A DNA stretch of 64,000 nucleotides, taken from positions 558,001 to 622,000 of the forward strand of contig KV748188.1 of NCBI GenBank assembly GCA_001692895.1. The letters run 5' to 3'. This DNA comes from Cenococcum geophilum 1.58 (Eukaryota > Ascomycota > Dothideomycetes > Gloniales > Gloniaceae). Shown piece by piece: positions 1-64,000 of the stretch. How positions within the stretch are numbered: position 1 is the first letter of the stretch; the number at the start of each line of letters is the position of its first letter. The notes beneath the pieces were generated by a model that did no database searches, was not told the origin of the DNA, and saw only the letters and a program-made list of their open reading frames with translations. The position numbers were made by a program, and so were the translations under genes.

Positions 1-3000
1 TATAGAACGTTGTTAAATCTTTAGATATAGGGTCTATCCTAATTCGGTAGAAAGCTTAGTAAATATTAAGTTTAGTAAAAATCTTTGCCTAACTTAAACG
101 TGTAAGGGTCTCGTTAATTAAAGGAATAGAATACTGGTCCTTTTAAGTAATAGCGTTTAGTTTCTAATAGTTAATATAAAAACAAAGGCCTCTATTAGGC
201 TTTTTTACGAACAGGATAAGGGAAGCAAAAGGGGCTTAACTTGGCTTAATAAACCCTTTATCCAGGTTGTTAATTAAGTACTACTTTATTGCTTTTAGCT
301 TATCCGTTAATTAATAGTAGAGGGGGCTATAGCCTAGCGAGTTATGGGCCTCTAATTGAATCTTATAATTGTATGTTTGGTAGGGGGGTAACTTATCTAA
401 GGCCGCCTTTAAGAATGCATCCTTATAGCCTGTATAAATGGTAGGAAGGAGGCGTTCGACTAGTTCCTTATCGGTTTCCTTATCTGGCCTTTCCTCTCTA
501 TTATTAATAATTTGGTTAATCTTATATAGGCTTATTATAAAGACCTTATTGTCCTTCTGGTATATATTAAAGTGGAACGCTATAGCGCTAATTGCGGCAA
601 TGTTTATAATAGGGGGGTTAACTAATAATAGGGGCGTATATAACTTTAGGGACTTCTAGGGTACTAGCGTTATCGTTACTCCTTTTAGCTCCTGTTGCAT
701 CTTTTAGAGGTTATCCCTTATATCCTATTAATACGTTCTTTTCTATAACGGTTAAATCTATACGATTTAGACGTTATCTATATCATTATCTGTCCCGCTT
801 TTATACGTAGAGTCCTCTTTAAATATAGCGCTTTAGGAGAGTATCTTTATTAATACGGAGTTCTTTCTAGCTTCATAGCGGGCGTCCTCTTAGGTAAAGG
901 CTAGGTTATAGGCCCGGACATTTTACTAGTAGGTAGGGTTAGCCCTTACGGCTAGTGTCTTACGGTCGGTTCGGATCTCCCTAACAAAGGAGGGCAACCT
1001 TAGTCTATCCTTTAGCTAGACAAACCGTCTTTTTTATATATTTAACTAAATATTAAAATAAAACATTTATTTTTGTCTAAGGATTATATCGTGGGACCCT
1101 AGGTCTAGGATGCAAAAGGGGATACTATATTAGCGTTGTCCGTTAAGAGCAATATATAACTTTAAAACGTGGGTAACGGGCCAACCGGCTTAGCCGTTAT
1201 AGCCCTTTACCTAGATAGGCTTCTCTAGTTAGATGGCTTCTGTATTTAGAAACTTAGTAATATTATTTATATAGGCAGTATTTATAAAGGCGAAGCCATT
1301 TGCTCTAGTATTAATAAGGGCGGTTATATTAACTTTATATCCATTTTAAGATACTATACATAGAACCGTGAAATACTTTCCACCTATTAACTAACTAAGA
1401 TTAATCTCTTTGAGATCGATAGGGTACCCTAGGGGGGAGTCTTTCTCTAGGGTTCTTCTTTTCCTAACTTATTAGACGTTTCTCCTTCCTCTATCTCCTT
1501 AATATCGCCTATATCCTTTAGCTCCGGGCAAGACGAGGCAAAGTAACCTTACTTATTGCAGTTAAAGCATATAGCCAAGGCAGGGTTAATTAGAGTATTA
1601 CGGCGAATATTAGTTAATAGTGTGGTATATAGCTAGTTGGGTAAGGCTCGCTAGTACATAGTTATAACCGCCTTTAGTATAAGAGCAGTTATAACTTATC
1701 TTCTTGCTTTAGCTCCTATAGGTGTAGCTAGCGAGTTCTAATCGTTACGGAGTCACTTCTACCAATTAGGGCGGGCGTTAATCCGCTTTAGTTTTAAGTT
1801 TAATAATAGGCAATAAGCTGCGAGTCTTTTGTAGGTTAGTAGGTTATCTAAGGTTACAGCAATCTTTTTTTATAGCCAGATTATTAGCTTATCGTATAGG
1901 TCTAATCGGTAGTTCTTAAGGGGAACCTAGCCTTCTCCTGTAAGGTATAAGAATTAAGTTTAGAATTTAGTAAAGGGTTGGTTCGGTTTTATTATTAGGT
2001 AATTATAGTTATAACAGGCATCCTATACTTTGTTCGGGTTAACATAGATAGCCACTAGGTGCCATATCATCTTATTAACAGATATAAATTAGATAGGGAA
2101 GTCGTCCTCAAACTTGGCTTAAAGGTGCCGTTAGGCGTCCCCAGTGGTTCAACCAAAGAGGTAGAGTATTTTAGCTTCTTTAGAAAGGAAATAGTTATAG
2201 TTAACACGGAGCTTTCCTCATACTTAAATCCTCTAATTCTTAAAGGTAGGGTCTATCCCGTTAGACAGTGGTAGGGGGTTAGGGAGCTTAACGGACTTTA
2301 ATTACTTTATTATTATATCCGTACTCCCTAGTATATCGCATTTAGTAGAGTAAATAGGTCAACTAGGGCTTTAAAAAGGGGAAGCTAAGCTATTTTATAG
2401 GGCCGTAAGGCTTTCTAGGATCTCTTATAGGGTCTCTTATATATTTCTCGCTTCAAGACAATCGGCTTCCTAGCTGGCTACAAGGGCGCGAATCTGCTCG
2501 CGTATGTCTACAACATCATTATTATCTTTAATTTCTAATCCCAATTAGATCTTAGGTTCCTCTTAGGTAAAGGCAGCTCTCTTAAATAAGCTTGCTTTAG
2601 GTGCCATCGTTAGCTTCCCAAGGTTTATCAGTATTATACGCTTTAGTTTCGATTCCGGGGGTACAGGTCCAGTCCTGTCTGGCTTATAAGGTGGGATATT
2701 ATCTAGGCCTTCCTAGGTAATATAAAGTTGTTTTAGTGTCTAAGTATAGCGCGTTAATGCGTCGTTGCAGACGAAGTTTCTTTGGGGTGGGATATTATTA
2801 AGGCCTTCCTAGGCAAGGTAGGGAGAGCTTAGTATAATATCACGGCTCGAACAAATGCCTCTGAACCGAAGCTTGAACGAATGCTATATTACCAAAATAC
2901 TAAGCTAAAGAGAAGGAAAAGGGGTCGCTAGGACCGATGTAAACAAATATGTAGGGTGAGCCGCTAAGGCGCTAGCTTTAGGCGGGCTAATCACAGGTCG

Positions 3001-3048
3001 GCAGAATATGGCAGAATTTGGCAGGTAACGTGCGATAGCGCCGTTACA
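1..3048 (-). mobile_element. Ty3/gypsy LTR retrotransposon, 5' half, cut by window edge
   Basis: Read on the minus strand, a 5' LTR near 2.67-3.05 kb is followed by a gag region with a CCHC zinc-knuckle remnant near 1.53-1.58 kb. A retropepsin-like region follows at about 1.05-1.33 kb, and the first reverse transcriptase blocks lie at about 1-350. This order (gag, protease, RT) and the RT type indicate Ty3/gypsy. RNase H, integrase and the 3' LTR would lie left of base 1. The element is heavily RIP-mutated and broken in dozens of places, so it is a fossil. Its right end at 3048 interrupts a LINE whose endonuclease reading continues up to 3049, so the element was inserted into the LINE. The absolute age cannot be read because only one LTR is present and RIP distorts divergence. 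Confidence 0.8.
2665..3048 (-). repeat. 5' LTR of the minus-strand gypsy element
   Basis: The outer end is clear: on the minus strand the LTR begins TGTAACGGCG at 3048, exactly where the LINE reading frame stops. The inner end is uncertain; I place it near 2665, before a TGG-starting stretch at about 2650-2664 that could be a primer-binding site. Two ~26-bp direct repeats (AGGAAGGCC...ATAATATCCCACC) lie inside it near 2690-2715 and 2790-2815. Its GC content is visibly higher than that of the internal part, so RIP was weaker here. Confidence 0.5.
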
Positions 3049-5390
3049 CTTAGTAGGCACTCTAACTGTTAATCTATAGCAATATAGATACCCCCCTACC
3101 GCGGGTAGTAGAGGTTTATATCTCCTAGTAGGATAAACTCTATACCTTTGGTTTCTAGTAAGCTTATTACTAATATAATATTCTCTATTTATAGAACCCC
3201 TTTAACCCTAGGGTTATATATATTAATAATTTATACTAGTCCCCTATATGTTTAGATTATTATAACTATAGTATCTAGGTTAACTGCCTGCTATAACTAT
3301 AAGGATAGGCTAATAGCCTTACTAATTATAAAGTATACCTATATGGCTGCTTTTAGTTCGTATAGAAGCTAGAATCCTTAGGGGTAGTATATTAATTATA
3401 TAAAGGTATTATAATATAGTTCTTATATAGTAAGGATATAGTATTTCTTTAGGTCTAGACTATCTAGTAAGGGCCTTATAAGGCAGTAGTTTGTGTTGCT
3501 GTAGTTATATTATATAATAGATAGGTAGCGGACCCCCGGCGAGGGTTTTTTTTAACTCTCCTTTATTCCTCGCTTCTTCTATTTCTACTTTCTCTAAAAT
3601 ATTTAGAGCTTCTATCTCTTATATCTATACCCTAGTTACTACTTATTTTATATAGAGCTTTCTATTCCTATATCTTATATTCCTGTTAGCGCTTCTATAT
3701 CTAAATCTATTATTATTACCGGTTCTTCCCCTATTCTTACTAGTCGGCTATATACCCTTTATAGGTCGGCTGTAAATGTTATATTTGCCGCATTAAGTCT
3801 AATTCTTAATTGTCCTAGTCTTAAGCCTACTATCGCTATCTATAGGGGTCTTCCTATAGGGCGTCCTCTCCCTTATATCTCCTATGACCCTTATATCCCT
3901 AATTAGTCTAGTAATATTATATGGCGTCGCTTCTAGCTTGTTAAGGCTTAGGATAGCTAGCCTAGCCCTCTAGTATTAAAGGTAGGAAACGCTAAAAAGG
4001 CGCCTACGTCCCCCTAGCTTATCGCCTATTATTTCTATTTATATAACTTAGCGTATAGTTATTCCCGCAGCTATTAAGCCCTTACCTTTTGTCTCCTGTA
4101 TTTAATGTAGTCTTCTCTCTTTTACGCCTTATATGTGCTTTAGTGGCAGTTTGCGTATTTTATTTAGTCTTAATTTAAGCAATGTCTTATATTGTAAGGG
4201 CCTATATAGTAGCCGTAGTATACCTATACTGCGCATATAGATTAGGTGTGTCCCTATTATATATAGTAATAGTATTATTCTAGGCGTAGTCTGTGGTTAT
4301 AGAGCCTTGTGTTATATATAAGGCTATTTATAATTATTCCTTTTTAGATAAGAAGTTTTTGTATTCCTAGTATATATATGCTAACGATAAGGGAGCTATA
4401 CGTTTGTTCGGCGTCTCCCTAGCGAGTCTTTAGTAACCCTTATATTCTCTTATTATTTTCGTTATATACTTAGTTTATATTTTCCTATTAAAGCTATTAG
4501 ATTTAGGTAATTTCGAGTCCTAGTATAAGGCGTTCCGTTTATCTTACTATCTTCTATATAATTGCTATGTTATCCGCCTAGCGTCCCTTTTCTACCCTAA
4601 GGCTTATAGGAACTACTAGGACTTTAACTAGGTAATCCTTATAGAGTACTTTTATGCTAATACGTTCTCCTAGCCTATCCCCTACCCTTATGGCTTGTTC
4701 CTTTACCTATTAGTTCTTTAGGGTAACTCTAATATCTCCGCTCTTAAGGTGTTAGACTATAACAGCGTTATAAACCTCTTTGCGTATCTTTATAAGGACT
4801 TCTATTTCTAATTATTCCCTAAGCCCCTTTACTTATTCTATATTTAGTTATATTATAATTATATACCCAGTTATTAACTTAAGAGGGGTAGGTTTCCTGT
4901 GCTGTAAAAGCATAGCTACGGCGGCCTAGGTGCAGTTCGCCGGTAAAGGGGGGTTATACTTATTTTTAATTTTACTTAGCCATTAGAGGATTTAATTAAG
5001 GGTTTACTAGAGGGGCGCCTAAGGTTTACTAGACTAGCGGAGCTATTCTACTAGCTATATTAGTTTATTATAACTAACGGTTACTTCCCTATAATTTTAG
5101 ATACTAGACGCGTCTAATAGGCTTTATATTTTATTAGATGCCTTCTTAATAGAGGTATTTCCGCTTTATAGTGTGGTATTCGCCCGTCTTTATTGTGGAG
5201 GGCTATTACTAGGCATAGTTCTAGCGGTCGCGCGCGAGTGCGAGCCACCGTCGTTTAACGTGTGCCTCCCCTGCGATGCATGCATCTTAGGGGGATTCTC
5301 TAGGTGTTTTTTAGGGTTCTTTTAGTTGGATTTGGTCTTTTTGGGCCGGGTGTAGCAAGAGCTTCTTTTTTAAAGGGTAGTAAAAATATT
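3049..5390 (-). mobile_element. LINE (non-LTR retrotransposon), 5' half, RIP-mutated
   Basis: On the minus strand at 3049-3220 the reading is that of a LINE endonuclease/exonuclease/phosphatase domain, including the catalytic signature FILLGDINLYYPR (canonical GDFNxHHPxW), then ..GGIYIAID. The endonuclease stretch is readable through several RIP-type stops (TAG/TAA at former Gln/Trp/Arg codons). Upstream (3.6-5.3 kb) should be the rest of the endonuclease and an ORF1/gag-like part; I could not recognise a clear motif there. The GC-rich piece at about 5220-5345 may be the 5' leader. The RT half is missing from the window because a gypsy element interrupts the LINE at 3049. The right end near 5390 is where gypsy pol sequence begins, so this LINE probably inserted into that gypsy copy. 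Similar to Tad1/I-type fungal LINEs. Confidence 0.7.
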
Positions 5391-7616
5391 AGTAGTTAAT
5401 TTAAAGTCTATCTAAGTAGTTTCCAATTATAAGGCCTTAGAATATTTTATAATAATAAAGGCCCTTATAGCCTAATAGGCGCGCTAGGCGGACACCTTAT
5501 CTTAATTTAACTTCCTAATTATATATAGGCTAGGCGCTGCTAGCTATATAGACGCTTTTATAAGGCGTAAACAAAATATAAATAACTAGATAGTTGTAAA
5601 AATCTTAATTATAAACCTAAGCGCTACTATAACTAGAGCACCTTAACTCCTAAATATAGGCAGAACTAAATATAGACTCTTTAAATGCTAAGATATGCCC
5701 TATTAACTTTATAGAACTAGACCTTATTAATAAACTACTATAGGTAAACCGCACGGCCCCTTCTCTATAGGAGTACCGTAAAAAGGCAAAGAACGTTTCT
5801 AGCCTATAGTCCCTTAAAAGTAAACTACTTAAGCACTACGAACGGCTAGTAGTAGTAGAGGAACAGAACTTATAGACTTGGCTTATTACCGAAGCACATA
5901 CCTAGGTCTTTACGGCCTACCCTAAAAAAAATAAGACCCGTAGGATTATTGGCGACTGCTACTACTAGCCCAGAATAATTATAAATATTAACCGCTATAT
6001 ATAGAACTACAATAACTGCTATAGGTTTATAATTCTACGAGATAAGACCCTAGGACTATTAAAAACCCTCCTAATACCTAACCGCCCTTAATAATATAGC
6101 TTTATAGACTTTTATAAGCTACCTTTAAACCATGACGGATATAATATAGTTATAATCCTAGTTAACCGCTTTGGCAAGCGCCCGTTCTTAATTCCCTATT
6201 ATAAAAATATCGATACTAAAGAGGCAGCCCAACTATATATCTACTACGTTTACTAAATTTACGGACCACTAGATACTATTATATCCGATTATAGGCCGCA
6301 GTTTATATTAGCCTTTTGGAATAAATTTACCTAGATCTTAGGTATTAAGTTAAAGCTTTCTATAGCATATTACCCCCAGACAGACGATTAAACGGAGATT
6401 GTAAATTAATACTTAGACTAAAGACTCCGGCCTTTTATTAACTACTTCTAGGATAACTAGGTTAAATTATTGCCCTTAATAGACTACGCCTAAGCGACCC
6501 TACCCCATAACTCTACCGGATTTGCCCCTATTTAACTAAAAATGAGTTATCTACCCTATATAAGCTTTAACTGGGAAAGACTAAAAGGGCCCTAGACTAT
6601 ACGCGAAAAACTATCTTATAAGGAAGCCTAGCAGTACGCTAAGCGCTTAAAAAAAGCCTAAAAAGTAGCCTATACAAACTTAGAAAAGGCCTAGAAATTA
6701 ATAAAATAGTAGGCGAATAAGTATAAGCGTAAGCCTAACTTTACTATAGGTAATATAGTTTGGATTATAATAAAGAACTAGAAGATAGAACGGCCTAGCC
6801 GTAAGCTAAACTATAAAATAGTAGGACTGTATAAGATTCTTAATAAAGTAGGCAACTTATATAAGGTTAAGCTCCCAGACTTAATTAAAGTTTACCCTAT
6901 TTTTTACCGGACAAGCTATAGAAAGCTATAAATAATCTACTATCTAGATAAAAGAATAAACCTCCCCTACTAATTTAAGTTAATGGCGATAATAAATGGG
7001 AAATTAAAGAAATGCTGGCCTGTAAACTTATAAAGGGAATATTAAAGTATTATATTAGTTGGAAAGGATATAACCCGAAGCCTACTTAGTACCCTATATA
7101 GAACTTTATAGGTAGTCCCTATAAGCTTTAGGAGTTTTATAGCCGTTACCCTAATAAACCCGGACCGCTAAAGTACCTAGATAAGTAGATAGAATGCTAG
7201 TATAATAAAGATAATAAGCTACTAGAAGAATATAAGGACAAAAACGCCCTAGAAATTTCTTAGTCACGTAAGGTATTAAAATATCCAGAAACTTCAACCG
7301 GTAGTTAAAGTTATCTAATTAGTTAGATTCTCTTACTAAGACTTTTAGTGACAAAGCCTAAGGGCAGGCTTTTTTAAAGGGGGGGGTAATATTACAGCAC
7401 TAGTAAAACTTAGCAGAACTTTATACCAGCAAGTTACTATAGATTGCTATATATTGCGATTACGTAACGCGAAGATCTTATAAAATACCAAACGGCGCTA
7501 CTCTTCTTCTCTTTTCCTTTCCCTAGCTTTAGATTCTTGTTTATAAACAATCTAATTATATAGGCTTGCGCGACCCTTTTGCCGTACTTATATCTTAATT
7601 AACTAAGTCGCTAATA
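5391..7616 (+). mobile_element. Ty3/gypsy chromovirus copy A, 3' half with 3' LTR
   Basis: This is a near-duplicate of 9395-11622. It starts in the RNase H/connection region, runs through a large integrase region (about 5.85-6.7 kb) and ends in a chromodomain-like segment near 6.99-7.17 kb, a G-rich polypurine tract near 7376-7389 and an LTR (7390-7616). It is RIP-mutated and broken many times. The 5' half (5' LTR, gag, RT) is absent; the abrupt start next to the LINE suggests the LINE split this element and its left part lies outside the window. Its 3' LTR is at the same time the 5' LTR of copy B. Confidence 0.75.
7390..7616 (+). repeat. LTR shared by gypsy copies A and B
   Basis: This 227-nt LTR matches 11385-11622. 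It follows a G-rich polypurine tract of copy A and precedes the gag region of copy B, so one LTR serves two elements. It carries more RIP-type changes than the LTR at 11385. Confidence 0.8.
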
Positions 7617-10600
7617 AACGCCTTCCTTTATAAAAGAGATTAGTATTATAATAGAAAACCTTATACGGCTATAAATAGACACCGTTTACTAGGCTAATGC
7701 GACGCGTAAAAACTAGGCTTTTAAAAAGGATATATAGCTTAATCCGCAATAGATCTATATATTACGCCGCCCCTAAACTGCCTATATTATACCACCCGCA
7801 CTAAAGACTTAGGAAGTTAGTAGTGGCCTAGCTAAGTCCCTAATAGAGAACTTAGGCCCTATATAGCTATAAAGGAAGGCTAGGGATATTAGATAATATA
7901 CTAAACTAATAGACTAAAAGAATAACTTATAGAAAATAAAATGTAAGCTAAGGAAGATTATAAACCCTATACTGCAAAATACGGCCTAATAAATATCTAT
8001 AAAGAAACCTACGGACCTCCTACTAGTTAATATCTACTATATTAGCGCTATAGGATTCTACTAGAACCTAGTTTAGCCTAATACTATTACCTTTATAACT
8101 AGCTTATACAAAATTAATTAAATAATTAAAGAGAAAGAAGCCCTAGCCTAAGGGAAAGGCGAGCCTATAAATAAGGAGCTAGTAGAACGGAAACTACCCT
8201 ATTAATACTAGAAATTTAAAAATACTTTCTCTAAAGTAACGTCTAATATACTTCTACTTTACTAACCATACGACTATAAGATTAAAATTAAGCCGGATAA
8301 GGTGGTTATCCTTAGCTATAGCCCCCTCTAATAGTAATCTACTGCTAAATTATAGGCTATAAAGTAGTATCTTATTAATAACCTAGATAAGGGCTTTATT
8401 GAGCCTAGTTAAGCCCCTTTTAACTTACCTATTTTCTTTACCAAAAAGCCAAATAGAGGACTTTATTTCTATATTAACTACTATAAGCTTAATAATTTAA
8501 CCCTTAAAGACCGCTACCTACTGCCTTTACTTAATAAGACTTTAGCCTAAATAAGTAGAGCTAAAATCTTTACAAAGCTTAATATCCGCTAGGCTTTTTA
8601 TTAAATTAGGATAAACCTTAAATTAGAAAACCTTATTATATTTTAGACCTATTATAAAACGTATAAATATAAAGTACTATTTTTTAGACTAACTAACGGA
8701 TTGGCTATATACTAATAATATATAAATAATATACTATTTAACTACCTTAACGACTTCTATACAGCTTACTTAGATAATATTATAATCTACTTTAAAAATA
8801 AACTAAAATATAAAGAGTATATCTATAAAGTCTTATAACGACTTTAGGAAGCTAGCCTCTAAGCTAATATTAAGAAGTTAAAATTTAGTGTTAAGCGTAT
8901 AAAGTACTTAGGGTTTATTATTAGTATAAATGGGATTAAGGCAAACCTAGAAAAGACAGCTGTAATTAACTAATAGGTACCCCTAAGGACCGTAAAGGGG
9001 GTATAATTATTTTTAGGGTTCTGTAACTTCTACTAACGCTTTATTAAGAATTATAGTAGAATTACCTAGCTACTAAGCCTACTTACCTATAAGGACTAGC
9101 CCTTTTACTTTAACACCGTATATAGGTAGGCCTTTAATAAGCTTAAAAAAACAACTAGTTTCTGCTCCCTTACTTACTTACTTTAACCTAAAACGGCCCT
9201 TAATACTAGAAACCAATGCCTTAGATAGTGTTATAGCTACCATTTACTCCTAAAAGTAGATAGATGGAGAATAGCACCCTATTGCTTACTATTTAAAGAC
9301 TATAGTAGATGCTAAGCTAAACTACCTAATTCATAACAAAGAAATGCTGGCTATTATCTCTAGCTTTTAGCACTAGCGAGCCTAACTAAAAGGCACCCCT
9401 AAGTCTATTTAGGTAGTTTTTAATTATAAGGCCTTAGAATATTTTATAATAATAAAGGCCCTTATAGCCTAATAGGCGCGCTAGGCGGACACCCTATCTT
9501 AGTTTAACTTCCTAATTATATATAGGCTAGGCGCTACTAACCGTGTAGACGCTCTTATAAGACGTAAATAGGATATAAATAACTAAATAGCTATAAAGAT
9601 CTTATTATAGATCTAAGCGCTATTATAACTAGAGCACCTTAACTCCTAGATATAGGCAGAACTAAATATAGACTCTTTAGATGCTAAGATATACCCTATT
9701 AACTCTATGGAACTGGACCTTATTAATAAACTATTATAGGTAAACCGTACAGCCCCTTCTTTATAAGAGTGCCGCGAAAAGGTAAAGAATATTTCTAGCC
9801 TATAGTCCCTTAAAAGTAAACTACTTAAGCACCGTAAATAGTTAGTAGTAGTAGAGGAATAGAACTTACGGACTTAGCTTATTGCTAAAGTATATACCTA
9901 GGTCTCTACGGCCTACCCTAAAAAAAATAAAACCTATAGGATTATTGGCGACCGCTACTACTGGCCTAGAATAATTATAAATATTAACCGCTATATACGG
10001 AACTATAATAACTACTATAGGTTTATAATTCTATAAGATAAGACCCTAGGATTATTAAAACCCCTTTTAATACCTAACCGCCCCTAGTAATATATCTCTA
10101 TAGACTTTTATAAGCTACCTTTAGACCGTAACGGATATAATATAGTTATAATTTTAGTTAACCACTTTAGTAAGCGCCTGTTCTTAATTCCCTATTATAA
10201 AAATATTAATACTAAAGAGGTAGCCTAATTGTATATCTACTATATCTACTAAATTTATGGACTACTAAACACTATTATATCCAACTATAGGCTGTAGTTT
10301 ATATTAGCCTTTTAGAATAAGTTTACCTAAATCCTAAGCATTAAGCTAAAGCTTTTTATGGTATATTACCCCTAGATAAACGGTTAAATAGAGATTATAA
10401 ATTAATACTTAGACCAGAGACTCTGGCCTTTTATTAACTACTTCTAGAATAACTAAGCTAAACTATTGCCCTTAATAGACTACGCCTAAGCAACCCTACC
10501 CCACAACTCTACCGGATTTGCCCCTATTTAACTAGAAATAGGTTACTTACCCTATATAAGCTTTAACTAGGAAAGACTAGAAAGGCCCTAAACTATATAT

Positions 10601-11384
10601 AAAAAAACTATTTTATAAGAAAGCCTAGCAGTATATTAAGCGCTTAGAAGAAGCCTAAAAAGTAGCCTATATAAACCTAAAAAAGGCTTAAAAATTAATA
10701 GAATAGCAGGCAAATAAGTATAGGCGCGAGCCTAACTTTACTATAGGTAATATGGTCTAGGTTATAATAAAGAATTAGAAGACAAAACGGCCTAGCTATA
10801 AGCTAGACTATAAAATAGTAGGACCGTATAAGATTCTTAATAAAGTAGGCAACTCGTATAAGGTTAAGCTCCCAGACTTAATTAAAGTTTACTTTATTTT
10901 CTTACTAGATAAGCTATAGAAAGCTATAAATAACCCACTACCCAGATAAAAGAATAAACCTCCCCTACTAATTTAAGTTAATGGTGATAATAAATAGAAA
11001 ATTAAAGAAATACTAGCCTATAAACTTATAAAGGGAACGTTAAAGTATTATATTAATTAGAAAGGATATAACCTAAACTCTACTTAGTACCTATATAGAA
11101 CTTTATAGGTAGTCCCTATAAGCTTTAGAAGTTCTATAGCTGTTACCCTAATAAACCCAGACTACTAAAATACCTAGATAAGTAGATAAAATGCTAGTAT
11201 AATAAAGATAATAAGCTACTAGAAGAATATAAGGACAAAAACGCCCTAGAAATTTCTTAGTTATATAAGGTATTAAAATATCTAGGAACTTTAACCGGTG
11301 GTTAAAGTTGTCTAATTAGTTAGATTCTCTTACTAAGACTTTTAGCGACAAAGCCTAAGGGCAGGCTTGTTTAGAGGGGAGGTA

Positions 11385-11622
11385 ATGTTATAGCACTGGC
11401 AGAACTTGGCAGAACTTGGCAGAACTTCGCACCGGCAAGTTGCCACAGATTGCCGCATATTGCGATTATGTGACGCGAAGATCTTATAAAACACCGAACG
11501 GCGCTACTCTTCTTCTCCTTTCCTTTCCCTAGCTTTAGATTCTCGTTTATAGACAATTTAATCGTATAGGCTTGCGCGTCCCCTTTACCATACCTATGCC
11601 TTAATTAACTAAGTCGCTAATA
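11385..11622 (+). repeat. 3' LTR of gypsy copy B
   Basis: This 238-nt LTR is 11 nt longer than its partner at 7390, mainly because a ~10-bp CAGAACTTGG motif occurs three times here near 11397-11430. It is much less AT-shifted than the rest of the element. It ends at the junction with hAT transposase sequence. Confidence 0.8.
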
Positions 11623-12480
11623 TTATATATATCTTTATATAATTTATAACTTCCTTTAGTCTTTCTATAAAGCAACTCTATTTCTTTAGGGAGATTATAT
11701 AACACTAAAAAGGGTTTTAGAATTAATTAATATTCTTAAAGATCTAATATAAGACGTATTAGTATGTTATATAATACTCTTAATATTTCTTTAGCTAATT
11801 TTTTCCTACTAGGTAATAGCCACTAAGGCTAAGAATAAGTTTATAGCACTTTAACTCTAATATACTAAGGAAAAGCTTATAAAGTACGTTAAGAAGCTAA
11901 ACAATTTTCTATATTATCTAGCGGCATAAATTCTTAACCTATAATGTTATATAGCTTTCCTTAAAGATAAGAATAACTATATTATAATTAAAGGAAAGAA
12001 ATAGCTTTATACTATATAAAAGCTTTAAAAGGGATTCCGTAATAAGACACCACTTTTAACTATACTATATAAGCCTAAAAGTACTAATAAGTCTACTCTT
12101 TAACTAGAGGAAAATCTCTCTACCTTTTATAAGGCTTTTTAGCTATATATTTTAAAGTATACTCGTTTATAAAGCTAGGATAAGTTTAATAATTATATTA
12201 GTAAGAACCTAATTATGCTAGATAGTAAAACGACAGCTATTTAATAGTGAAGTTAGTAGCGTAAGAGATATAATTAAAGTTCTCTCTATACCTAGAATAA
12301 GCAATAAACTAGAGAGAGTATTTTTAGGCTCTTGACGTAGAGTTTTATAGAATTATATAAAAATAAGTATATAAATACTTAAGGCGACAGAATGCTTAAA
12401 GGACTAGGCTAATTAAGAAATTCTAGGTATCCCTTTATAGTTTCTTTATTATATAGTAGCTGGTAAAGGGTTTTAAGACA
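11623..12480 (+). mobile_element. hAT-family DNA transposon, C-terminal transposase remnant
   Basis: On the plus strand at 12267-12342 the reading DIIKVLSIPRISNKLERVFL followed by G.RR is the conserved hAT dimerisation block (ILSIPxxSxxxERVFSGxRR). It is followed by a weaker match to the segment ending ECLKDxAN near 12385-12415. Upstream, around 11900-11990, a stretch reading YYLAAQILN fits the region where hAT transposases have a V/ILxP block. Several former Gln codons are TAA/TAG, as expected from RIP, and at least one frame change separates the two parts. The N-terminal half (BED finger, first catalytic Asp) is missing: the sequence starts directly at the gypsy LTR, so the gypsy pair probably inserted into this hAT copy. 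I could not define the terminal inverted repeat. Confidence 0.72.
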
Positions 12481-13486
12481 ATAATAAATTAAAATATCCT
12501 TTTATGGCTTAGGCTGTTAGACCCTGTTCTGATAATATCTTGATACTATTAGCTGATAGGCTGGCTGTTTAATAGGGCTGTTAAGCCTGTTACCCACAAG
12601 TCTGATCAAAACTACACGTATAGCCTACATAGATTTGATCAGTACATTACCATTAACCATGCTTTCCAATCGTACTTCTAGTAATGCAGATCTTGTTCGG
12701 CCGACTTGGTATAACGTTTAACTAAATTGGATTGCTAAAAACCTATCACCAGAGCCGTAGCCGCGCCCGATTTTATACCTTTTAGAGGCCTCTGCGAGCG
12801 CTAAGGACGCTTTTTGGGTGTAAAACATGTTAGATTCCATTCTGTAGAAAGGATGAGTGTTAGCTACCTTATATTAAGTGACTTATCCTTAAGAAATAGG
12901 CTATATAGATTGTTTTATATAATATCACTAATCTTATATTCCTAAGCACGGCGATTTGATCCTATTGATCTGATTGGCCAAATCCTTATCGATAACAGAT
13001 GGACGCAACTTGGCGGGTTAAGGGATAGTATTGTTATTGAAATGCCCAGGTAATATCAAAGTGAAGTTGCTCGGAAGCTATTCCTGTCGAACGAACTCGT
13101 GTGTAGATTGTTCTACGAAGAAAACGAAGCTACAGGCAATATCATACGGGTATATAACGATACATTTGGTATTATGATCTACACGCCCTAATCAAGCCTT
13201 TTTTGGTGTAACTAACGATAATCTGACTTTTGAGGATATCGTTAAGCTCTACCACCAATATCGGTATAACTAGTTGTATGGGAAGGGGGTATATCTGGTC
13301 TATAAGGAGGGAAATCTACACCCTTTAGACTTTAAGATCCACTTTTTATTGAAGTTTTACTGCTTATTTACCCTACACGTGACTCTTGATATAACAATAC
13401 ATTTGGCGCCAAAACCCGTGTCGTACTAAGGAGTTTTGCCTGTATATATACACGGTGGATAAGTCACAGGTACCCCTGATCTGAAC
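12481..13486. other. Intergenic, unidentified relic
   Basis: Base composition returns toward normal here. No intact gene is visible. On the plus strand about 13080-13190 and 13215-13330 give short peptide-like stretches in two frames (for example LFLSNELVCRLFYEENEATG and LTFEDIVKLYHQYRYN) separated by stops. They could be the remains of a decayed gene or mobile element; I recognise no family. Confidence 0.3.
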
Positions 13487-13621
13487 CTAATATAGTAGTG
13501 ATCGGCACCAGGTCGACAATTCCCGAGCCAGGCGTAGGGTGAATATACCGTCTAGCTCTTCAAGGTATTCGCAAACCTTACTGATAAACTCGGTAGATAG
13601 GTCAATAAGCTCTGCAGACAT
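13487..13621 (-). pseudogene. F-box-like N-terminal scrap
   Basis: A 44-codon reading from ATG at 13621 gives MSAELIDLSTEFISKVCEYL followed by EELDGIFTLRLARELS. The spacing of hydrophobic residues (LxxLSxEFIxxVxxYLxxLDxxxLRLxxR) resembles the start of fungal F-box proteins. It ends in a stop after WCRSLLY and no continuation is recognised downstream. This is a weak, pattern-based call; it may be chance. Confidence 0.25.
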
Positions 13622-14253
13622 CGTCACCACGTTTCCAATGATAATCCAGGATGAGCGAGCAAGTGTAGGAAGCTGAGAGGCTGGAAGCCGACAGTATTGA
13701 ACGCTTGGAGATGCTGGAAGTGATAGAGGACTGTGGTTTGAGTTGATTGTGATTCACTTTGGCCGTGATATGAGTACTGCGATTTAATTTTGCTGATACT
13801 TAGTATGACGAGGACGAGTGTCTCGCCTCGACCATGATAGGACGTGATTGTGGGTGATTGAGAACGAGCTGAGAGGTGAAGGGCGATATATAGCCCAAAA
13901 TAAATGTGGGTGTTTAGCGGAAAAGAGGTAGGTATTTTCTCTACGGCCAGGCCAAGTTAAAGGGTCAGACACAGCATGTATTAAGCTCATGTGGGCGAGC
14001 TGGCAGCGTGGCCAATAAAGAAAAAGAAGGCAATGATGAACGCTGCCACCATTATCAGTCCTTTGGTGGCAAGCGAGTCTCAGAGATAAAACCAGCATTC
14101 ATAACGAACGAACTAATTTTAAGAGTAAAGACGAAACGAAAGCAGAGACGCCAAAAGAATAAACAAGAGAGGAAGTCAGGAACCAGGCCCCTAATTCCAT
14201 GTCGTCAACACCCGAGAAATCACGTAGTCATAGGAATAACACTCTGCCTCGCC
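13622..14253. other. Intergenic, nothing recognised
   Basis: Normal-GC DNA between the F-box-like scrap and the kinase pseudogene. Short open frames occur on both strands (about 100 codons) but show no domain or convincing coding pattern. Confidence 0.4.
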
Positions 14254-16786
14254 CTAAGCCCTATCACTCATTTCCGGCATCGCAAATCTCGGCCTGCGGT
14301 AGGTATAGCCGATGAACAAACGCTTCTTCCTGAGCCCTAACACCGTTCGCCCGACCTCAGGATCCCCTAACAGTTTGTCTCTTGGCCTCTTCTTCTCCTT
14401 TTTACGTCTTCTGATTTTCTCTGGTGCTTTCGCTTGGACAGTATCATCTGCAGTTAGTTTCGTTGTGTTCCATCTTTTAAACTTGCCTTCTCTTTGTGGC
14501 TTTATGGATTCATCAGCCTCCTCAGCCCCGTCTCTCTGCTTACCGTCGCTAATATAGCTTGAAGAGTCCAGATAATCTGACTCGCTGAGAATGTCCGCTT
14601 CATCACCGAAGTACTTTGTAATTGGCTGATTTCCTGAGGCCCGTGGAAGAAATAGTGAACGCGTGGAGATGGAGAGTCGACCACTCAATTCCGCGGAAGA
14701 AAGGATGAGCCTTGATGTCCTCGGCGTCATCCCGAAAGACGAAGTGACCAGCGTAAGTTGATGTTACGCAGGTATCGCGCTCTGAGGGCCTTTCTGGCAA
14801 TCGCGAAATCATTGTCGCGGTATCTTCTGGCTAACAAACGGACTTCTTTCTCATCTAAGAGCGTCAAAATAAGATCCATGCCGTTGGGAGAGACTGGAGC
14901 TAGCGGAACCCTATCGATATTCGGGCGAGCAAATCCCTAATCGACTAGGAACTTCAACATTTGTTTGTGACGCTGTACTAGCCAGTTAGGACATCCTTAA
15001 GTAAAGAACCAATTGTCCGGATAGGGTGGGCTTACAAGAAACCTCTCCTTGGTAGCCGTTCTATTCTCATAGAAGAATGGAGTACATCAGTACAGACACT
15101 AAAGACCCGTTTAACGAAAGCCATTGCCGGAGGAGTGAAGTAGAACTAATGTAACCGACTACCAGACCCTGTTTCACTAGCGTCAGCACTACCCTCGTAT
15201 GTCTCGGATATGGTCAAAATGAGTCATGGACTTCGGAGTTCAGGGGTCTACCTTTATGTATTTATATCACTTGATTTCCATAGATTTACAATCAAGTTGC
15301 TCGTTCAATTCCCACACACTGCAAAGCTTACAACTAACCTCGTAAAGAATGATGCCGATGCTCCACCAATCACACCGTCCATCGTAAGTCTCACCTCTAA
15401 TAACCTCGGGTGCCATGTACCGGCCCTGTACCCACGACTCGCCCAAGTGACTTCCCGTTAATGACATCTGCTAGCTTTTGAGCTTTTTGCTTCTCCAAGT
15501 CTTCTTCATGGCTCTGAGCATCGCCTTTGACTTAAATGTCAAGATCCCTAATAAGTGAGTGCCGCTGTTCATTGTAGAAGGTCAGGTTATGAGCCCAATG
15601 GCCGTCGAAAGCCAGACCAAAATCGGAGATTTTCAGATGACCGAAAGAAAGTGGTCAGAAAGTTGTCCAGTTTGACGTCACGATGAATCCAGTTGATTTC
15701 ATGAGCTTCCTCCACACATAAAATCGTCTCTGTGCTGTACCACTGAGCAACTCCTTCATCGAGGATCCCTTCTCTCAGGAGCAAGCCCAGAAAATCACCT
15801 CCGACCATATACTCCATAACGAGGCAGAGATTGTGGTTGTCTTGAACGCCAGAAATTAGTGGTACGACCCACCGATGATTTTCTGAAGCAACAAGAAAGT
15901 CCCTTTCCACGTGCAGATGACCTTCCTGACTGCTCCGGAGCATGTCAGATTTGCGAATGACTTTCATGGCATAGACCTGCTTGGGATTGCGGCTGGAAGT
16001 TCTTTTATGCCTATCATGTACGTCACCTTGTCCATCAAGGACCTTAGTAGGTTCGCAGACGCCATGAGTATTCGAGAGATGGTTCACTCCTCCCACGGAC
16101 CAGTCGGACCACGCCAAAACTTCCCTTCCCTAGCACTCTTACAACTTCATAGCCTGAAATATGGACAGCTTTGAGATTCCCTCTTGCTAACGTCTTGGAT
16201 TTCATAACGCGGACTTGACGGAGGTATTGCGATTCAGCTCGGTACCATTCCCGGCGCTTTTCCTGTCGTTTGTCATTGGAAAGAACTATAGAAAAGAGTC
16301 GTCTCTAGGTTTCGGCGTCTCTGTGAGCGTGATCTTATTTGTGAGTATAGAATTGAAGCGCGTCTCCAAAAAGATCTTTGCGGCAGCAGTGTTTTCAACG
16401 GTAGTAATGGAAGGTTCCACCAGTCGCGGTGAGTCTTGTCTAGGAAAGATGAGAGATTGATCAGTGATCTGATCAGTGGGATGCTTAGATACGGGCGACC
16501 CTGCTTTTTCCGTAGGCAATTCCTTGCAGCATTTAGCGTTAGTACCCTCAGCACATCTAGGAGCAGCAGAGGAAAATAATGATGTTGGTGCTGTCGATAA
16601 AACGCTTGAAGGAGCCACGCTGCTACTATTAACACTCAACTGCTGGGACGGTATATTGATCCCTTCAATGGGGGTATTCAATGGAGTCGGGTACTGAACA
16701 AAATTGGCAGTTATTATGCTGGGTCTGGACTGCAGTCTGGACGATGAACCACAGTAGCTGTTGTTTGAAGCAGAGCAGCAGATATC
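14254..16786 (-). pseudogene. NDR/LATS-type AGC protein kinase, decayed
   Basis: Pieces of one AGC kinase occur in the right order on the minus strand but in different frames. They are: an N-terminal Ser/Pro-rich region ending AAKIFLETRFNSIL (about 16330-16786); a Gly-rich loop VLGKGSFGVVRLV (16095-16160); VAIK lysine AMKVIRKSDML and HRDVKLDNFL (15587-16000); ISDFGLAFDG (15590-15640); RYMAPEVIRG and CDWWSIGIILYE (15330-15430); LLDEKEVRLLARRYRDNDFA (14800-14880); GHFVFRDDAEDIKAHPFFRG (about 14700-14760); and a tail ending RDKLLGDPEVGRT...GYTYRRPRF (14254-14640). GR.MAPEVIRG..YDGRCDWWS and the DIKAHPFFRGI.W hydrophobic region are typical of fungal NDR kinases. At least five frame changes separate these blocks. 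There is also an in-frame stop after LIRDLDI, a Pro-to-Leu change in HRDVKPDN, and no ATG in the open stretch up to 16786. A GTTAGT after ILYE may be a relic intron donor. GC is normal, so it decayed without heavy RIP. An intact paralogue presumably exists elsewhere. Confidence 0.85.
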
Positions 16787-18487
16787 CTATGTGAAATCTG
16801 CCTAGATAAACCAGGCATCGATCAGCTCAAATGTAAACCAGAAACCCACGAGCGCATAACGTAGGAGGCAGGTAAGGTAAGTTCTAACTCTCCATCTAAA
16901 ACCGCTAGCTTAGCAGGGAGTGACTTCGCCGTTTTACTTTCTGCACAGCCGATTTCGGCATCCGAAACGACGATCCGCGGCAAAGCTGAAATTCAATAGA
17001 CCTAGGACGGCTATATCTAGCCTGCCGTACAGCAGAAGGAGATGCTGCGCGAGTAGAGGCGGGGAGAAAGCTGCACAACCGTCTGAGATTGATAACGCGG
17101 ACGACTCTAGATTACCTTCTTATACGTAAGTCCTGACAACGACTGAAATTTAGGGTAACCATACTTTTGCCTATGCGGAGTACTGTGAAAATTTTTATGT
17201 TTCCTTGGCGAATCTTCGGAATTGTCTGGGCGTTCAGGAGATGTGATCGGAGACGGAGAAAGTTGGGAAGAAACTCCTGGGTTCTATTGAGAGATCGTTC
17301 AATGATGCGAACTTTGCCTTTCTTGCAGGAAATCAAGTTTCGATTGTGTGCATTCTTTCTCTTCCTGAGTATCACGATAGGCATAACGACCGATATTTGG
17401 GGGAAATTCTAACGAGAATACCAGTAGGAATACCAAAAGAGAGGCAATGATGGGCTTTGACGATGAGATGTGAGGAGAGAGAACAAAGAGCAGAAGAATT
17501 TGCCATATCCAGTTCGAAGTGACTAAGATCAAGGGAAGGAGCAGAACATGACAGGAGGTAGTGATGATGTGCCATCGCAGTTTCTATGGGGATTCCGTAA
17601 GTAGAAGTAATGAATCTTACCAGAATAGGAAAGCGAGGGCCTTCCAAAATCTATATTTTTGAAGGCCATTTTGCAACATTAAACCGGTTCTGCAGCAATG
17701 TAGGACTATCTCCGAACCTCCCACAAACGAGCCATTACCTTGAATTAGGCGGGAAGATACTATGCAGCACCGATGAAGTGCGTGCTCTCCATCTTCTAGA
17801 AGCCATTTCGGTCATCAAGTGAAGTCCAGAGAAAGTTCGATGATCATTCCCTCGCGGACCTAGCGTCGTTAGGCCCTATTTCCCACTATCTTTTCATCAC
17901 GAGTTCAAGGGGTGGTTACTCCTGCATCCCCGGCTAGCGTCACCCACATGCAGAGGGAAGCGGGCGTCGACGCGAGCGGGGAAGCTCTCTCAGTTTGGAA
18001 GTTGCAGCTGCGACTTAGGCCGCAGTATTGCTTTCTTCCGTGCATGCTGCATCGGGATGATAGGTAGCACAACGAGAATTGGCTTCAGGGAGTGTATCCT
18101 GGGGAAAGGCTCTGCTCGGCTGTGAGAGATGGGGCTATCCTTGTCGCGGTGTTCGCATGGGTAAGGGGCATGTTTCGTCGAATGTTCCGAGGTTGGGCTC
18201 AAATCCACTCAAATTACTTGTAATTTAGCTCATCCCTAAACAGGACTAACGCTTGCCTATCAAGGCTAGCAGTCCAGTCCAGTCCAGTCCAACTTTAACC
18301 TAGTCTAAAAAGATCACCGGTCCGCAAAGGCGGAACATCTCCGCACGTTTAAGCATGGCCAATATCACAGGATGCAAAATGTAATGAAATCATCAGCGGC
18401 CATAATATAAACTTTATTAAATTGCCGTGCTTAGTGCTGACCATGGGTCTTTTTGGTATTATGAATTAGACATTCTAGACAATATTA
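16787..18487. other. Intergenic, nothing recognised
   Basis: About 1.7 kb of normal-GC DNA. Overlapping short frames on both strands (up to ~91 codons near 17372-17647) have no recognisable domains. A small perfect tandem of GTCCA occurs about four times at 18268-18292. The promoter of the kinase copy, when it was alive, would have been in the left part. Confidence 0.4.
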
Positions 18488-18620
18488 TCAGGTGATCCCT
18501 CTCACATCAAACCAACCAGAGCGGACGGTTCTCCCCATCGACGCATTATTCCCTTCCATCTGATAACCGGCTGTATCAATCAGATGATACTCGCCAAAAC
18601 CACCAATCTCATCACCACCT

Positions 18621-20295
18621 CTAACGGAACCATTGCTTAAGCCACTTGGAGCACCAGTTATACCACTGGTTCGACGTCGCAGGCGTAGTATTGCTCGTAG
18701 TATTGCATCTTCCATCATCCTTAACGGCCTTATTGGCATTCGCGCAATCCGTATACTGCTGACGGCAGCGGTTGTTAGCGGAGCTGTAGCTCTCAGGCGC
18801 GTGCTTGTTGCTCTTGCAGCTGTTGGCATAGCTCATGCACCAGGTGTACTGCGTCGTGCAGGCATCAGTGCAGGCGTTGCTGGTCTTGCCGTGCCTGTAC
18901 ACGGGGCACTGGCCGAAGTTCTTCTGGTTGAAGAGCTTGAAGGGGTAGTTGGGGCGCTGCGAGGCTTGGTCGTTGCAGCCGACGCAGGGGAGCTGGTACC
19001 CGCCGACGGCTTTGCTGCCGCTCCAGGGGGTTGGGGTAGCGCAGAGGCAGGAGGAAGTCGGGGCTGGAGCGTGCGATGTTGAAACTGTGCTTGATGGTGG
19101 CGGTGGGGGGCTGTATGTGTTTGATGGGATGGGGTAGGAGGTTGTGACGGTTGAAAGAGTGGAGCTGGGGCTATACACCGTAGAAGTGGAGCTGGGGCTA
19201 TACACCGTAGAAGCGGAGCTGGGGCCATACACCGTAGAAGTGGAGCTGGGGCCATACACCGTAGAAGTGGAGCTAGGGCCATATACCGTAGAAGTGGAGC
19301 TAGGGCCATACACCGTAGAAGTGGAGCTGGGGCCATACACCGTAGAAGTGGAGCTAGGGCCATATACCGTAGAAGTGGAGCTGGGGCCATACACCGTAGA
19401 AGTGGAGCTGGGGCCATACACCGTAGAAGTGGAGCTGGGGCTATACACCGTAGAGATGGGAGTTGGGGTGGAAGAGGAAGAGGAGACTGGTGGAGCCTCG
19501 CATGGTTCAGTGGATTCTAGATCGGTAGAAACATAGAGGTTCAGGCGGTCTCGTCCTCCGCATGTCTCGGAAGAATTGCCGTTGCAGGGCATATTGCAGT
19601 CAGAGGCAGGTGCAGGAACGGTTCCATTACCAAGCACAACACCGCAGTAACACTCTTGGGAGTACTCGGTTCCTGCAAACGGGAAACCCCTGGCACCGCA
19701 AGCATTGAGGCAAAGCTCTGTAGTCATGACAGACGCATTGAGTTGGATTTGGGAATAAGCCAGCGAGCGGCCGTCTGATCCTTCAGTGTAACAGCCAAGA
19801 GACATATATTCGGATGAACAAGCGATGTCAGTAGCATCAGGGAAGGTAGGATCCTGGTATATGGAAAGTCTGTCTTGACCACCACAGATTTCATTAGGAT
19901 TTCCGTTGCAGGTAAAGTTGCAGTCGGTAGAAGGGGCCAGGTCACTTGAGATGCTGGCACCACAGAAGCATTGGCCATAGTATTCTAGGCCGGCATAACG
20001 GTAGTTGTTCCCCTATGGTAAGTTGTCAGAATGAGATAGAACAACAAAAGACGTGGAATCAAACCTTGCATGCAGCAGTACACTGTTCGACAGTTGCGTT
20101 GTTGAACTCAATAGGAGCCATAAATGGAAGAGACCGGGTGGACACAGAGTCGTAGAAGCATCCGGAATAAACGAATGGAGTGTAAGGATAAGAGCATGGT
20201 GGCAGAGGAGTCTGAGTACGCTTCTCGAAGAAGGCTGTAGCGGAGGAAAGGAGCGCAGTCACTGCAAAGGCAGTGGAAAGCATTTTAAGAGACAT
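18621..20295 (-). CDS. Secreted WSC-domain protein with Ser/Thr repeat stalk
   Basis: Two exons: 20295-20065 (77 codons, ATG at 20295) and 20012-18621, split by a 52-nt intron 20064-20013 (GTTTGA...CCATAG, with CTGAC before the acceptor). The join is in phase and gives 540 residues. Residues 1-22 look like a signal peptide (TAFAVTALLSSATAFF), followed by EKR. Two WSC domains follow, about 33-130 and 148-235. Each has the Cys pattern GCFYD...C..AC...YAGLEYYGQCFCG...C...C.GN..E.CGG.DRL.IY, a fold proposed to bind carbohydrate in fungal wall and secreted proteins. Next is a Ser/Thr/Pro stalk with 11 nonapeptides STVY[GS]PSST (residues ~263-362), probably O-mannosylated, then a Cys-rich C-terminal domain. 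No GPI site or transmembrane helix follows, so it is probably secreted or wall-bound. The last residues (SNQWYNWCSKW...) may be frame-shifted, since a better-looking tail lies in another frame down to 18488. Confidence 0.85.
19161..19456. repeat. 27-bp minisatellite inside the WSC gene
   Basis: Eleven tandem units of 27 bp encode STVY[GS]PSST on the minus strand. Units differ only by a few transitions. Period 27 keeps the reading frame, so unit number can vary without breaking the protein. The plus strand also reads open through the array (VELGPYTVE repeats), which is only a mirror effect. Confidence 0.92.
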
Positions 20296-22076
20296 GCTGA
20301 ATGAGTGTATAACTCAAATTGATTTTGAGTTGAGAGTAATATGAAATGTACTTGAGATTGAGGAGAATAAGCTCTTGTTCCGGGCCCTGCTGTCTCTAGG
20401 GCGGATAGAGCATCTGATATATATTTCTCTTTTGCTAGCCACAAGCGCTAAGTAGGAGCATTTCAACAAATAGTTAGCTCTCTGCCGGCAACGAGGACAT
20501 AAACGCGGGGTTTAGAAGGCTATGGCTGACCTTTCGGTGAGAAGCTCTTCGAAGTGGAAATTGTAGTACCCGACAGTATGATATGGGAAGCGCGAATTAT
20601 CCCGATCTGGACGGAGTTCTCGGGTAAAATAGTCTTAAAAGAGGTCTTTCGTATTTTCCCCTGCCGCATCCTTGTTATTGGCTGACGAGAGGCGTTGCCA
20701 AGAGCATTTTGAGCCGTTTTAAATTGTCCTTGAAGCTTTCCTTATGTGGTTGGAGGCTCTGAAGAGCCCCTGGCGTGTGCGGATAATAAGGGGTCTATTG
20801 GGTGGCTTGAGAGAATGCTGTCCGTGCCGAGCCGAGATCGCGCCCGTGATCTTCGGCCTGCCTAGTGAGCCTGTGCTGAGGAGAAGTCGGCTTCAAGACA
20901 AACACAGCCTGACCGAAGGCAGCTAGAGCACAGATAAAGGTAGGAAGAACCTCCGTCATCTGGCGCACAGATGGTCAAGGGAACGTAGCGGACGATATCT
21001 GGGGACAACTAACGATTGCGTTTTGTTTACATCCTTACATCGTTTCAATCCACTGATAAGCCGTAATTCTTTCTCGAGGAGTACAAGATCGAATATATGC
21101 CCATGAAGATTTTATGAAAACCCCCATCCTTCACGTACACTGCACCAAAAAATTGTCCCTGGAGCTGAAACCCTGTAGAGGAAAAAATTCTAAGGGCATC
21201 CAAGGCGCAGAAGTCGAGGTCATGGGTCCATACGAAGCACCTCGAGTCCTTCTCGGCGTTGGGCCCCTGGCTCTCCCTCAAACAGTCAATGGTGTTGCCA
21301 CCGAGCATGGGCACCATGCCATCTTTTCTTTTAGCTGGCAAGTTAACCTAGGTAGCGCTCCTGAGGCCAACGACTGAAAGCCACAGCAAGAACTTAATCG
21401 ATGCTCTTGATCAAAATCCGTGTCAAAAACGCCGACAAGGTTTCATCTCGGAGGGGGCGTCCACTGTACCTGATATAGGCAGATGAAGGGGGGAGTGGAG
21501 CGAGAGGTAGCCGCGTCGGCAGCGGAAGCGTGAAGGAATATGATTCAGCTGAAGGTTACTACAGTGGAGCTACGCCGTCGGCTCGACCGCACGGGATCGT
21601 AGAGGGACGGGATCGTGAGGCGTGGTCGAGGCTGGGACCTGGATGCCACAAGCACCAACAAAACGCCAATAGAATTTATCCAGGGGCCTTAATTTAAAAA
21701 TCTTGGCACGCACCGAGTTAAGCTGCGCCTGTCTGGAGGTAAACTCCTAAGTTGAAGCGTTCAGAATTAGCATATACAAGCATAAATACTCGCCGTCCGG
21801 GCACTAGTGGAGGTAAACGCTATTGTTTCACTTAATCGCCGTTTTCCTTAATGGCTCAGATTTTGGCATGCATAAACAATGCGTGTCACCTGGTCCGCTC
21901 GCGGGAGGGTCTGTGTTCAATGCTTACCCAAGCCACTCAGCCTCTGGCGCGTGCTAACGCAAGGCGGCTTACCGAGTGAAAGGGCAGCTCTTGATCAGGC
22001 TCTGTTCGGCGAAACGCCCAACATGGTCTGGGCTTGGCTTGGCGTTTGACCGCCCGTCCTAAAAAGGAAAGAGAAA
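20296..22076. promoter_or_regulatory. WSC promoter and left flank of the MULE array
   Basis: The first few hundred bases upstream of the WSC start should be its promoter. A TATATA-like stretch on the minus strand at about 20416-20426 lies ~120 bp before the ATG. The rest, to 22076, holds no convincing gene; frames near 21045-21377 are short and unrecognised. The end of this interval is the left flank of the transposon array and would have been upstream DNA of the NLR gene at 50.5 kb before the array existed. Confidence 0.4.
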
Positions 22077-22084
22077 TATCTTTT
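22077..22084. repeat. Target-site duplication, left copy (TATCTTTT)
   Basis: TATCTTTT here is repeated at 50460-50467, directly outside the right inverted repeat of the last MULE copy. Eight to ten base pairs is the usual target duplication for MULEs. It flanks the whole 28.4-kb array, not each copy. Confidence 0.88.
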
Positions 22085-22219
22085 GGTCAACAATAATCAT
22101 ACACCCCCCAAATGATACGCGTACACCCCCTAACTAATATATATACACCCCCGTCTAAACAGGCTTAGATCCTGCCTATTCAGGTTAGAACATCACGTGA
22201 ATTTAACTTATTTGCATCT
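22085..22219 (+). repeat. Left terminal inverted repeat of the MULE array
   Basis: About 135 bp, matching the inverse of 50325-50459 with only a handful of mismatches. It contains three TACACCCCC motifs starting at 22100, 22122 and 22144, exactly 22 bp apart. It is clearly less RIP-mutated than the internal TIRs. A cluster of GCGCGC motifs follows at about 22225-22255, on the left side only. Confidence 0.92.
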
Positions 22220-23623
22220 GCATCAGCGCGCGTCAGCGCGCAATTAACGCGCGCCTATACCTAAAACATTACCTCGCATTTACCCTACCTTTTCCTACCC
22301 CCGTTAAAGCTGTACGACTCTGTAGGGCTTGCCCTTAATGATATCTATAAGTTCGTTAAAGGGCAAGGCTATATGGTGTTAGTTTTCCGTTTAAAAACTA
22401 ACAAGTAAGTGCTACGGGCTGTGCGCAAGATATGGCTTTAGTATGCTAAAGGAAATAACTATACTAAAACTGCTAGGAAGCGGCTAACTAGCTCTTATAT
22501 AACCAGCTACCCCTTTACCCTTACACTTACTCGTATAGTAATTAGGTAGTAGGTAGAAGTATAAAATCCTACTTATAACTACTAGGCGTTTACCTATACT
22601 AGAGCTCTACTATATTACTAATAGCGTACTAAGGAGATAAAGAAGACAATTACTAATATATCGGCTAGTAGTATTAACCTAAGCAAAATACTTACAAATC
22701 TACTTAAGAAGGATATTATAATTAGCATCTAAGATATTTATAATAAATAGTAAGCAAATAAGAAGAAGCTACTTAGTAGGCTTTCCTTTATATAAGTATT
22801 ACTTAAGGCTCTTAACAAATACGGAGGCGGTAACCCTAAATTAAAATACTACTTCGCGTATAAGGAAGATAATTACAATTACGTTAAATACTTATTCTTT
22901 ACTTACTTAGAGTCTTTTAAGTATTTTTAAAAGAATCCTAATATTCTATTAATTAATTACACCTATAAAATAAATAAATTTAAGATACCTTTTCTACACG
23001 CTATAGGAGTTAGTAATACTAGGTAAAACTTTAAGCTTACTTATTACTTTCTACTAGGTAAAATAAAAGCCGATTATAACTTTGTAATTTAATAGATCTA
23101 TCTTCTTTACTACCAATATAATGTTACTCTAAAGGTTATAATTACTAATAAGGAATTAGCTCTTAAGAACGCATTATATATATACTTCCCTTTAGTACCT
23201 TAACTCCTCTACCTATAGCATATCGCTAAAAACGTTCTTACGTATATATAGGATAACTAGGTAGTAAGGGCAGATTAATTAAATAAGGGAAATAAGAACG
23301 CGTAGGAGTACTATAATAACTTTATAAAGCGCTAGGTTAATTACTATAGCTAAAAGTCCTTAGAGAAGTTTACTATAGCCTAATACTAGCTTATAAAGGA
23401 CTACTATAATTAAAAGCGGCTTACTAACTACTTATACGATAAGTAGTAGCTATATAGGAGGGCGTTCGTGACTTACTATACTAATATTTAGATACACTTC
23501 GGAAATTAATAAGTAAAAAGTTATACTATATAAAGCATCCACGCAAGTTAATACGCCTTTAAAACACTATAACGCCTTAAAATATCTTTAAGCCCCTTTT
23601 AGAGCCTTAAGATCTATATATTT

Positions 23624-23628
23624 AAAAG
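23624..23628. repeat. 5-bp TSD of the gypsy insertion, left (AAAAG)
   Basis: AAAAG precedes the left LTR and recurs at 31598-31602 after the right LTR. The uninterrupted MULE copies have a single AAAAG at this point. Confidence 0.92.
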
Positions 23629-24048
23629 TGTAACGGAACCTTATAGCAGGAACTACGGTAGATTCGTTAATAGGCCGGGTGTGTAGGTAATACAGGAAGT
23701 CAATAATAAAGTAATAATTAGTGGAGTAGTTGCCTAACAGATTAACTCTAATTATATTCTAAGAATTATTACAAAAAAGGAACTATCTAGGTAGGGACTA
23801 AGGGTCCTTAAATATATAACTATACCCCTATAAAATCCTTCTTATATATAATGTACGTATTATACGTAAGGTACGTAAGTTCCTCTCATTCCTCTTATTT
23901 AATACGTAGCATGCCATATAACCTTACTTACCATTCTTCGTTATATAGTTCCACTAGTTTTATCCTAAACCGTGCTTATATTAACCAACTGGCTTCTTCT
24001 AACTCCTCTCCTAGTAGTTATAATATTGTACTTAAAGCGTCTGTAATA
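23629..24048 (-). repeat. 3' LTR of the gypsy element in MULE copy 1
   Basis: 420 nt, the same length as 31178-31597 and aligned to it without gaps by eye. It starts TGTAACGG on the plus strand, and the purine-rich tract lies next to its inner end. Confidence 0.93.
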
Positions 24049-27000
24049 CTATCTCCCTTCTTTTTATCTTTGTCCTTAAAGATACCTAGTATCTCTAGGT
24101 TGTTTACTAGAGGTATAATATCTATCTAATTAATTTAGTTAATATTGTTACTTATTATACCTAAAGCCTCTTCTTCTTTACACGCGTAACGTTGTGCTCG
24201 TACTATTACCGCGATATTATCTCTTAGTGAGATAATACCATCTCTATATTCTTGTTATGCGAAAGAGGGGTTAGTTTGCATTACGCTAGCAAGTCCTTTA
24301 TTTTAGCAACCCTCTTTATATTTAGAGTGCACTAAAGCAAATATTTAATTATTTTGCGATGTTCGCTCTACCTTTAACGCTAAATATACGCGTCCTATTA
24401 CTCTTAATAGTCTTTAAGTACCCTTATTAATTGCTGCTAGGGTTTTAGGTTTAATCTGCTACTACAAAGCTTAATAGTAACCTGGCGTAGGCCCTTACTA
24501 AGCTTAAGTATTCTTATAATGCGGAACAGAAGGCCCTAGATACTCGCATCGCGGCGTTTACCCGTCTTCTTTATCTTAAGAAAGTTTATAAGAAGGTACG
24601 TTCTAAAAAGTAGAAACTTATAGAGTAAGGTTTACAGGAACTTAGCGATAAAAGAATGGATTTTCTTCTAATAGTAAAGGAAACAACTCTAAGTAGTTCG
24701 GCAATCGTTTTTCCTAGGTCCCCCTTAGGTAACTTATTCTTTAGCGATTCTTTTTTATTAATACTACCTAACATTCTCTCTTCCGATACTCCTATACCTT
24801 TCCTATAACGTTCTTTAAATTTTTTAGTGGCTCTTAGGTAGTCTTATTATAGCCTATCCACTTTACTTCGTACTATATTTTATTGTCTATGTCCTCGTAA
24901 CTAACGATCTTTAAAACTTACTATTTATCTTTTTCTTGCCCTCTATATGTGTCTACCTCGTAAACTAGTGGCTTAATATTCCTATATACTGGCTCTAGCA
25001 TCGTAATGTGCTGTATAGGGTAGATCTTTATTTTAGCTAGTAGGTTTAACTTAAACGTAACCGGTGAAATTCTTTTTATAATTTTAAAAGGTCCTAGTCT
25101 AACATAGTCTAACTTCTTACTTAGTTGTTAACTCTTAAAATTTTTATATAGTAGCTATACTTTATCCCCCTCCTTAAGATCTAGTCCCTTAGATCTCTTA
25201 GCGTTATAGTACTTTTTTATTCTTTGCCGTACTACCTTTACTATATCCGTAAGGTTTATATAAAGATTTATTAATATCTCTATTCTTTACTTAGCTGTGC
25301 TACTCGTTTTCTTTACTTATTATAGTAATAACGATATTCTTAGCTCGTATCTATAATTCGCCTTAAATAGTAATATGCCCATTTCTTCTTAAGGTGTCGT
25401 ATTGTATGCGAACTATATAACTAGTAATAATAATACCTAATTGTTCTATGCATAATTAATATAATACCTTAGATACTACTCTAGTATCTAATTTAATTTT
25501 TCTATTTAACCGTCTGTCTATAAATAATATACAGTAGAAGTTGCTACTCAAACTCCTTATTCCGCTAAGAATACCTCCTAAAATACTGCTATAAATCTTA
25601 AATCTCTATCCAATATAATTTTACTCGGTACTCTATACCTTATAAATACTTCTTTAACGTAAATTCTAGCGATATCTTTCGCTAAGATTTCTTCCATATA
25701 TACTATAAAGTATTCCTACTTTATTAGCTTGTCTACTATTACTAAAATTACGTCGTAATTTTATCCGGTAATAGGATCTCTTAATTTTAGTAACTTTACA
25801 ATAAAGTTCTATAATATAACCTCCCATAGTCTCTCTGGTATTTTAATAGGTTATAGCCCTCCGTATAGCTTATGCCTTATTAATTTATTTCTTTAGCAAT
25901 CTAGATATTCCTTAGTAACTTATCTTACTAGTCCCCAGATTCTATTAATAATATACTTCTCCTAAAGTCTTAACACTAAGCCTATAGCTCTATTATATTC
26001 TTAAGTTAGTCCCTTATAAAATAACTTAATAAACTCTTTTATAATATTTCTCGGCACGTATATAGCTTCTCGGTTCTTATATTACTCTAAGTTTAAATCC
26101 TCTACCTATATATTTTAGATTTTTTATAACTATACACTCTCTAGTACCTTATAGGTCTAACTAATTTCTCTTATTACTATAATCTTTAGATAATTATATC
26201 TAATTAATCCGTCTATATCTTTTCGCAGTAAAGCCCCTAATGGCTTTTCATTATTCTATAGTTTAGCTTTTTTACTTAGAGTGTCTACTTATGCATTATC
26301 TATACCCTTAGTATACTAAATCTTAAAATGGTATTCTATAAGTATTTCTGCCTATCTAACTTATCTCTAGTTAAGTTCTTTAGTTATTAAAAACCCCGTT
26401 AGGTTCTTATAATCCATCTTAACTATAAATAGTTTTTTTTATACCTTATAAGAATACTCTCTATTCCTAAAGTACTATAACTATACCTAATAACTCCTTA
26501 TTATAGATGTTATAGTTTAGTTCCGGTAGTATTATCTTCTAACTATAATATGCTACTAGGTGCCATCTATCCTTATATTTCTATAGAAAGTACGCCCCTA
26601 ATACAAAGTCTAATATATTCGTTTCAACTACTATCTCTAGCTTTAGTTAGTAGATTTTAAGGATTAGGTCCTAAGTAAACAACTCCTTAACCTCCTTAAA
26701 TAGTTTCCTTTATTCTTCTCCCTATACCTAAGGTTTTTCTTTCTTTATTAACCTTATAAACGGCTTAATATTTTTTAACTATTGAGCTATAAACCTTTTA
26801 TAGTAATTATAAAACCCTAGGAATAATTTTAATTACGTAACGTTCTCTTGTTCTTACTAATTTACTATAGCCTTAATCTTCTTTAGATCTATACTAAGTT
26901 AGCCTAGTTTAATAATAAATCTAATAAAATCTGTCTTCCTAGTAAAGAACTTATATTTTTTAATTGCTACTAATATCTGTTCTTTATATAGTCTTTTTAA

Positions 27001-30000
27001 GACCTATTTAACGTGTTCTCCATACTCCTCCTTACTTATTAAGTAGATAATAATAATATTAAGGTATACTATAACAAATTTATCTAAGTGTTTTTTTAAT
27101 ATATTATTAATACGCTTCTAGAACGTTGCTAGTGCATTTATAAGCCCGAACTGTATTACTAATAGTTTATATAGTCCTTCCTTTAACCTAAAGGCTGCCT
27201 TTTATTCGTCGCCTTCCTTAATTCTAATTTAATGGTACGCCTATCTTAGATCTATCTTTGTAAAGATTTGCGCATTACTAATCCTGTCTTAAATTTCGCT
27301 AATTAAGGGTAAAGGATACCTATCCTTTCTAGTAATACTATTTAACTATCTATAGTTGATGTATAGCCTAAGTTTCCCGTTTTTCTTTAGTACGAATAGT
27401 ACTGGATAACCCGCTAATAACTATAATGGTCTAATGTATCCCTTTTATAAGTTCTCCTAGATAAACTCTTTTAATGCTCTCCCTTCTTCTTTAGTAAGCT
27501 TATAGATTGGAAAAAACCTTAGACTTATTCCTAGTTCTAATTCTATCTTATAATCCTATACTGCGTACTTTAACAGCTTCTTACTTTCTAGTAACTATAG
27601 TTTCTTGCCGTACTTATGGTATCTCTTTAGTACGTAGCTTAGTTCTTTTTCTATTTCTTTATAGGTCGCCCCTACTTAGTACTATACCATCTTAGCTTAT
27701 TATTATATCTTACGGCGTTAAGTATCTCTAATATTAACCTAACCTATAACCCAATTAATCTTTAGATTATATTCCTATAACTAAGGCATTTCTAACACTG
27801 CCTTATTATTCCCTAATAGTAATATATTAAAAGACATCTCGATTTATCTCCCTTTAATAGTTAACTAAATAGGTCCTATTTTAAGATTAATAATACCTCC
27901 TTTATAGGCTATTAGATCTCCTAAAATTGTAACTAGCGGATATAGGTGCTCTTTTTACCTATATAGTTCCTTATTACTCTACTATCTATTAATGCTTTAA
28001 ACTGTTAATCTTACCATTTAACTTATAAATTTAGGTATTATTCTTAAATTCCTTTAAGGGTCTAAGGCTCTACTACTAGCTCCCTCTAGTTTTATAGGCC
28101 TCTACTTTTCCTAACTATTAGCTGCTAGATCCTAGTGTACTTAACTTATTCTTTAGCTAATGCCTAGTTCGCTTCTTTTCCTTAATATATTATAGACACG
28201 TGTTTTCTAGGCATTCCTATTACTATCGTCCGTCTAAGTATTCTTCCGTAAGGAATTTTCCTGGTTAAAGTATTAAATCTCCTAATTTTTAAACTTTTAC
28301 TAGATGCTAGCCGTGTATATACTTAGTATTCCTATACTGTTGCTTATTTGGCGCCTAATATATCCTTATAGGGTATTTCCGGTTCTTTTCTTTTGAATTT
28401 TTGTATATCTTATATATATTATCTATACATACAATCTATAATAGCGTATAGTACGCTAGGTGCTTTAGGTTAACTCTTAACTCGTTTTTATTCTTAAGTT
28501 TAAACCTTTATCGTGTTAATCTAAATATTGCGACTTTATTCGCAGGTACTAAAATATATCTCTTACTTTTTTAGTCCTCTAATTATTCCTTTAAATCCTT
28601 TAATATTATAATTAAGGCTCCCTTAATATAATTTATTGCTTTCTCCGTAATCGGGTAGTTTTAGATAACTCTCTCGTCTAACCATATATAGAAATCTTCC
28701 TACTTGTTATTATATCTTTACCTATACCACTTTTAATATAGCTACTAGAGTATATACGGCTTATCCATAAGGAAGTATCTTCTTATTACTATATTGTAAC
28801 AGCCCTTTATATACCGTTCCTTAAACTAGGTTAGAATCCCTAAATCCTCTTTATTTTCTAGTTCGGTAAGCCACTTAGCTCTTAGCGTGCCTACTTTTAG
28901 CCTATTAGTAATTCTTTATACTAATGCTTTATCTCGTATATAACCTAATATACTAAATCTTATATCTAGTTCTTTTTATTACTATATAAGGATTCTAGTC
29001 CTAAACTTATCTATAGTCTCTTATAGTTTACGTCTTATAACTAAATCCTTAAAGTTTTTCTACTTCTTAATTATAGTATTAGCTTTCTAATCTTTAGTCT
29101 AAACACTATATTCTACTAGTAAGTCCTCTAAGTTTATATATCTATCTCCTAGCCTAATTGCTATTTATACTATAGATTCTCTAATTTATAGCGAAGCTAT
29201 TTACTTCTTACCTATAGGTGTCCTTATTTGTACTTCAAATTCTTAGTTCCTTAGATTCTTTAATCCTAAGCTTGCTTTTTTCTTAAGCTGTGCTTTAGCC
29301 TTAGTTTAACTAGGCTTAACTAGTGTTCTTATCTTATCTTAAGAGTCTTAAATCTTACTTATCTTATCTTAAGAGTCTTATGCCTTTAGGAAACTTCGTC
29401 CTGAGCTTATTTATATATTACTAAACTAAGCTATTGCTCTACTCCCTCGGTTGTCGTCCGTTATGGGTCCTTAAGCGTGCCTTATCTTGTTTTAAGAATC
29501 TTAGTTATCTCTTATCTCGTCTTAAGAATCTTAAGCCTATAGCCTTTTGCCTTTATTAAGTGGTAAGCTAGCACTAGCAGTCGTTTACTTGCTTAATTAT
29601 CTCTAAATATTACTCCTTTCGTCTTATAAAGTAATGGATGCTATATCTAATAGTGTTATAATGCCCGTTACTGAACCTTGCTCTATAGCGGTTTTAATCT
29701 CTACTTTTATTGCGTTATTAAGGTTTAGATACCCCTAGTTAGTTCCTTTTTCTTCCTTATCGCTATTAATTAATAAGTACTTTAACTCTATTATTATTGT
29801 TACTAATCTTTATCCGCACGTTACTATAACATCTTAATTTAGCTCGTAGAGTCGATCTTATTCTTTATCTAACTTTGTAGTTCCTTTAAGTCCTCTTAAC
29901 TCTAGCTCTTATGGCTAATAGCTTGCACTATACTTGGCATCTTTATAAATTTAGTATGCGTTGTTATAATAAAACGCAAAACTTTTAATTAAACACTCTT

Positions 30001-30986
30001 TTGTTCCTTATAGTGCACTATCGTTTCTCTATACGTGTGTATTATATACTATTAGTCTAATTCCCTTTACTACGTAGTAACTCTAACCACTTCTATAGTC
30101 TCTAGCGAAATAACCCTATTTTTTACAATTTGTATAAGCTCCGTCTTTAAACTATTATTTTTACTATGGAGTCCACTTAAATATCTTCTGCTAGTAAGAT
30201 CTTTGGTTTAGCCTATACTTCTTAGTCTTATAATTACTTAATCTTTAACTTCTAGGTTTCTATAGTTGCTTTCCCTATCTCTTATAGGTTTCTCTAGTAC
30301 CGCTTAGGTCTATTAGCTCTACGCTATACTATAGTTTCTAATTTAGCTTTAGTCATTGCGTACTCTACGCCTTATATAACTATAAAACTCTATCCTAACT
30401 TCTCTTAGCCTGTTCCCTTTAGAAGATCCTATTATTAATTTTAATCGCTTAATCTATTAATTCCCTAAAGGTATCCGCATCTTCTATTAAAATAATTACG
30501 TTCTAGACTTTAGCCTTAAGTCCCTATTTATACTATACTATAAGCGCCCTATTATTCTATTCGACCTATATAGCAAGTATTTAAAACTGCGTTATGTACT
30601 TAATTACTAAGGTTCGCTATATTAAGTCCTAAAGCCTTCTTTTTACTATTATTGTCGCTTCTAGGTCCCTAAATATCTATATTAATTATTCCGCGAATCC
30701 TACCTAACTAGAAAATACAAATTATACGTCTTAATTAGCAGTAGTCATTCCATTAGTCTATATTTCCGTTAAGTAGGGTTTAAACCATTTAAGTGCCCTT
30801 CCTGTTAAAAATAGTCCTACATAGGCTATCTAATCCATTAACGTGGCTAACTTAGCCCCTTTTTGCATGACTTTAAAATGCATTTGCGTAAGGAATCCCT
30901 TAAGCTTTAACTTCTCTTCTAAGAATTATTTAATTAAAGGTAACTTAACCTTTACTACTCCAATTCCATTAAGTCTTTCTTTAAGT

Positions 30987-31034
30987 ANTTAGTTNTTNTN
31001 NTTTAACCNATTAANNATTTCCTNTANCTNNCNA
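30987..31034. other. Cluster of ambiguous bases (N)
   Basis: Around 15 N characters are scattered over roughly 48 bp inside the gag region of the gypsy element. They mark unresolved consensus between similar repeat copies, so the assembly here may be a merge. A single N also occurs at about 42582 in an LTR of the copia element. Confidence 0.95.
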
Positions 31035-31177
31035 ACCGTAACTAGTTATAAGTTAGTATCTTATATACTTATATCTCTACTTAACCTTAAAGTAGTTGCT
31101 GCTATTAATGGCGTTATAGTGGCTGCTTTTAGTGGCATATTGTTTAACTTCTAAGACTATAATCTTAGTAGTAATTA

Positions 31178-31597
31178 TATAACGGAACCTTATAGCAGAA
31201 ACTACGGTAAATTCGTTAATAGGCTGGGTGTGTAGGTAATGCAGGAAGTCAACAATAAAGTAATAACTAGTGGAGTAGTTGCCTAATAGATTAACTCTAA
31301 TTATATTCTAAGAATTACTACAAGGAAGGAACTATCTAGGTAGGGACTAAGGGTCCTTAAATATATAACTATACCCCTATAAAATCCTTCTTGTACGTAA
31401 TATACGTATTATATATAAGGTACGTAAGTTCCTCTCATTCCTCTCGTTTAATACGTAGCATGCTATATAACCTCGCTTACTATTCTTCGTTATATGGTTC
31501 CACTAGTTCTATCCTAGACCGTGCTTATATTAACCAACTGGCTTCTTCTAACTCCTCTCCTAGTAGTTGTAATATTGTACTTAAAGCGTCCGTAACA
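31178..31597 (-). repeat. 5' LTR of the gypsy element in MULE copy 1
   Basis: 420 nt, pairing with 23629-24048. It ends ..GTAACA on the plus strand, followed immediately by the AAAAG target duplication and the continuing MULE copy. Confidence 0.93.
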
Positions 31598-32827
31598 AAA
31601 AGCGCCTCCGCTATTTATATTACTAAAAATTTATTATAGTTAAAGCTTACTGTAGTTGCGCTAATAGGCGTAGATAAAGCCACTAGTTCTTTATTTCTTA
31701 GCTAACTAAAATTACTTCTCCTAGTATTATATTGCGACTTAAGGGCGCCTATACTAGATTAAAAGCCTTCCTTTAGGTATCTACTGGTAACTTATTTAAT
31801 ATAGTTAGGAATATTAAAAACCTTATTAAGAATAAGATAAATAACTATATAATAACCCTAGTAAAGTACCAAGACCGCCTACTATATAACGTTTACGAGC
31901 CGGAGTTTAACAATATCCTATATAAAGTAACGCCTTAGTGCCTTTACTACCTTAAGGCCTAACTAAAGCTTATAAAGTCTCCTAACTACTAGCCAATCTA
32001 TAGTAGCGCCTAGACCGCAGTATACGGCCTCCTATATTACTATATACTCTACCAGCAGCTACACTAAAGCGCCACCTCTATACTTAAGATTTAGCTTACC
32101 AAAATTAATAAACACTAGTAGTTTAATCGCCTTTAATTAAATCCTCCTCCTAGCCTACCTATTAATCCTCTACTCCGTATTTAAGAGCCTATAATTATTA
32201 AGCGCCGCTATAGCCGCCTAGCTAGCTCTATAAATATAAATCGCATTAATACCTTAACTTGTTATAAGCTATTAGCATTTAAACGAAATACTAAATATAC
32301 TAGGCGCGGGCATAAATGTAAGTATAGACGTACCCGTGGAGGTAGTTCGCAGGCGTTAAGTAGAGGTAGTAGCACCTAAGTTAGCTTACGCGGTGCCTTA
32401 TAGGCCACTATATAATCTATTTAATTAACTTAAGAGTAAGTTAGTAGTATTATAGGTTGTAAGAATAGTGGTAAGGATAGTAGTAAAAGTTAAGATGCTA
32501 CTACAGATAACTTACCTAGTATTAGCGGTAGTATTTAATAGGCTTTTAGGGGTCTTGGGGCTTTAGCCTTTTAAAAGGATTTTACTAAGGGGTCCTTTAG
32601 TATATTCCAAATTTAACTTAAAATCTACTAGTTATACTATAGTTTAAATTAAGACTTAATTATAGTGTTGCAGTTATAAAAGTTATATTTTAACACTTTA
32701 ATTTTCGTAAGGGAGATGTAAATAAGTTAAATTTATATAATATTCTAACCTAAATAGGTAAAATCTAAGCCTATTTAAACTAGGGGTGTATATATATTAT
32801 TTAGGGGGTATATAATTATTATTAACC

Positions 32828-32832
32828 TATCT
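32828..32832. repeat. MULE array junction 1, linker TATCT
   Basis: The right TIR of copy 1 (..ATTAACC) and the left TIR of copy 2 (AGTTAACAATAAT..) are separated by TATCT, which equals the first five bases of the outer TSD TATCTTTT. Confidence 0.88.
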
Positions 32833-35601
32833 AGTTAACAATAATTATACACCCCCTAAATAATACGCGTATACCCCCTAACTAATATATATACACCCCC
32901 GTCTAAATAGGCTTAAATTTTACCTATTTAGGTTAAAACATTACGTAAATTTAACTTATTTATATCTGCATTAGCGCGCGTTAGCGCGTAATTAACGCGC
33001 GCCTATACCTAAAACATTACCTTACATTTACCCTACCTTTCCCTATACTAACTATAGCTCTTAACCCACCCCTATTAAAGCTATATAACTCTATAGGGCT
33101 TACCCTTAATAATATCTACGAGTTCGTCAAAGGGTAAGGCTATATAGTATTAGTTTTCCGTTTAAAAACTAATAAGTAAGTACTACTAGCTATACACAAG
33201 ATATGGCTTTAGTATACTAAAGGAAATAACTATACTAAGACTGCTAGGAAGCGGCTAACTAGCTCTTGTATAACCAGCTACCCCTTTACCCTTACACTTA
33301 CTTATATAGTAATTAGGTGGTAGGTAGAAGTATAAAATCCTACTTATAACTATTAGGCGTTTACTTATACTAGAGCTCTACCGCATTACTAATAGCGTAC
33401 TAAGGAGATAAAGAAGATAATTACTAATATATTGGCTAGTAGTATTAACCTAAGCAAAATACTTATAAATCTACTTAAGAAGGACATTATAATTAGCATC
33501 TAAGATATCTATAACAAACGGTAAGTAAATAAAAAGAAGCTACTTAGTAGGCTTTCCTTTATATAAGCATTACTTAAGGCTCTTAACAAACATGGAGGCA
33601 ACGACCCTAAATTAAAATACTACTTCGCGTATAAGGAAGACGATCGCGATCGCGTTAAATACTTATTCTTTACTTACCTAGAGTTTCTTAAGTATTTCTA
33701 GAAGAATCCTAACGTTTTATTAATTAATTGCACCTATAAAACAAATAAATTTAAAATACCTTTTTTACACGCTATAGGAATTAGCAATACTAGGCAGAAC
33801 TTTAAGCTTACTTATTACTTTTTACTGGGTAAAATAGAAGCTAATTATAACTTCGCAATTTAATAGATCTATCTTCTCTACTACTAATAAAATATTACTT
33901 TAAAGGTTATAATTACTAATAAGGAATTAGCTCTTAAGAACGTATTATATATATACTTCCCTTTAGTACCTTAACTCCTCTACCTATAGTACGTCGCTAA
34001 GAACGTTCTTATGCATATATAGGATAACTAGGTAGTAAGGGCAGATTAATTAAATAAGGGAAATAAGAATATATAGAAGCACTATAATAACTTTATAAAG
34101 CGCTAGGTTAATTACTATAGCTAAAAGTCCTTAGAGAAGTTTACTATAGCCTAGTACTAGCTTATAGAGGACTACTATAATTAAGAGCGGCTTACTAACT
34201 ACTTATATAATAAGTAGTGGCTATATAGGAGGGCGTTTATAACTTACTATACTAATATTTAGATATACTTCGGAAATTAGTAAATAAAAAGTCGCACTAT
34301 ATAAAGCATCCGCGTAAGTTAATACGCCTTTAGAATACTATAACGCCTTAATATATCTTTAAGCCCCTTTTAGAGCCTTAAGATCTATATATTCAAAAGC
34401 GCCTCCACTATTTATATTACTAAAATTTATTATAGTTAAAGCTTACTATAGTTACGCTAATAGGCGCAGATAAAGCCACTAGTTCTTTATTTCTTAGTTA
34501 ACTAAAATTACTTCTTTTAGTATTATATCGCAACTTAAGGGCGCCTATACTAGATTAAAAGCCTTCCTTTAGGTATTTACTGGCGACTTATTTAACGTAG
34601 TTAGGAATATTAAAAACCTTATTAAGAATAAGATAAATAACTATATAATAACCCTAGTAAAGTACCAAGACTACCCACTGTATAATATTCGTAAGCTAGA
34701 GTTTAATAATATCCTATATAAAGTAACGCCTTAGTACCTCTACTACTTTAAGGCCTAACTAAAGCTTATAAAGTCTCCTAACTACTAGCCAATCTACAGC
34801 GGCGCCTAGACCGCAGTATACGGCCTCCTATACTACTATATACTTTACTAGCAGCTATACTAAAGCGCTACCTCTGTACTTAAGATTTAGCTTACTAAAA
34901 TTAATAAATACTAGTAGTTTAATCGCCCTTAATTAAATCCTCCTCCTAGCCTACCTATTAATCTTCTACTCCGTATTTAAGAGCCTATAATTATTAAGCG
35001 CCGCTATAGCTGCCTAGCTAGCTCTATAAATACAAATCGTATTAATACCTTAACTCGTTATAAGCTATTAGCATTTAAATAAAATACTAGATATACTAGG
35101 CGCGGGCGTAAATATAGGCGTAGGCGTGCCTATAAAGGTAGTTTATAGGCGTTAAGCAAAGGTAGCAGTACCTAAGTTAGCTTACGTAGTGCCTTATAGG
35201 CCACTATATAATCTAATTAATTAACTTAAAAGTAAGTTAGTAGTATTATAGGTCGTAAAAATAGTAGTAAGGATAGTAGTAAAAGTTAAGATACTACTAC
35301 AGATAACTTACCTAGTATTAGCGGTAGTATTTAACAGGCTTTTAGGGGTCTTAGGGCTTTAGCCTTTTAGGAGGATTTTACTAAAGGGTCCTTTAGTGCA
35401 TTTTAAATTTAACTTAAAGTCTACTAGTTGTACTATAGTTCAAATTAAGACTTAATTATGGTGTTACAGTTATAAAAGTTACATTTTAACACTTTAATTT
35501 TCGTAAGGGAGATGCAAACAAGTTAAATTCATATAATATTCTAACCTAAATAGGTAAAATCTAAGCCTATTTAGACCGGGGGTATATAATTATTATTAAC
35601 C
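32833..35601 (+). mobile_element. MULE copy 2
   Basis: An uninterrupted unit of 2769 bp. The transposase frame starts near 33040 and covers the FAR1/MULE N-terminal region (33100-33450), the catalytic core (about 33700-34020, with LLINCTYKTNKFKIPF and VIITNKELALKN) and a basic C-terminus rich in Arg/Gly near 35050-35160. Many Gln codons read TAA/TAG. The right TIR is shortened by two 22-bp units, leaving one TACACCCC-type motif. Confidence 0.9.
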
Positions 35602-35606
35602 TATCT
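35602..35606. repeat. MULE array junction 2, linker TATCT
   Basis: The same 5-bp linker as junction 1, between ..ATTAACC and AGTTAATAATAAT.., although the TIR on its left lost two 22-bp units. Confidence 0.88.
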
Positions 35607-36345
35607 AGTTAATAATAATTATACACCCCCCAAATAATATGCGTATACCCCCTAACTTATATATATACACCCCTATCTAAACAGGCTTAGATTCTACCTA
35701 TTTAGGTTAAAACATTACGTAAATTTAACTTATTTATATCTGCATTAGCGCGCATTAGCGCGCAATTAACGCACGCCTATACCTAAAACATTACCTCGTA
35801 TTTACCCTACCTTTCCCTACACTAACTATAGCTCTTAACCTACCCCTATTAAAGCTATACAACTCTATAGGGCTTACCCTTAATAATATCCATAAGTTCG
35901 TTAAAGGGTAAGGCTATATAGTATTAGTTTTCTGTTTAAAAACTAATAAGTAAGTACTACCGGCTATGCGCAAGATATGGCTTTAGTATACTAAAGAAAA
36001 TAACTATACTAAAACTACTAAGAAGCGGCTAACTAGCTCTCGTATAACTAGCTACCCTTTTACCCTTATACTTACTTATATAGTAATTAGGTAGTAAGTA
36101 GAAGTATAAAATCCTACTTATAACCACTAAGCATTTACCTATACTAGAGCTCTACCGCATTACTAATAGCGTACTAAGGAGATAAAAAAGACAATTACTA
36201 ATATATCGGCTAGTAGTATTAACCTAAGCAAAATACTTATAAATCTACTTAAGAAGGACATTATAATTAGCATTTAAGATATCTATAATAAACGGCAAGT
36301 AAATAAGAAGAAGCTATTTAGTAGGCTTTTCTTTATATAAGTATT

Positions 36346-36613
36346 TGTATAATTACAGCACCTGTTATACTAAACGCGTGCTTACGCGTTCGGTACACCA
36401 AGTACGCGTTTACGCGTTCAGTGCACTAACCACTCGCTTACGCGTCTGGTGCACTTATAAAGCACTAACTAATTAGGGGGGAGGTGTATCAGTATATAGA
36501 CCACATAGTCTGCTTTATATAATCGACAGTTACTATCTAAATAAGCATACAATACTACATGTATTTCGTGCCCGTGGATACAACTCACTCGTGCTATTAA
36601 GTTAGTACGAATA
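36346..36613 (+). repeat. 5' LTR of the copia element
   Basis: 268 nt, starting TGTATAATTA. It carries three ACGCGTTYRGTGCAC-like direct repeats at about 36380-36455, also present in the partner LTR. Confidence 0.92.
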
Positions 36614-37559
36614 CTAATTAGTAAGCGCGCACAGATCAGCAATTACTTAATACCTCCCCCTAAGCGATATACACGACAGCAACCACCCGTTTAGACTCCT
36701 GGTACGACCTACTAAAAGGTTAGAAGTTAGGGATTATGGACTTATCTCTAACCCTATATACTTATTTAAGTCTTAATACAGTTTACTAGAAGTTATAAAC
36801 ACAAATACAGACCTATACGGAACCCCTATCCTTAACCCCCTTAAACCTTAAACCTCTTCGGACCTTTTACGGAAACCTCTTACCCTTCTATAAACTATTA
36901 TGGACCCGTTAATTAATTTTACGGACCGTTATAAGACCTCCCCCACCCGTTATAAGCTGCTACCACCCACTACGCACTATACTACACTATAGTATAGCAG
37001 ACATTAGTAAGCAAGTTAGCAAAGGTTAAAAGAAGTAAAGATAAGGAGTTAATGTTACGTCTATAAATAATATCAATAACTATATTAGTTTTAAAATCCT
37101 TAAATATAAACACTTTAAGCTTATAAATAATGACCTATAGGAGTAATACCAGGAAGACTTTGCGGACTTTATGGAAGCTATTCTTAAGGCCTATAACCCT
37201 ATTACTATCCGTAAACTATAAACCCTTTTACGTAACTAAGGTATATAGGTTAAAAAAATAAATAAGTTACTATTATACAGTCCTTATATAATATAATACA
37301 TAAAAAGGACTAAATAGAATAGACTAAAGAGGAAATCCTAGACTAGTTCTAAGAAACTAAGAAACTCTTTACTTCTTTTAAACTTAATATAATCGCTAGC
37401 CTTATACCTAACCTACTTAACCAAATTTATCTTATAAACCTAAGCAGCTTTAGACTTAACCTTATTGGCTAAAATATACCCTACTCTTAAGTTATAAATT
37501 ATAATACCCCTATAAACCAAAATACGGACTAAATTACCCCTACTATTTAAGTCATAAAT

Positions 37560-37649
37560 CTATAAGCTATATATCTATAAGCTATATATCTATAAGCTAT
37601 AAATCTATAAGCTATATATCTATAAGCTATAAATCTATAAGTTACAGAT
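37560..37649. repeat. 15-bp tandem repeat, six units, in copia gag
   Basis: Six consecutive 15-bp units CTATAAGCTATAWAT, the last degenerate (CTATAAGTTACAGAT). The period is a multiple of three, so the array stays in frame and would add a pentapeptide per unit. This looks like replication slippage within the element. Confidence 0.93.
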
Positions 37650-40600
37650 CCGTAACCTACCTAAGTAAAGACCTATAGTAAGGAGCTAGCTAACCTAGCC
37701 AAGCTCTATATTAACGAATCTAAGTATAGCGGTAAAAATAATAATTTTAACTTTAAACTAACTATCTTTATGGACCTCTGCTAGAAGGCTAATATTCCTA
37801 AATAAGAGTTTAGCTAAGCCTACTCTACTATACTACGCGGCCTAGTACTTAACCACTACTACACCAACCTTAAGAGTAACCCCCTTAGTGTCCCCTTTAA
37901 TAAGCTATATAAAGCTACTTATAACTACTTTAAAGGACCGGAATATAGGCATAATATCCTTACCTAATAGAATGCGACTAAGCTACGGACTGTAATTAAC
38001 AAGAATACCGAAAAATCGACTATAAAGTGTCTGCAAATCCTTATTAAAGACCTCTAGCATCTATAGCACGGCCTTAACGCCAAGCTTTGAACAGATGACT
38101 TCCTATATAATAAACTTATTACGGCTTACTAGGAAGTAGAGCCCTATAAGTACACCTATTATAAGCCTATAGACACCTTAGCTGGCCTTATTAATGACCT
38201 ATACTCCTCTATTATAATGTATGAAGTCTTAAACCCACCGGGCAGCACTTAAGCCTTCGCTATAGATATTTAATATCCGCAAATAAACTTAGACGTCCAC
38301 TTTACAAACCGCTGTTACCACTAACAGCACCTATACCGACCAAGTCCTACCCATAACCCCTATAGCAACTCCTATATAAAAGCATACCCCCGCAAATAAA
38401 TAAGCCAGAAATGCTTTGTGTGTGGTAAGGAAGGATGTTAGTCTATAAGGTATACCTAGGAAAAACGCGACAGGTCTAAGAAGAGATTTAATAAATAGAT
38501 TAGCCAGTTTATCTTAGAATATAAAGGAAAGGAAAAAGAGGAGCCCCCTAATAAGTTAATAGAAGCCCTTATAATTAACTTTAACCTAAATAACTAGGAA
38601 TAAGAGACCCCAGAGACGTTTCTAACTACTTTTAGACCTTTTACGGATAGTTAAGCCTTTAATATTACGACTATATTAGCTAACCGTTCCTTTATACACT
38701 TAGTTACGCCCAAAAACTATTCTATAAGTACCCCTGTTATAGACGTTATAGATTATAAGCAGGACCTATTTGCATATATCACTATAGAACGCTATACCCC
38801 TAAGGAATTCTATAGTGTTATAATCGATATAGGCGCTTCTAAGAAGTCTACTGCAGGCTACGGACAATACCTTATATATAGGACTACCGTAAATAATAAT
38901 ACAGACATTAATATTACGCAAACTAGGGCCGTAAACGTCTAATTCGGCATTAGCTTAACTGTATTAATTAAATTAGTTACAGTTAAGACCCCAATTAGCC
39001 TAGTTAACTTCTATATAGTAAAAGCAGACACCCCTTTCTTACTTTGCCTTGCGGATATAGATAGGTTATAGGTTTACTATAACAATATTACGGATACCTT
39101 AATCGGCCCTATAACTGCCCTAGAAAGCAAGTATATTACTCTGCCAATTACATAACAATTTAGACACCCGTTCCTTATATAGGGAGAGACTTTATAAACC
39201 TACATTTAGGAATCTTTTAACTATAACCTGTACTACCTTACTAGTACGGAGATCCACCGTCTATACCGCTATTTCAGCTACCCGTTAGCCGAAAAGCTAT
39301 ATAGAGTCCTTAAACGCTCTAGATATGATAACGTTAATAGAAAGGCAGTTAATTACCTAACTAAATACTACTCCTTTTGCCAGAAATACGGACGTTCCCT
39401 AGGCCGATTTAAGTTTACCCTTTATAAGGACCTTAACTTTAACTACTTAGTATACGTAGACATTATATATATTAACGGCAGCCTAGTATTATATATAATT
39501 AATAAGGCAACCTACTACTAAGCCGCCCGTTAGTTGCAAAATATATCTATAAAGTATACTTGGGATATTTTACGGACCTACTGGATTAATACATATATTA
39601 GACCTCCTGAGTATATCACCTATAACGCCGGTAGGAACTTTATTAGTAAGGAATTTTAGCAGTATACTATAGCCATGGCTATATTAACAAAAGCTATTCT
39701 AGTTAAGGCGTATTAGTCCGTTAGGCTTATTAAACGAGCTTATCTAGCTCTATAAAGAGCTTATTAGATTATTACGGATAAGTATAAGGACATCTAAAAG
39801 GAACTAGCTTTATAGATGGCTATAAAAGCCGTTAATAACACCACTAGCCCTAACGGACTAGTACCTACCCTTTTGGTTTATAGAGCCTACCTAAGGATAA
39901 GCAACCTAGGCCCCCCTACTTTATCTATTATAGAACGAGTAGCTATAATACGGAAGGTAATAGCTAAAATAGTTAAATTACGGGCTAAATAAACTATTAA
40001 TAACGCCTTATACTACCGTAACGGACCTAATATAACCTTAGTATATAACCTCCCGCTTAACTCTAAAGTCCTTATATAGCGTAAAAGCGGTAGTTAGAAT
40101 AGACCTTACTGTCTACTAGCCGTAGAAAACGAGATATACTATATATAGCTTCCTAGCGGACTAACTAGCTTTAGAAGCACGTCTATAAAACCCTACTTTT
40201 GGCCTGAAAACACCTATGACGTTAAGCCAGACAAACTAGAAGCAACTGCTAAACTAGATAAACTAGAAACTACTACTAAATTAAATAAACTAGAGGCACC
40301 CTTACCTACCCTAGAGGTCCCCTAGAAACCTACTAAATCTACTAAACCTACCGTAAAGCGTGGCCAAGGACACCCCTATAAGAATTCCGTAACGGAGAAC
40401 TACTTAACCTCTATAGGCACATCTATAAAGCAATCTCCGCCTACAGATATATTAGTTCTAGTATAGGAAACCCCTTTTACGGACTTACGGCGTAAAGAGA
40501 TTAACGAACTACTTAAAAAGGGTGTCTTTATAATTATAACGGAGAGAGACGTTCCGTAAGGCGTCTATATATTTAACTTACGCTTTATTAATAAGATTAA

Positions 40601-42477
40601 GTACCCTAGTACTAATAAAGCCTTTAAGAAATTAAGGCTTATTATATAAGCTTATAACAACTAGGGAAAGGACCTAGTTCTTACGCAATCGCCTATAATT
40701 TAATGGGTTAGTTAACGGATTATACTCGCACTTATACCTAGACTATAGCAAACTAAATCCGTAGCCCTTTACTTATAAAATATCTCATAAGCCTATATGC
40801 AGTCTAATACCTACCTAAGTAAGGATATCTTTATACGACCACCCTATAAGCTTAACCTATAACTAGGAATAATTTTATAGGTTATAAAACCTCTTTACAA
40901 AGTACTAAAAGCCGGAAACTATTAGTTTAAGATATACTACTAGCACTACGTTAGTAAACTTAAAATAGAATAGTTAACCTATAACCCCTACCTCCTATAT
41001 AGCCCATTAAACGGCCTTAGTATTATTAGACTCTAAATAAACAATACCCTCTTTTTAGCAGACCGGATATTTGCGGATGCTAAAGAGACTAAACTATAAA
41101 AAGCTAAGTTCCTAGTAAAGCCATAAGAGTAGTTAACTAAGTAGACTCCAATTAAGTTTAACGGAGGCTTAATTATATAAAAGGGTAACTTAATCTAGCT
41201 AACCTAGGAACGCTAGGCTTAAAACCTAAAGCTTATTATAGCAAAGCCTATAGACCTTACTAGTTCCCGTAAAAAGACCCGTAAAACCGTAAATATAAAG
41301 GACTAATACGCTATATAGCGTGTAAGAGGCGCCTATATTGCTATAGTCTGCTAACCCAAATCTGCCTATAACTTATCCTTTACGGCCTAAGCAGTAGATC
41401 CATAAAAAGAAAATATTAAGTAGCTTAATAAGCGTATTTAGTGGCAAATTAACAATATAGTAAGGGGACTTACTTTTATACCACTAGACCTAAGTTTCCT
41501 TAGCTTACTAGCATTTACGGACGCCTCCTTTGCTAATAATAAAGACCTATTATTATAAATTGGCTTTATAATTGTACTTATAAACTATAATTAGGACGCA
41601 AATATACTATACTAGTCTTTAATTAAGTGTAAATGAGTAATCTGTAGTATACTAGCTTTTAAACTATATACACTAGCTTATGGATTTAATATAGCAGCCG
41701 CAATTAAATTAACGGTCTAGAAGATTCTATAACTAGAGTAGTTACCCCTGGTTTTATATACTGATTTAAAGTCCCTTTACAACTGCCTAGTTAAACTAGG
41801 TATAATATAAGAGAAGAGGCTTATAGTCGACCTAATGTGCTTACATTAGGCCTATAAATGATATAAGATTACGGAGGTTAAATAAATTAGCAGCGGAGAT
41901 AACTTAATAGACGCCATAACTAAGGCAAAGCTATATTAAGCCCTTAAAACCCTAATTAATACGAATAAGCTTAACCTAAAAGTTATAAAATAGGTAGAAT
42001 GGGACTAACAAAGTACCTATGGTACGCCTACGGCCCGTTAGAAGGCTGTACGGCTTATTATATAGCCTATTCTACGGACCGTAAGCTATTAGGTAGAAAA
42101 ACGGTGGAAAGCTATAATAAAACTTAGTGGACTTACATAACCTGCCGAATTCTGCTATATTCTACTATAGTGGTTAAATTAACTAATTACAATTTTCTAT
42201 GCTGGGTATAGAAAATCGCCATTAGCTTACTTAGCATTAGCGCCTTAGCGGCCCTTAAAATCTAACTTATAGCTCGTCTACTACCCGTTAAAAGGCTGTA
42301 CGGTTTATTTTACGGACCGTAAGTAGGACTTACGGCTAGCTTAAGGTACCGTTTAGAAGGCAACCTAGACGGCACCTTAGGGGAGATTTCCTATATATTT
42401 TCCTTTATATTCTATAGTTTTATTAAAGCAATTACGGAGGCTGTATATAGGTGGTTTCATTTTTTAAGTACTGCTAG

Positions 42478-42745
42478 TGTATAATTATAGCACCTGTTAT
42501 ACTAAACGCGTGCTTACGCGTTCGGTACACCAGGTACGCGTTTACGCGTTTAGTGCACCAACCACTCGCTTACGCGTCTGGNGCACTTATAAAGCACTAA
42601 CTAATTAGGGGGGAGGTGTATTAGTATATAGACCACGTAGTCTGCTTTATATAATCGACAGTCACCATCCAAATAAGTATACGATACTATATGTATTTCG
42701 TGCCCGTGGATATGACTTACTCGTGCTATTAAGTTAGTACGAATA
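42478..42745 (+). repeat. 3' LTR of the copia element
   Basis: 268 nt, equal in length to 36346-36613. It is followed directly by the target duplication GTATT and then by MULE transposase sequence. Confidence 0.92.
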
Positions 42746-44822
42746 GTATTACTTAAGGCTCTTAATAAACACGGAGGCAATAACCCTAAATTAAAATACT
42801 ACTTCGCGCATAAGGAAGACAATTATAATTGCGTTAAATACTTATTCTTTACTTACCTAGAGTCTCTTAAGTATTTCTAAAAGAATCCTAATATTTTATT
42901 AATTAATTACACCTATAAAACAAATAAATTTAAGATACCTTTTCTATACGCTATAAGAGTTAGTAATACTAGGCAGAACTTTAAGCTTATTTATTACTTT
43001 CTACTAGGTAAAATAGAAGCCGATTATAACTTTACAATTTAATAAATCTATCTTCTCTACTGCTAATATAATATTACTCTAAAGGTTATAATTACTAATA
43101 AGGAATTAGCTTTTAAAAACGCATTACGTATATACTTCCCTTTAGTACCTTAACTCCTTTACCTATAGCACGTTGCTAAGAATATTCTTACGTATATATA
43201 GGATAACTAGGTAGTAAGGGTAGATTAATTAAATAAGGGAAATAAGAACGCGTAGGAGTACTATAATAACTTTATAAAGCGCTAGGTTAATTACTATAGC
43301 TAAAAGTCCTTAAAGAAGTTTACTATAGCCTAGCACTAGCTTATAGAGGACTATTATAATTAAGAGCGGCTTACTAACTACTTATATAACAAGTAGTAGC
43401 TATATAAGAGGGCGTTTATAACTTACTATACTAATATTTAAATTCACTTTGGAAATTAATAAGTAAAAATTTGTACTATATAAAGCATCCGCGTAAGTTA
43501 ATACGCCTTTAGAACACTATAACGCCTTAAGATATCTTTAAGCCCCTTTTAGAGCCTCAAGATCTATATATTTAAAAGCGCCTCCGCTATTTATATTACT
43601 AAAATTTATTATAGTTAAAGCTTACCGTAGTTGCGCTAATAGGCGTAAATAAAGCCACTAGTTCTTTATTTTTTAGCTAACTAAAATTACTTCTCCTAGT
43701 ATTATATCGCGATTTAAGGGTACCTATACTAAATTAAAAGCCTTCCTTTAAGTATTTACCGGCGACTTATTTAATATAGTTAGGAATATTAAAAACCTTA
43801 TTAAGAATAAGATAAATAACTATATAATAACCCTAGTAAAGCACTAAAACTACTTACCGCATAACATTCGCGAGCTGGAGTTTAACAATATCCTATATAA
43901 AGTAATGCCTTAGTGCCTCTACTACCTTAAGGCCTAACTAAAGCTTATAAAGTCTCCTAACTACTAGCCAATCTATAGTGGCGCCTAGACCGCAGTATAT
44001 AGCCTCCTATACTACTATATACTTTACTAGCAGCTATACTAAAGCGCTACCTCCGTACTTAAGATTTAGCTTACTAAAATTAATAAACACTAGTAGTTTA
44101 ATCGCCCTTAATTAAATCCTCCTTTTAGCCCACCTATTAATCCTCTACTCTATATTTAAGAGCCTATAATTATTAAGCGCCGCTATAACTACCTAGCTAG
44201 CTCTATAAATATAAATTATATTAATACCTTAACTCGTTATAAGCTATTAACATTTAAACAAAATACTAGATATACTAGGCGCGAGCGTAAATATAGGCGC
44301 GGGCGTGCCTATAGAGGTAGTTCGCAGGCGTTAAGCAAAGGTAGTAGTACCTAAGTTAGCTTACGTGGTGCCTTATAGGCCACTATATAATCTAATTAAT
44401 TAACTTAAGAGTAAGTTAGTAGTATTATAGGTTATAAAAATAGTGGTAAGGATAGTAGTAAAAGTTAAGATACTACTATAGATAACTTGCCTAGTATTAG
44501 CGGTAGTATTTAATAGGCTTTTAGGGGTCTTGGGGCTTTAGCCTTTTAGAAGGATTTTATTAAGGGGTCCTTTAGTACATTTTAAATTTAACTTAAAGTC
44601 TACTAGTTATACTATAGTTTAAATTAAGACTTAATTATAGTGTTACAGTTATAAAAGTTATATTTTAATACTTTAATTTTTGTAAAGGAGATATAAATAA
44701 GTTAAATTTACGTAATGTTTTGACCTAAATAGGTAAAATCTAAGCCTATTTAGACCAGGGGTATATATATTAGTTAGAGGGTGTACGCGTATTATTTAGG
44801 GGGTATATAATTATTATTAACC

Positions 44823-44827
44823 TATCT
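44823..44827. repeat. MULE array junction 3, linker TATCT
   Basis: TATCT between full-length TIRs of copies 3 and 4. Confidence 0.88.
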
Positions 44828-47640
44828 AGTTAATAATAATTATACACCCCCTAAATAATACGCGTATACCCCCTAACTAATATATATACACCCCCGTCTA
44901 AATAGGCTTAAATTTTACCTATTTAGGTTAGAATATTACGTAAATTTAACTTATTTATATCTGCATTAGCGCGCGTTAGCGTGTAATTAACGCGCGCCTA
45001 TACCTAAAACATTACCTTATATTTGCCCTACCTTTTTCTATACTAACCATAGCTTTTAACCCACCCCTATTAAAGCTATACAACTCTATAGGGCTTGCCC
45101 TTAATAATATCTATAAGTTTATTAAAGGGCAAGGCTATACAGTATTAGTTTTCCATTTAAAAACTAATAAATAAGTATTACTAGCTATACGTAAGATATG
45201 GCTTTGGTATACTAAAGGAAATAACTATACTAAGACTACTAGAAAGCGGCTAACTAGCTCTTATATAACTAGCTACCCCTTTACCCTTACACTTACTTAT
45301 ATAGTAATTAGGTAGTAGATAAAAGTATAAGATCCTACTTATAACTACTAGGCGTTTACCTATACTAGAGCTCTATCGCATTACTAACAGCGTACTAAGG
45401 AGATAAAGAAGATAATTACTAATATATTGGCTAGTAGTATTAACCTAAGCAAAATACTTATAAATCTACTTAAGAAGGACATTATAATTAGCATCTAAGA
45501 TATCTATAACAAACGGTAAGCAAACAAGAAGAAGCTACTTAGTGGGCTTTCCTCTATATAAGTATTACTTAAGGCTCTTAATAAACACGAAGGCAATAAC
45601 CCTAAATTAAAATACTACTTCGCGTATAAGGAAGACGATTGTAATCGCATTAAATACTTATTCTTTACTTACCTAAAGTCTTTTAAGTATTTCTAAAAGA
45701 ATCCTAATATTTTATTAATTAATTATACCTATAAAATAAACAAATTTAAGATGCCTTTTCTACACGCCGTAGGAGTTAGCAATACTAGGCAGAACTTTAA
45801 GCTTACTTATTACTTTTTACCGGGTAAAACAGAAGCCGATTATAACTTCGCAATTTAATAAATCTATCTTCTTTACTACCAATATAATATTACTCTAAAG
45901 GTTATAATTACTAATAAGGAATTAGCTCTTAAGAACGCATTATATATATACTTCCCTTTAGTACCTTAACTTCTCTACTTATAGTACGTCGCCAAAAACG
46001 TTCTTATGCATATATAGAATAACTAAGTAGTAAGGGTAGATTAATTAAATAAGGGAAACAAGAACGCGTAGGAGCACTATAATAACTTTATAAAGCGCTA
46101 GGTTAATTACTATAGCTAAAAATCCTTAGAGAAGTTTACTATAGCCTAGCACTAGCTTATAAAGGACTACTATAATTAAGAGCGGCTTACTAACTACTTA
46201 CGTAACGAGTAGTAGCCATATAAGAGGGCGTTTATAACTTACTATACTAATATTTAGATATACTTTGGAAATTAGTAAATAAAAAGTTGTACTATATAAA
46301 GCATCCGCGCAAGTTAATACACCTTTAGAATACTATAACGCCTTAAGATATCTTTAAGCCCCTTTTAGAGCCTCAAGATCTATATATTTAAAAGCGCCTT
46401 CGCTATTTATATTACTAAAATTTATTATAGTTAAAGCTTACCATAGTTACGCTAATAGGCGTAAATAAAGCCACTAGTTTTTTATTTATTAGCTAACTAA
46501 AATTACTTCTCCTAGTATTATATTACGACTTAAGGGCGCCTATACTAGATTAAAAGCCTTCCTTTAAGTATTTACCGGCGACTTATTTAACGTAGTTAAG
46601 AATATTAAAAACCTTATTAAAAACGAGATAAATAACTATATAATAACCCTAGTAAAGCACCGAGACTACCTACTATATAATATTCACAAGCCGGAGTTTA
46701 ACGATATCCTATATAAAGTAATACCTTAGTACCTCTGCTACCTTAAGGCCTAACTAAAGCTTATAAAGTTTCCTAACTACTAGCCAATTTATAACGGCGC
46801 TTAGACCACAGTATACGGCCTCCTATACTACTATATACTCTACTAGCAGCTGCACTAAAGCGCTACCTCCGTACTTAAGATTTAGCTTACTAAAATTAAT
46901 AAACACTAGTAGTTTAATTGCCCTTAATTAAATCCTCCTTTTAGCCTACCTATTAATCCTCTACTCTATATTTAAGAGCCTATAATTATTAAGCGCTGCT
47001 ATAGCTACCTAGCTAGCTCTATAAATATAAATCGCATTAATACCTTAACTTTTTATAAGCTATTAGCATTTAAATAAAATACTAAATACACTAGGCGCGG
47101 GTATAAATATAGGCGTAGGCGTGCCCGTAGAGGCAGTTTGCAGGTATTAAGCAGAGATAGTAGCACCTAAGTTAGCTTACGCAGTGCCTTATAGGCAACT
47201 ACGCAATCTAATTAATTAACTTAGGAGTAAGTTAATAGTATTATAGGTTATAAGAATAGTAGTAAGGATAGTAGTAAAAGTTAAAATACTATTACAGATA
47301 ACTTACCTAGTATTAGCAGTAATATTTAATAGGCTTATAGGGGTCTTAGGGCTTTAGCCTTTTAGGAGGATTTTACTTAGGGGTCCTTTAGTACATTTTA
47401 AATTTAACTTAAAGTTTACTAGTTATACTATAGTTTAAATTAAAACTTAATTATAGTATTGCAGTTACAAAAGTTATATTTTAACACTTTAATTTTCGTA
47501 AGGGAGATGTAAATAAGTTAAATTTATATAATATTCTAACCTAAATAGGTATAATCTAAGCCTATTTAAACCAGGGGTGTATATATATTAGTTAGGGGGT
47601 ATACGCGTATTATTTAGGGGGTATATAATTATTATTAACC
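44828..47640 (+). mobile_element. MULE copy 4
   Basis: An uninterrupted 2813-bp unit with both TIRs carrying three 22-bp motif units. The transposase region is about 45.05-47.2 kb, with the catalytic core at about 45.7-46.0 kb (TYKINKFKMPFLHAVGVSNT; ITNKELALKNALYIYFP). It is heavily RIP-mutated. Confidence 0.9.
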
Positions 47641-47645
47641 TATTT
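47641..47645. repeat. MULE array junction 4, linker TATTT
   Basis: TATTT, a C-to-T variant of the TATCT linker at the other three junctions. Confidence 0.85.
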
Positions 47646-50459
47646 AGTTAACAATAATTATACACCCCCTAAATAATACGCGTATACCCCCTAACTAATA
47701 TATATACACCCCTGGTTTAAATAGGCTTAGATTATACCTATTTAGGTTAGAATATTATATAAATTTAACTTATTTGCATCTGCATTAGCGTGCATTAGTA
47801 TATAATTAACGCGCGCCTATACCTAAAACATTACCTTGTATTTACCCTACCTTTCCCTATACTAACTATAGCTCTTAACCCACCCCTATTAAAGCTATAT
47901 AACTCTATAGGGCTTACCCTTAATAATATCTACGAGTTCGTTAAAGGGTAAGGCTATATAGTATTAGTTTTCCGTTTAAAAACTAATAAGTAAGTACTAC
48001 TAGCTATACGTAAAATATAGCTTTAGTATACTAAAGGAAATAACTATACTAAGACTGCTAGGAAGCGGCTAACTAGCTCTCGTATAACCAGCTACCTCTT
48101 TACCCTTATACTTACTTATATAGTAATTAGGTAGTAGGTAGAAGTATAGAATCCTACTTATAACTACTAGACGTTTACCTATACTAGAGCTTTACCGTAT
48201 TACTAATAACGTACTAAGGAGATAAAGAAGATAATTGCTAATATATTGGCTAGTAGTCTTAACCTAAGCAAAATACTTATAAATCTACTTAAGAAGGACA
48301 TTATAATTAGCATCTAAAATATTTATAATAAACGGCAAGCAAATAAAAAGAAGCTGCTTAGTAAGCTTTCCTCTATATAAGCATTACTTAAGGCTTTTAA
48401 TAAATACGGAGGTGATGACCCTAAATTAAAATACTACTTTGCGTATAAGGAAGACGATCGCGATCGCGTTAAATACTTATTTTTTACTTACCTAAAGTCT
48501 CTTAAGTATTTCTAAAAGAATCCTAACGTTCTATTAATTAATTGCACCTATAAAATAAATAAATTTAAGATGCCTTTTCTACATGCCGTAGGAGTTAGTA
48601 ATACTAGGTAAAACTTTAAGCTTACTTATTACTTTCTACTAGATAAAATAGAAGCCGATTATAACTTTATAATTTAATAGATCTATCTTCTTTACTACCA
48701 ATATAATATTACTCTAAAGGTTATAATTACTAATAAGAAATTAGCTCTTAAGAACGCATTACGTATATACTTCCCTTTAATACCTTAACTCCTCTACCTA
48801 TAGCACGTTACTAAGAACGTTTTTATATATATATAGGATAACTAGGTAGTAAGGGCAAATTAATTAAATAAGGGAAATAAGAATATATAAAAGTACTATA
48901 ATAACTTTATAAAGCGCTAGGTTAATTACTATAGCTAAAAGTCCTTAGAAAAGTTTACTATAGCCTAGTACTAGCTTATAGAGGACTACTATAATTAAGA
49001 GCGGCTTACTAACTACTTACGTAATAAGTAGTGGCTATATAGGAGGGCGTTTATAACTTACTATACTAATATTTAGATACACTTCGGAAATTAGTAAATA
49101 AAAAGTCGCACTATATAAAGTATCCGCGTAAGTTAATACGCCTTTAGAACACTATAACGCCTTAAAATATCTTTAAGCCCCTTTTAAAGCCTTAAGATCT
49201 ATACATTTAAAAGCGCCTCCACTATTTATATTACTAAAATTTATTATAGTTAAAGCTCACTATAGTTACGCTAATAGGCGCAGATAAAGCCACTAGTTCT
49301 TTATTTCTTAGCTAACTAAAATTACTTCTTTTAGTATTATATTACGACTTAAGGGCGCCTATACTAGATTAAAAGCCTTCCTTTAGGTATCTACCGGCAA
49401 CTTATTTAACGTAGTTAGGAATATTAAAAACCTTATTAAGAATAAGATAAATAACTATATAATAACTCTAGTAAAGTACTAAAACCGCCTACTGCATAAC
49501 GTTTGTAAGCTAAAGTTTAACAATATCCTATATAAAGTAACTCCTTAATACCTCCGCCACCTTAAGGCCTAACTAAAGCTTATAAAGTCTCCTAACTACT
49601 AGCCAATTTATAGCAGCGCCTAGACCACAGTATACGGCCTCCTATACTACTACACACTCTACTAGCAGCTGCACTAAAGCGCTACCTCCGTACTTAATAT
49701 TTAGCTTACCAAAATTAATAAACACTAGTAGTTTAATCGCCCTTAATTAGATCCTCCTCTTAGCCCACCTATTAATCCTCTACTCCGTATTTAAGAGTCT
49801 ATAATTATTAAGCGCCGCTATAGCCGCCTAGCTGGCTCTATAAATATAAATTATATTAATACCTTAACTCGTTATAAGCCATTAGCATTTAAATAAAATA
49901 CTAGATATACTAGGCGTGGGTATAAATATAGGCGCGGGCGTACCTATAGAGGTAGTTCGCAGGCGTTAAGCAAAGGTAGTATTACCTAAATTAGCTTACG
50001 CGGTGCCTTATAGACCACTATATAATCTAATTAATTAACTTAAAAGCAAGTTAGTAGTATTATAGGTCGTAAGAATAGTAGTAAGGATAGTAGTAAAAGT
50101 TAAGATGCTACTACAGATAACTTGCCTAGTATTGGCGGTAGTATTTAACAGGCTTTTAGGGGTCTTGGGGCTTTAGCCTTTCAGGAGGATTTTACTAAGG
50201 GGTCCTTTAGTGCATTCCAAATTTAACTTAAAGTCTACTAGTTGTACTATAGTTCAAATTAAGACTTAATTATAGTGTTACAGTTACAAAAGTTACATTT
50301 TAACACTTTAATTTTTGTAAGGGAGATGCAAACAAGTCAAATTCACGTGATGTTCTAACCTAAACAGGCAGCATCTAAGCCTGTTTAGACCGGGGGTGTA
50401 TGCATATTAGTTAGGGGGTGTACGCGTATCATTTGGGGGGTGTATGATTATTGTTGACC
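47646..50459 (+). mobile_element. MULE copy 5
   Basis: An uninterrupted 2814-bp unit. The transposase core lies at about 48.53-48.84 kb and the basic, Arg/Gly-rich C-terminus near 49.9 kb. The last ~300-400 bp, including the right TIR 50325-50459, are visibly less AT-shifted than the same part of copies 1-4. Confidence 0.9.
50325..50459 (-). repeat. Right terminal inverted repeat of the MULE array
   Basis: About 135 bp, the inverse of 22085-22219, ending ..ATTATTGTTGACC. It carries three GGGGGTGTA motifs at 22-bp spacing. The TSD TATCTTTT follows at 50460-50467. Confidence 0.92.
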
Positions 50460-50467
50460 TATCTTTT
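50460..50467. repeat. Target-site duplication, right copy (TATCTTTT)
   Basis: Matches 22077-22084. It is followed by TAGG, so the pre-insertion site read TATCTTTTTAG, a perfect-looking 3' splice acceptor, only ~70 bp before the first conserved NLR codons. Confidence 0.88.
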
Positions 50468-50535
50468 TAGGCCGTCCTCCGTATGCTTCTTCAGCTCTAT
50501 TTCGCTTAGCCTACTACTCTCTTTATGGCGACAAC

Positions 50536-53500
50536 GTGGGATGGATATGCGCCCTTTCCATCGAGCTTGCCGCTGCACAAGAGATGCTGGACGAGGATGA
50601 CGACCCCCCTCAATATAACTCTAATTGCGATCTCTACACGTTTGGTCGCATCGGTGACCACAACGTTGTCCTTACCTGCCTCCCAGCGGGGCGGATGGGC
50701 CCCCAGTCCGCCGCCACGATCGCAGCCCGAATGACATCCGAGTTCACGTCAATCCGCTTTGGCCTTATGGTCGGTATCGGCGGCGGAGTCCCCAGCGCCG
50801 GATCAGATATACGACTTGGGGACGTGGTTATCAGTCAACCCTTCCAGCAGCATGGAGGAGTGGTGCAGTACGACTTTGGGAAGACGGGAGCAGGCGGACA
50901 CAAAACGCGGACGGGATGGCTTAATGCCCCGCCAACAGTGCTACTCAATGCGGTTTCGCAGCTACGAGCACTCCACTGCCGAGGCCAGGATAACCTTGCC
51001 ACAAATCTATCCATCTTTAATCGGCTAGAAAACTTTAGCCGTAATACAGTAGGCCCCGATATATTATTTGAGGCGACATATAACCATATTAGGGGAGCAA
51101 CATGCGAGCAATGCAGTAAAGAGAAGGAAGTAAAGCGGACTCCGCGAAAGGATCAAGAAGTGGTAGTCCATTACGGCACAATAGCATCAGGGAACCAGGT
51201 CGTAAAGGATGGCGTTACTAGGGACAGGATAAGCGCAGAACTAGGAGGAGTAATGTGCTTTGAGATGGAGGCGGCCGGACTGATGAATAATTTCCCTTGC
51301 CTTGTTGTCCGAGGTATTTGCGATTATGCGGACTCACATAAGAACAAGAAGTGGCAGCTATATGCGGCGGCAACAGCCGCTGCGTGCGCAAAAGAGATTC
51401 TATCTATTATTCCGGCGGCTAGAGACGAGGCAGGTCATGGTCAAAGTAAGGAGATTTACTATCAACGTTCTTGTTGCCTAGCTAACTAGAATCATTCTAA
51501 GATATAGGAAGCTATCAAACCCCTTTTAGTCTACTAGGTGTGCCTAAGGTAAAAGAGTTTGTAGATCGGCCATCCGATATAGCGGAACTTGAACAAGCCC
51601 TTCTCCCGCAGGGACAATACCGCCGCCAGAAAGTGTTTGTGCTCTATGGTCTTGGCGGAATGGGCAAGACGCAGCTTGCTGTCGAGTTCGCAAGGAGGCA
51701 CTGCCAAAGGTTTAGCTCGGTGTTCTGGCTCGATGGCAGAACTGAAGACAGTCTCAAGCAGAGCATTGCGACGTGTGCAAGCAGGATTCCGGAAGGACAG
51801 ATTGCAGCGAGCAGCAGAACGTACTCTGCTACAAGTAATGGCGATATTAATGCCGTGGTTAGGGATGTGATAAGGTGGCTATGCCTGCCAGATAATACGG
51901 ACTGGCTAATCATCTTTGATAACGTTGACCGAGACAGCCAAGGGCGCGATGCCGACCCCGATGGATATAACGTCACCGGCTATTTTCCCGGAGCAGATCA
52001 CGGATCGGTTTTGATAACAACTCGGTTAGCCAACTTGGAACAGCTCGGTGTATCGCGGAGGCTGGGTAAGCTTAGTAAGGACCAAACGCAGGCTATGTTC
52101 CAGCAACGGTATGGAGGCAGTTGTGGTAAGGCACCCCAGTTGTGATGTAATTGTATTGCGTGTGCACAACTCCGTGCTAACTGTTCGGGCGCAGACGCGG
52201 CCGAGAGAGAGGCGCTGTTGAAGCTCCTTGATGGCTTACCGCTGGCCATTGCACAGGCTGCCTCATATCTGCGACAGAGCGGAACCGGTGTTAGGAAATA
52301 CATCGAGCTCTACGAGCAGCGATGGAAAGACCTTATGGAATCGCAAGATCGAGCCGGCACGCCGCTTCTCGATTACCCCGAACGTAGCGTATGGACGACA
52401 TGGATAATTTCGTACCATGCGATCCGGGCTAAGAGTATTGCGGCAGCTAACCTGCTCCTGCTTTGGGCGTGTCTTGACAACAAAGACGTATGGTACGGTC
52501 TCCTTGCCGAAGCAGGCAAGAAATCCACAGACGTGGCTAATTCTCTGTCGGAGTGGCTCCCTGATATAGCAAGCAATGAGGTTAAGTTTTTTGGGGCGAT
52601 TCAGCTTTTGCGCAGCTACTCTCTTGTTGAGGATGTGCAAGACCTAGAGAGCTATACCACTCACCCGGTGGTGCACCGATGGGCGTTTCATATGCAAGAC
52701 GAGGAGCAGCAGGCGGTCTTTACGCGGCTAGCGGTGGTGGTAGTTGGGTGGGCAGTGCCGGACAGGTCAGAGAAGGAGCACGCGACCGTGCAACGTCGGC
52801 TCTTGCCTCATGCGCAGCGAGCAGTAGACGCCGAGGTTAGATGGAAACAAGCTGACGCAAGCAGAGCGGTCGGTAAGCAGGAGGAGGTGATGCTAGATGC
52901 AATTCACTGGCTTGGAAGGCTCTACACCGAGCAGGGCAAGCTGGACGAGGCGGAGAAGATGCACCAGCGAGCGCTAGAAGGAAAGGAGAAGGCATTTGGG
53001 CGAGAGCATACATCAACACTTAACACGGTCAACAACTTAGGCGTTCTCTACAGCGACCGGGGCAAACTGGGCGAGGCGGAGAAGATGTACCAGCGAGCGC
53101 TAGAAGGATATGAGAAGGCACTTGGGCGAGAGCATACATCGACACTCAGCACGGTCAACAACTTGGGCAGCCTCTACAAAAACCAGGGCAAGCTGGATGA
53201 GGCGGAGAAGATGTACCAGCGAGCGCTAGAGGGAAAGGAGAAGGCACTTGGGCAAGAGCATACATCGACACTCGATACGGTTAGCAACTTGGGCCTTCTC
53301 TATGCGTACCAGGGCAAGCTAGACGAGGCGGAGAAGATATACCAGCGAGCGCTAGAAGGAAAGGAGAAGGCATTTGGGGCGAGAGCATACATCAACACTT
53401 AACACGGTTAACAACTTGGGTAACCTCTACAGCGACCAGGGCATGCTGGACGAGGCGGAGAAAGATGTACCAGCGAGCGCTGGAAGGATACGAGAAGGCA

Positions 53501-53907
53501 CTTGGGCGAGAGCCATACATCAACACTTAACACTTAACACGGTTAACAACTTGGGTAACCTCTACAGAAACCGGGGCAAGCTGGGCGAGGCGGAGAAGAT
53601 GTACCAGCAAGCGCTAGAAGGATACGAGAAAGCGCTTAGTCCGGAAAACGCTGCATTTTACATACCAGCGCTTAACACAGTCTATAATCTAGGCATACTG
53701 TTTTCTAGCCGAGGCGACGTGGACAGAGCTAGAGCCATGTACTCGAGGGCTTTAGCGGGATATCGGAGAGTCGTTGGACATGATGACCCGAGGTGCCAGA
53801 AATTGCATGACTATCTTAGTGCTTCTCAAATCTCAGGAAAGACGGATGTCTTGGCGGACGCGGAGGCAGATGGGACGCACACACAATCGAAAGACATCTC
53901 AATCTAA
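50536..53907 (+). CDS. Fungal NLR: PNP_UDP, NB-ARC, TPR (frame broken in TPRs)
   Basis: Three exons: 50536-51445, 51538-52125 and 52195 onward. The introns are 51446-51537 (GTAAGG..CTACTAG) and 52126-52194 (GTAAGG..GCGCAG), both with GCTAAC branch sites and phase-consistent joins. Residues 1-290 form a nucleoside phosphorylase-like domain (VGWICALSIELAAAQ, VGIGGGVPS, CFEMEAAGLMNNFPCLVVRG, ICDYAD). The NB-ARC domain follows: P-loop GLGGMGKT at ~341-348, Walker B WLIIFDNVD at ~426-434, GSVLITTR at ~459-466, and LLDGLPLAIAQAASYL. The C-terminus is kinesin-light-chain-type TPRs of 42 residues. This architecture is that of fungal NLRs, proposed to act in non-self recognition and cell death. Two oddities stand out. 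The conserved start has no ATG: 50536 is GTG, the frame is open back to a stop near 50453 without ATG, and the first ATG is at 50584. In the TPR region an extra base near 53377 ends the main frame at 53402 (901 codons), while further indels near 53461-53540 leave later TPRs in a +1 frame to 53907. It may be a pseudogene. Confidence 0.85.
52905..53740 (+). repeat. 126-bp tandem TPR-coding repeats
   Basis: About seven TPR units. Units 2-6 are nearly identical at DNA level (consensus AACTTGGG..CTCTAC..GGCAAGCTGGACGAGGCGGAG..). Each unit is 126 bp, or 42 codons, of the form NTVNNLGxLYxxQGKLDEAEK followed by MYQRALEGxEKALGREHTSTL. Such near-identity points to recent unit exchange or expansion. Confidence 0.9.
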
Positions 53908-54647
53908 TGTACAAGTGATTACATCAAGCTCTAGACGACATAGGCTTCTCAAAAAGCTCGGCTTAAGGTAGGCCACGCCTGCCTCCGCGTCGATGGTTAC
54001 GAATTCTCTATTCCAAAAGCTTCCCCTAAATAAAAACCACCCCTTGAATATGCTTCCACGTAGAATCTTAAGCGAATACAATGCAGTTATCCTTGTGCCC
54101 GCTCCCTCTTTTCCTAGGCATATTTCCCCCACCTCTCCAAGATCTCCAGGTCGCTGCTCGTAATGACGATTTTGAGCCTCAAATCATCACAATTATTTAG
54201 CATTTTTGCCCTCTGGTACAACTGGACTTGAGCACTTGTGTCCTTGTGTCATCTAGAGAAACGTTTCCTTAAGACTTCAGGAACAAGCCCAAAAATATCT
54301 TGTTAGAGAGAAGATCAAACGCGTCTATTATGTATTATATGCCCTACGCGCCTTTAGCGCAGCCACCATGTCCGAAATCCGTGCAGATAAATGCAGAAAG
54401 CGGGGGTATCATGTACGTGCTGGGTCGAAAGCCGTATCATCGGGGTATCTGCCTTCCAAGCCATCAAAGCCAAAGCAATCCGTAACGCCAACGCCCCCCA
54501 ACGCCATCCTAACGCTAAAATCCCAAGAAAAAAAAATCCCTCGAGCCTAGCAGCAACGATTGAACACTCAAAGCAACCCCGTCCTCAACCTAGCCGCCGG
54601 AATAGTTATGTGTGAGAGAGAGAAAGAGAGAAAGAGCACCACCAGCC
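53908..54647. other. Convergent intergenic region
   Basis: Holds the 3' ends of the NLR and Yippee genes, which converge here. Short frames near 54300-54615 have no recognisable features. The stretch 54610-54640 is a GA-rich simple sequence. Confidence 0.45.
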
Positions 54648-55358
54648 TCACAAACCCCCCTCCTCACCGCCCCCAAACCTCCTCCCCCTCCTCCGCCTCC
54701 TCGCCAACTGCGGGCTCCAAACCCCCGCAAACAAATCCTCGCACTCGTCCTCATCCTGCGAATCGAACTCGACCTCCTCCCCCTCCTTCCCCACCTGCTC
54801 TTCCACCTCCCCCACCCCACCCTCCCACTCCACCCCCCGACACACCCGCTTCGTCTCCAGGATGAACTTGCCGACTTTATACCGCTGGCCCTCCTCATCC
54901 GCCGCGACGTACTTCCACCCCAGCCCGCTCCCGCACAGCGCGCAGCTGATGTCGCTGACGGTGTGCGCGCCCGTGACCAGCTGCCGCGGCACGGGCTTGT
55001 GCGTGTGCGTGTTCGGCAGGTCGCCCCGCTTTGCCCTTTCGCCCTTCGTGGCGGGGGAGGCGCCGTTGGGTGGTGGCGGGGGTGGGGGTGCGACGAGGTA
55101 GGCGCGCCCGTGCCGCCCCGTGAAGCCTTTGCTGATGATTTGGGAGGTTGGGCAGAGGTCGGAGAGGCAGCGGGCGCAGCGGAGGTGGGAGGGCCGGGTC
55201 GCGAGGTAGTGGGTTGGGGTTTGCGGGGAGGAAGGGGGGGACGAGGCGGAGGTGCTGGTGCTGGTTGTGGAGGTTGAGGAGCGGCGGCGGAAGGGGAGGG
55301 GTGGGACGAGGTAGATGGGGAAGATGGAAGGGGGGGACGGGAGATTGGGGAGGGGCAT
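54648..55358 (-). CDS. Yippee-type zinc-binding protein
   Basis: A single exon of 236 residues with ATG at 55358 in an AAAATG context. Residues 58-170 form a Yippee domain: LRCARC (C61, C64), QIISKGFTGRHGRAYLV, then LVTGAHTVSDISCALC (C139, C142), GSGLGWKYV and KVGKFILETKRV. The two CxxC half-sites would bind one zinc ion. Yippee/Moh1 proteins are small conserved eukaryotic proteins of poorly known function. Two differences from the usual ~120-residue form are visible. A Pro-rich insert (PPPPPPP..NGASPATKGERAKRG, residues ~91-113) lengthens the spacing between the Cys pairs to 74 residues, against the family's usual 52. There is also an acidic C-terminal tail ending in RRRRRGRR (residues 173-236). 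The N-terminus is Ser/Pro-rich. The long open frames on the opposite strand are mirrors of its biased composition. Confidence 0.88.
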   Translation of the reverse strand: MPLPNLPSPPSIFPIYLVPPLPFRRRSSTSTTSTSTSASSPPSSPQTPTHYLATRPSHLRCARCLSDLCPTSQIISKGFTGRHGRAYLVAPPPPPPPNGASPATKGERAKRGDLPNTHTHKPVPRQLVTGAHTVSDISCALCGSGLGWKYVAADEEGQRYKVGKFILETKRVCRGVEWEGGVGEVEEQVGKEGEEVEFDSQDEDECEDLFAGVWSPQLARRRRRGRRFGGGEEGGL

Positions 55359-56834
55359 TTTGTGGGTTGTGGTGGTGGTGTGGTGGTGGAAGCGTTGAGA
55401 GTGAAGAGCTGGCGGGGTTAGCTTGTGATGGTGGTGGTAGGCGCTGGGTGAGGGGCGGACCTTTTGGAATATCTATTCCTTTTTTTGGATGCAAGAGAAT
55501 CGTGAAGGAATAGGCTCTATAGTGAGGCGTGGAAGGCAGAGCCTCTCCTCTTTATATGGGTGGAACAGTATTCGTAGATGTGACGTGGAATGACTCTTTT
55601 GTTCCGCTCGACCCCTCGACCCCTCCGGAAAGCCTAAGACGGTGTCGGCGATAAAGCGATAGAACGCCACAAAAGCCACGCGGAAGCAGGGGATCTCGTA
55701 GGGCTGCCGGTGCGAGGAAAAGAAAAGAAAGAACGGGCGAAGAAAGAGCAGATCTGTTTGAGGGTTTATTTACTGTGAGGTATCGTGAAATGCTTTGGGG
55801 AGACGGGAGACGGAAGAGCGGAAGGCTTTTATTAAAGTACTGGAGGAGTCGGCGGTGGGCTATTGGTGGTCCTCAGATGGAATTGTTAATTGGCGGTCGG
55901 TCTGATCATGCGGGTCGACTGATGGGGTCTGTATCACGAGGTGTCCGCCTTGTGTTGCCATCCAAGTCGCCAGACTTCTTTCCCCGTCTTCAATGTGGTC
56001 CAGACACCGTAAATCAGTGGAGGTTTCCCTCTCCCCCTGTTGATGATCGTCGGTTTAGCACTGCCGTGCATAACCCTCGCTGCATTGGTCAAAGACGCTA
56101 AGTTTGTCATTGAACCCGTTTTGCGGTATTGGCACTGAAAGGATCGACGGTGCATCATCTAGTCTCCTCAGAGTCTTTTTAGGAACCTCGAATGTGCTCC
56201 TGGGCCACCCGCTGGTACTCACACTTCTTCGCATTCGGGTCCTGTTCCTATTCCGGTATTCCGCCCAACAAAGCCATTTTGGTGACATTCGTCTTGTAGG
56301 TGGAAATAATAGACGCCGACTAAACGGAATTCTTAGAAGCCTGCAACCCTATGCTTGCCAAGCAGATGCTGTTTTAGGGCCAAGGCGCATTTTAACTATG
56401 GTTGGTTTGGTGGTGAGTCTTTAAAGATCTTCTGAAGCCTATTAAAGCACATGTTTCGTGGCAATAAAGAAAATAAATAACCCTTCATGCTATCTTTCAC
56501 CTCCATTGTTTTCAAGGTCCTATTACACTGCTCTCTGGGAGATTCTTCATTTTAATATTCTCCAGATTTGAATCTTAGAATTCTAATTTACAACCCTCTC
56601 AAACGTGACTATACGAGCATCTGCTCCTGGATATCTCTTTGAAACTCATAAAGGTAGCACATAATCAACGGGCGACCATCAACGCCTGCACGACCATGGC
56701 CATCGTAGCTGAGTATTCCTCACTGTAAGTGCAGGACCCCGCCTCAAATGTCTAGACCCATACCTTCCTCATCCTCCCTTCTCAGTAGACCGACCAACCC
56801 CCCCTAAAAAAACGTTGGCTCTCATGCTCTCCAA
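55359..56834. other. Intergenic: Yippee promoter and REV1 3' side
   Basis: Roughly 1.5 kb without a supported gene. The part near 55360-55800 should hold the Yippee promoter. The remainder contains only short frames on both strands (up to ~108 codons) without domains. The 3' UTR of REV1 should lie near 56600-56834. Confidence 0.4.
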
Positions 56835-59800
56835 TCAAAACTCCACCGGCCCTAACCCCCTCGCCCTAACAGCCTCCTGCACCCCCTCCCTAACCCTCCT
56901 CAACGCCCCCTCCCACTTCCCTCTCTCCACCATCCCACCCTCCTCAGCCCCCTCCCCAACCACCCACTCCATCCACTTCACAATCGCAACCGCCTTCCCC
57001 AGATCCCGCTCCTCCCCCACCACCTTCCCCAAATGCGCCACCAACGCCCCCACATCCTCACCATACGGCCCATCCTCCCGAAACTCCTCCCACCACCCCG
57101 TCACCGCCTCCCTCAAATCCTCAACCTTCCACAGCTTCTGCGCCGTGAATGTCGGGCGCGCCGCCCGCGGGAACAGCAGCACGCGCTGCGGCGCCGCGGG
57201 CGCGGATGTGCCGCATAGCAGCTTCGTGGCGGCAGCAGGGTGGTGGTGCGGGGGGGTTGGCAGGACGAGGTTGGCGCGGGATTTGAGGCGCGCGCGCTGG
57301 TGCTCGGCGAGGACTTCGCGGCGGATGTCTTCCGGAAGCGCGGCGAGGAAGTCGGGCGGGATGGCCGCGGTCTTGGTCTCGTCGGCGGCGGGGCTGTTGC
57401 GGTCGCGGTCACGGCTGCTGGGGCGCGGGCGGGACGTCTTGGTCGCGATGAAGTTGGATTGCGTGAGGGTTGGGAGGTTGCTGCTGGTTGAGGGCGTGAT
57501 GGCATATTTAGGCGGTCTGCCGCGTCGGCGGGGGAATGCCGGGGCGGGCTTTTTGGGCGCTGGCGGGAGTGTGCGGTTTTTGCGGGGGGGTTCGGGGAGC
57601 AGGGCTTGTGGCTGGTCGTTGGTCGGGTGTTTGGATGGTGGGGAGGATGTGAACTGGTAGTGGGAGAGCACTTCGGCTTTCACGTCTTCGGGTAGCGCGG
57701 CGAGGATTTCCGGGTCGAGTTGCGATTGTGCTGGTAATGCTGTGAGGGGAAATAGTTGTCCTAGGGCGGTAGGCGACGGAGATTTTACTCGACCATGCTT
57801 GGTTAACTTTGCCCTGATAGACTCGGGAAGCTCGGCGAGGACGCTAGGGTCTACTTGACTTGGGATGATGAATTGAGTTCCAAGTGTGTTCAATGGCCTT
57901 TTGCTAGGGCTATCTTGGTTCAGCTTTTCTGCTCCAAAAGCCACATGGTCAGGCTGAGCTCGGGGCTTCTTTGGTGTCTGAATATCGTCTTGAATGGGGT
58001 CATCTATTCTCTGTGCAGCTTTGCTTGGCTCGCCAATCTTAAACTGCAGTCGTCGCTGGCTGCTGTCCGCTTGTCCATCCGTAGCGGTTTTCATAGGCTC
58101 GAGTCTCGTCATCTGAACCCCAATACCCCTCAGTTCACCAGGCGAAAATCCATATCCCCTCAGAATGGATAACGCTTCTTTGGTGAGCACCTCCTTAGCA
58201 TTCGTGGCAACTCTGAGCACCGAACTCTTGTTATATGTGTCGCATCTACCATGACCAAGATGTTTTGGAGGATCCAAGGGTGCATCTGCAGCACGCCTCA
58301 TGATTTTCATCGTGAGCTGACGACCCTTCACCTTCTCCTTTAGCAGACGTTTGCTTAGCTCTCCACAAAGGCTGCCCACGAACTCATCAGCCTGCTCTTG
58401 ATTCTCAAAGCGGACTCCCCAATTTACTTCAGCTGAAACGGATTTGCGTATTACTTGATCCCCAACTTCGGCACGGTCAATGCCTCTGGAGTATTCCCAA
58501 AGCTTCTCGCCGGTTTTTGGCCCCAGAGCCTGCACTAGCCTCTCTTTCGAGAATTCGCGGATGTCCCGAACGAATTCGATACCAAGTTCTACAAGCTTTC
58601 CGCCAATGCTGTGCGCCACACCTGGGAGATCTTGAACTTCCAATTTTCCGATGAATTCGAGGACCTCATCTGGCTTGATTTGATACTGGCCAGCAGGTTT
58701 GGCCTTTCGAAGAGCGACCTTGGCGAGCAGGATGTTTCCACCGATGCCTACGGAGACGCTGCAGCCAGTCTTGGCCTTGACCTCATCCCTCAGTGTCTGC
58801 GCAATCTCGTCCGCTTTAGCTTGCTCCCGACATATGCTACTCTCACTAATTTTCTTGCCGTCTGAGCCACCAATAGCAACACAAGTTACGGATACATCGA
58901 TGAGAGCTTCGTCTATGCTCACACTCTGCACTATACCTTCCGTAGCAAGAATAGCGTCATAAAAAGCTCTGCTGGCTTCCTCGTAGGCTGGAAAGTCGTA
59001 CGGAAGGATCTTTAGCTCTGGACACAGTTCCTGCGCCCGTTTCATCCACATTCCATTCCTTATGCCAAATTTACGTGCAGGATAGTTACAGCTGGCAATT
59101 TCCGAACCACTTCCTCCTCCATGAGCGACAACAGCCGGCTTATCTTTCCATTGTGGATGCTTTTTGAGGGATACGGCGGCAAAGAAACTATCGAAATCAA
59201 CATGAAGAATATATCTTCTTGCTCCTGGAGACGGCTTCTGCTTTGCCTTTTGGGACAAGGACTTCTCCGCTGCTAGAACCTGCAGTTGGGACTTCAAATC
59301 CGCTTTCCAAGTGGACAAATGGTGGAGTCGTGACTCGCGATAGTATTTTTCTAAAAATCCAGGATCTACAACCGTTGATTTCCTGATTTTAGGGTCAGAG
59401 AGTAATATTGCATTGTGCTCTTCCGCAGTCATTTTGGTCTTTTTAGAGGGAGTCTCTGTATCATCGTCGGGAGACGGTCTCTTAGCGCCCCAACCCTCCC
59501 TTTCATCTGCATCTGAAGTGTTGGATTGAATTCCCTCATGACTGTCTTCGGGATCTTCGACCATAGATATTCGTTCAGGCCCAACCGATGGACTTGTTTT
59601 GGGAGGTGTAACAAGCTCTCTCGTATTGGTAGGATTATCCTCTTCCATGTCCATAGCGGCATAATCTTCAATTTCAACATCAAATTCTGGCTGATGTGAG
59701 GGAGGAAGCTCCAGGCGTTCATCCTCGTCCGGGGTTGGTGGACGTTGTTGTAGGAAAGATGACCGTGAAAAAGTACTCGGGGTAGTCTCTCTGCTCTTGA

Positions 59801-60320
59801 GTTGATTCGTGTACCAACTAGAATCCGTTTGATCCCGATATCCCCTGGTCCGGATGTTTGCTTGACTGATAACCTTGCCCTTGTCGAACCCGAGAACTTT
59901 CTGTCCAGCGCCTTCATCGACTACTCGGAAATCGTCCCATGGCAAGAGCTTTCCTGCTTTTACGCTCTCCACGACCCATGCCGGCTTGACAATTCGATAT
60001 TTTTTGAACTCGACAGCTTTCTTCGGTGTAAGATTACTGGCTATGATATGCGTGACCATAGTCTTGCCGTCGAGATACTGCATGAAACCGCCTCCATATG
60101 TGACAATGAGCTTATGTAAATCATTGAGAGACGGCTGAGTATAGCCATTAACATGCGCGACAACGCCGCGAAAGATCGCAGGCTTGTCTCCAGTTTGTGA
60201 GCGTAGGTCTGCGTCGAGGTTCTGTAGCTTGATCTTCTTGCGCCTGAAGTATTCTGAAAAGCCACCAAACTTAGAGCCTTCATATTCTTCGCCTTCTTCA
60301 TCGTCGAAGGTATCTGTCAT
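56835..60320 (-). CDS. REV1: DNA repair protein REV1 (Y-family polymerase)
   Basis: One uninterrupted exon of 1161 codons. I take ATG 60320 (MTDTFDDEEGEEYEG) as start; the frame is open four codons further to a GTG at 60332, with an upstream stop near 60360 and no earlier ATG. Domains: a BRCT domain at ~45-136 (PAIFRGVVAHVNGY..GG.....THIIA..LTPKK...VKPAWVVES); the Y-family catalytic core from ~368, with metal ligands in HVDFDSFF (D375) and SVSIDEALIDV (D470, E471); helix-hairpin-helix VQDLPGVAHSIGGKL (~562-576); little finger to ~740; three ubiquitin-binding-motif-like segments (DPSVLAELPESIRAKL ~824, DPEILAALPEDVKAEV ~869, PPDFLAALPEDIRREV ~988); and a C-terminal helical domain (~1055-1155) of the kind that binds other translesion polymerases. 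An AT-hook-like RRRGRPPK lies at ~932-939. It acts as a dCMP transferase and scaffold in translesion synthesis. It looks intact. Confidence 0.95.
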   Translation of the reverse strand: MTDTFDDEEGEEYEGSKFGGFSEYFRRKKIKLQNLDADLRSQTGDKPAIFRGVVAHVNGYTQPSLNDLHKLIVTYGGGFMQYLDGKTMVTHIIASNLTPKKAVEFKKYRIVKPAWVVESVKAGKLLPWDDFRVVDEGAGQKVLGFDKGKVISQANIRTRGYRDQTDSSWYTNQLKSRETTPSTFSRSSFLQQRPPTPDEDERLELPPSHQPEFDVEIEDYAAMDMEEDNPTNTRELVTPPKTSPSVGPERISMVEDPEDSHEGIQSNTSDADEREGWGAKRPSPDDDTETPSKKTKMTAEEHNAILLSDPKIRKSTVVDPGFLEKYYRESRLHHLSTWKADLKSQLQVLAAEKSLSQKAKQKPSPGARRYILHVDFDSFFAAVSLKKHPQWKDKPAVVAHGGGSGSEIASCNYPARKFGIRNGMWMKRAQELCPELKILPYDFPAYEEASRAFYDAILATEGIVQSVSIDEALIDVSVTCVAIGGSDGKKISESSICREQAKADEIAQTLRDEVKAKTGCSVSVGIGGNILLAKVALRKAKPAGQYQIKPDEVLEFIGKLEVQDLPGVAHSIGGKLVELGIEFVRDIREFSKERLVQALGPKTGEKLWEYSRGIDRAEVGDQVIRKSVSAEVNWGVRFENQEQADEFVGSLCGELSKRLLKEKVKGRQLTMKIMRRAADAPLDPPKHLGHGRCDTYNKSSVLRVATNAKEVLTKEALSILRGYGFSPGELRGIGVQMTRLEPMKTATDGQADSSQRRLQFKIGEPSKAAQRIDDPIQDDIQTPKKPRAQPDHVAFGAEKLNQDSPSKRPLNTLGTQFIIPSQVDPSVLAELPESIRAKLTKHGRVKSPSPTALGQLFPLTALPAQSQLDPEILAALPEDVKAEVLSHYQFTSSPPSKHPTNDQPQALLPEPPRKNRTLPPAPKKPAPAFPRRRGRPPKYAITPSTSSNLPTLTQSNFIATKTSRPRPSSRDRDRNSPAADETKTAAIPPDFLAALPEDIRREVLAEHQRARLKSRANLVLPTPPHHHPAAATKLLCGTSAPAAPQRVLLFPRAARPTFTAQKLWKVEDLREAVTGWWEEFREDGPYGEDVGALVAHLGKVVGEERDLGKAVAIVKWMEWVVGEGAEEGGMVERGKWEGALRRVREGVQEAVRARGLGPVEF

Positions 60321-60858
60321 AACCGTAAGCACAGCGCATTTGAAAGCATCCTGGGTGCATTACGCACGGTTCTCGATGCGCTTCCGCACCGCGTTCGAGT
60401 TGCTCTCTAATCTCGAACCCATAATGCTGTAACGGCGTAAATGAGAGACACATGGACGAGCCTAGCGACTCCAGTGAAGATGTTGTCATAACGCCGGAGG
60501 AAACTCCAAGATTGACATTCGATAGCGCGCTGGAGGCAACGCGGGACAGCGCTGGAACCGTTCGCTTGACGCGTTCTAGGGCTTGTACGTCAACCGAATT
60601 TTTGCCAGCCACTTAACAAGGCGGTGAAGAAAATTGGCGCCAAGATTTCGGACGGAAAAAGTGGTCGGGTCTACGAACTTTTTGCTCTCGAGCTGTCCTC
60701 CAACCCGACCTTCGCTTTCTGCTGCCGCCCTCTTCATTAAAGAGACGTCTATCTGCTCGGTGCACTCAGCCCTCTGTACTCCATATCCACCGTACAGAGA
60801 CTTACCCTTTCAGTAAATTTTATCTCCCATCAAATATATCCTCATTCAACTTACCAAA
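60321..60858. promoter_or_regulatory. Divergent promoter REV1 / FKBP gene
   Basis: The two starts face away from each other across 538 bp, so both promoters must lie here. The FKBP side ends in a CT-rich stretch and CAAAATG. No clear TATA box is visible. A minus-strand open stretch at about 60298-60612 lies in the REV1 leader; I do not support it as a gene. Confidence 0.55.
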
Positions 60859-62642
60859 ATGTCTACAATGCTTCCTGTTGCCTTCTATGGCCTAGAGGTT
60901 CCAGCCAACAAACCGCCAATTCCTGCCGTTCCCAATTTCCCAGCGACTGTGAGTATTTCATAGCGGATGACATTTTCTTCGATGCTTGCATACGAAGAAT
61001 TCTTTTCTCCAAAATTTCATTTCTAATATTATGGTACTTTCTGGTCCAAGTAACTAACCATCAGAAGTTTCGCGTGACCATGGCAGCGATTGACCCAAGT
61101 GCCACTCGGCTTTACTCACTCTCCGATGGCCCTGTTCATCGCGCTACACTAAAACTCGTTCGTGAGCCCATTGACGATGACGACGAGTCTGACGAGGACT
61201 ACGACGACGTTGATGCGATCCGAGCCCGTCTTGCTGGCGCAGTCTCTGATGAGGAAGACGAGGATGAGGAAGACGAGGATAGTGACGAGGAAAAGAATGG
61301 TGGTCCCAGCGATCCTGCCAGAACAAAGAAGGCACGGAAAGAGGCCGCTATGCGCGAGATAAAAAAGCTCCTTGAAGAAGAGGAGGAAATGGACCTCGAC
61401 GACGCCCCTAACGGTGTCAACGGTACAAAGGCCAACAAGGGGAAAGGCAAGGCCACTGATCTTGACGAAGATAGCAGTGAGGATGAGGATCTTGAGAGAG
61501 AAATGGAGGAATTTGTAATTTGCACACTAGACTCTGAAAAGGTATAGATTCGTCCCTTGTCCTCTCGGCTTAATCCTCATCTTTTTACTAATTTTCTCTC
61601 AGAACTATCAACAATCCCTTGATATTACTATCGGTGAGAACGAGCAGGTGTACTTCCAAGTTGATGGCACGATCGATATTTTTCTCACTGGCAACTATCT
61701 CCTTCCTCCAGACCATGGCCATGATGATGAGGATTATGATTCTGAGGAAGATATGGACTATGACCTCTCTCTAGATGAGGATGAGCTTGATGATGAAGAT
61801 GAGGAGGAGGATGCTCTGGATGGCCTGCAGGATCCCAGAATCACTGAGGTCGATACCGATGGCGAGGAAGAGGCCCCTAAGCTTGTCAAGGCGGACAAGA
61901 AAAAGGGCAAGAATAAGCGTCCTGCTGATGAATCTGATGACGAAGATCAAGCTGATACATTGGATGACATCATTAGCAAGTCGCTCAAGCCTGCTGAGCC
62001 AGCGACCAATAGCGAACAAAAGCTGAGCAAGAAACAGCTCAAGAAGCTCAAGAAAAATGATGGCGAAGCCGTTACCACTGCTGAGGAGGCTCCTGCTAAG
62101 AAGGGGAAAAAAGACCAAAAGGAGTCTCAAACCGGCGGAAAAGCTGACAAGAAGGTTCAATTTGCAAAGAATCTCGAGCAAGGCCCCACCGGCTCGCCAA
62201 AGGCAGATGTCAAGAAGGATGCTGGCAAGAAGGAAGAGAACTCCAAGACTGGCCTGGGCGTTAAAGTCATAAACGACGTCACAATTGATGACAAGAAGCT
62301 CGGTAAAGGACCAGCTGCGAAGAAAGGTGACAAGATCGGGATGCGCTACATTGGAAAACTCACAAACGGCAAAGTCTTTGACTGTAAGTCTCTATCCCCT
62401 AACAGGATGCACTACATCAGCTAATTCCTCCAAAAGCAAATAAGAAAGGCAAGCCATTCAGCTTCAAGCTTGGCGTTGGTGAAGTTATTAAAGGCTGGGA
62501 CATTGGTGTCGCTGGCATGACCATAGGCGGCGAGCGTCGCATTACCATCCCAGCCAAGTTGGCTTACGGTAGCAAGTCTCTACCTGGCATACCCGCTAAC
62601 TCGGACCTGGTCTTCGACATTAAAATGATGTCGATTAACTAG
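60859..62642 (+). CDS. Nucleolar FKBP-type prolyl isomerase, Fpr3/Fpr4-like
   Basis: Four exons: 60859-60948, 61065-61541, 61603-62383 and 62437-62642. Introns are 116, 61 and 53 nt, with GTGAGT/GTATAG/GTAAGT donors and phases that join cleanly into 517 residues. The N-terminus ([20 protein letters not shown] .. [12 protein letters not shown]) is the nucleoplasmin-like fold of Fpr3/Fpr4-type proteins. Long Asp/Glu runs alternate with Lys-rich runs (residues ~70-430), typical of nucleolar histone chaperones. The C-terminal ~85 residues form an FKBP domain: [20 protein letters not shown], then [34 protein letters not shown] and [11 protein letters not shown]. Known relatives isomerise proline in histone tails and act in rDNA chromatin. 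The third intron splits the FKBP domain after VFD. The gene is intact. Confidence 0.93.
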
Positions 62643-63137
62643 ATCCCTCACCCATTCCTTCACGCAAAGCACACGCACAACTCTACCCTTCGCTGTACAA
62701 CCACCGCTGTCTCCACTCCTGCGCTGAACCGGCTCGCGCAGGCTCTCAACTCGCATGTCCCCGCGATCTTGAGACTCGTCTGCCCCGCGCCCTTCCGCGC
62801 CTTTTCCATCTCTTTCCTTGATCCGTCTGCTCTTCACTGCATTGCGTCTCGAGATATCCGACTTGCATAAACTGGGTCTATTTTGCGTTTGCTTTCAAAC
62901 CACTGCCCCCCACTATTAGATTTGTGCAGGGAGGAAGGATTTCTCGCCGTTTATGTCTCACGGCTTTGTTCTTGATCGTTTGGTACTGTTAATTATTTCT
63001 ATGCTGCTTCCAATTGCGTTGACGCCTTTGGCCGGGGTGACTGGACGGGGCCCTGCGCGCGGGTTAAGGGGTGATGGAGAGAATCCTTATATAAAAGCTG
63101 GTGGAGTTTCTGGAAGGGATTCAGGGTTTAGGTAGTG

Positions 63138-63138
<1 letters not shown>
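62643..63138. other. FKBP 3' flank
   Basis: About 500 bp after the FKBP stop, presumably its 3' UTR and terminator followed by spacer up to the tail of the LINE insertion. No gene is recognised. Confidence 0.45.

Positions 63139-63168
<30 letters not shown>
63139..63168. repeat. (AAT)10 microsatellite, 3' tail of the LINE
   Basis: Ten AAT units. On the minus strand they read (ATT)n directly after the conserved end GGACGTTAAGCAATGAATT, so they form the simple-repeat 3' tail of the LINE that lies to the right. Confidence 0.88.
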
Positions 63169-64000
63169 TCATTGCTTAACGTCCGATTCGGATCCCTACT
63201 GGGCCCACGCGGACTACTCCTTATTTACATGTGGGGAGAAAACTCTATTTAAGAAAAATGAGAAAACCCCGTGATCCATCTCCCCGCCTTTTGGGACTCG
63301 CCTGTTTTTAGCGCCTGCGAGTCGCCTGTGGTGCTCTACTACCTTACTGTTTGACCTCCTTGGGAACCACTGCTGCCGTAACAAGCCTACGGACGCGCTA
63401 GTATCACAAACTTTTACTCTACTACTGTAGAGTTACTAGGGGGCACCTGCTGCTCGCCCCCTTGCCTTCTATTACTATTTCCCTTGCAACCCGGAACTGA
63501 TTTAGCACATTTTAACTAATAAGCCACTGGGTGACCGCCTTAAGGCCTTTTTGTATTGAGAGCAGTGTATTATAGTTCTCTATGCCAGCTACTAAGAGCA
63601 TTATTTCTCGATTGGTGCGTAGGGGGCATAGCAGTATTACGTGTTTTGGTGTCTGTCTTAGCCAGCCACATTCGCATCTTGGGCTACCTACTGGGACACC
63701 CACCCAGTAAAGCCAATCTTTTAGTCCTATTATTCCTGTTCTTAAGAGTGTTGCTATTATATTTTCTGCCTTTGTTAGGCCTTCTCGGAGCCCTTAGGTA
63801 TTTACCCCCCATGGCGTTAACCATGCTATAGCTTGGGTTCGTCTTGCCTAAGTTAGCCTCTGTACCTTCAACTCCCATTTACCTCTCTAGCGTTGGTCCA
63901 ACCAGTATTATATTGCGGTAGATGGTTTCCCGGCGTTCTTACATATTCTACTTTGGCTCCTTTCTCTGTCTTGCTGTTATCTTTGCTAACCTCTTACGCG
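63139..64000 (-). mobile_element. LINE (Tad1/I-like), 3' end, cut by window edge
   Basis: On the minus strand at 63512-63830 the end of a LINE ORF2 is readable: AENIIATLLRTGIIGLKDWL, then GSPRCECGWLRQTPKHVILLCPL and GLKAVTQWLIS with a stop at 63512. The CxC(G)xxxQTxxHxLLxC zinc motif after the RNase H region is typical of fungal Tad1-like LINEs. A 3' UTR of ~340 bp ends in (ATT)n. The frame is open over at least the last ~100 codons and GC is near normal, so this copy is much less RIP-mutated than the LINE at 3-5 kb. The RT part lies beyond the window. Confidence 0.85.

Follow-up and report, generated by a model that had tools for sequence, protein, structure and literature searches.

Circle junctions of the bacterial transposon IS256 carry spacers of 5, 6, 7 or 19 bp, and those formed by ISCth4 in vitro carry spacers of 6-8 bp; in both cases the spacer derives from the flank of the recipient end, and the target duplications are A/T-rich and 8 bp long (accessible parts of PMC7780238). 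Mutator-type elements of prokaryotes form circles that contain 6-10 bp from one flank, and circles have also been observed for the maize elements Mu1 and Mu1.7 and for the alpha3 MULE of K. lactis (accessible parts of PMC3942029). For the arrays of Bari1, a rolling-circle origin has been proposed (excerpts of PMC8834629 and PMC9659126), and a figure legend in PMC12628747 presents the insertion of multiple copies at one site as a source of transposon tandems.

Tandem arrays of TIR transposons such as Bari1 and circles or dimers in the bacterial relatives are already known. Tandem dimers of IS256, in particular, are reportedly named in the title of a paper. Such junctions bear on how Mu-type elements gain copies while retaining the donor, and on whether circles are intermediates or by-products. 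Here, we describe an array of five MULE copies in the genome of Cenococcum geophilum 1.58, whose founding junction we tentatively attribute, at somewhat less than even confidence, to strand transfer by the transposase in the copy-out manner of IS256, followed by quick amplification on site and decay.

Structure of the array

The sequence examined is the window, a stretch of 64,000 nucleotides (contig C13, 558001-622000), within its own genome of 177 Mb in 162 contigs. The region 22085-50459 of the window comprises five head-to-tail units of the same element. Re-checking of the coordinates bore out the number and orientation of the copies given in the original prediction, with one match to the domain PF10551 per unit. 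The features are as follows; units lie on the plus strand and the other features carry no strand.

22077-22084, no strand, left outer target-site duplication TATCTTTT
22085-32827, plus strand, unit 1, a MULE copy lengthened by an insertion; MULE domain at 22946-23233
23631-31595, no strand, insertion in unit 1; terminal repeats 23631-24046 and 31180-31595, 93.5% identical
32828-32832, no strand, linker TATCT of junction 1
32833-35601, plus strand, unit 2; right TIR short by about 44 bp; MULE domain at 33714-33980
35602-35606, no strand, linker TATCT of junction 2
35607-44822, plus strand, unit 3, a MULE copy lengthened by an insertion; MULE domain at 42896-43183
36346-42744, no strand, insertion in unit 3 with direct terminal repeats
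44823-44827, no strand, linker TATCT of junction 3
44828-47640, plus strand, unit 4; MULE domain at 45712-45975
47641-47645, no strand, linker TATTT of junction 4
47499-47787, no strand, junction-4 palindrome of two 141-nt TIR arms, 96% complementary, with a 7-nt spacer
47646-50459, plus strand, unit 5; MULE domain at 48528-48818
50460-50467, no strand, right outer target-site duplication TATCTTTT

The 8-bp sequence TATCTTTT occurs once on each side of the whole array and only there, as had been claimed. At each of the four inner junctions a right TIR is followed by TATCT (by TATTT at junction 4) and then by a left TIR, and these junctions were found again at the positions first noted for them. 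The linker was originally said to equal the first five bases of the outer duplication, and it is indeed identical to exactly the five flank bases that abut the right end of the array. By chance, such an identity between linker and flank has a probability of 0.0013 under the flank composition or 0.0025 under the target-site composition; two random 5-mers of target-site composition would be identical with a probability of 0.02. The inner left ends start with AGTTAA as against GGTCAA at the outer left end, a difference that is accounted for by a G-to-A change at TpG, the last T of the linker being the preceding base, and a C-to-T change at CpA. The linker is therefore 5 bp long and the TIR is complete; allowing for these two RIP-type changes, both TIR ends are complete at the junctions.

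These ends bear on the idea that an excised linear element with five one-sided flank bases was circularised by host repair, recombined into a sister copy and amplified. End joining usually trims or adds bases. At this locus both TIR ends are whole and only one flank is represented, so that we regard an origin by end joining as improbable, although the same product would be expected and circles of eukaryotic MULEs have been reported (accessible parts of PMC3942029).

By its PF10551 match, the array element is classed as a MULE. The match in unit 5 reaches 1.3e-10 and 42 bits against a cut-off of 27.6 (Pfam, stops read as X), and the five matches in the array, all of which contain stops, belong to 79 genome-wide; a single frame of unit 4 searched in Pfam matched no family. 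Units free of insertions measure 2769 bp (unit 2), 2813 bp (unit 4) and 2814 bp (unit 5), and units 1 and 3 are lengthened by one insertion apiece. By their structure, namely direct terminal repeats, both insertions appear to be of LTR type; in unit 3, a self-alignment that includes slight flank pairs 36328-36616 with 42455-42748 at 91.2% identity. The label LTR retrotransposon is taken from these repeats, since the three open frames of the insertions (one in unit 1, two in unit 3) matched no Pfam family. Each insertion is confined to a single unit, and both therefore postdate the amplification. Fourteen N letters lie within the insertions, 13 scattered over 30988-31033 and one at 42582, as singles or pairs and not as a gap run.

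Dispersed copies, target sites and neighbourhood

The TIR-end pattern was detected at 29 places in the genome, six of them within the array. The search for single copies with duplications of their own, suggested at the outset, yielded 14 dispersed copies with two ends (nine short and five long, the ends of the long ones placed by eye from the alignment), of which 11 are flanked by an exact 8-bp duplication, one by a 9-bp duplication and two by none, while a 5-bp duplication was seen in 0/14. This set excludes the C29 copy (right end unmatched), the C8 copy (only its left piece was used), one-ended pattern matches and, among the matches listed, more distant copies of 70-80% identity. Together with the 141-nt TIR arms, these duplications agree with the assignment to the MULEs, which are characterised by long TIRs and target duplications of 8-11 bp. 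The 12 target duplications are 95% AT.

With AT-rich 8-bp duplications at the dispersed copies, TATCT is neither the element end nor a normal duplication. We accordingly rejected the linker as part of the element end, as dispersed copies lack TATCT, and as a 5-bp target duplication from serial insertion. The same duplications can be held against a double insertion, in which a second copy would have entered beside the first at ACCTATCT (the last three TIR bases plus TATCT), with ACCACC at the outer right end then shortened to ACC and unequal exchange thereafter. Several copies inserting at one site is a published route to tandems, reportedly set out by McGurk and Barbash in 2018, and the contraction needed is of a common kind, 3-bp tandem contractions being frequent mutations. 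However, ACCTATCT is only 62% AT compared with the 95% of the other family duplications, the outer right end is without the extra ACC, and insertion into the very same site would predict an 8-bp linker, whereas the linker between the copies is 5 bp and not the full duplication. We judge a double insertion to be improbable as well.

A junction pattern with 0-30 bp between TIRs, RIP-type changes allowed, was found at four genomic places, all in the array, and its reversed control at none. A broader TIR-core pattern returned the same four junctions and four places without these TIR ends (three in its control). TIR-TATCT-TIR junctions at unrelated sites had been named beforehand as evidence against the proposed history; neither pattern revealed a further junction in the 177-Mb genome, at zero mismatches, a setting which decayed junctions could escape.

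Elsewhere in the genome, a second same-strand MULE pair lies at C12:1107-1116 kb (L074:1-8295); its members are 84% identical and belong to another family. Unit A of this pair has a 10-bp duplication CCTTATCCTA (by eye), and the two units are separated by about 390 bp of different DNA, which looks mariner-like by eye. Owing to the intervening DNA and to the duplication of unit A, we read the pair as two separate insertions and not as a second array, although no 8-bp duplication was seen around unit B. Another same-strand pair of MULE domains, 9.5 kb apart, is present on C21.

The 36 bp that end at the array (22049-22084) match the tips of a family of short inverted-repeat elements, whose tip pairs are about 175-185 bp apart on C78, C25, C27, C7, C2 and C67. 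Three alignments of the left flank to such tips score 35/36, 34/36 and 34/36 and continue through one TATCTTTT-like stretch; on the right flank the same three score only 13/20, 10/20 and 10/20, so that support for an empty site is limited to the left side. The MULE seems, from these alignments, to have landed in or beside an inverted-repeat tip. None of the candidates scored in the flank searches was an empty paralogue of the complete site.

Directly to the right of the array, 50461-53907 contains an NLR-like gene with a PNP_UDP_1 domain (5e-15), followed by frames that resemble NB-ARC and TPR regions by eye. A search with the first 700 bp gave another 25 genomic matches, of which some are fragments of a single place. 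At 50485-50540 the sequence is continuous, and related places on C28 and C54 have about 76-77 extra bases; one reading of these is an intron absent at this locus. On the left side, 18621-20012 holds a frame with a run of repeated STVYGPSST units, and these repeats are also traversed by further open frames on both strands.

Ancestry of the units and order of events

Identity between units, compared in pairs, is 89.9-92.9%, with 187-271 transitions versus 6-12 transversions; comparison of array units with the seven related dispersed copies, of which two are partial, gave 16-31 transversions. All five units share three fixed transversions, which are absent from each dispersed copy with a letter at the position. 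The five-unit alignment and tree proposed initially placed the units in one clade apart from the seven dispersed copies: in the RY-coded tree, calculated without the TIRs, this clade has an ultrafast bootstrap of 87, its internal branches are near zero and no grouping inside the array exceeds a support of 62. The nucleotide tree supports the array clade at 100 and joins units 2 and 5 at 91, a grouping which we attribute to RIP homoplasy. Twenty RY-variable columns have a letter in every unit, and each of these columns is a singleton (20/20); the deletions in the TIRs and at 215-237 are private to single units. Because transversion differences are all singletons and deletions private, one copy gave rise to all five units in a time that was short relative to the age of the array. 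The array-fixed transversions occur in 0/7 of the related dispersed copies, and among these copies no onward movement from this junction was seen.

Derived C-to-T changes are concentrated at CpA (504/890 cells, 57%), as expected for RIP, followed by CpG (339/1110, 31%), CpT (170/2340, 7%) and CpC (45/980, 5%). The CpG excess may be due to deamination of methylated C. At the left ends, 9/35 CpA/TpG sites are derived in the outer unit 1 and 91/140 in the other four units; at the right ends, 4/29 are derived in the outer unit 5 and 74/100 in the other four. The p-values for this comparison treat cells as independent though the units share ancestry, and are indicative only. Decay drops at the two outer ends of the array and persists at the eight inner ends. 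The dispersed copies show mixed decay at their own ends, with values for the first 150 and last 154 columns of 0.26/0.10 (C74), 0.43/0.56 (C12), 0.66/0.10 (C60), 0.43/0.24 (C25) and 0.14/0.45 (C11), and values for the first 150 columns only in C29 (0.30) and C8 (0.21).

On this evidence the array was one contiguous block when RIP-like decay acted, since the level of decay varies with place along the array. The events can be put in order because the decay dealt with all five units as a single repeat block. Contiguity before decay also argues against an assembly or scaffolding artefact in which dispersed copies were falsely joined. The N letters might be taken as a sign of such an error, but they fall inside the insertions and none at a junction; moreover, the units form their own clade, their decay tracks array position, and they differ at 7-10% of sites and are hence distinguishable. 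We consider an artefact extremely improbable. Serial insertion of already mutated copies was also dismissed, given the decay gradient and the common ancestry.

At 297 CpA sites that vary among twelve copies, some pairs of units agree more than in a stratified shuffle (z 1.7 to 5.2). The first 400 bp, in which units 2-5 resemble one another but not unit 1, contribute part of this excess. Ahead of the final round of amplification, units may already have shared some decay or conversion.

Each junction is a palindrome of two TIRs, with arm differences of 20/126, 24/104, 16/146 and 9/149 at junctions 1 to 4. The left TIR of unit 5 carries right-TIR features, namely an extra G and a transversion otherwise present only in the right TIR of unit 4, from which it differs at 9/149 positions as against 11-21 from the other left TIRs. 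This suggests that, after the decay, it was copied across the junction-4 palindrome by conversion. About 22 bp are missing from the right TIR of unit 1 and about 44 bp from that of unit 2.

The history originally predicted, with one insertion, one founding junction and subsequent amplification, fits the tests made and is in our view very probable, the evidence being the singleton transversions, the lack of any other junction in the searches and the completion of the array before decay.

Origin of the junction and comparison with known systems

How the junction arose was left open by the original prediction and is narrowed by the linker from the right flank, the 8-bp duplications of single copies, the singleton differences and the completeness of the array before decay. 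A model has to yield a linker of the five right-abutting bases, keep both outer 8-bp duplications and leave the TIR ends whole. Reinsertion into the same target or recombination between the duplications gives an 8-bp linker, and a further loss of 3 bp is therefore required; insertion at ACCTATCT gives a 5-bp linker with an extra ACC at the outer right end, and again 3 bp must be lost. IS256-type transfer would yield the observed structure without this loss.

A tandem duplication made by the host, through recombination or template switching between the 8-bp duplications and the loss of three T's before amplification, would likewise derive the linker from the local duplication, would take the lost bases from a run of T's and would call for no unusual transposase chemistry. 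Its prediction is nevertheless 8 bp, which is found at 0/4 junctions, and the additional 3-bp deletion would have to fall there before amplification; we think this origin unlikely.

The copy-out reading that we tentatively prefer would start with a single MULE insertion into TATCTTTT. By asymmetric strand transfer, the left end would be joined to the flank five bases past the right end of the same element or of a sister copy after replication, producing a right-TIR, TATCT, left-TIR junction in a circle or a tandem dimer. The circle would recombine with the resident copy, or the dimer would stay in place, with the outer 8-bp duplications retained. The unit of element plus TATCT would then reach five copies quickly, either through unequal exchange between sisters or through insertion of circles, repeatedly or as multimers. 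Afterwards, RIP-like mutation would have spread over the whole array, units 1 and 3 would have received their insertions, and small deletions and one conversion would have affected the junction palindromes. From the structure, the single ancestry, the order of events and the match of the linker to the right-abutting flank, all of which are observed, we infer the strand-transfer chemistry and the mode of amplification.

TATCT represents bases of one flank at a TIR-TIR junction, as copy-out predicts; rival origins arrive at this linker too, given a loss of 3 bp. Against copy-out stand the missing onward insertion among the seven dispersed copies, the single founding junction, which provides the spacer length without replication, and the stops in all five PF10551 matches. 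Judging by its title, a paper by Liu and Wessler from 2017 is said to liken MULE transposition to hAT, Transib and V(D)J recombination, which would speak for cut-and-paste in a eukaryotic MULE. The array may be the fossil of a circle-type copying step, seldom observed among eukaryotic transposons. The more specific interpretation, that a eukaryotic MULE transposase left it behind through asymmetric strand transfer of the IS256 type and that the spacer records the attack of one end on the flank beside the other, is possible though less likely than not. If true, MULEs would have a copy-out route beside cut-and-paste, which would bear on how Mu elements multiply without loss of the donor. A junction frozen in the chromosome inside its donor site further predicts that spacers in MULE circles or dimers are about 5-8 bp long and come from one flank only.

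In a literature search that covered mostly papers outside subscription, the accessible texts described no MULE array with a flank-derived linker, and the apparent novelty lies in a MULE array with a linker that can be recognised as flank of the donor. With the MULEs (PF10551) the element shares the transposase domain, the 141-bp TIR arms and AT-rich 8-bp duplications in most single copies examined; unlike in typical MULEs, five copies stand under one outer duplication, fused by 5-bp linkers. Bari1 of Drosophila melanogaster (Tc1-mariner) likewise forms head-to-tail arrays of a TIR transposon in which a single junction defect recurs, but its arrays have about 80 and 6 copies, each copy lacks the first two bases, the superfamily is another, and the excerpts of PMC8834629 and PMC9659126 make no mention of a donor-flank linker. 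In the SaTar clusters of guayule and rice, MULEs also stand in line without nesting and circular intermediates are discussed, whereas, in the accessible part of PMC5907723, the clustered elements are unrelated and tied to microsatellites, with no target-derived linkers joining one family. Like the array, the IS256 family (IS256, ISCth4) combines transposases similar to those of MULEs, TIR-spacer-TIR junctions with bases from one flank and AT-rich 8-bp duplications (accessible parts of PMC7780238 and PMC3942029); its members, however, are bacterial, active and variable in their spacers, in contrast to the decayed five-unit array with one spacer described here.
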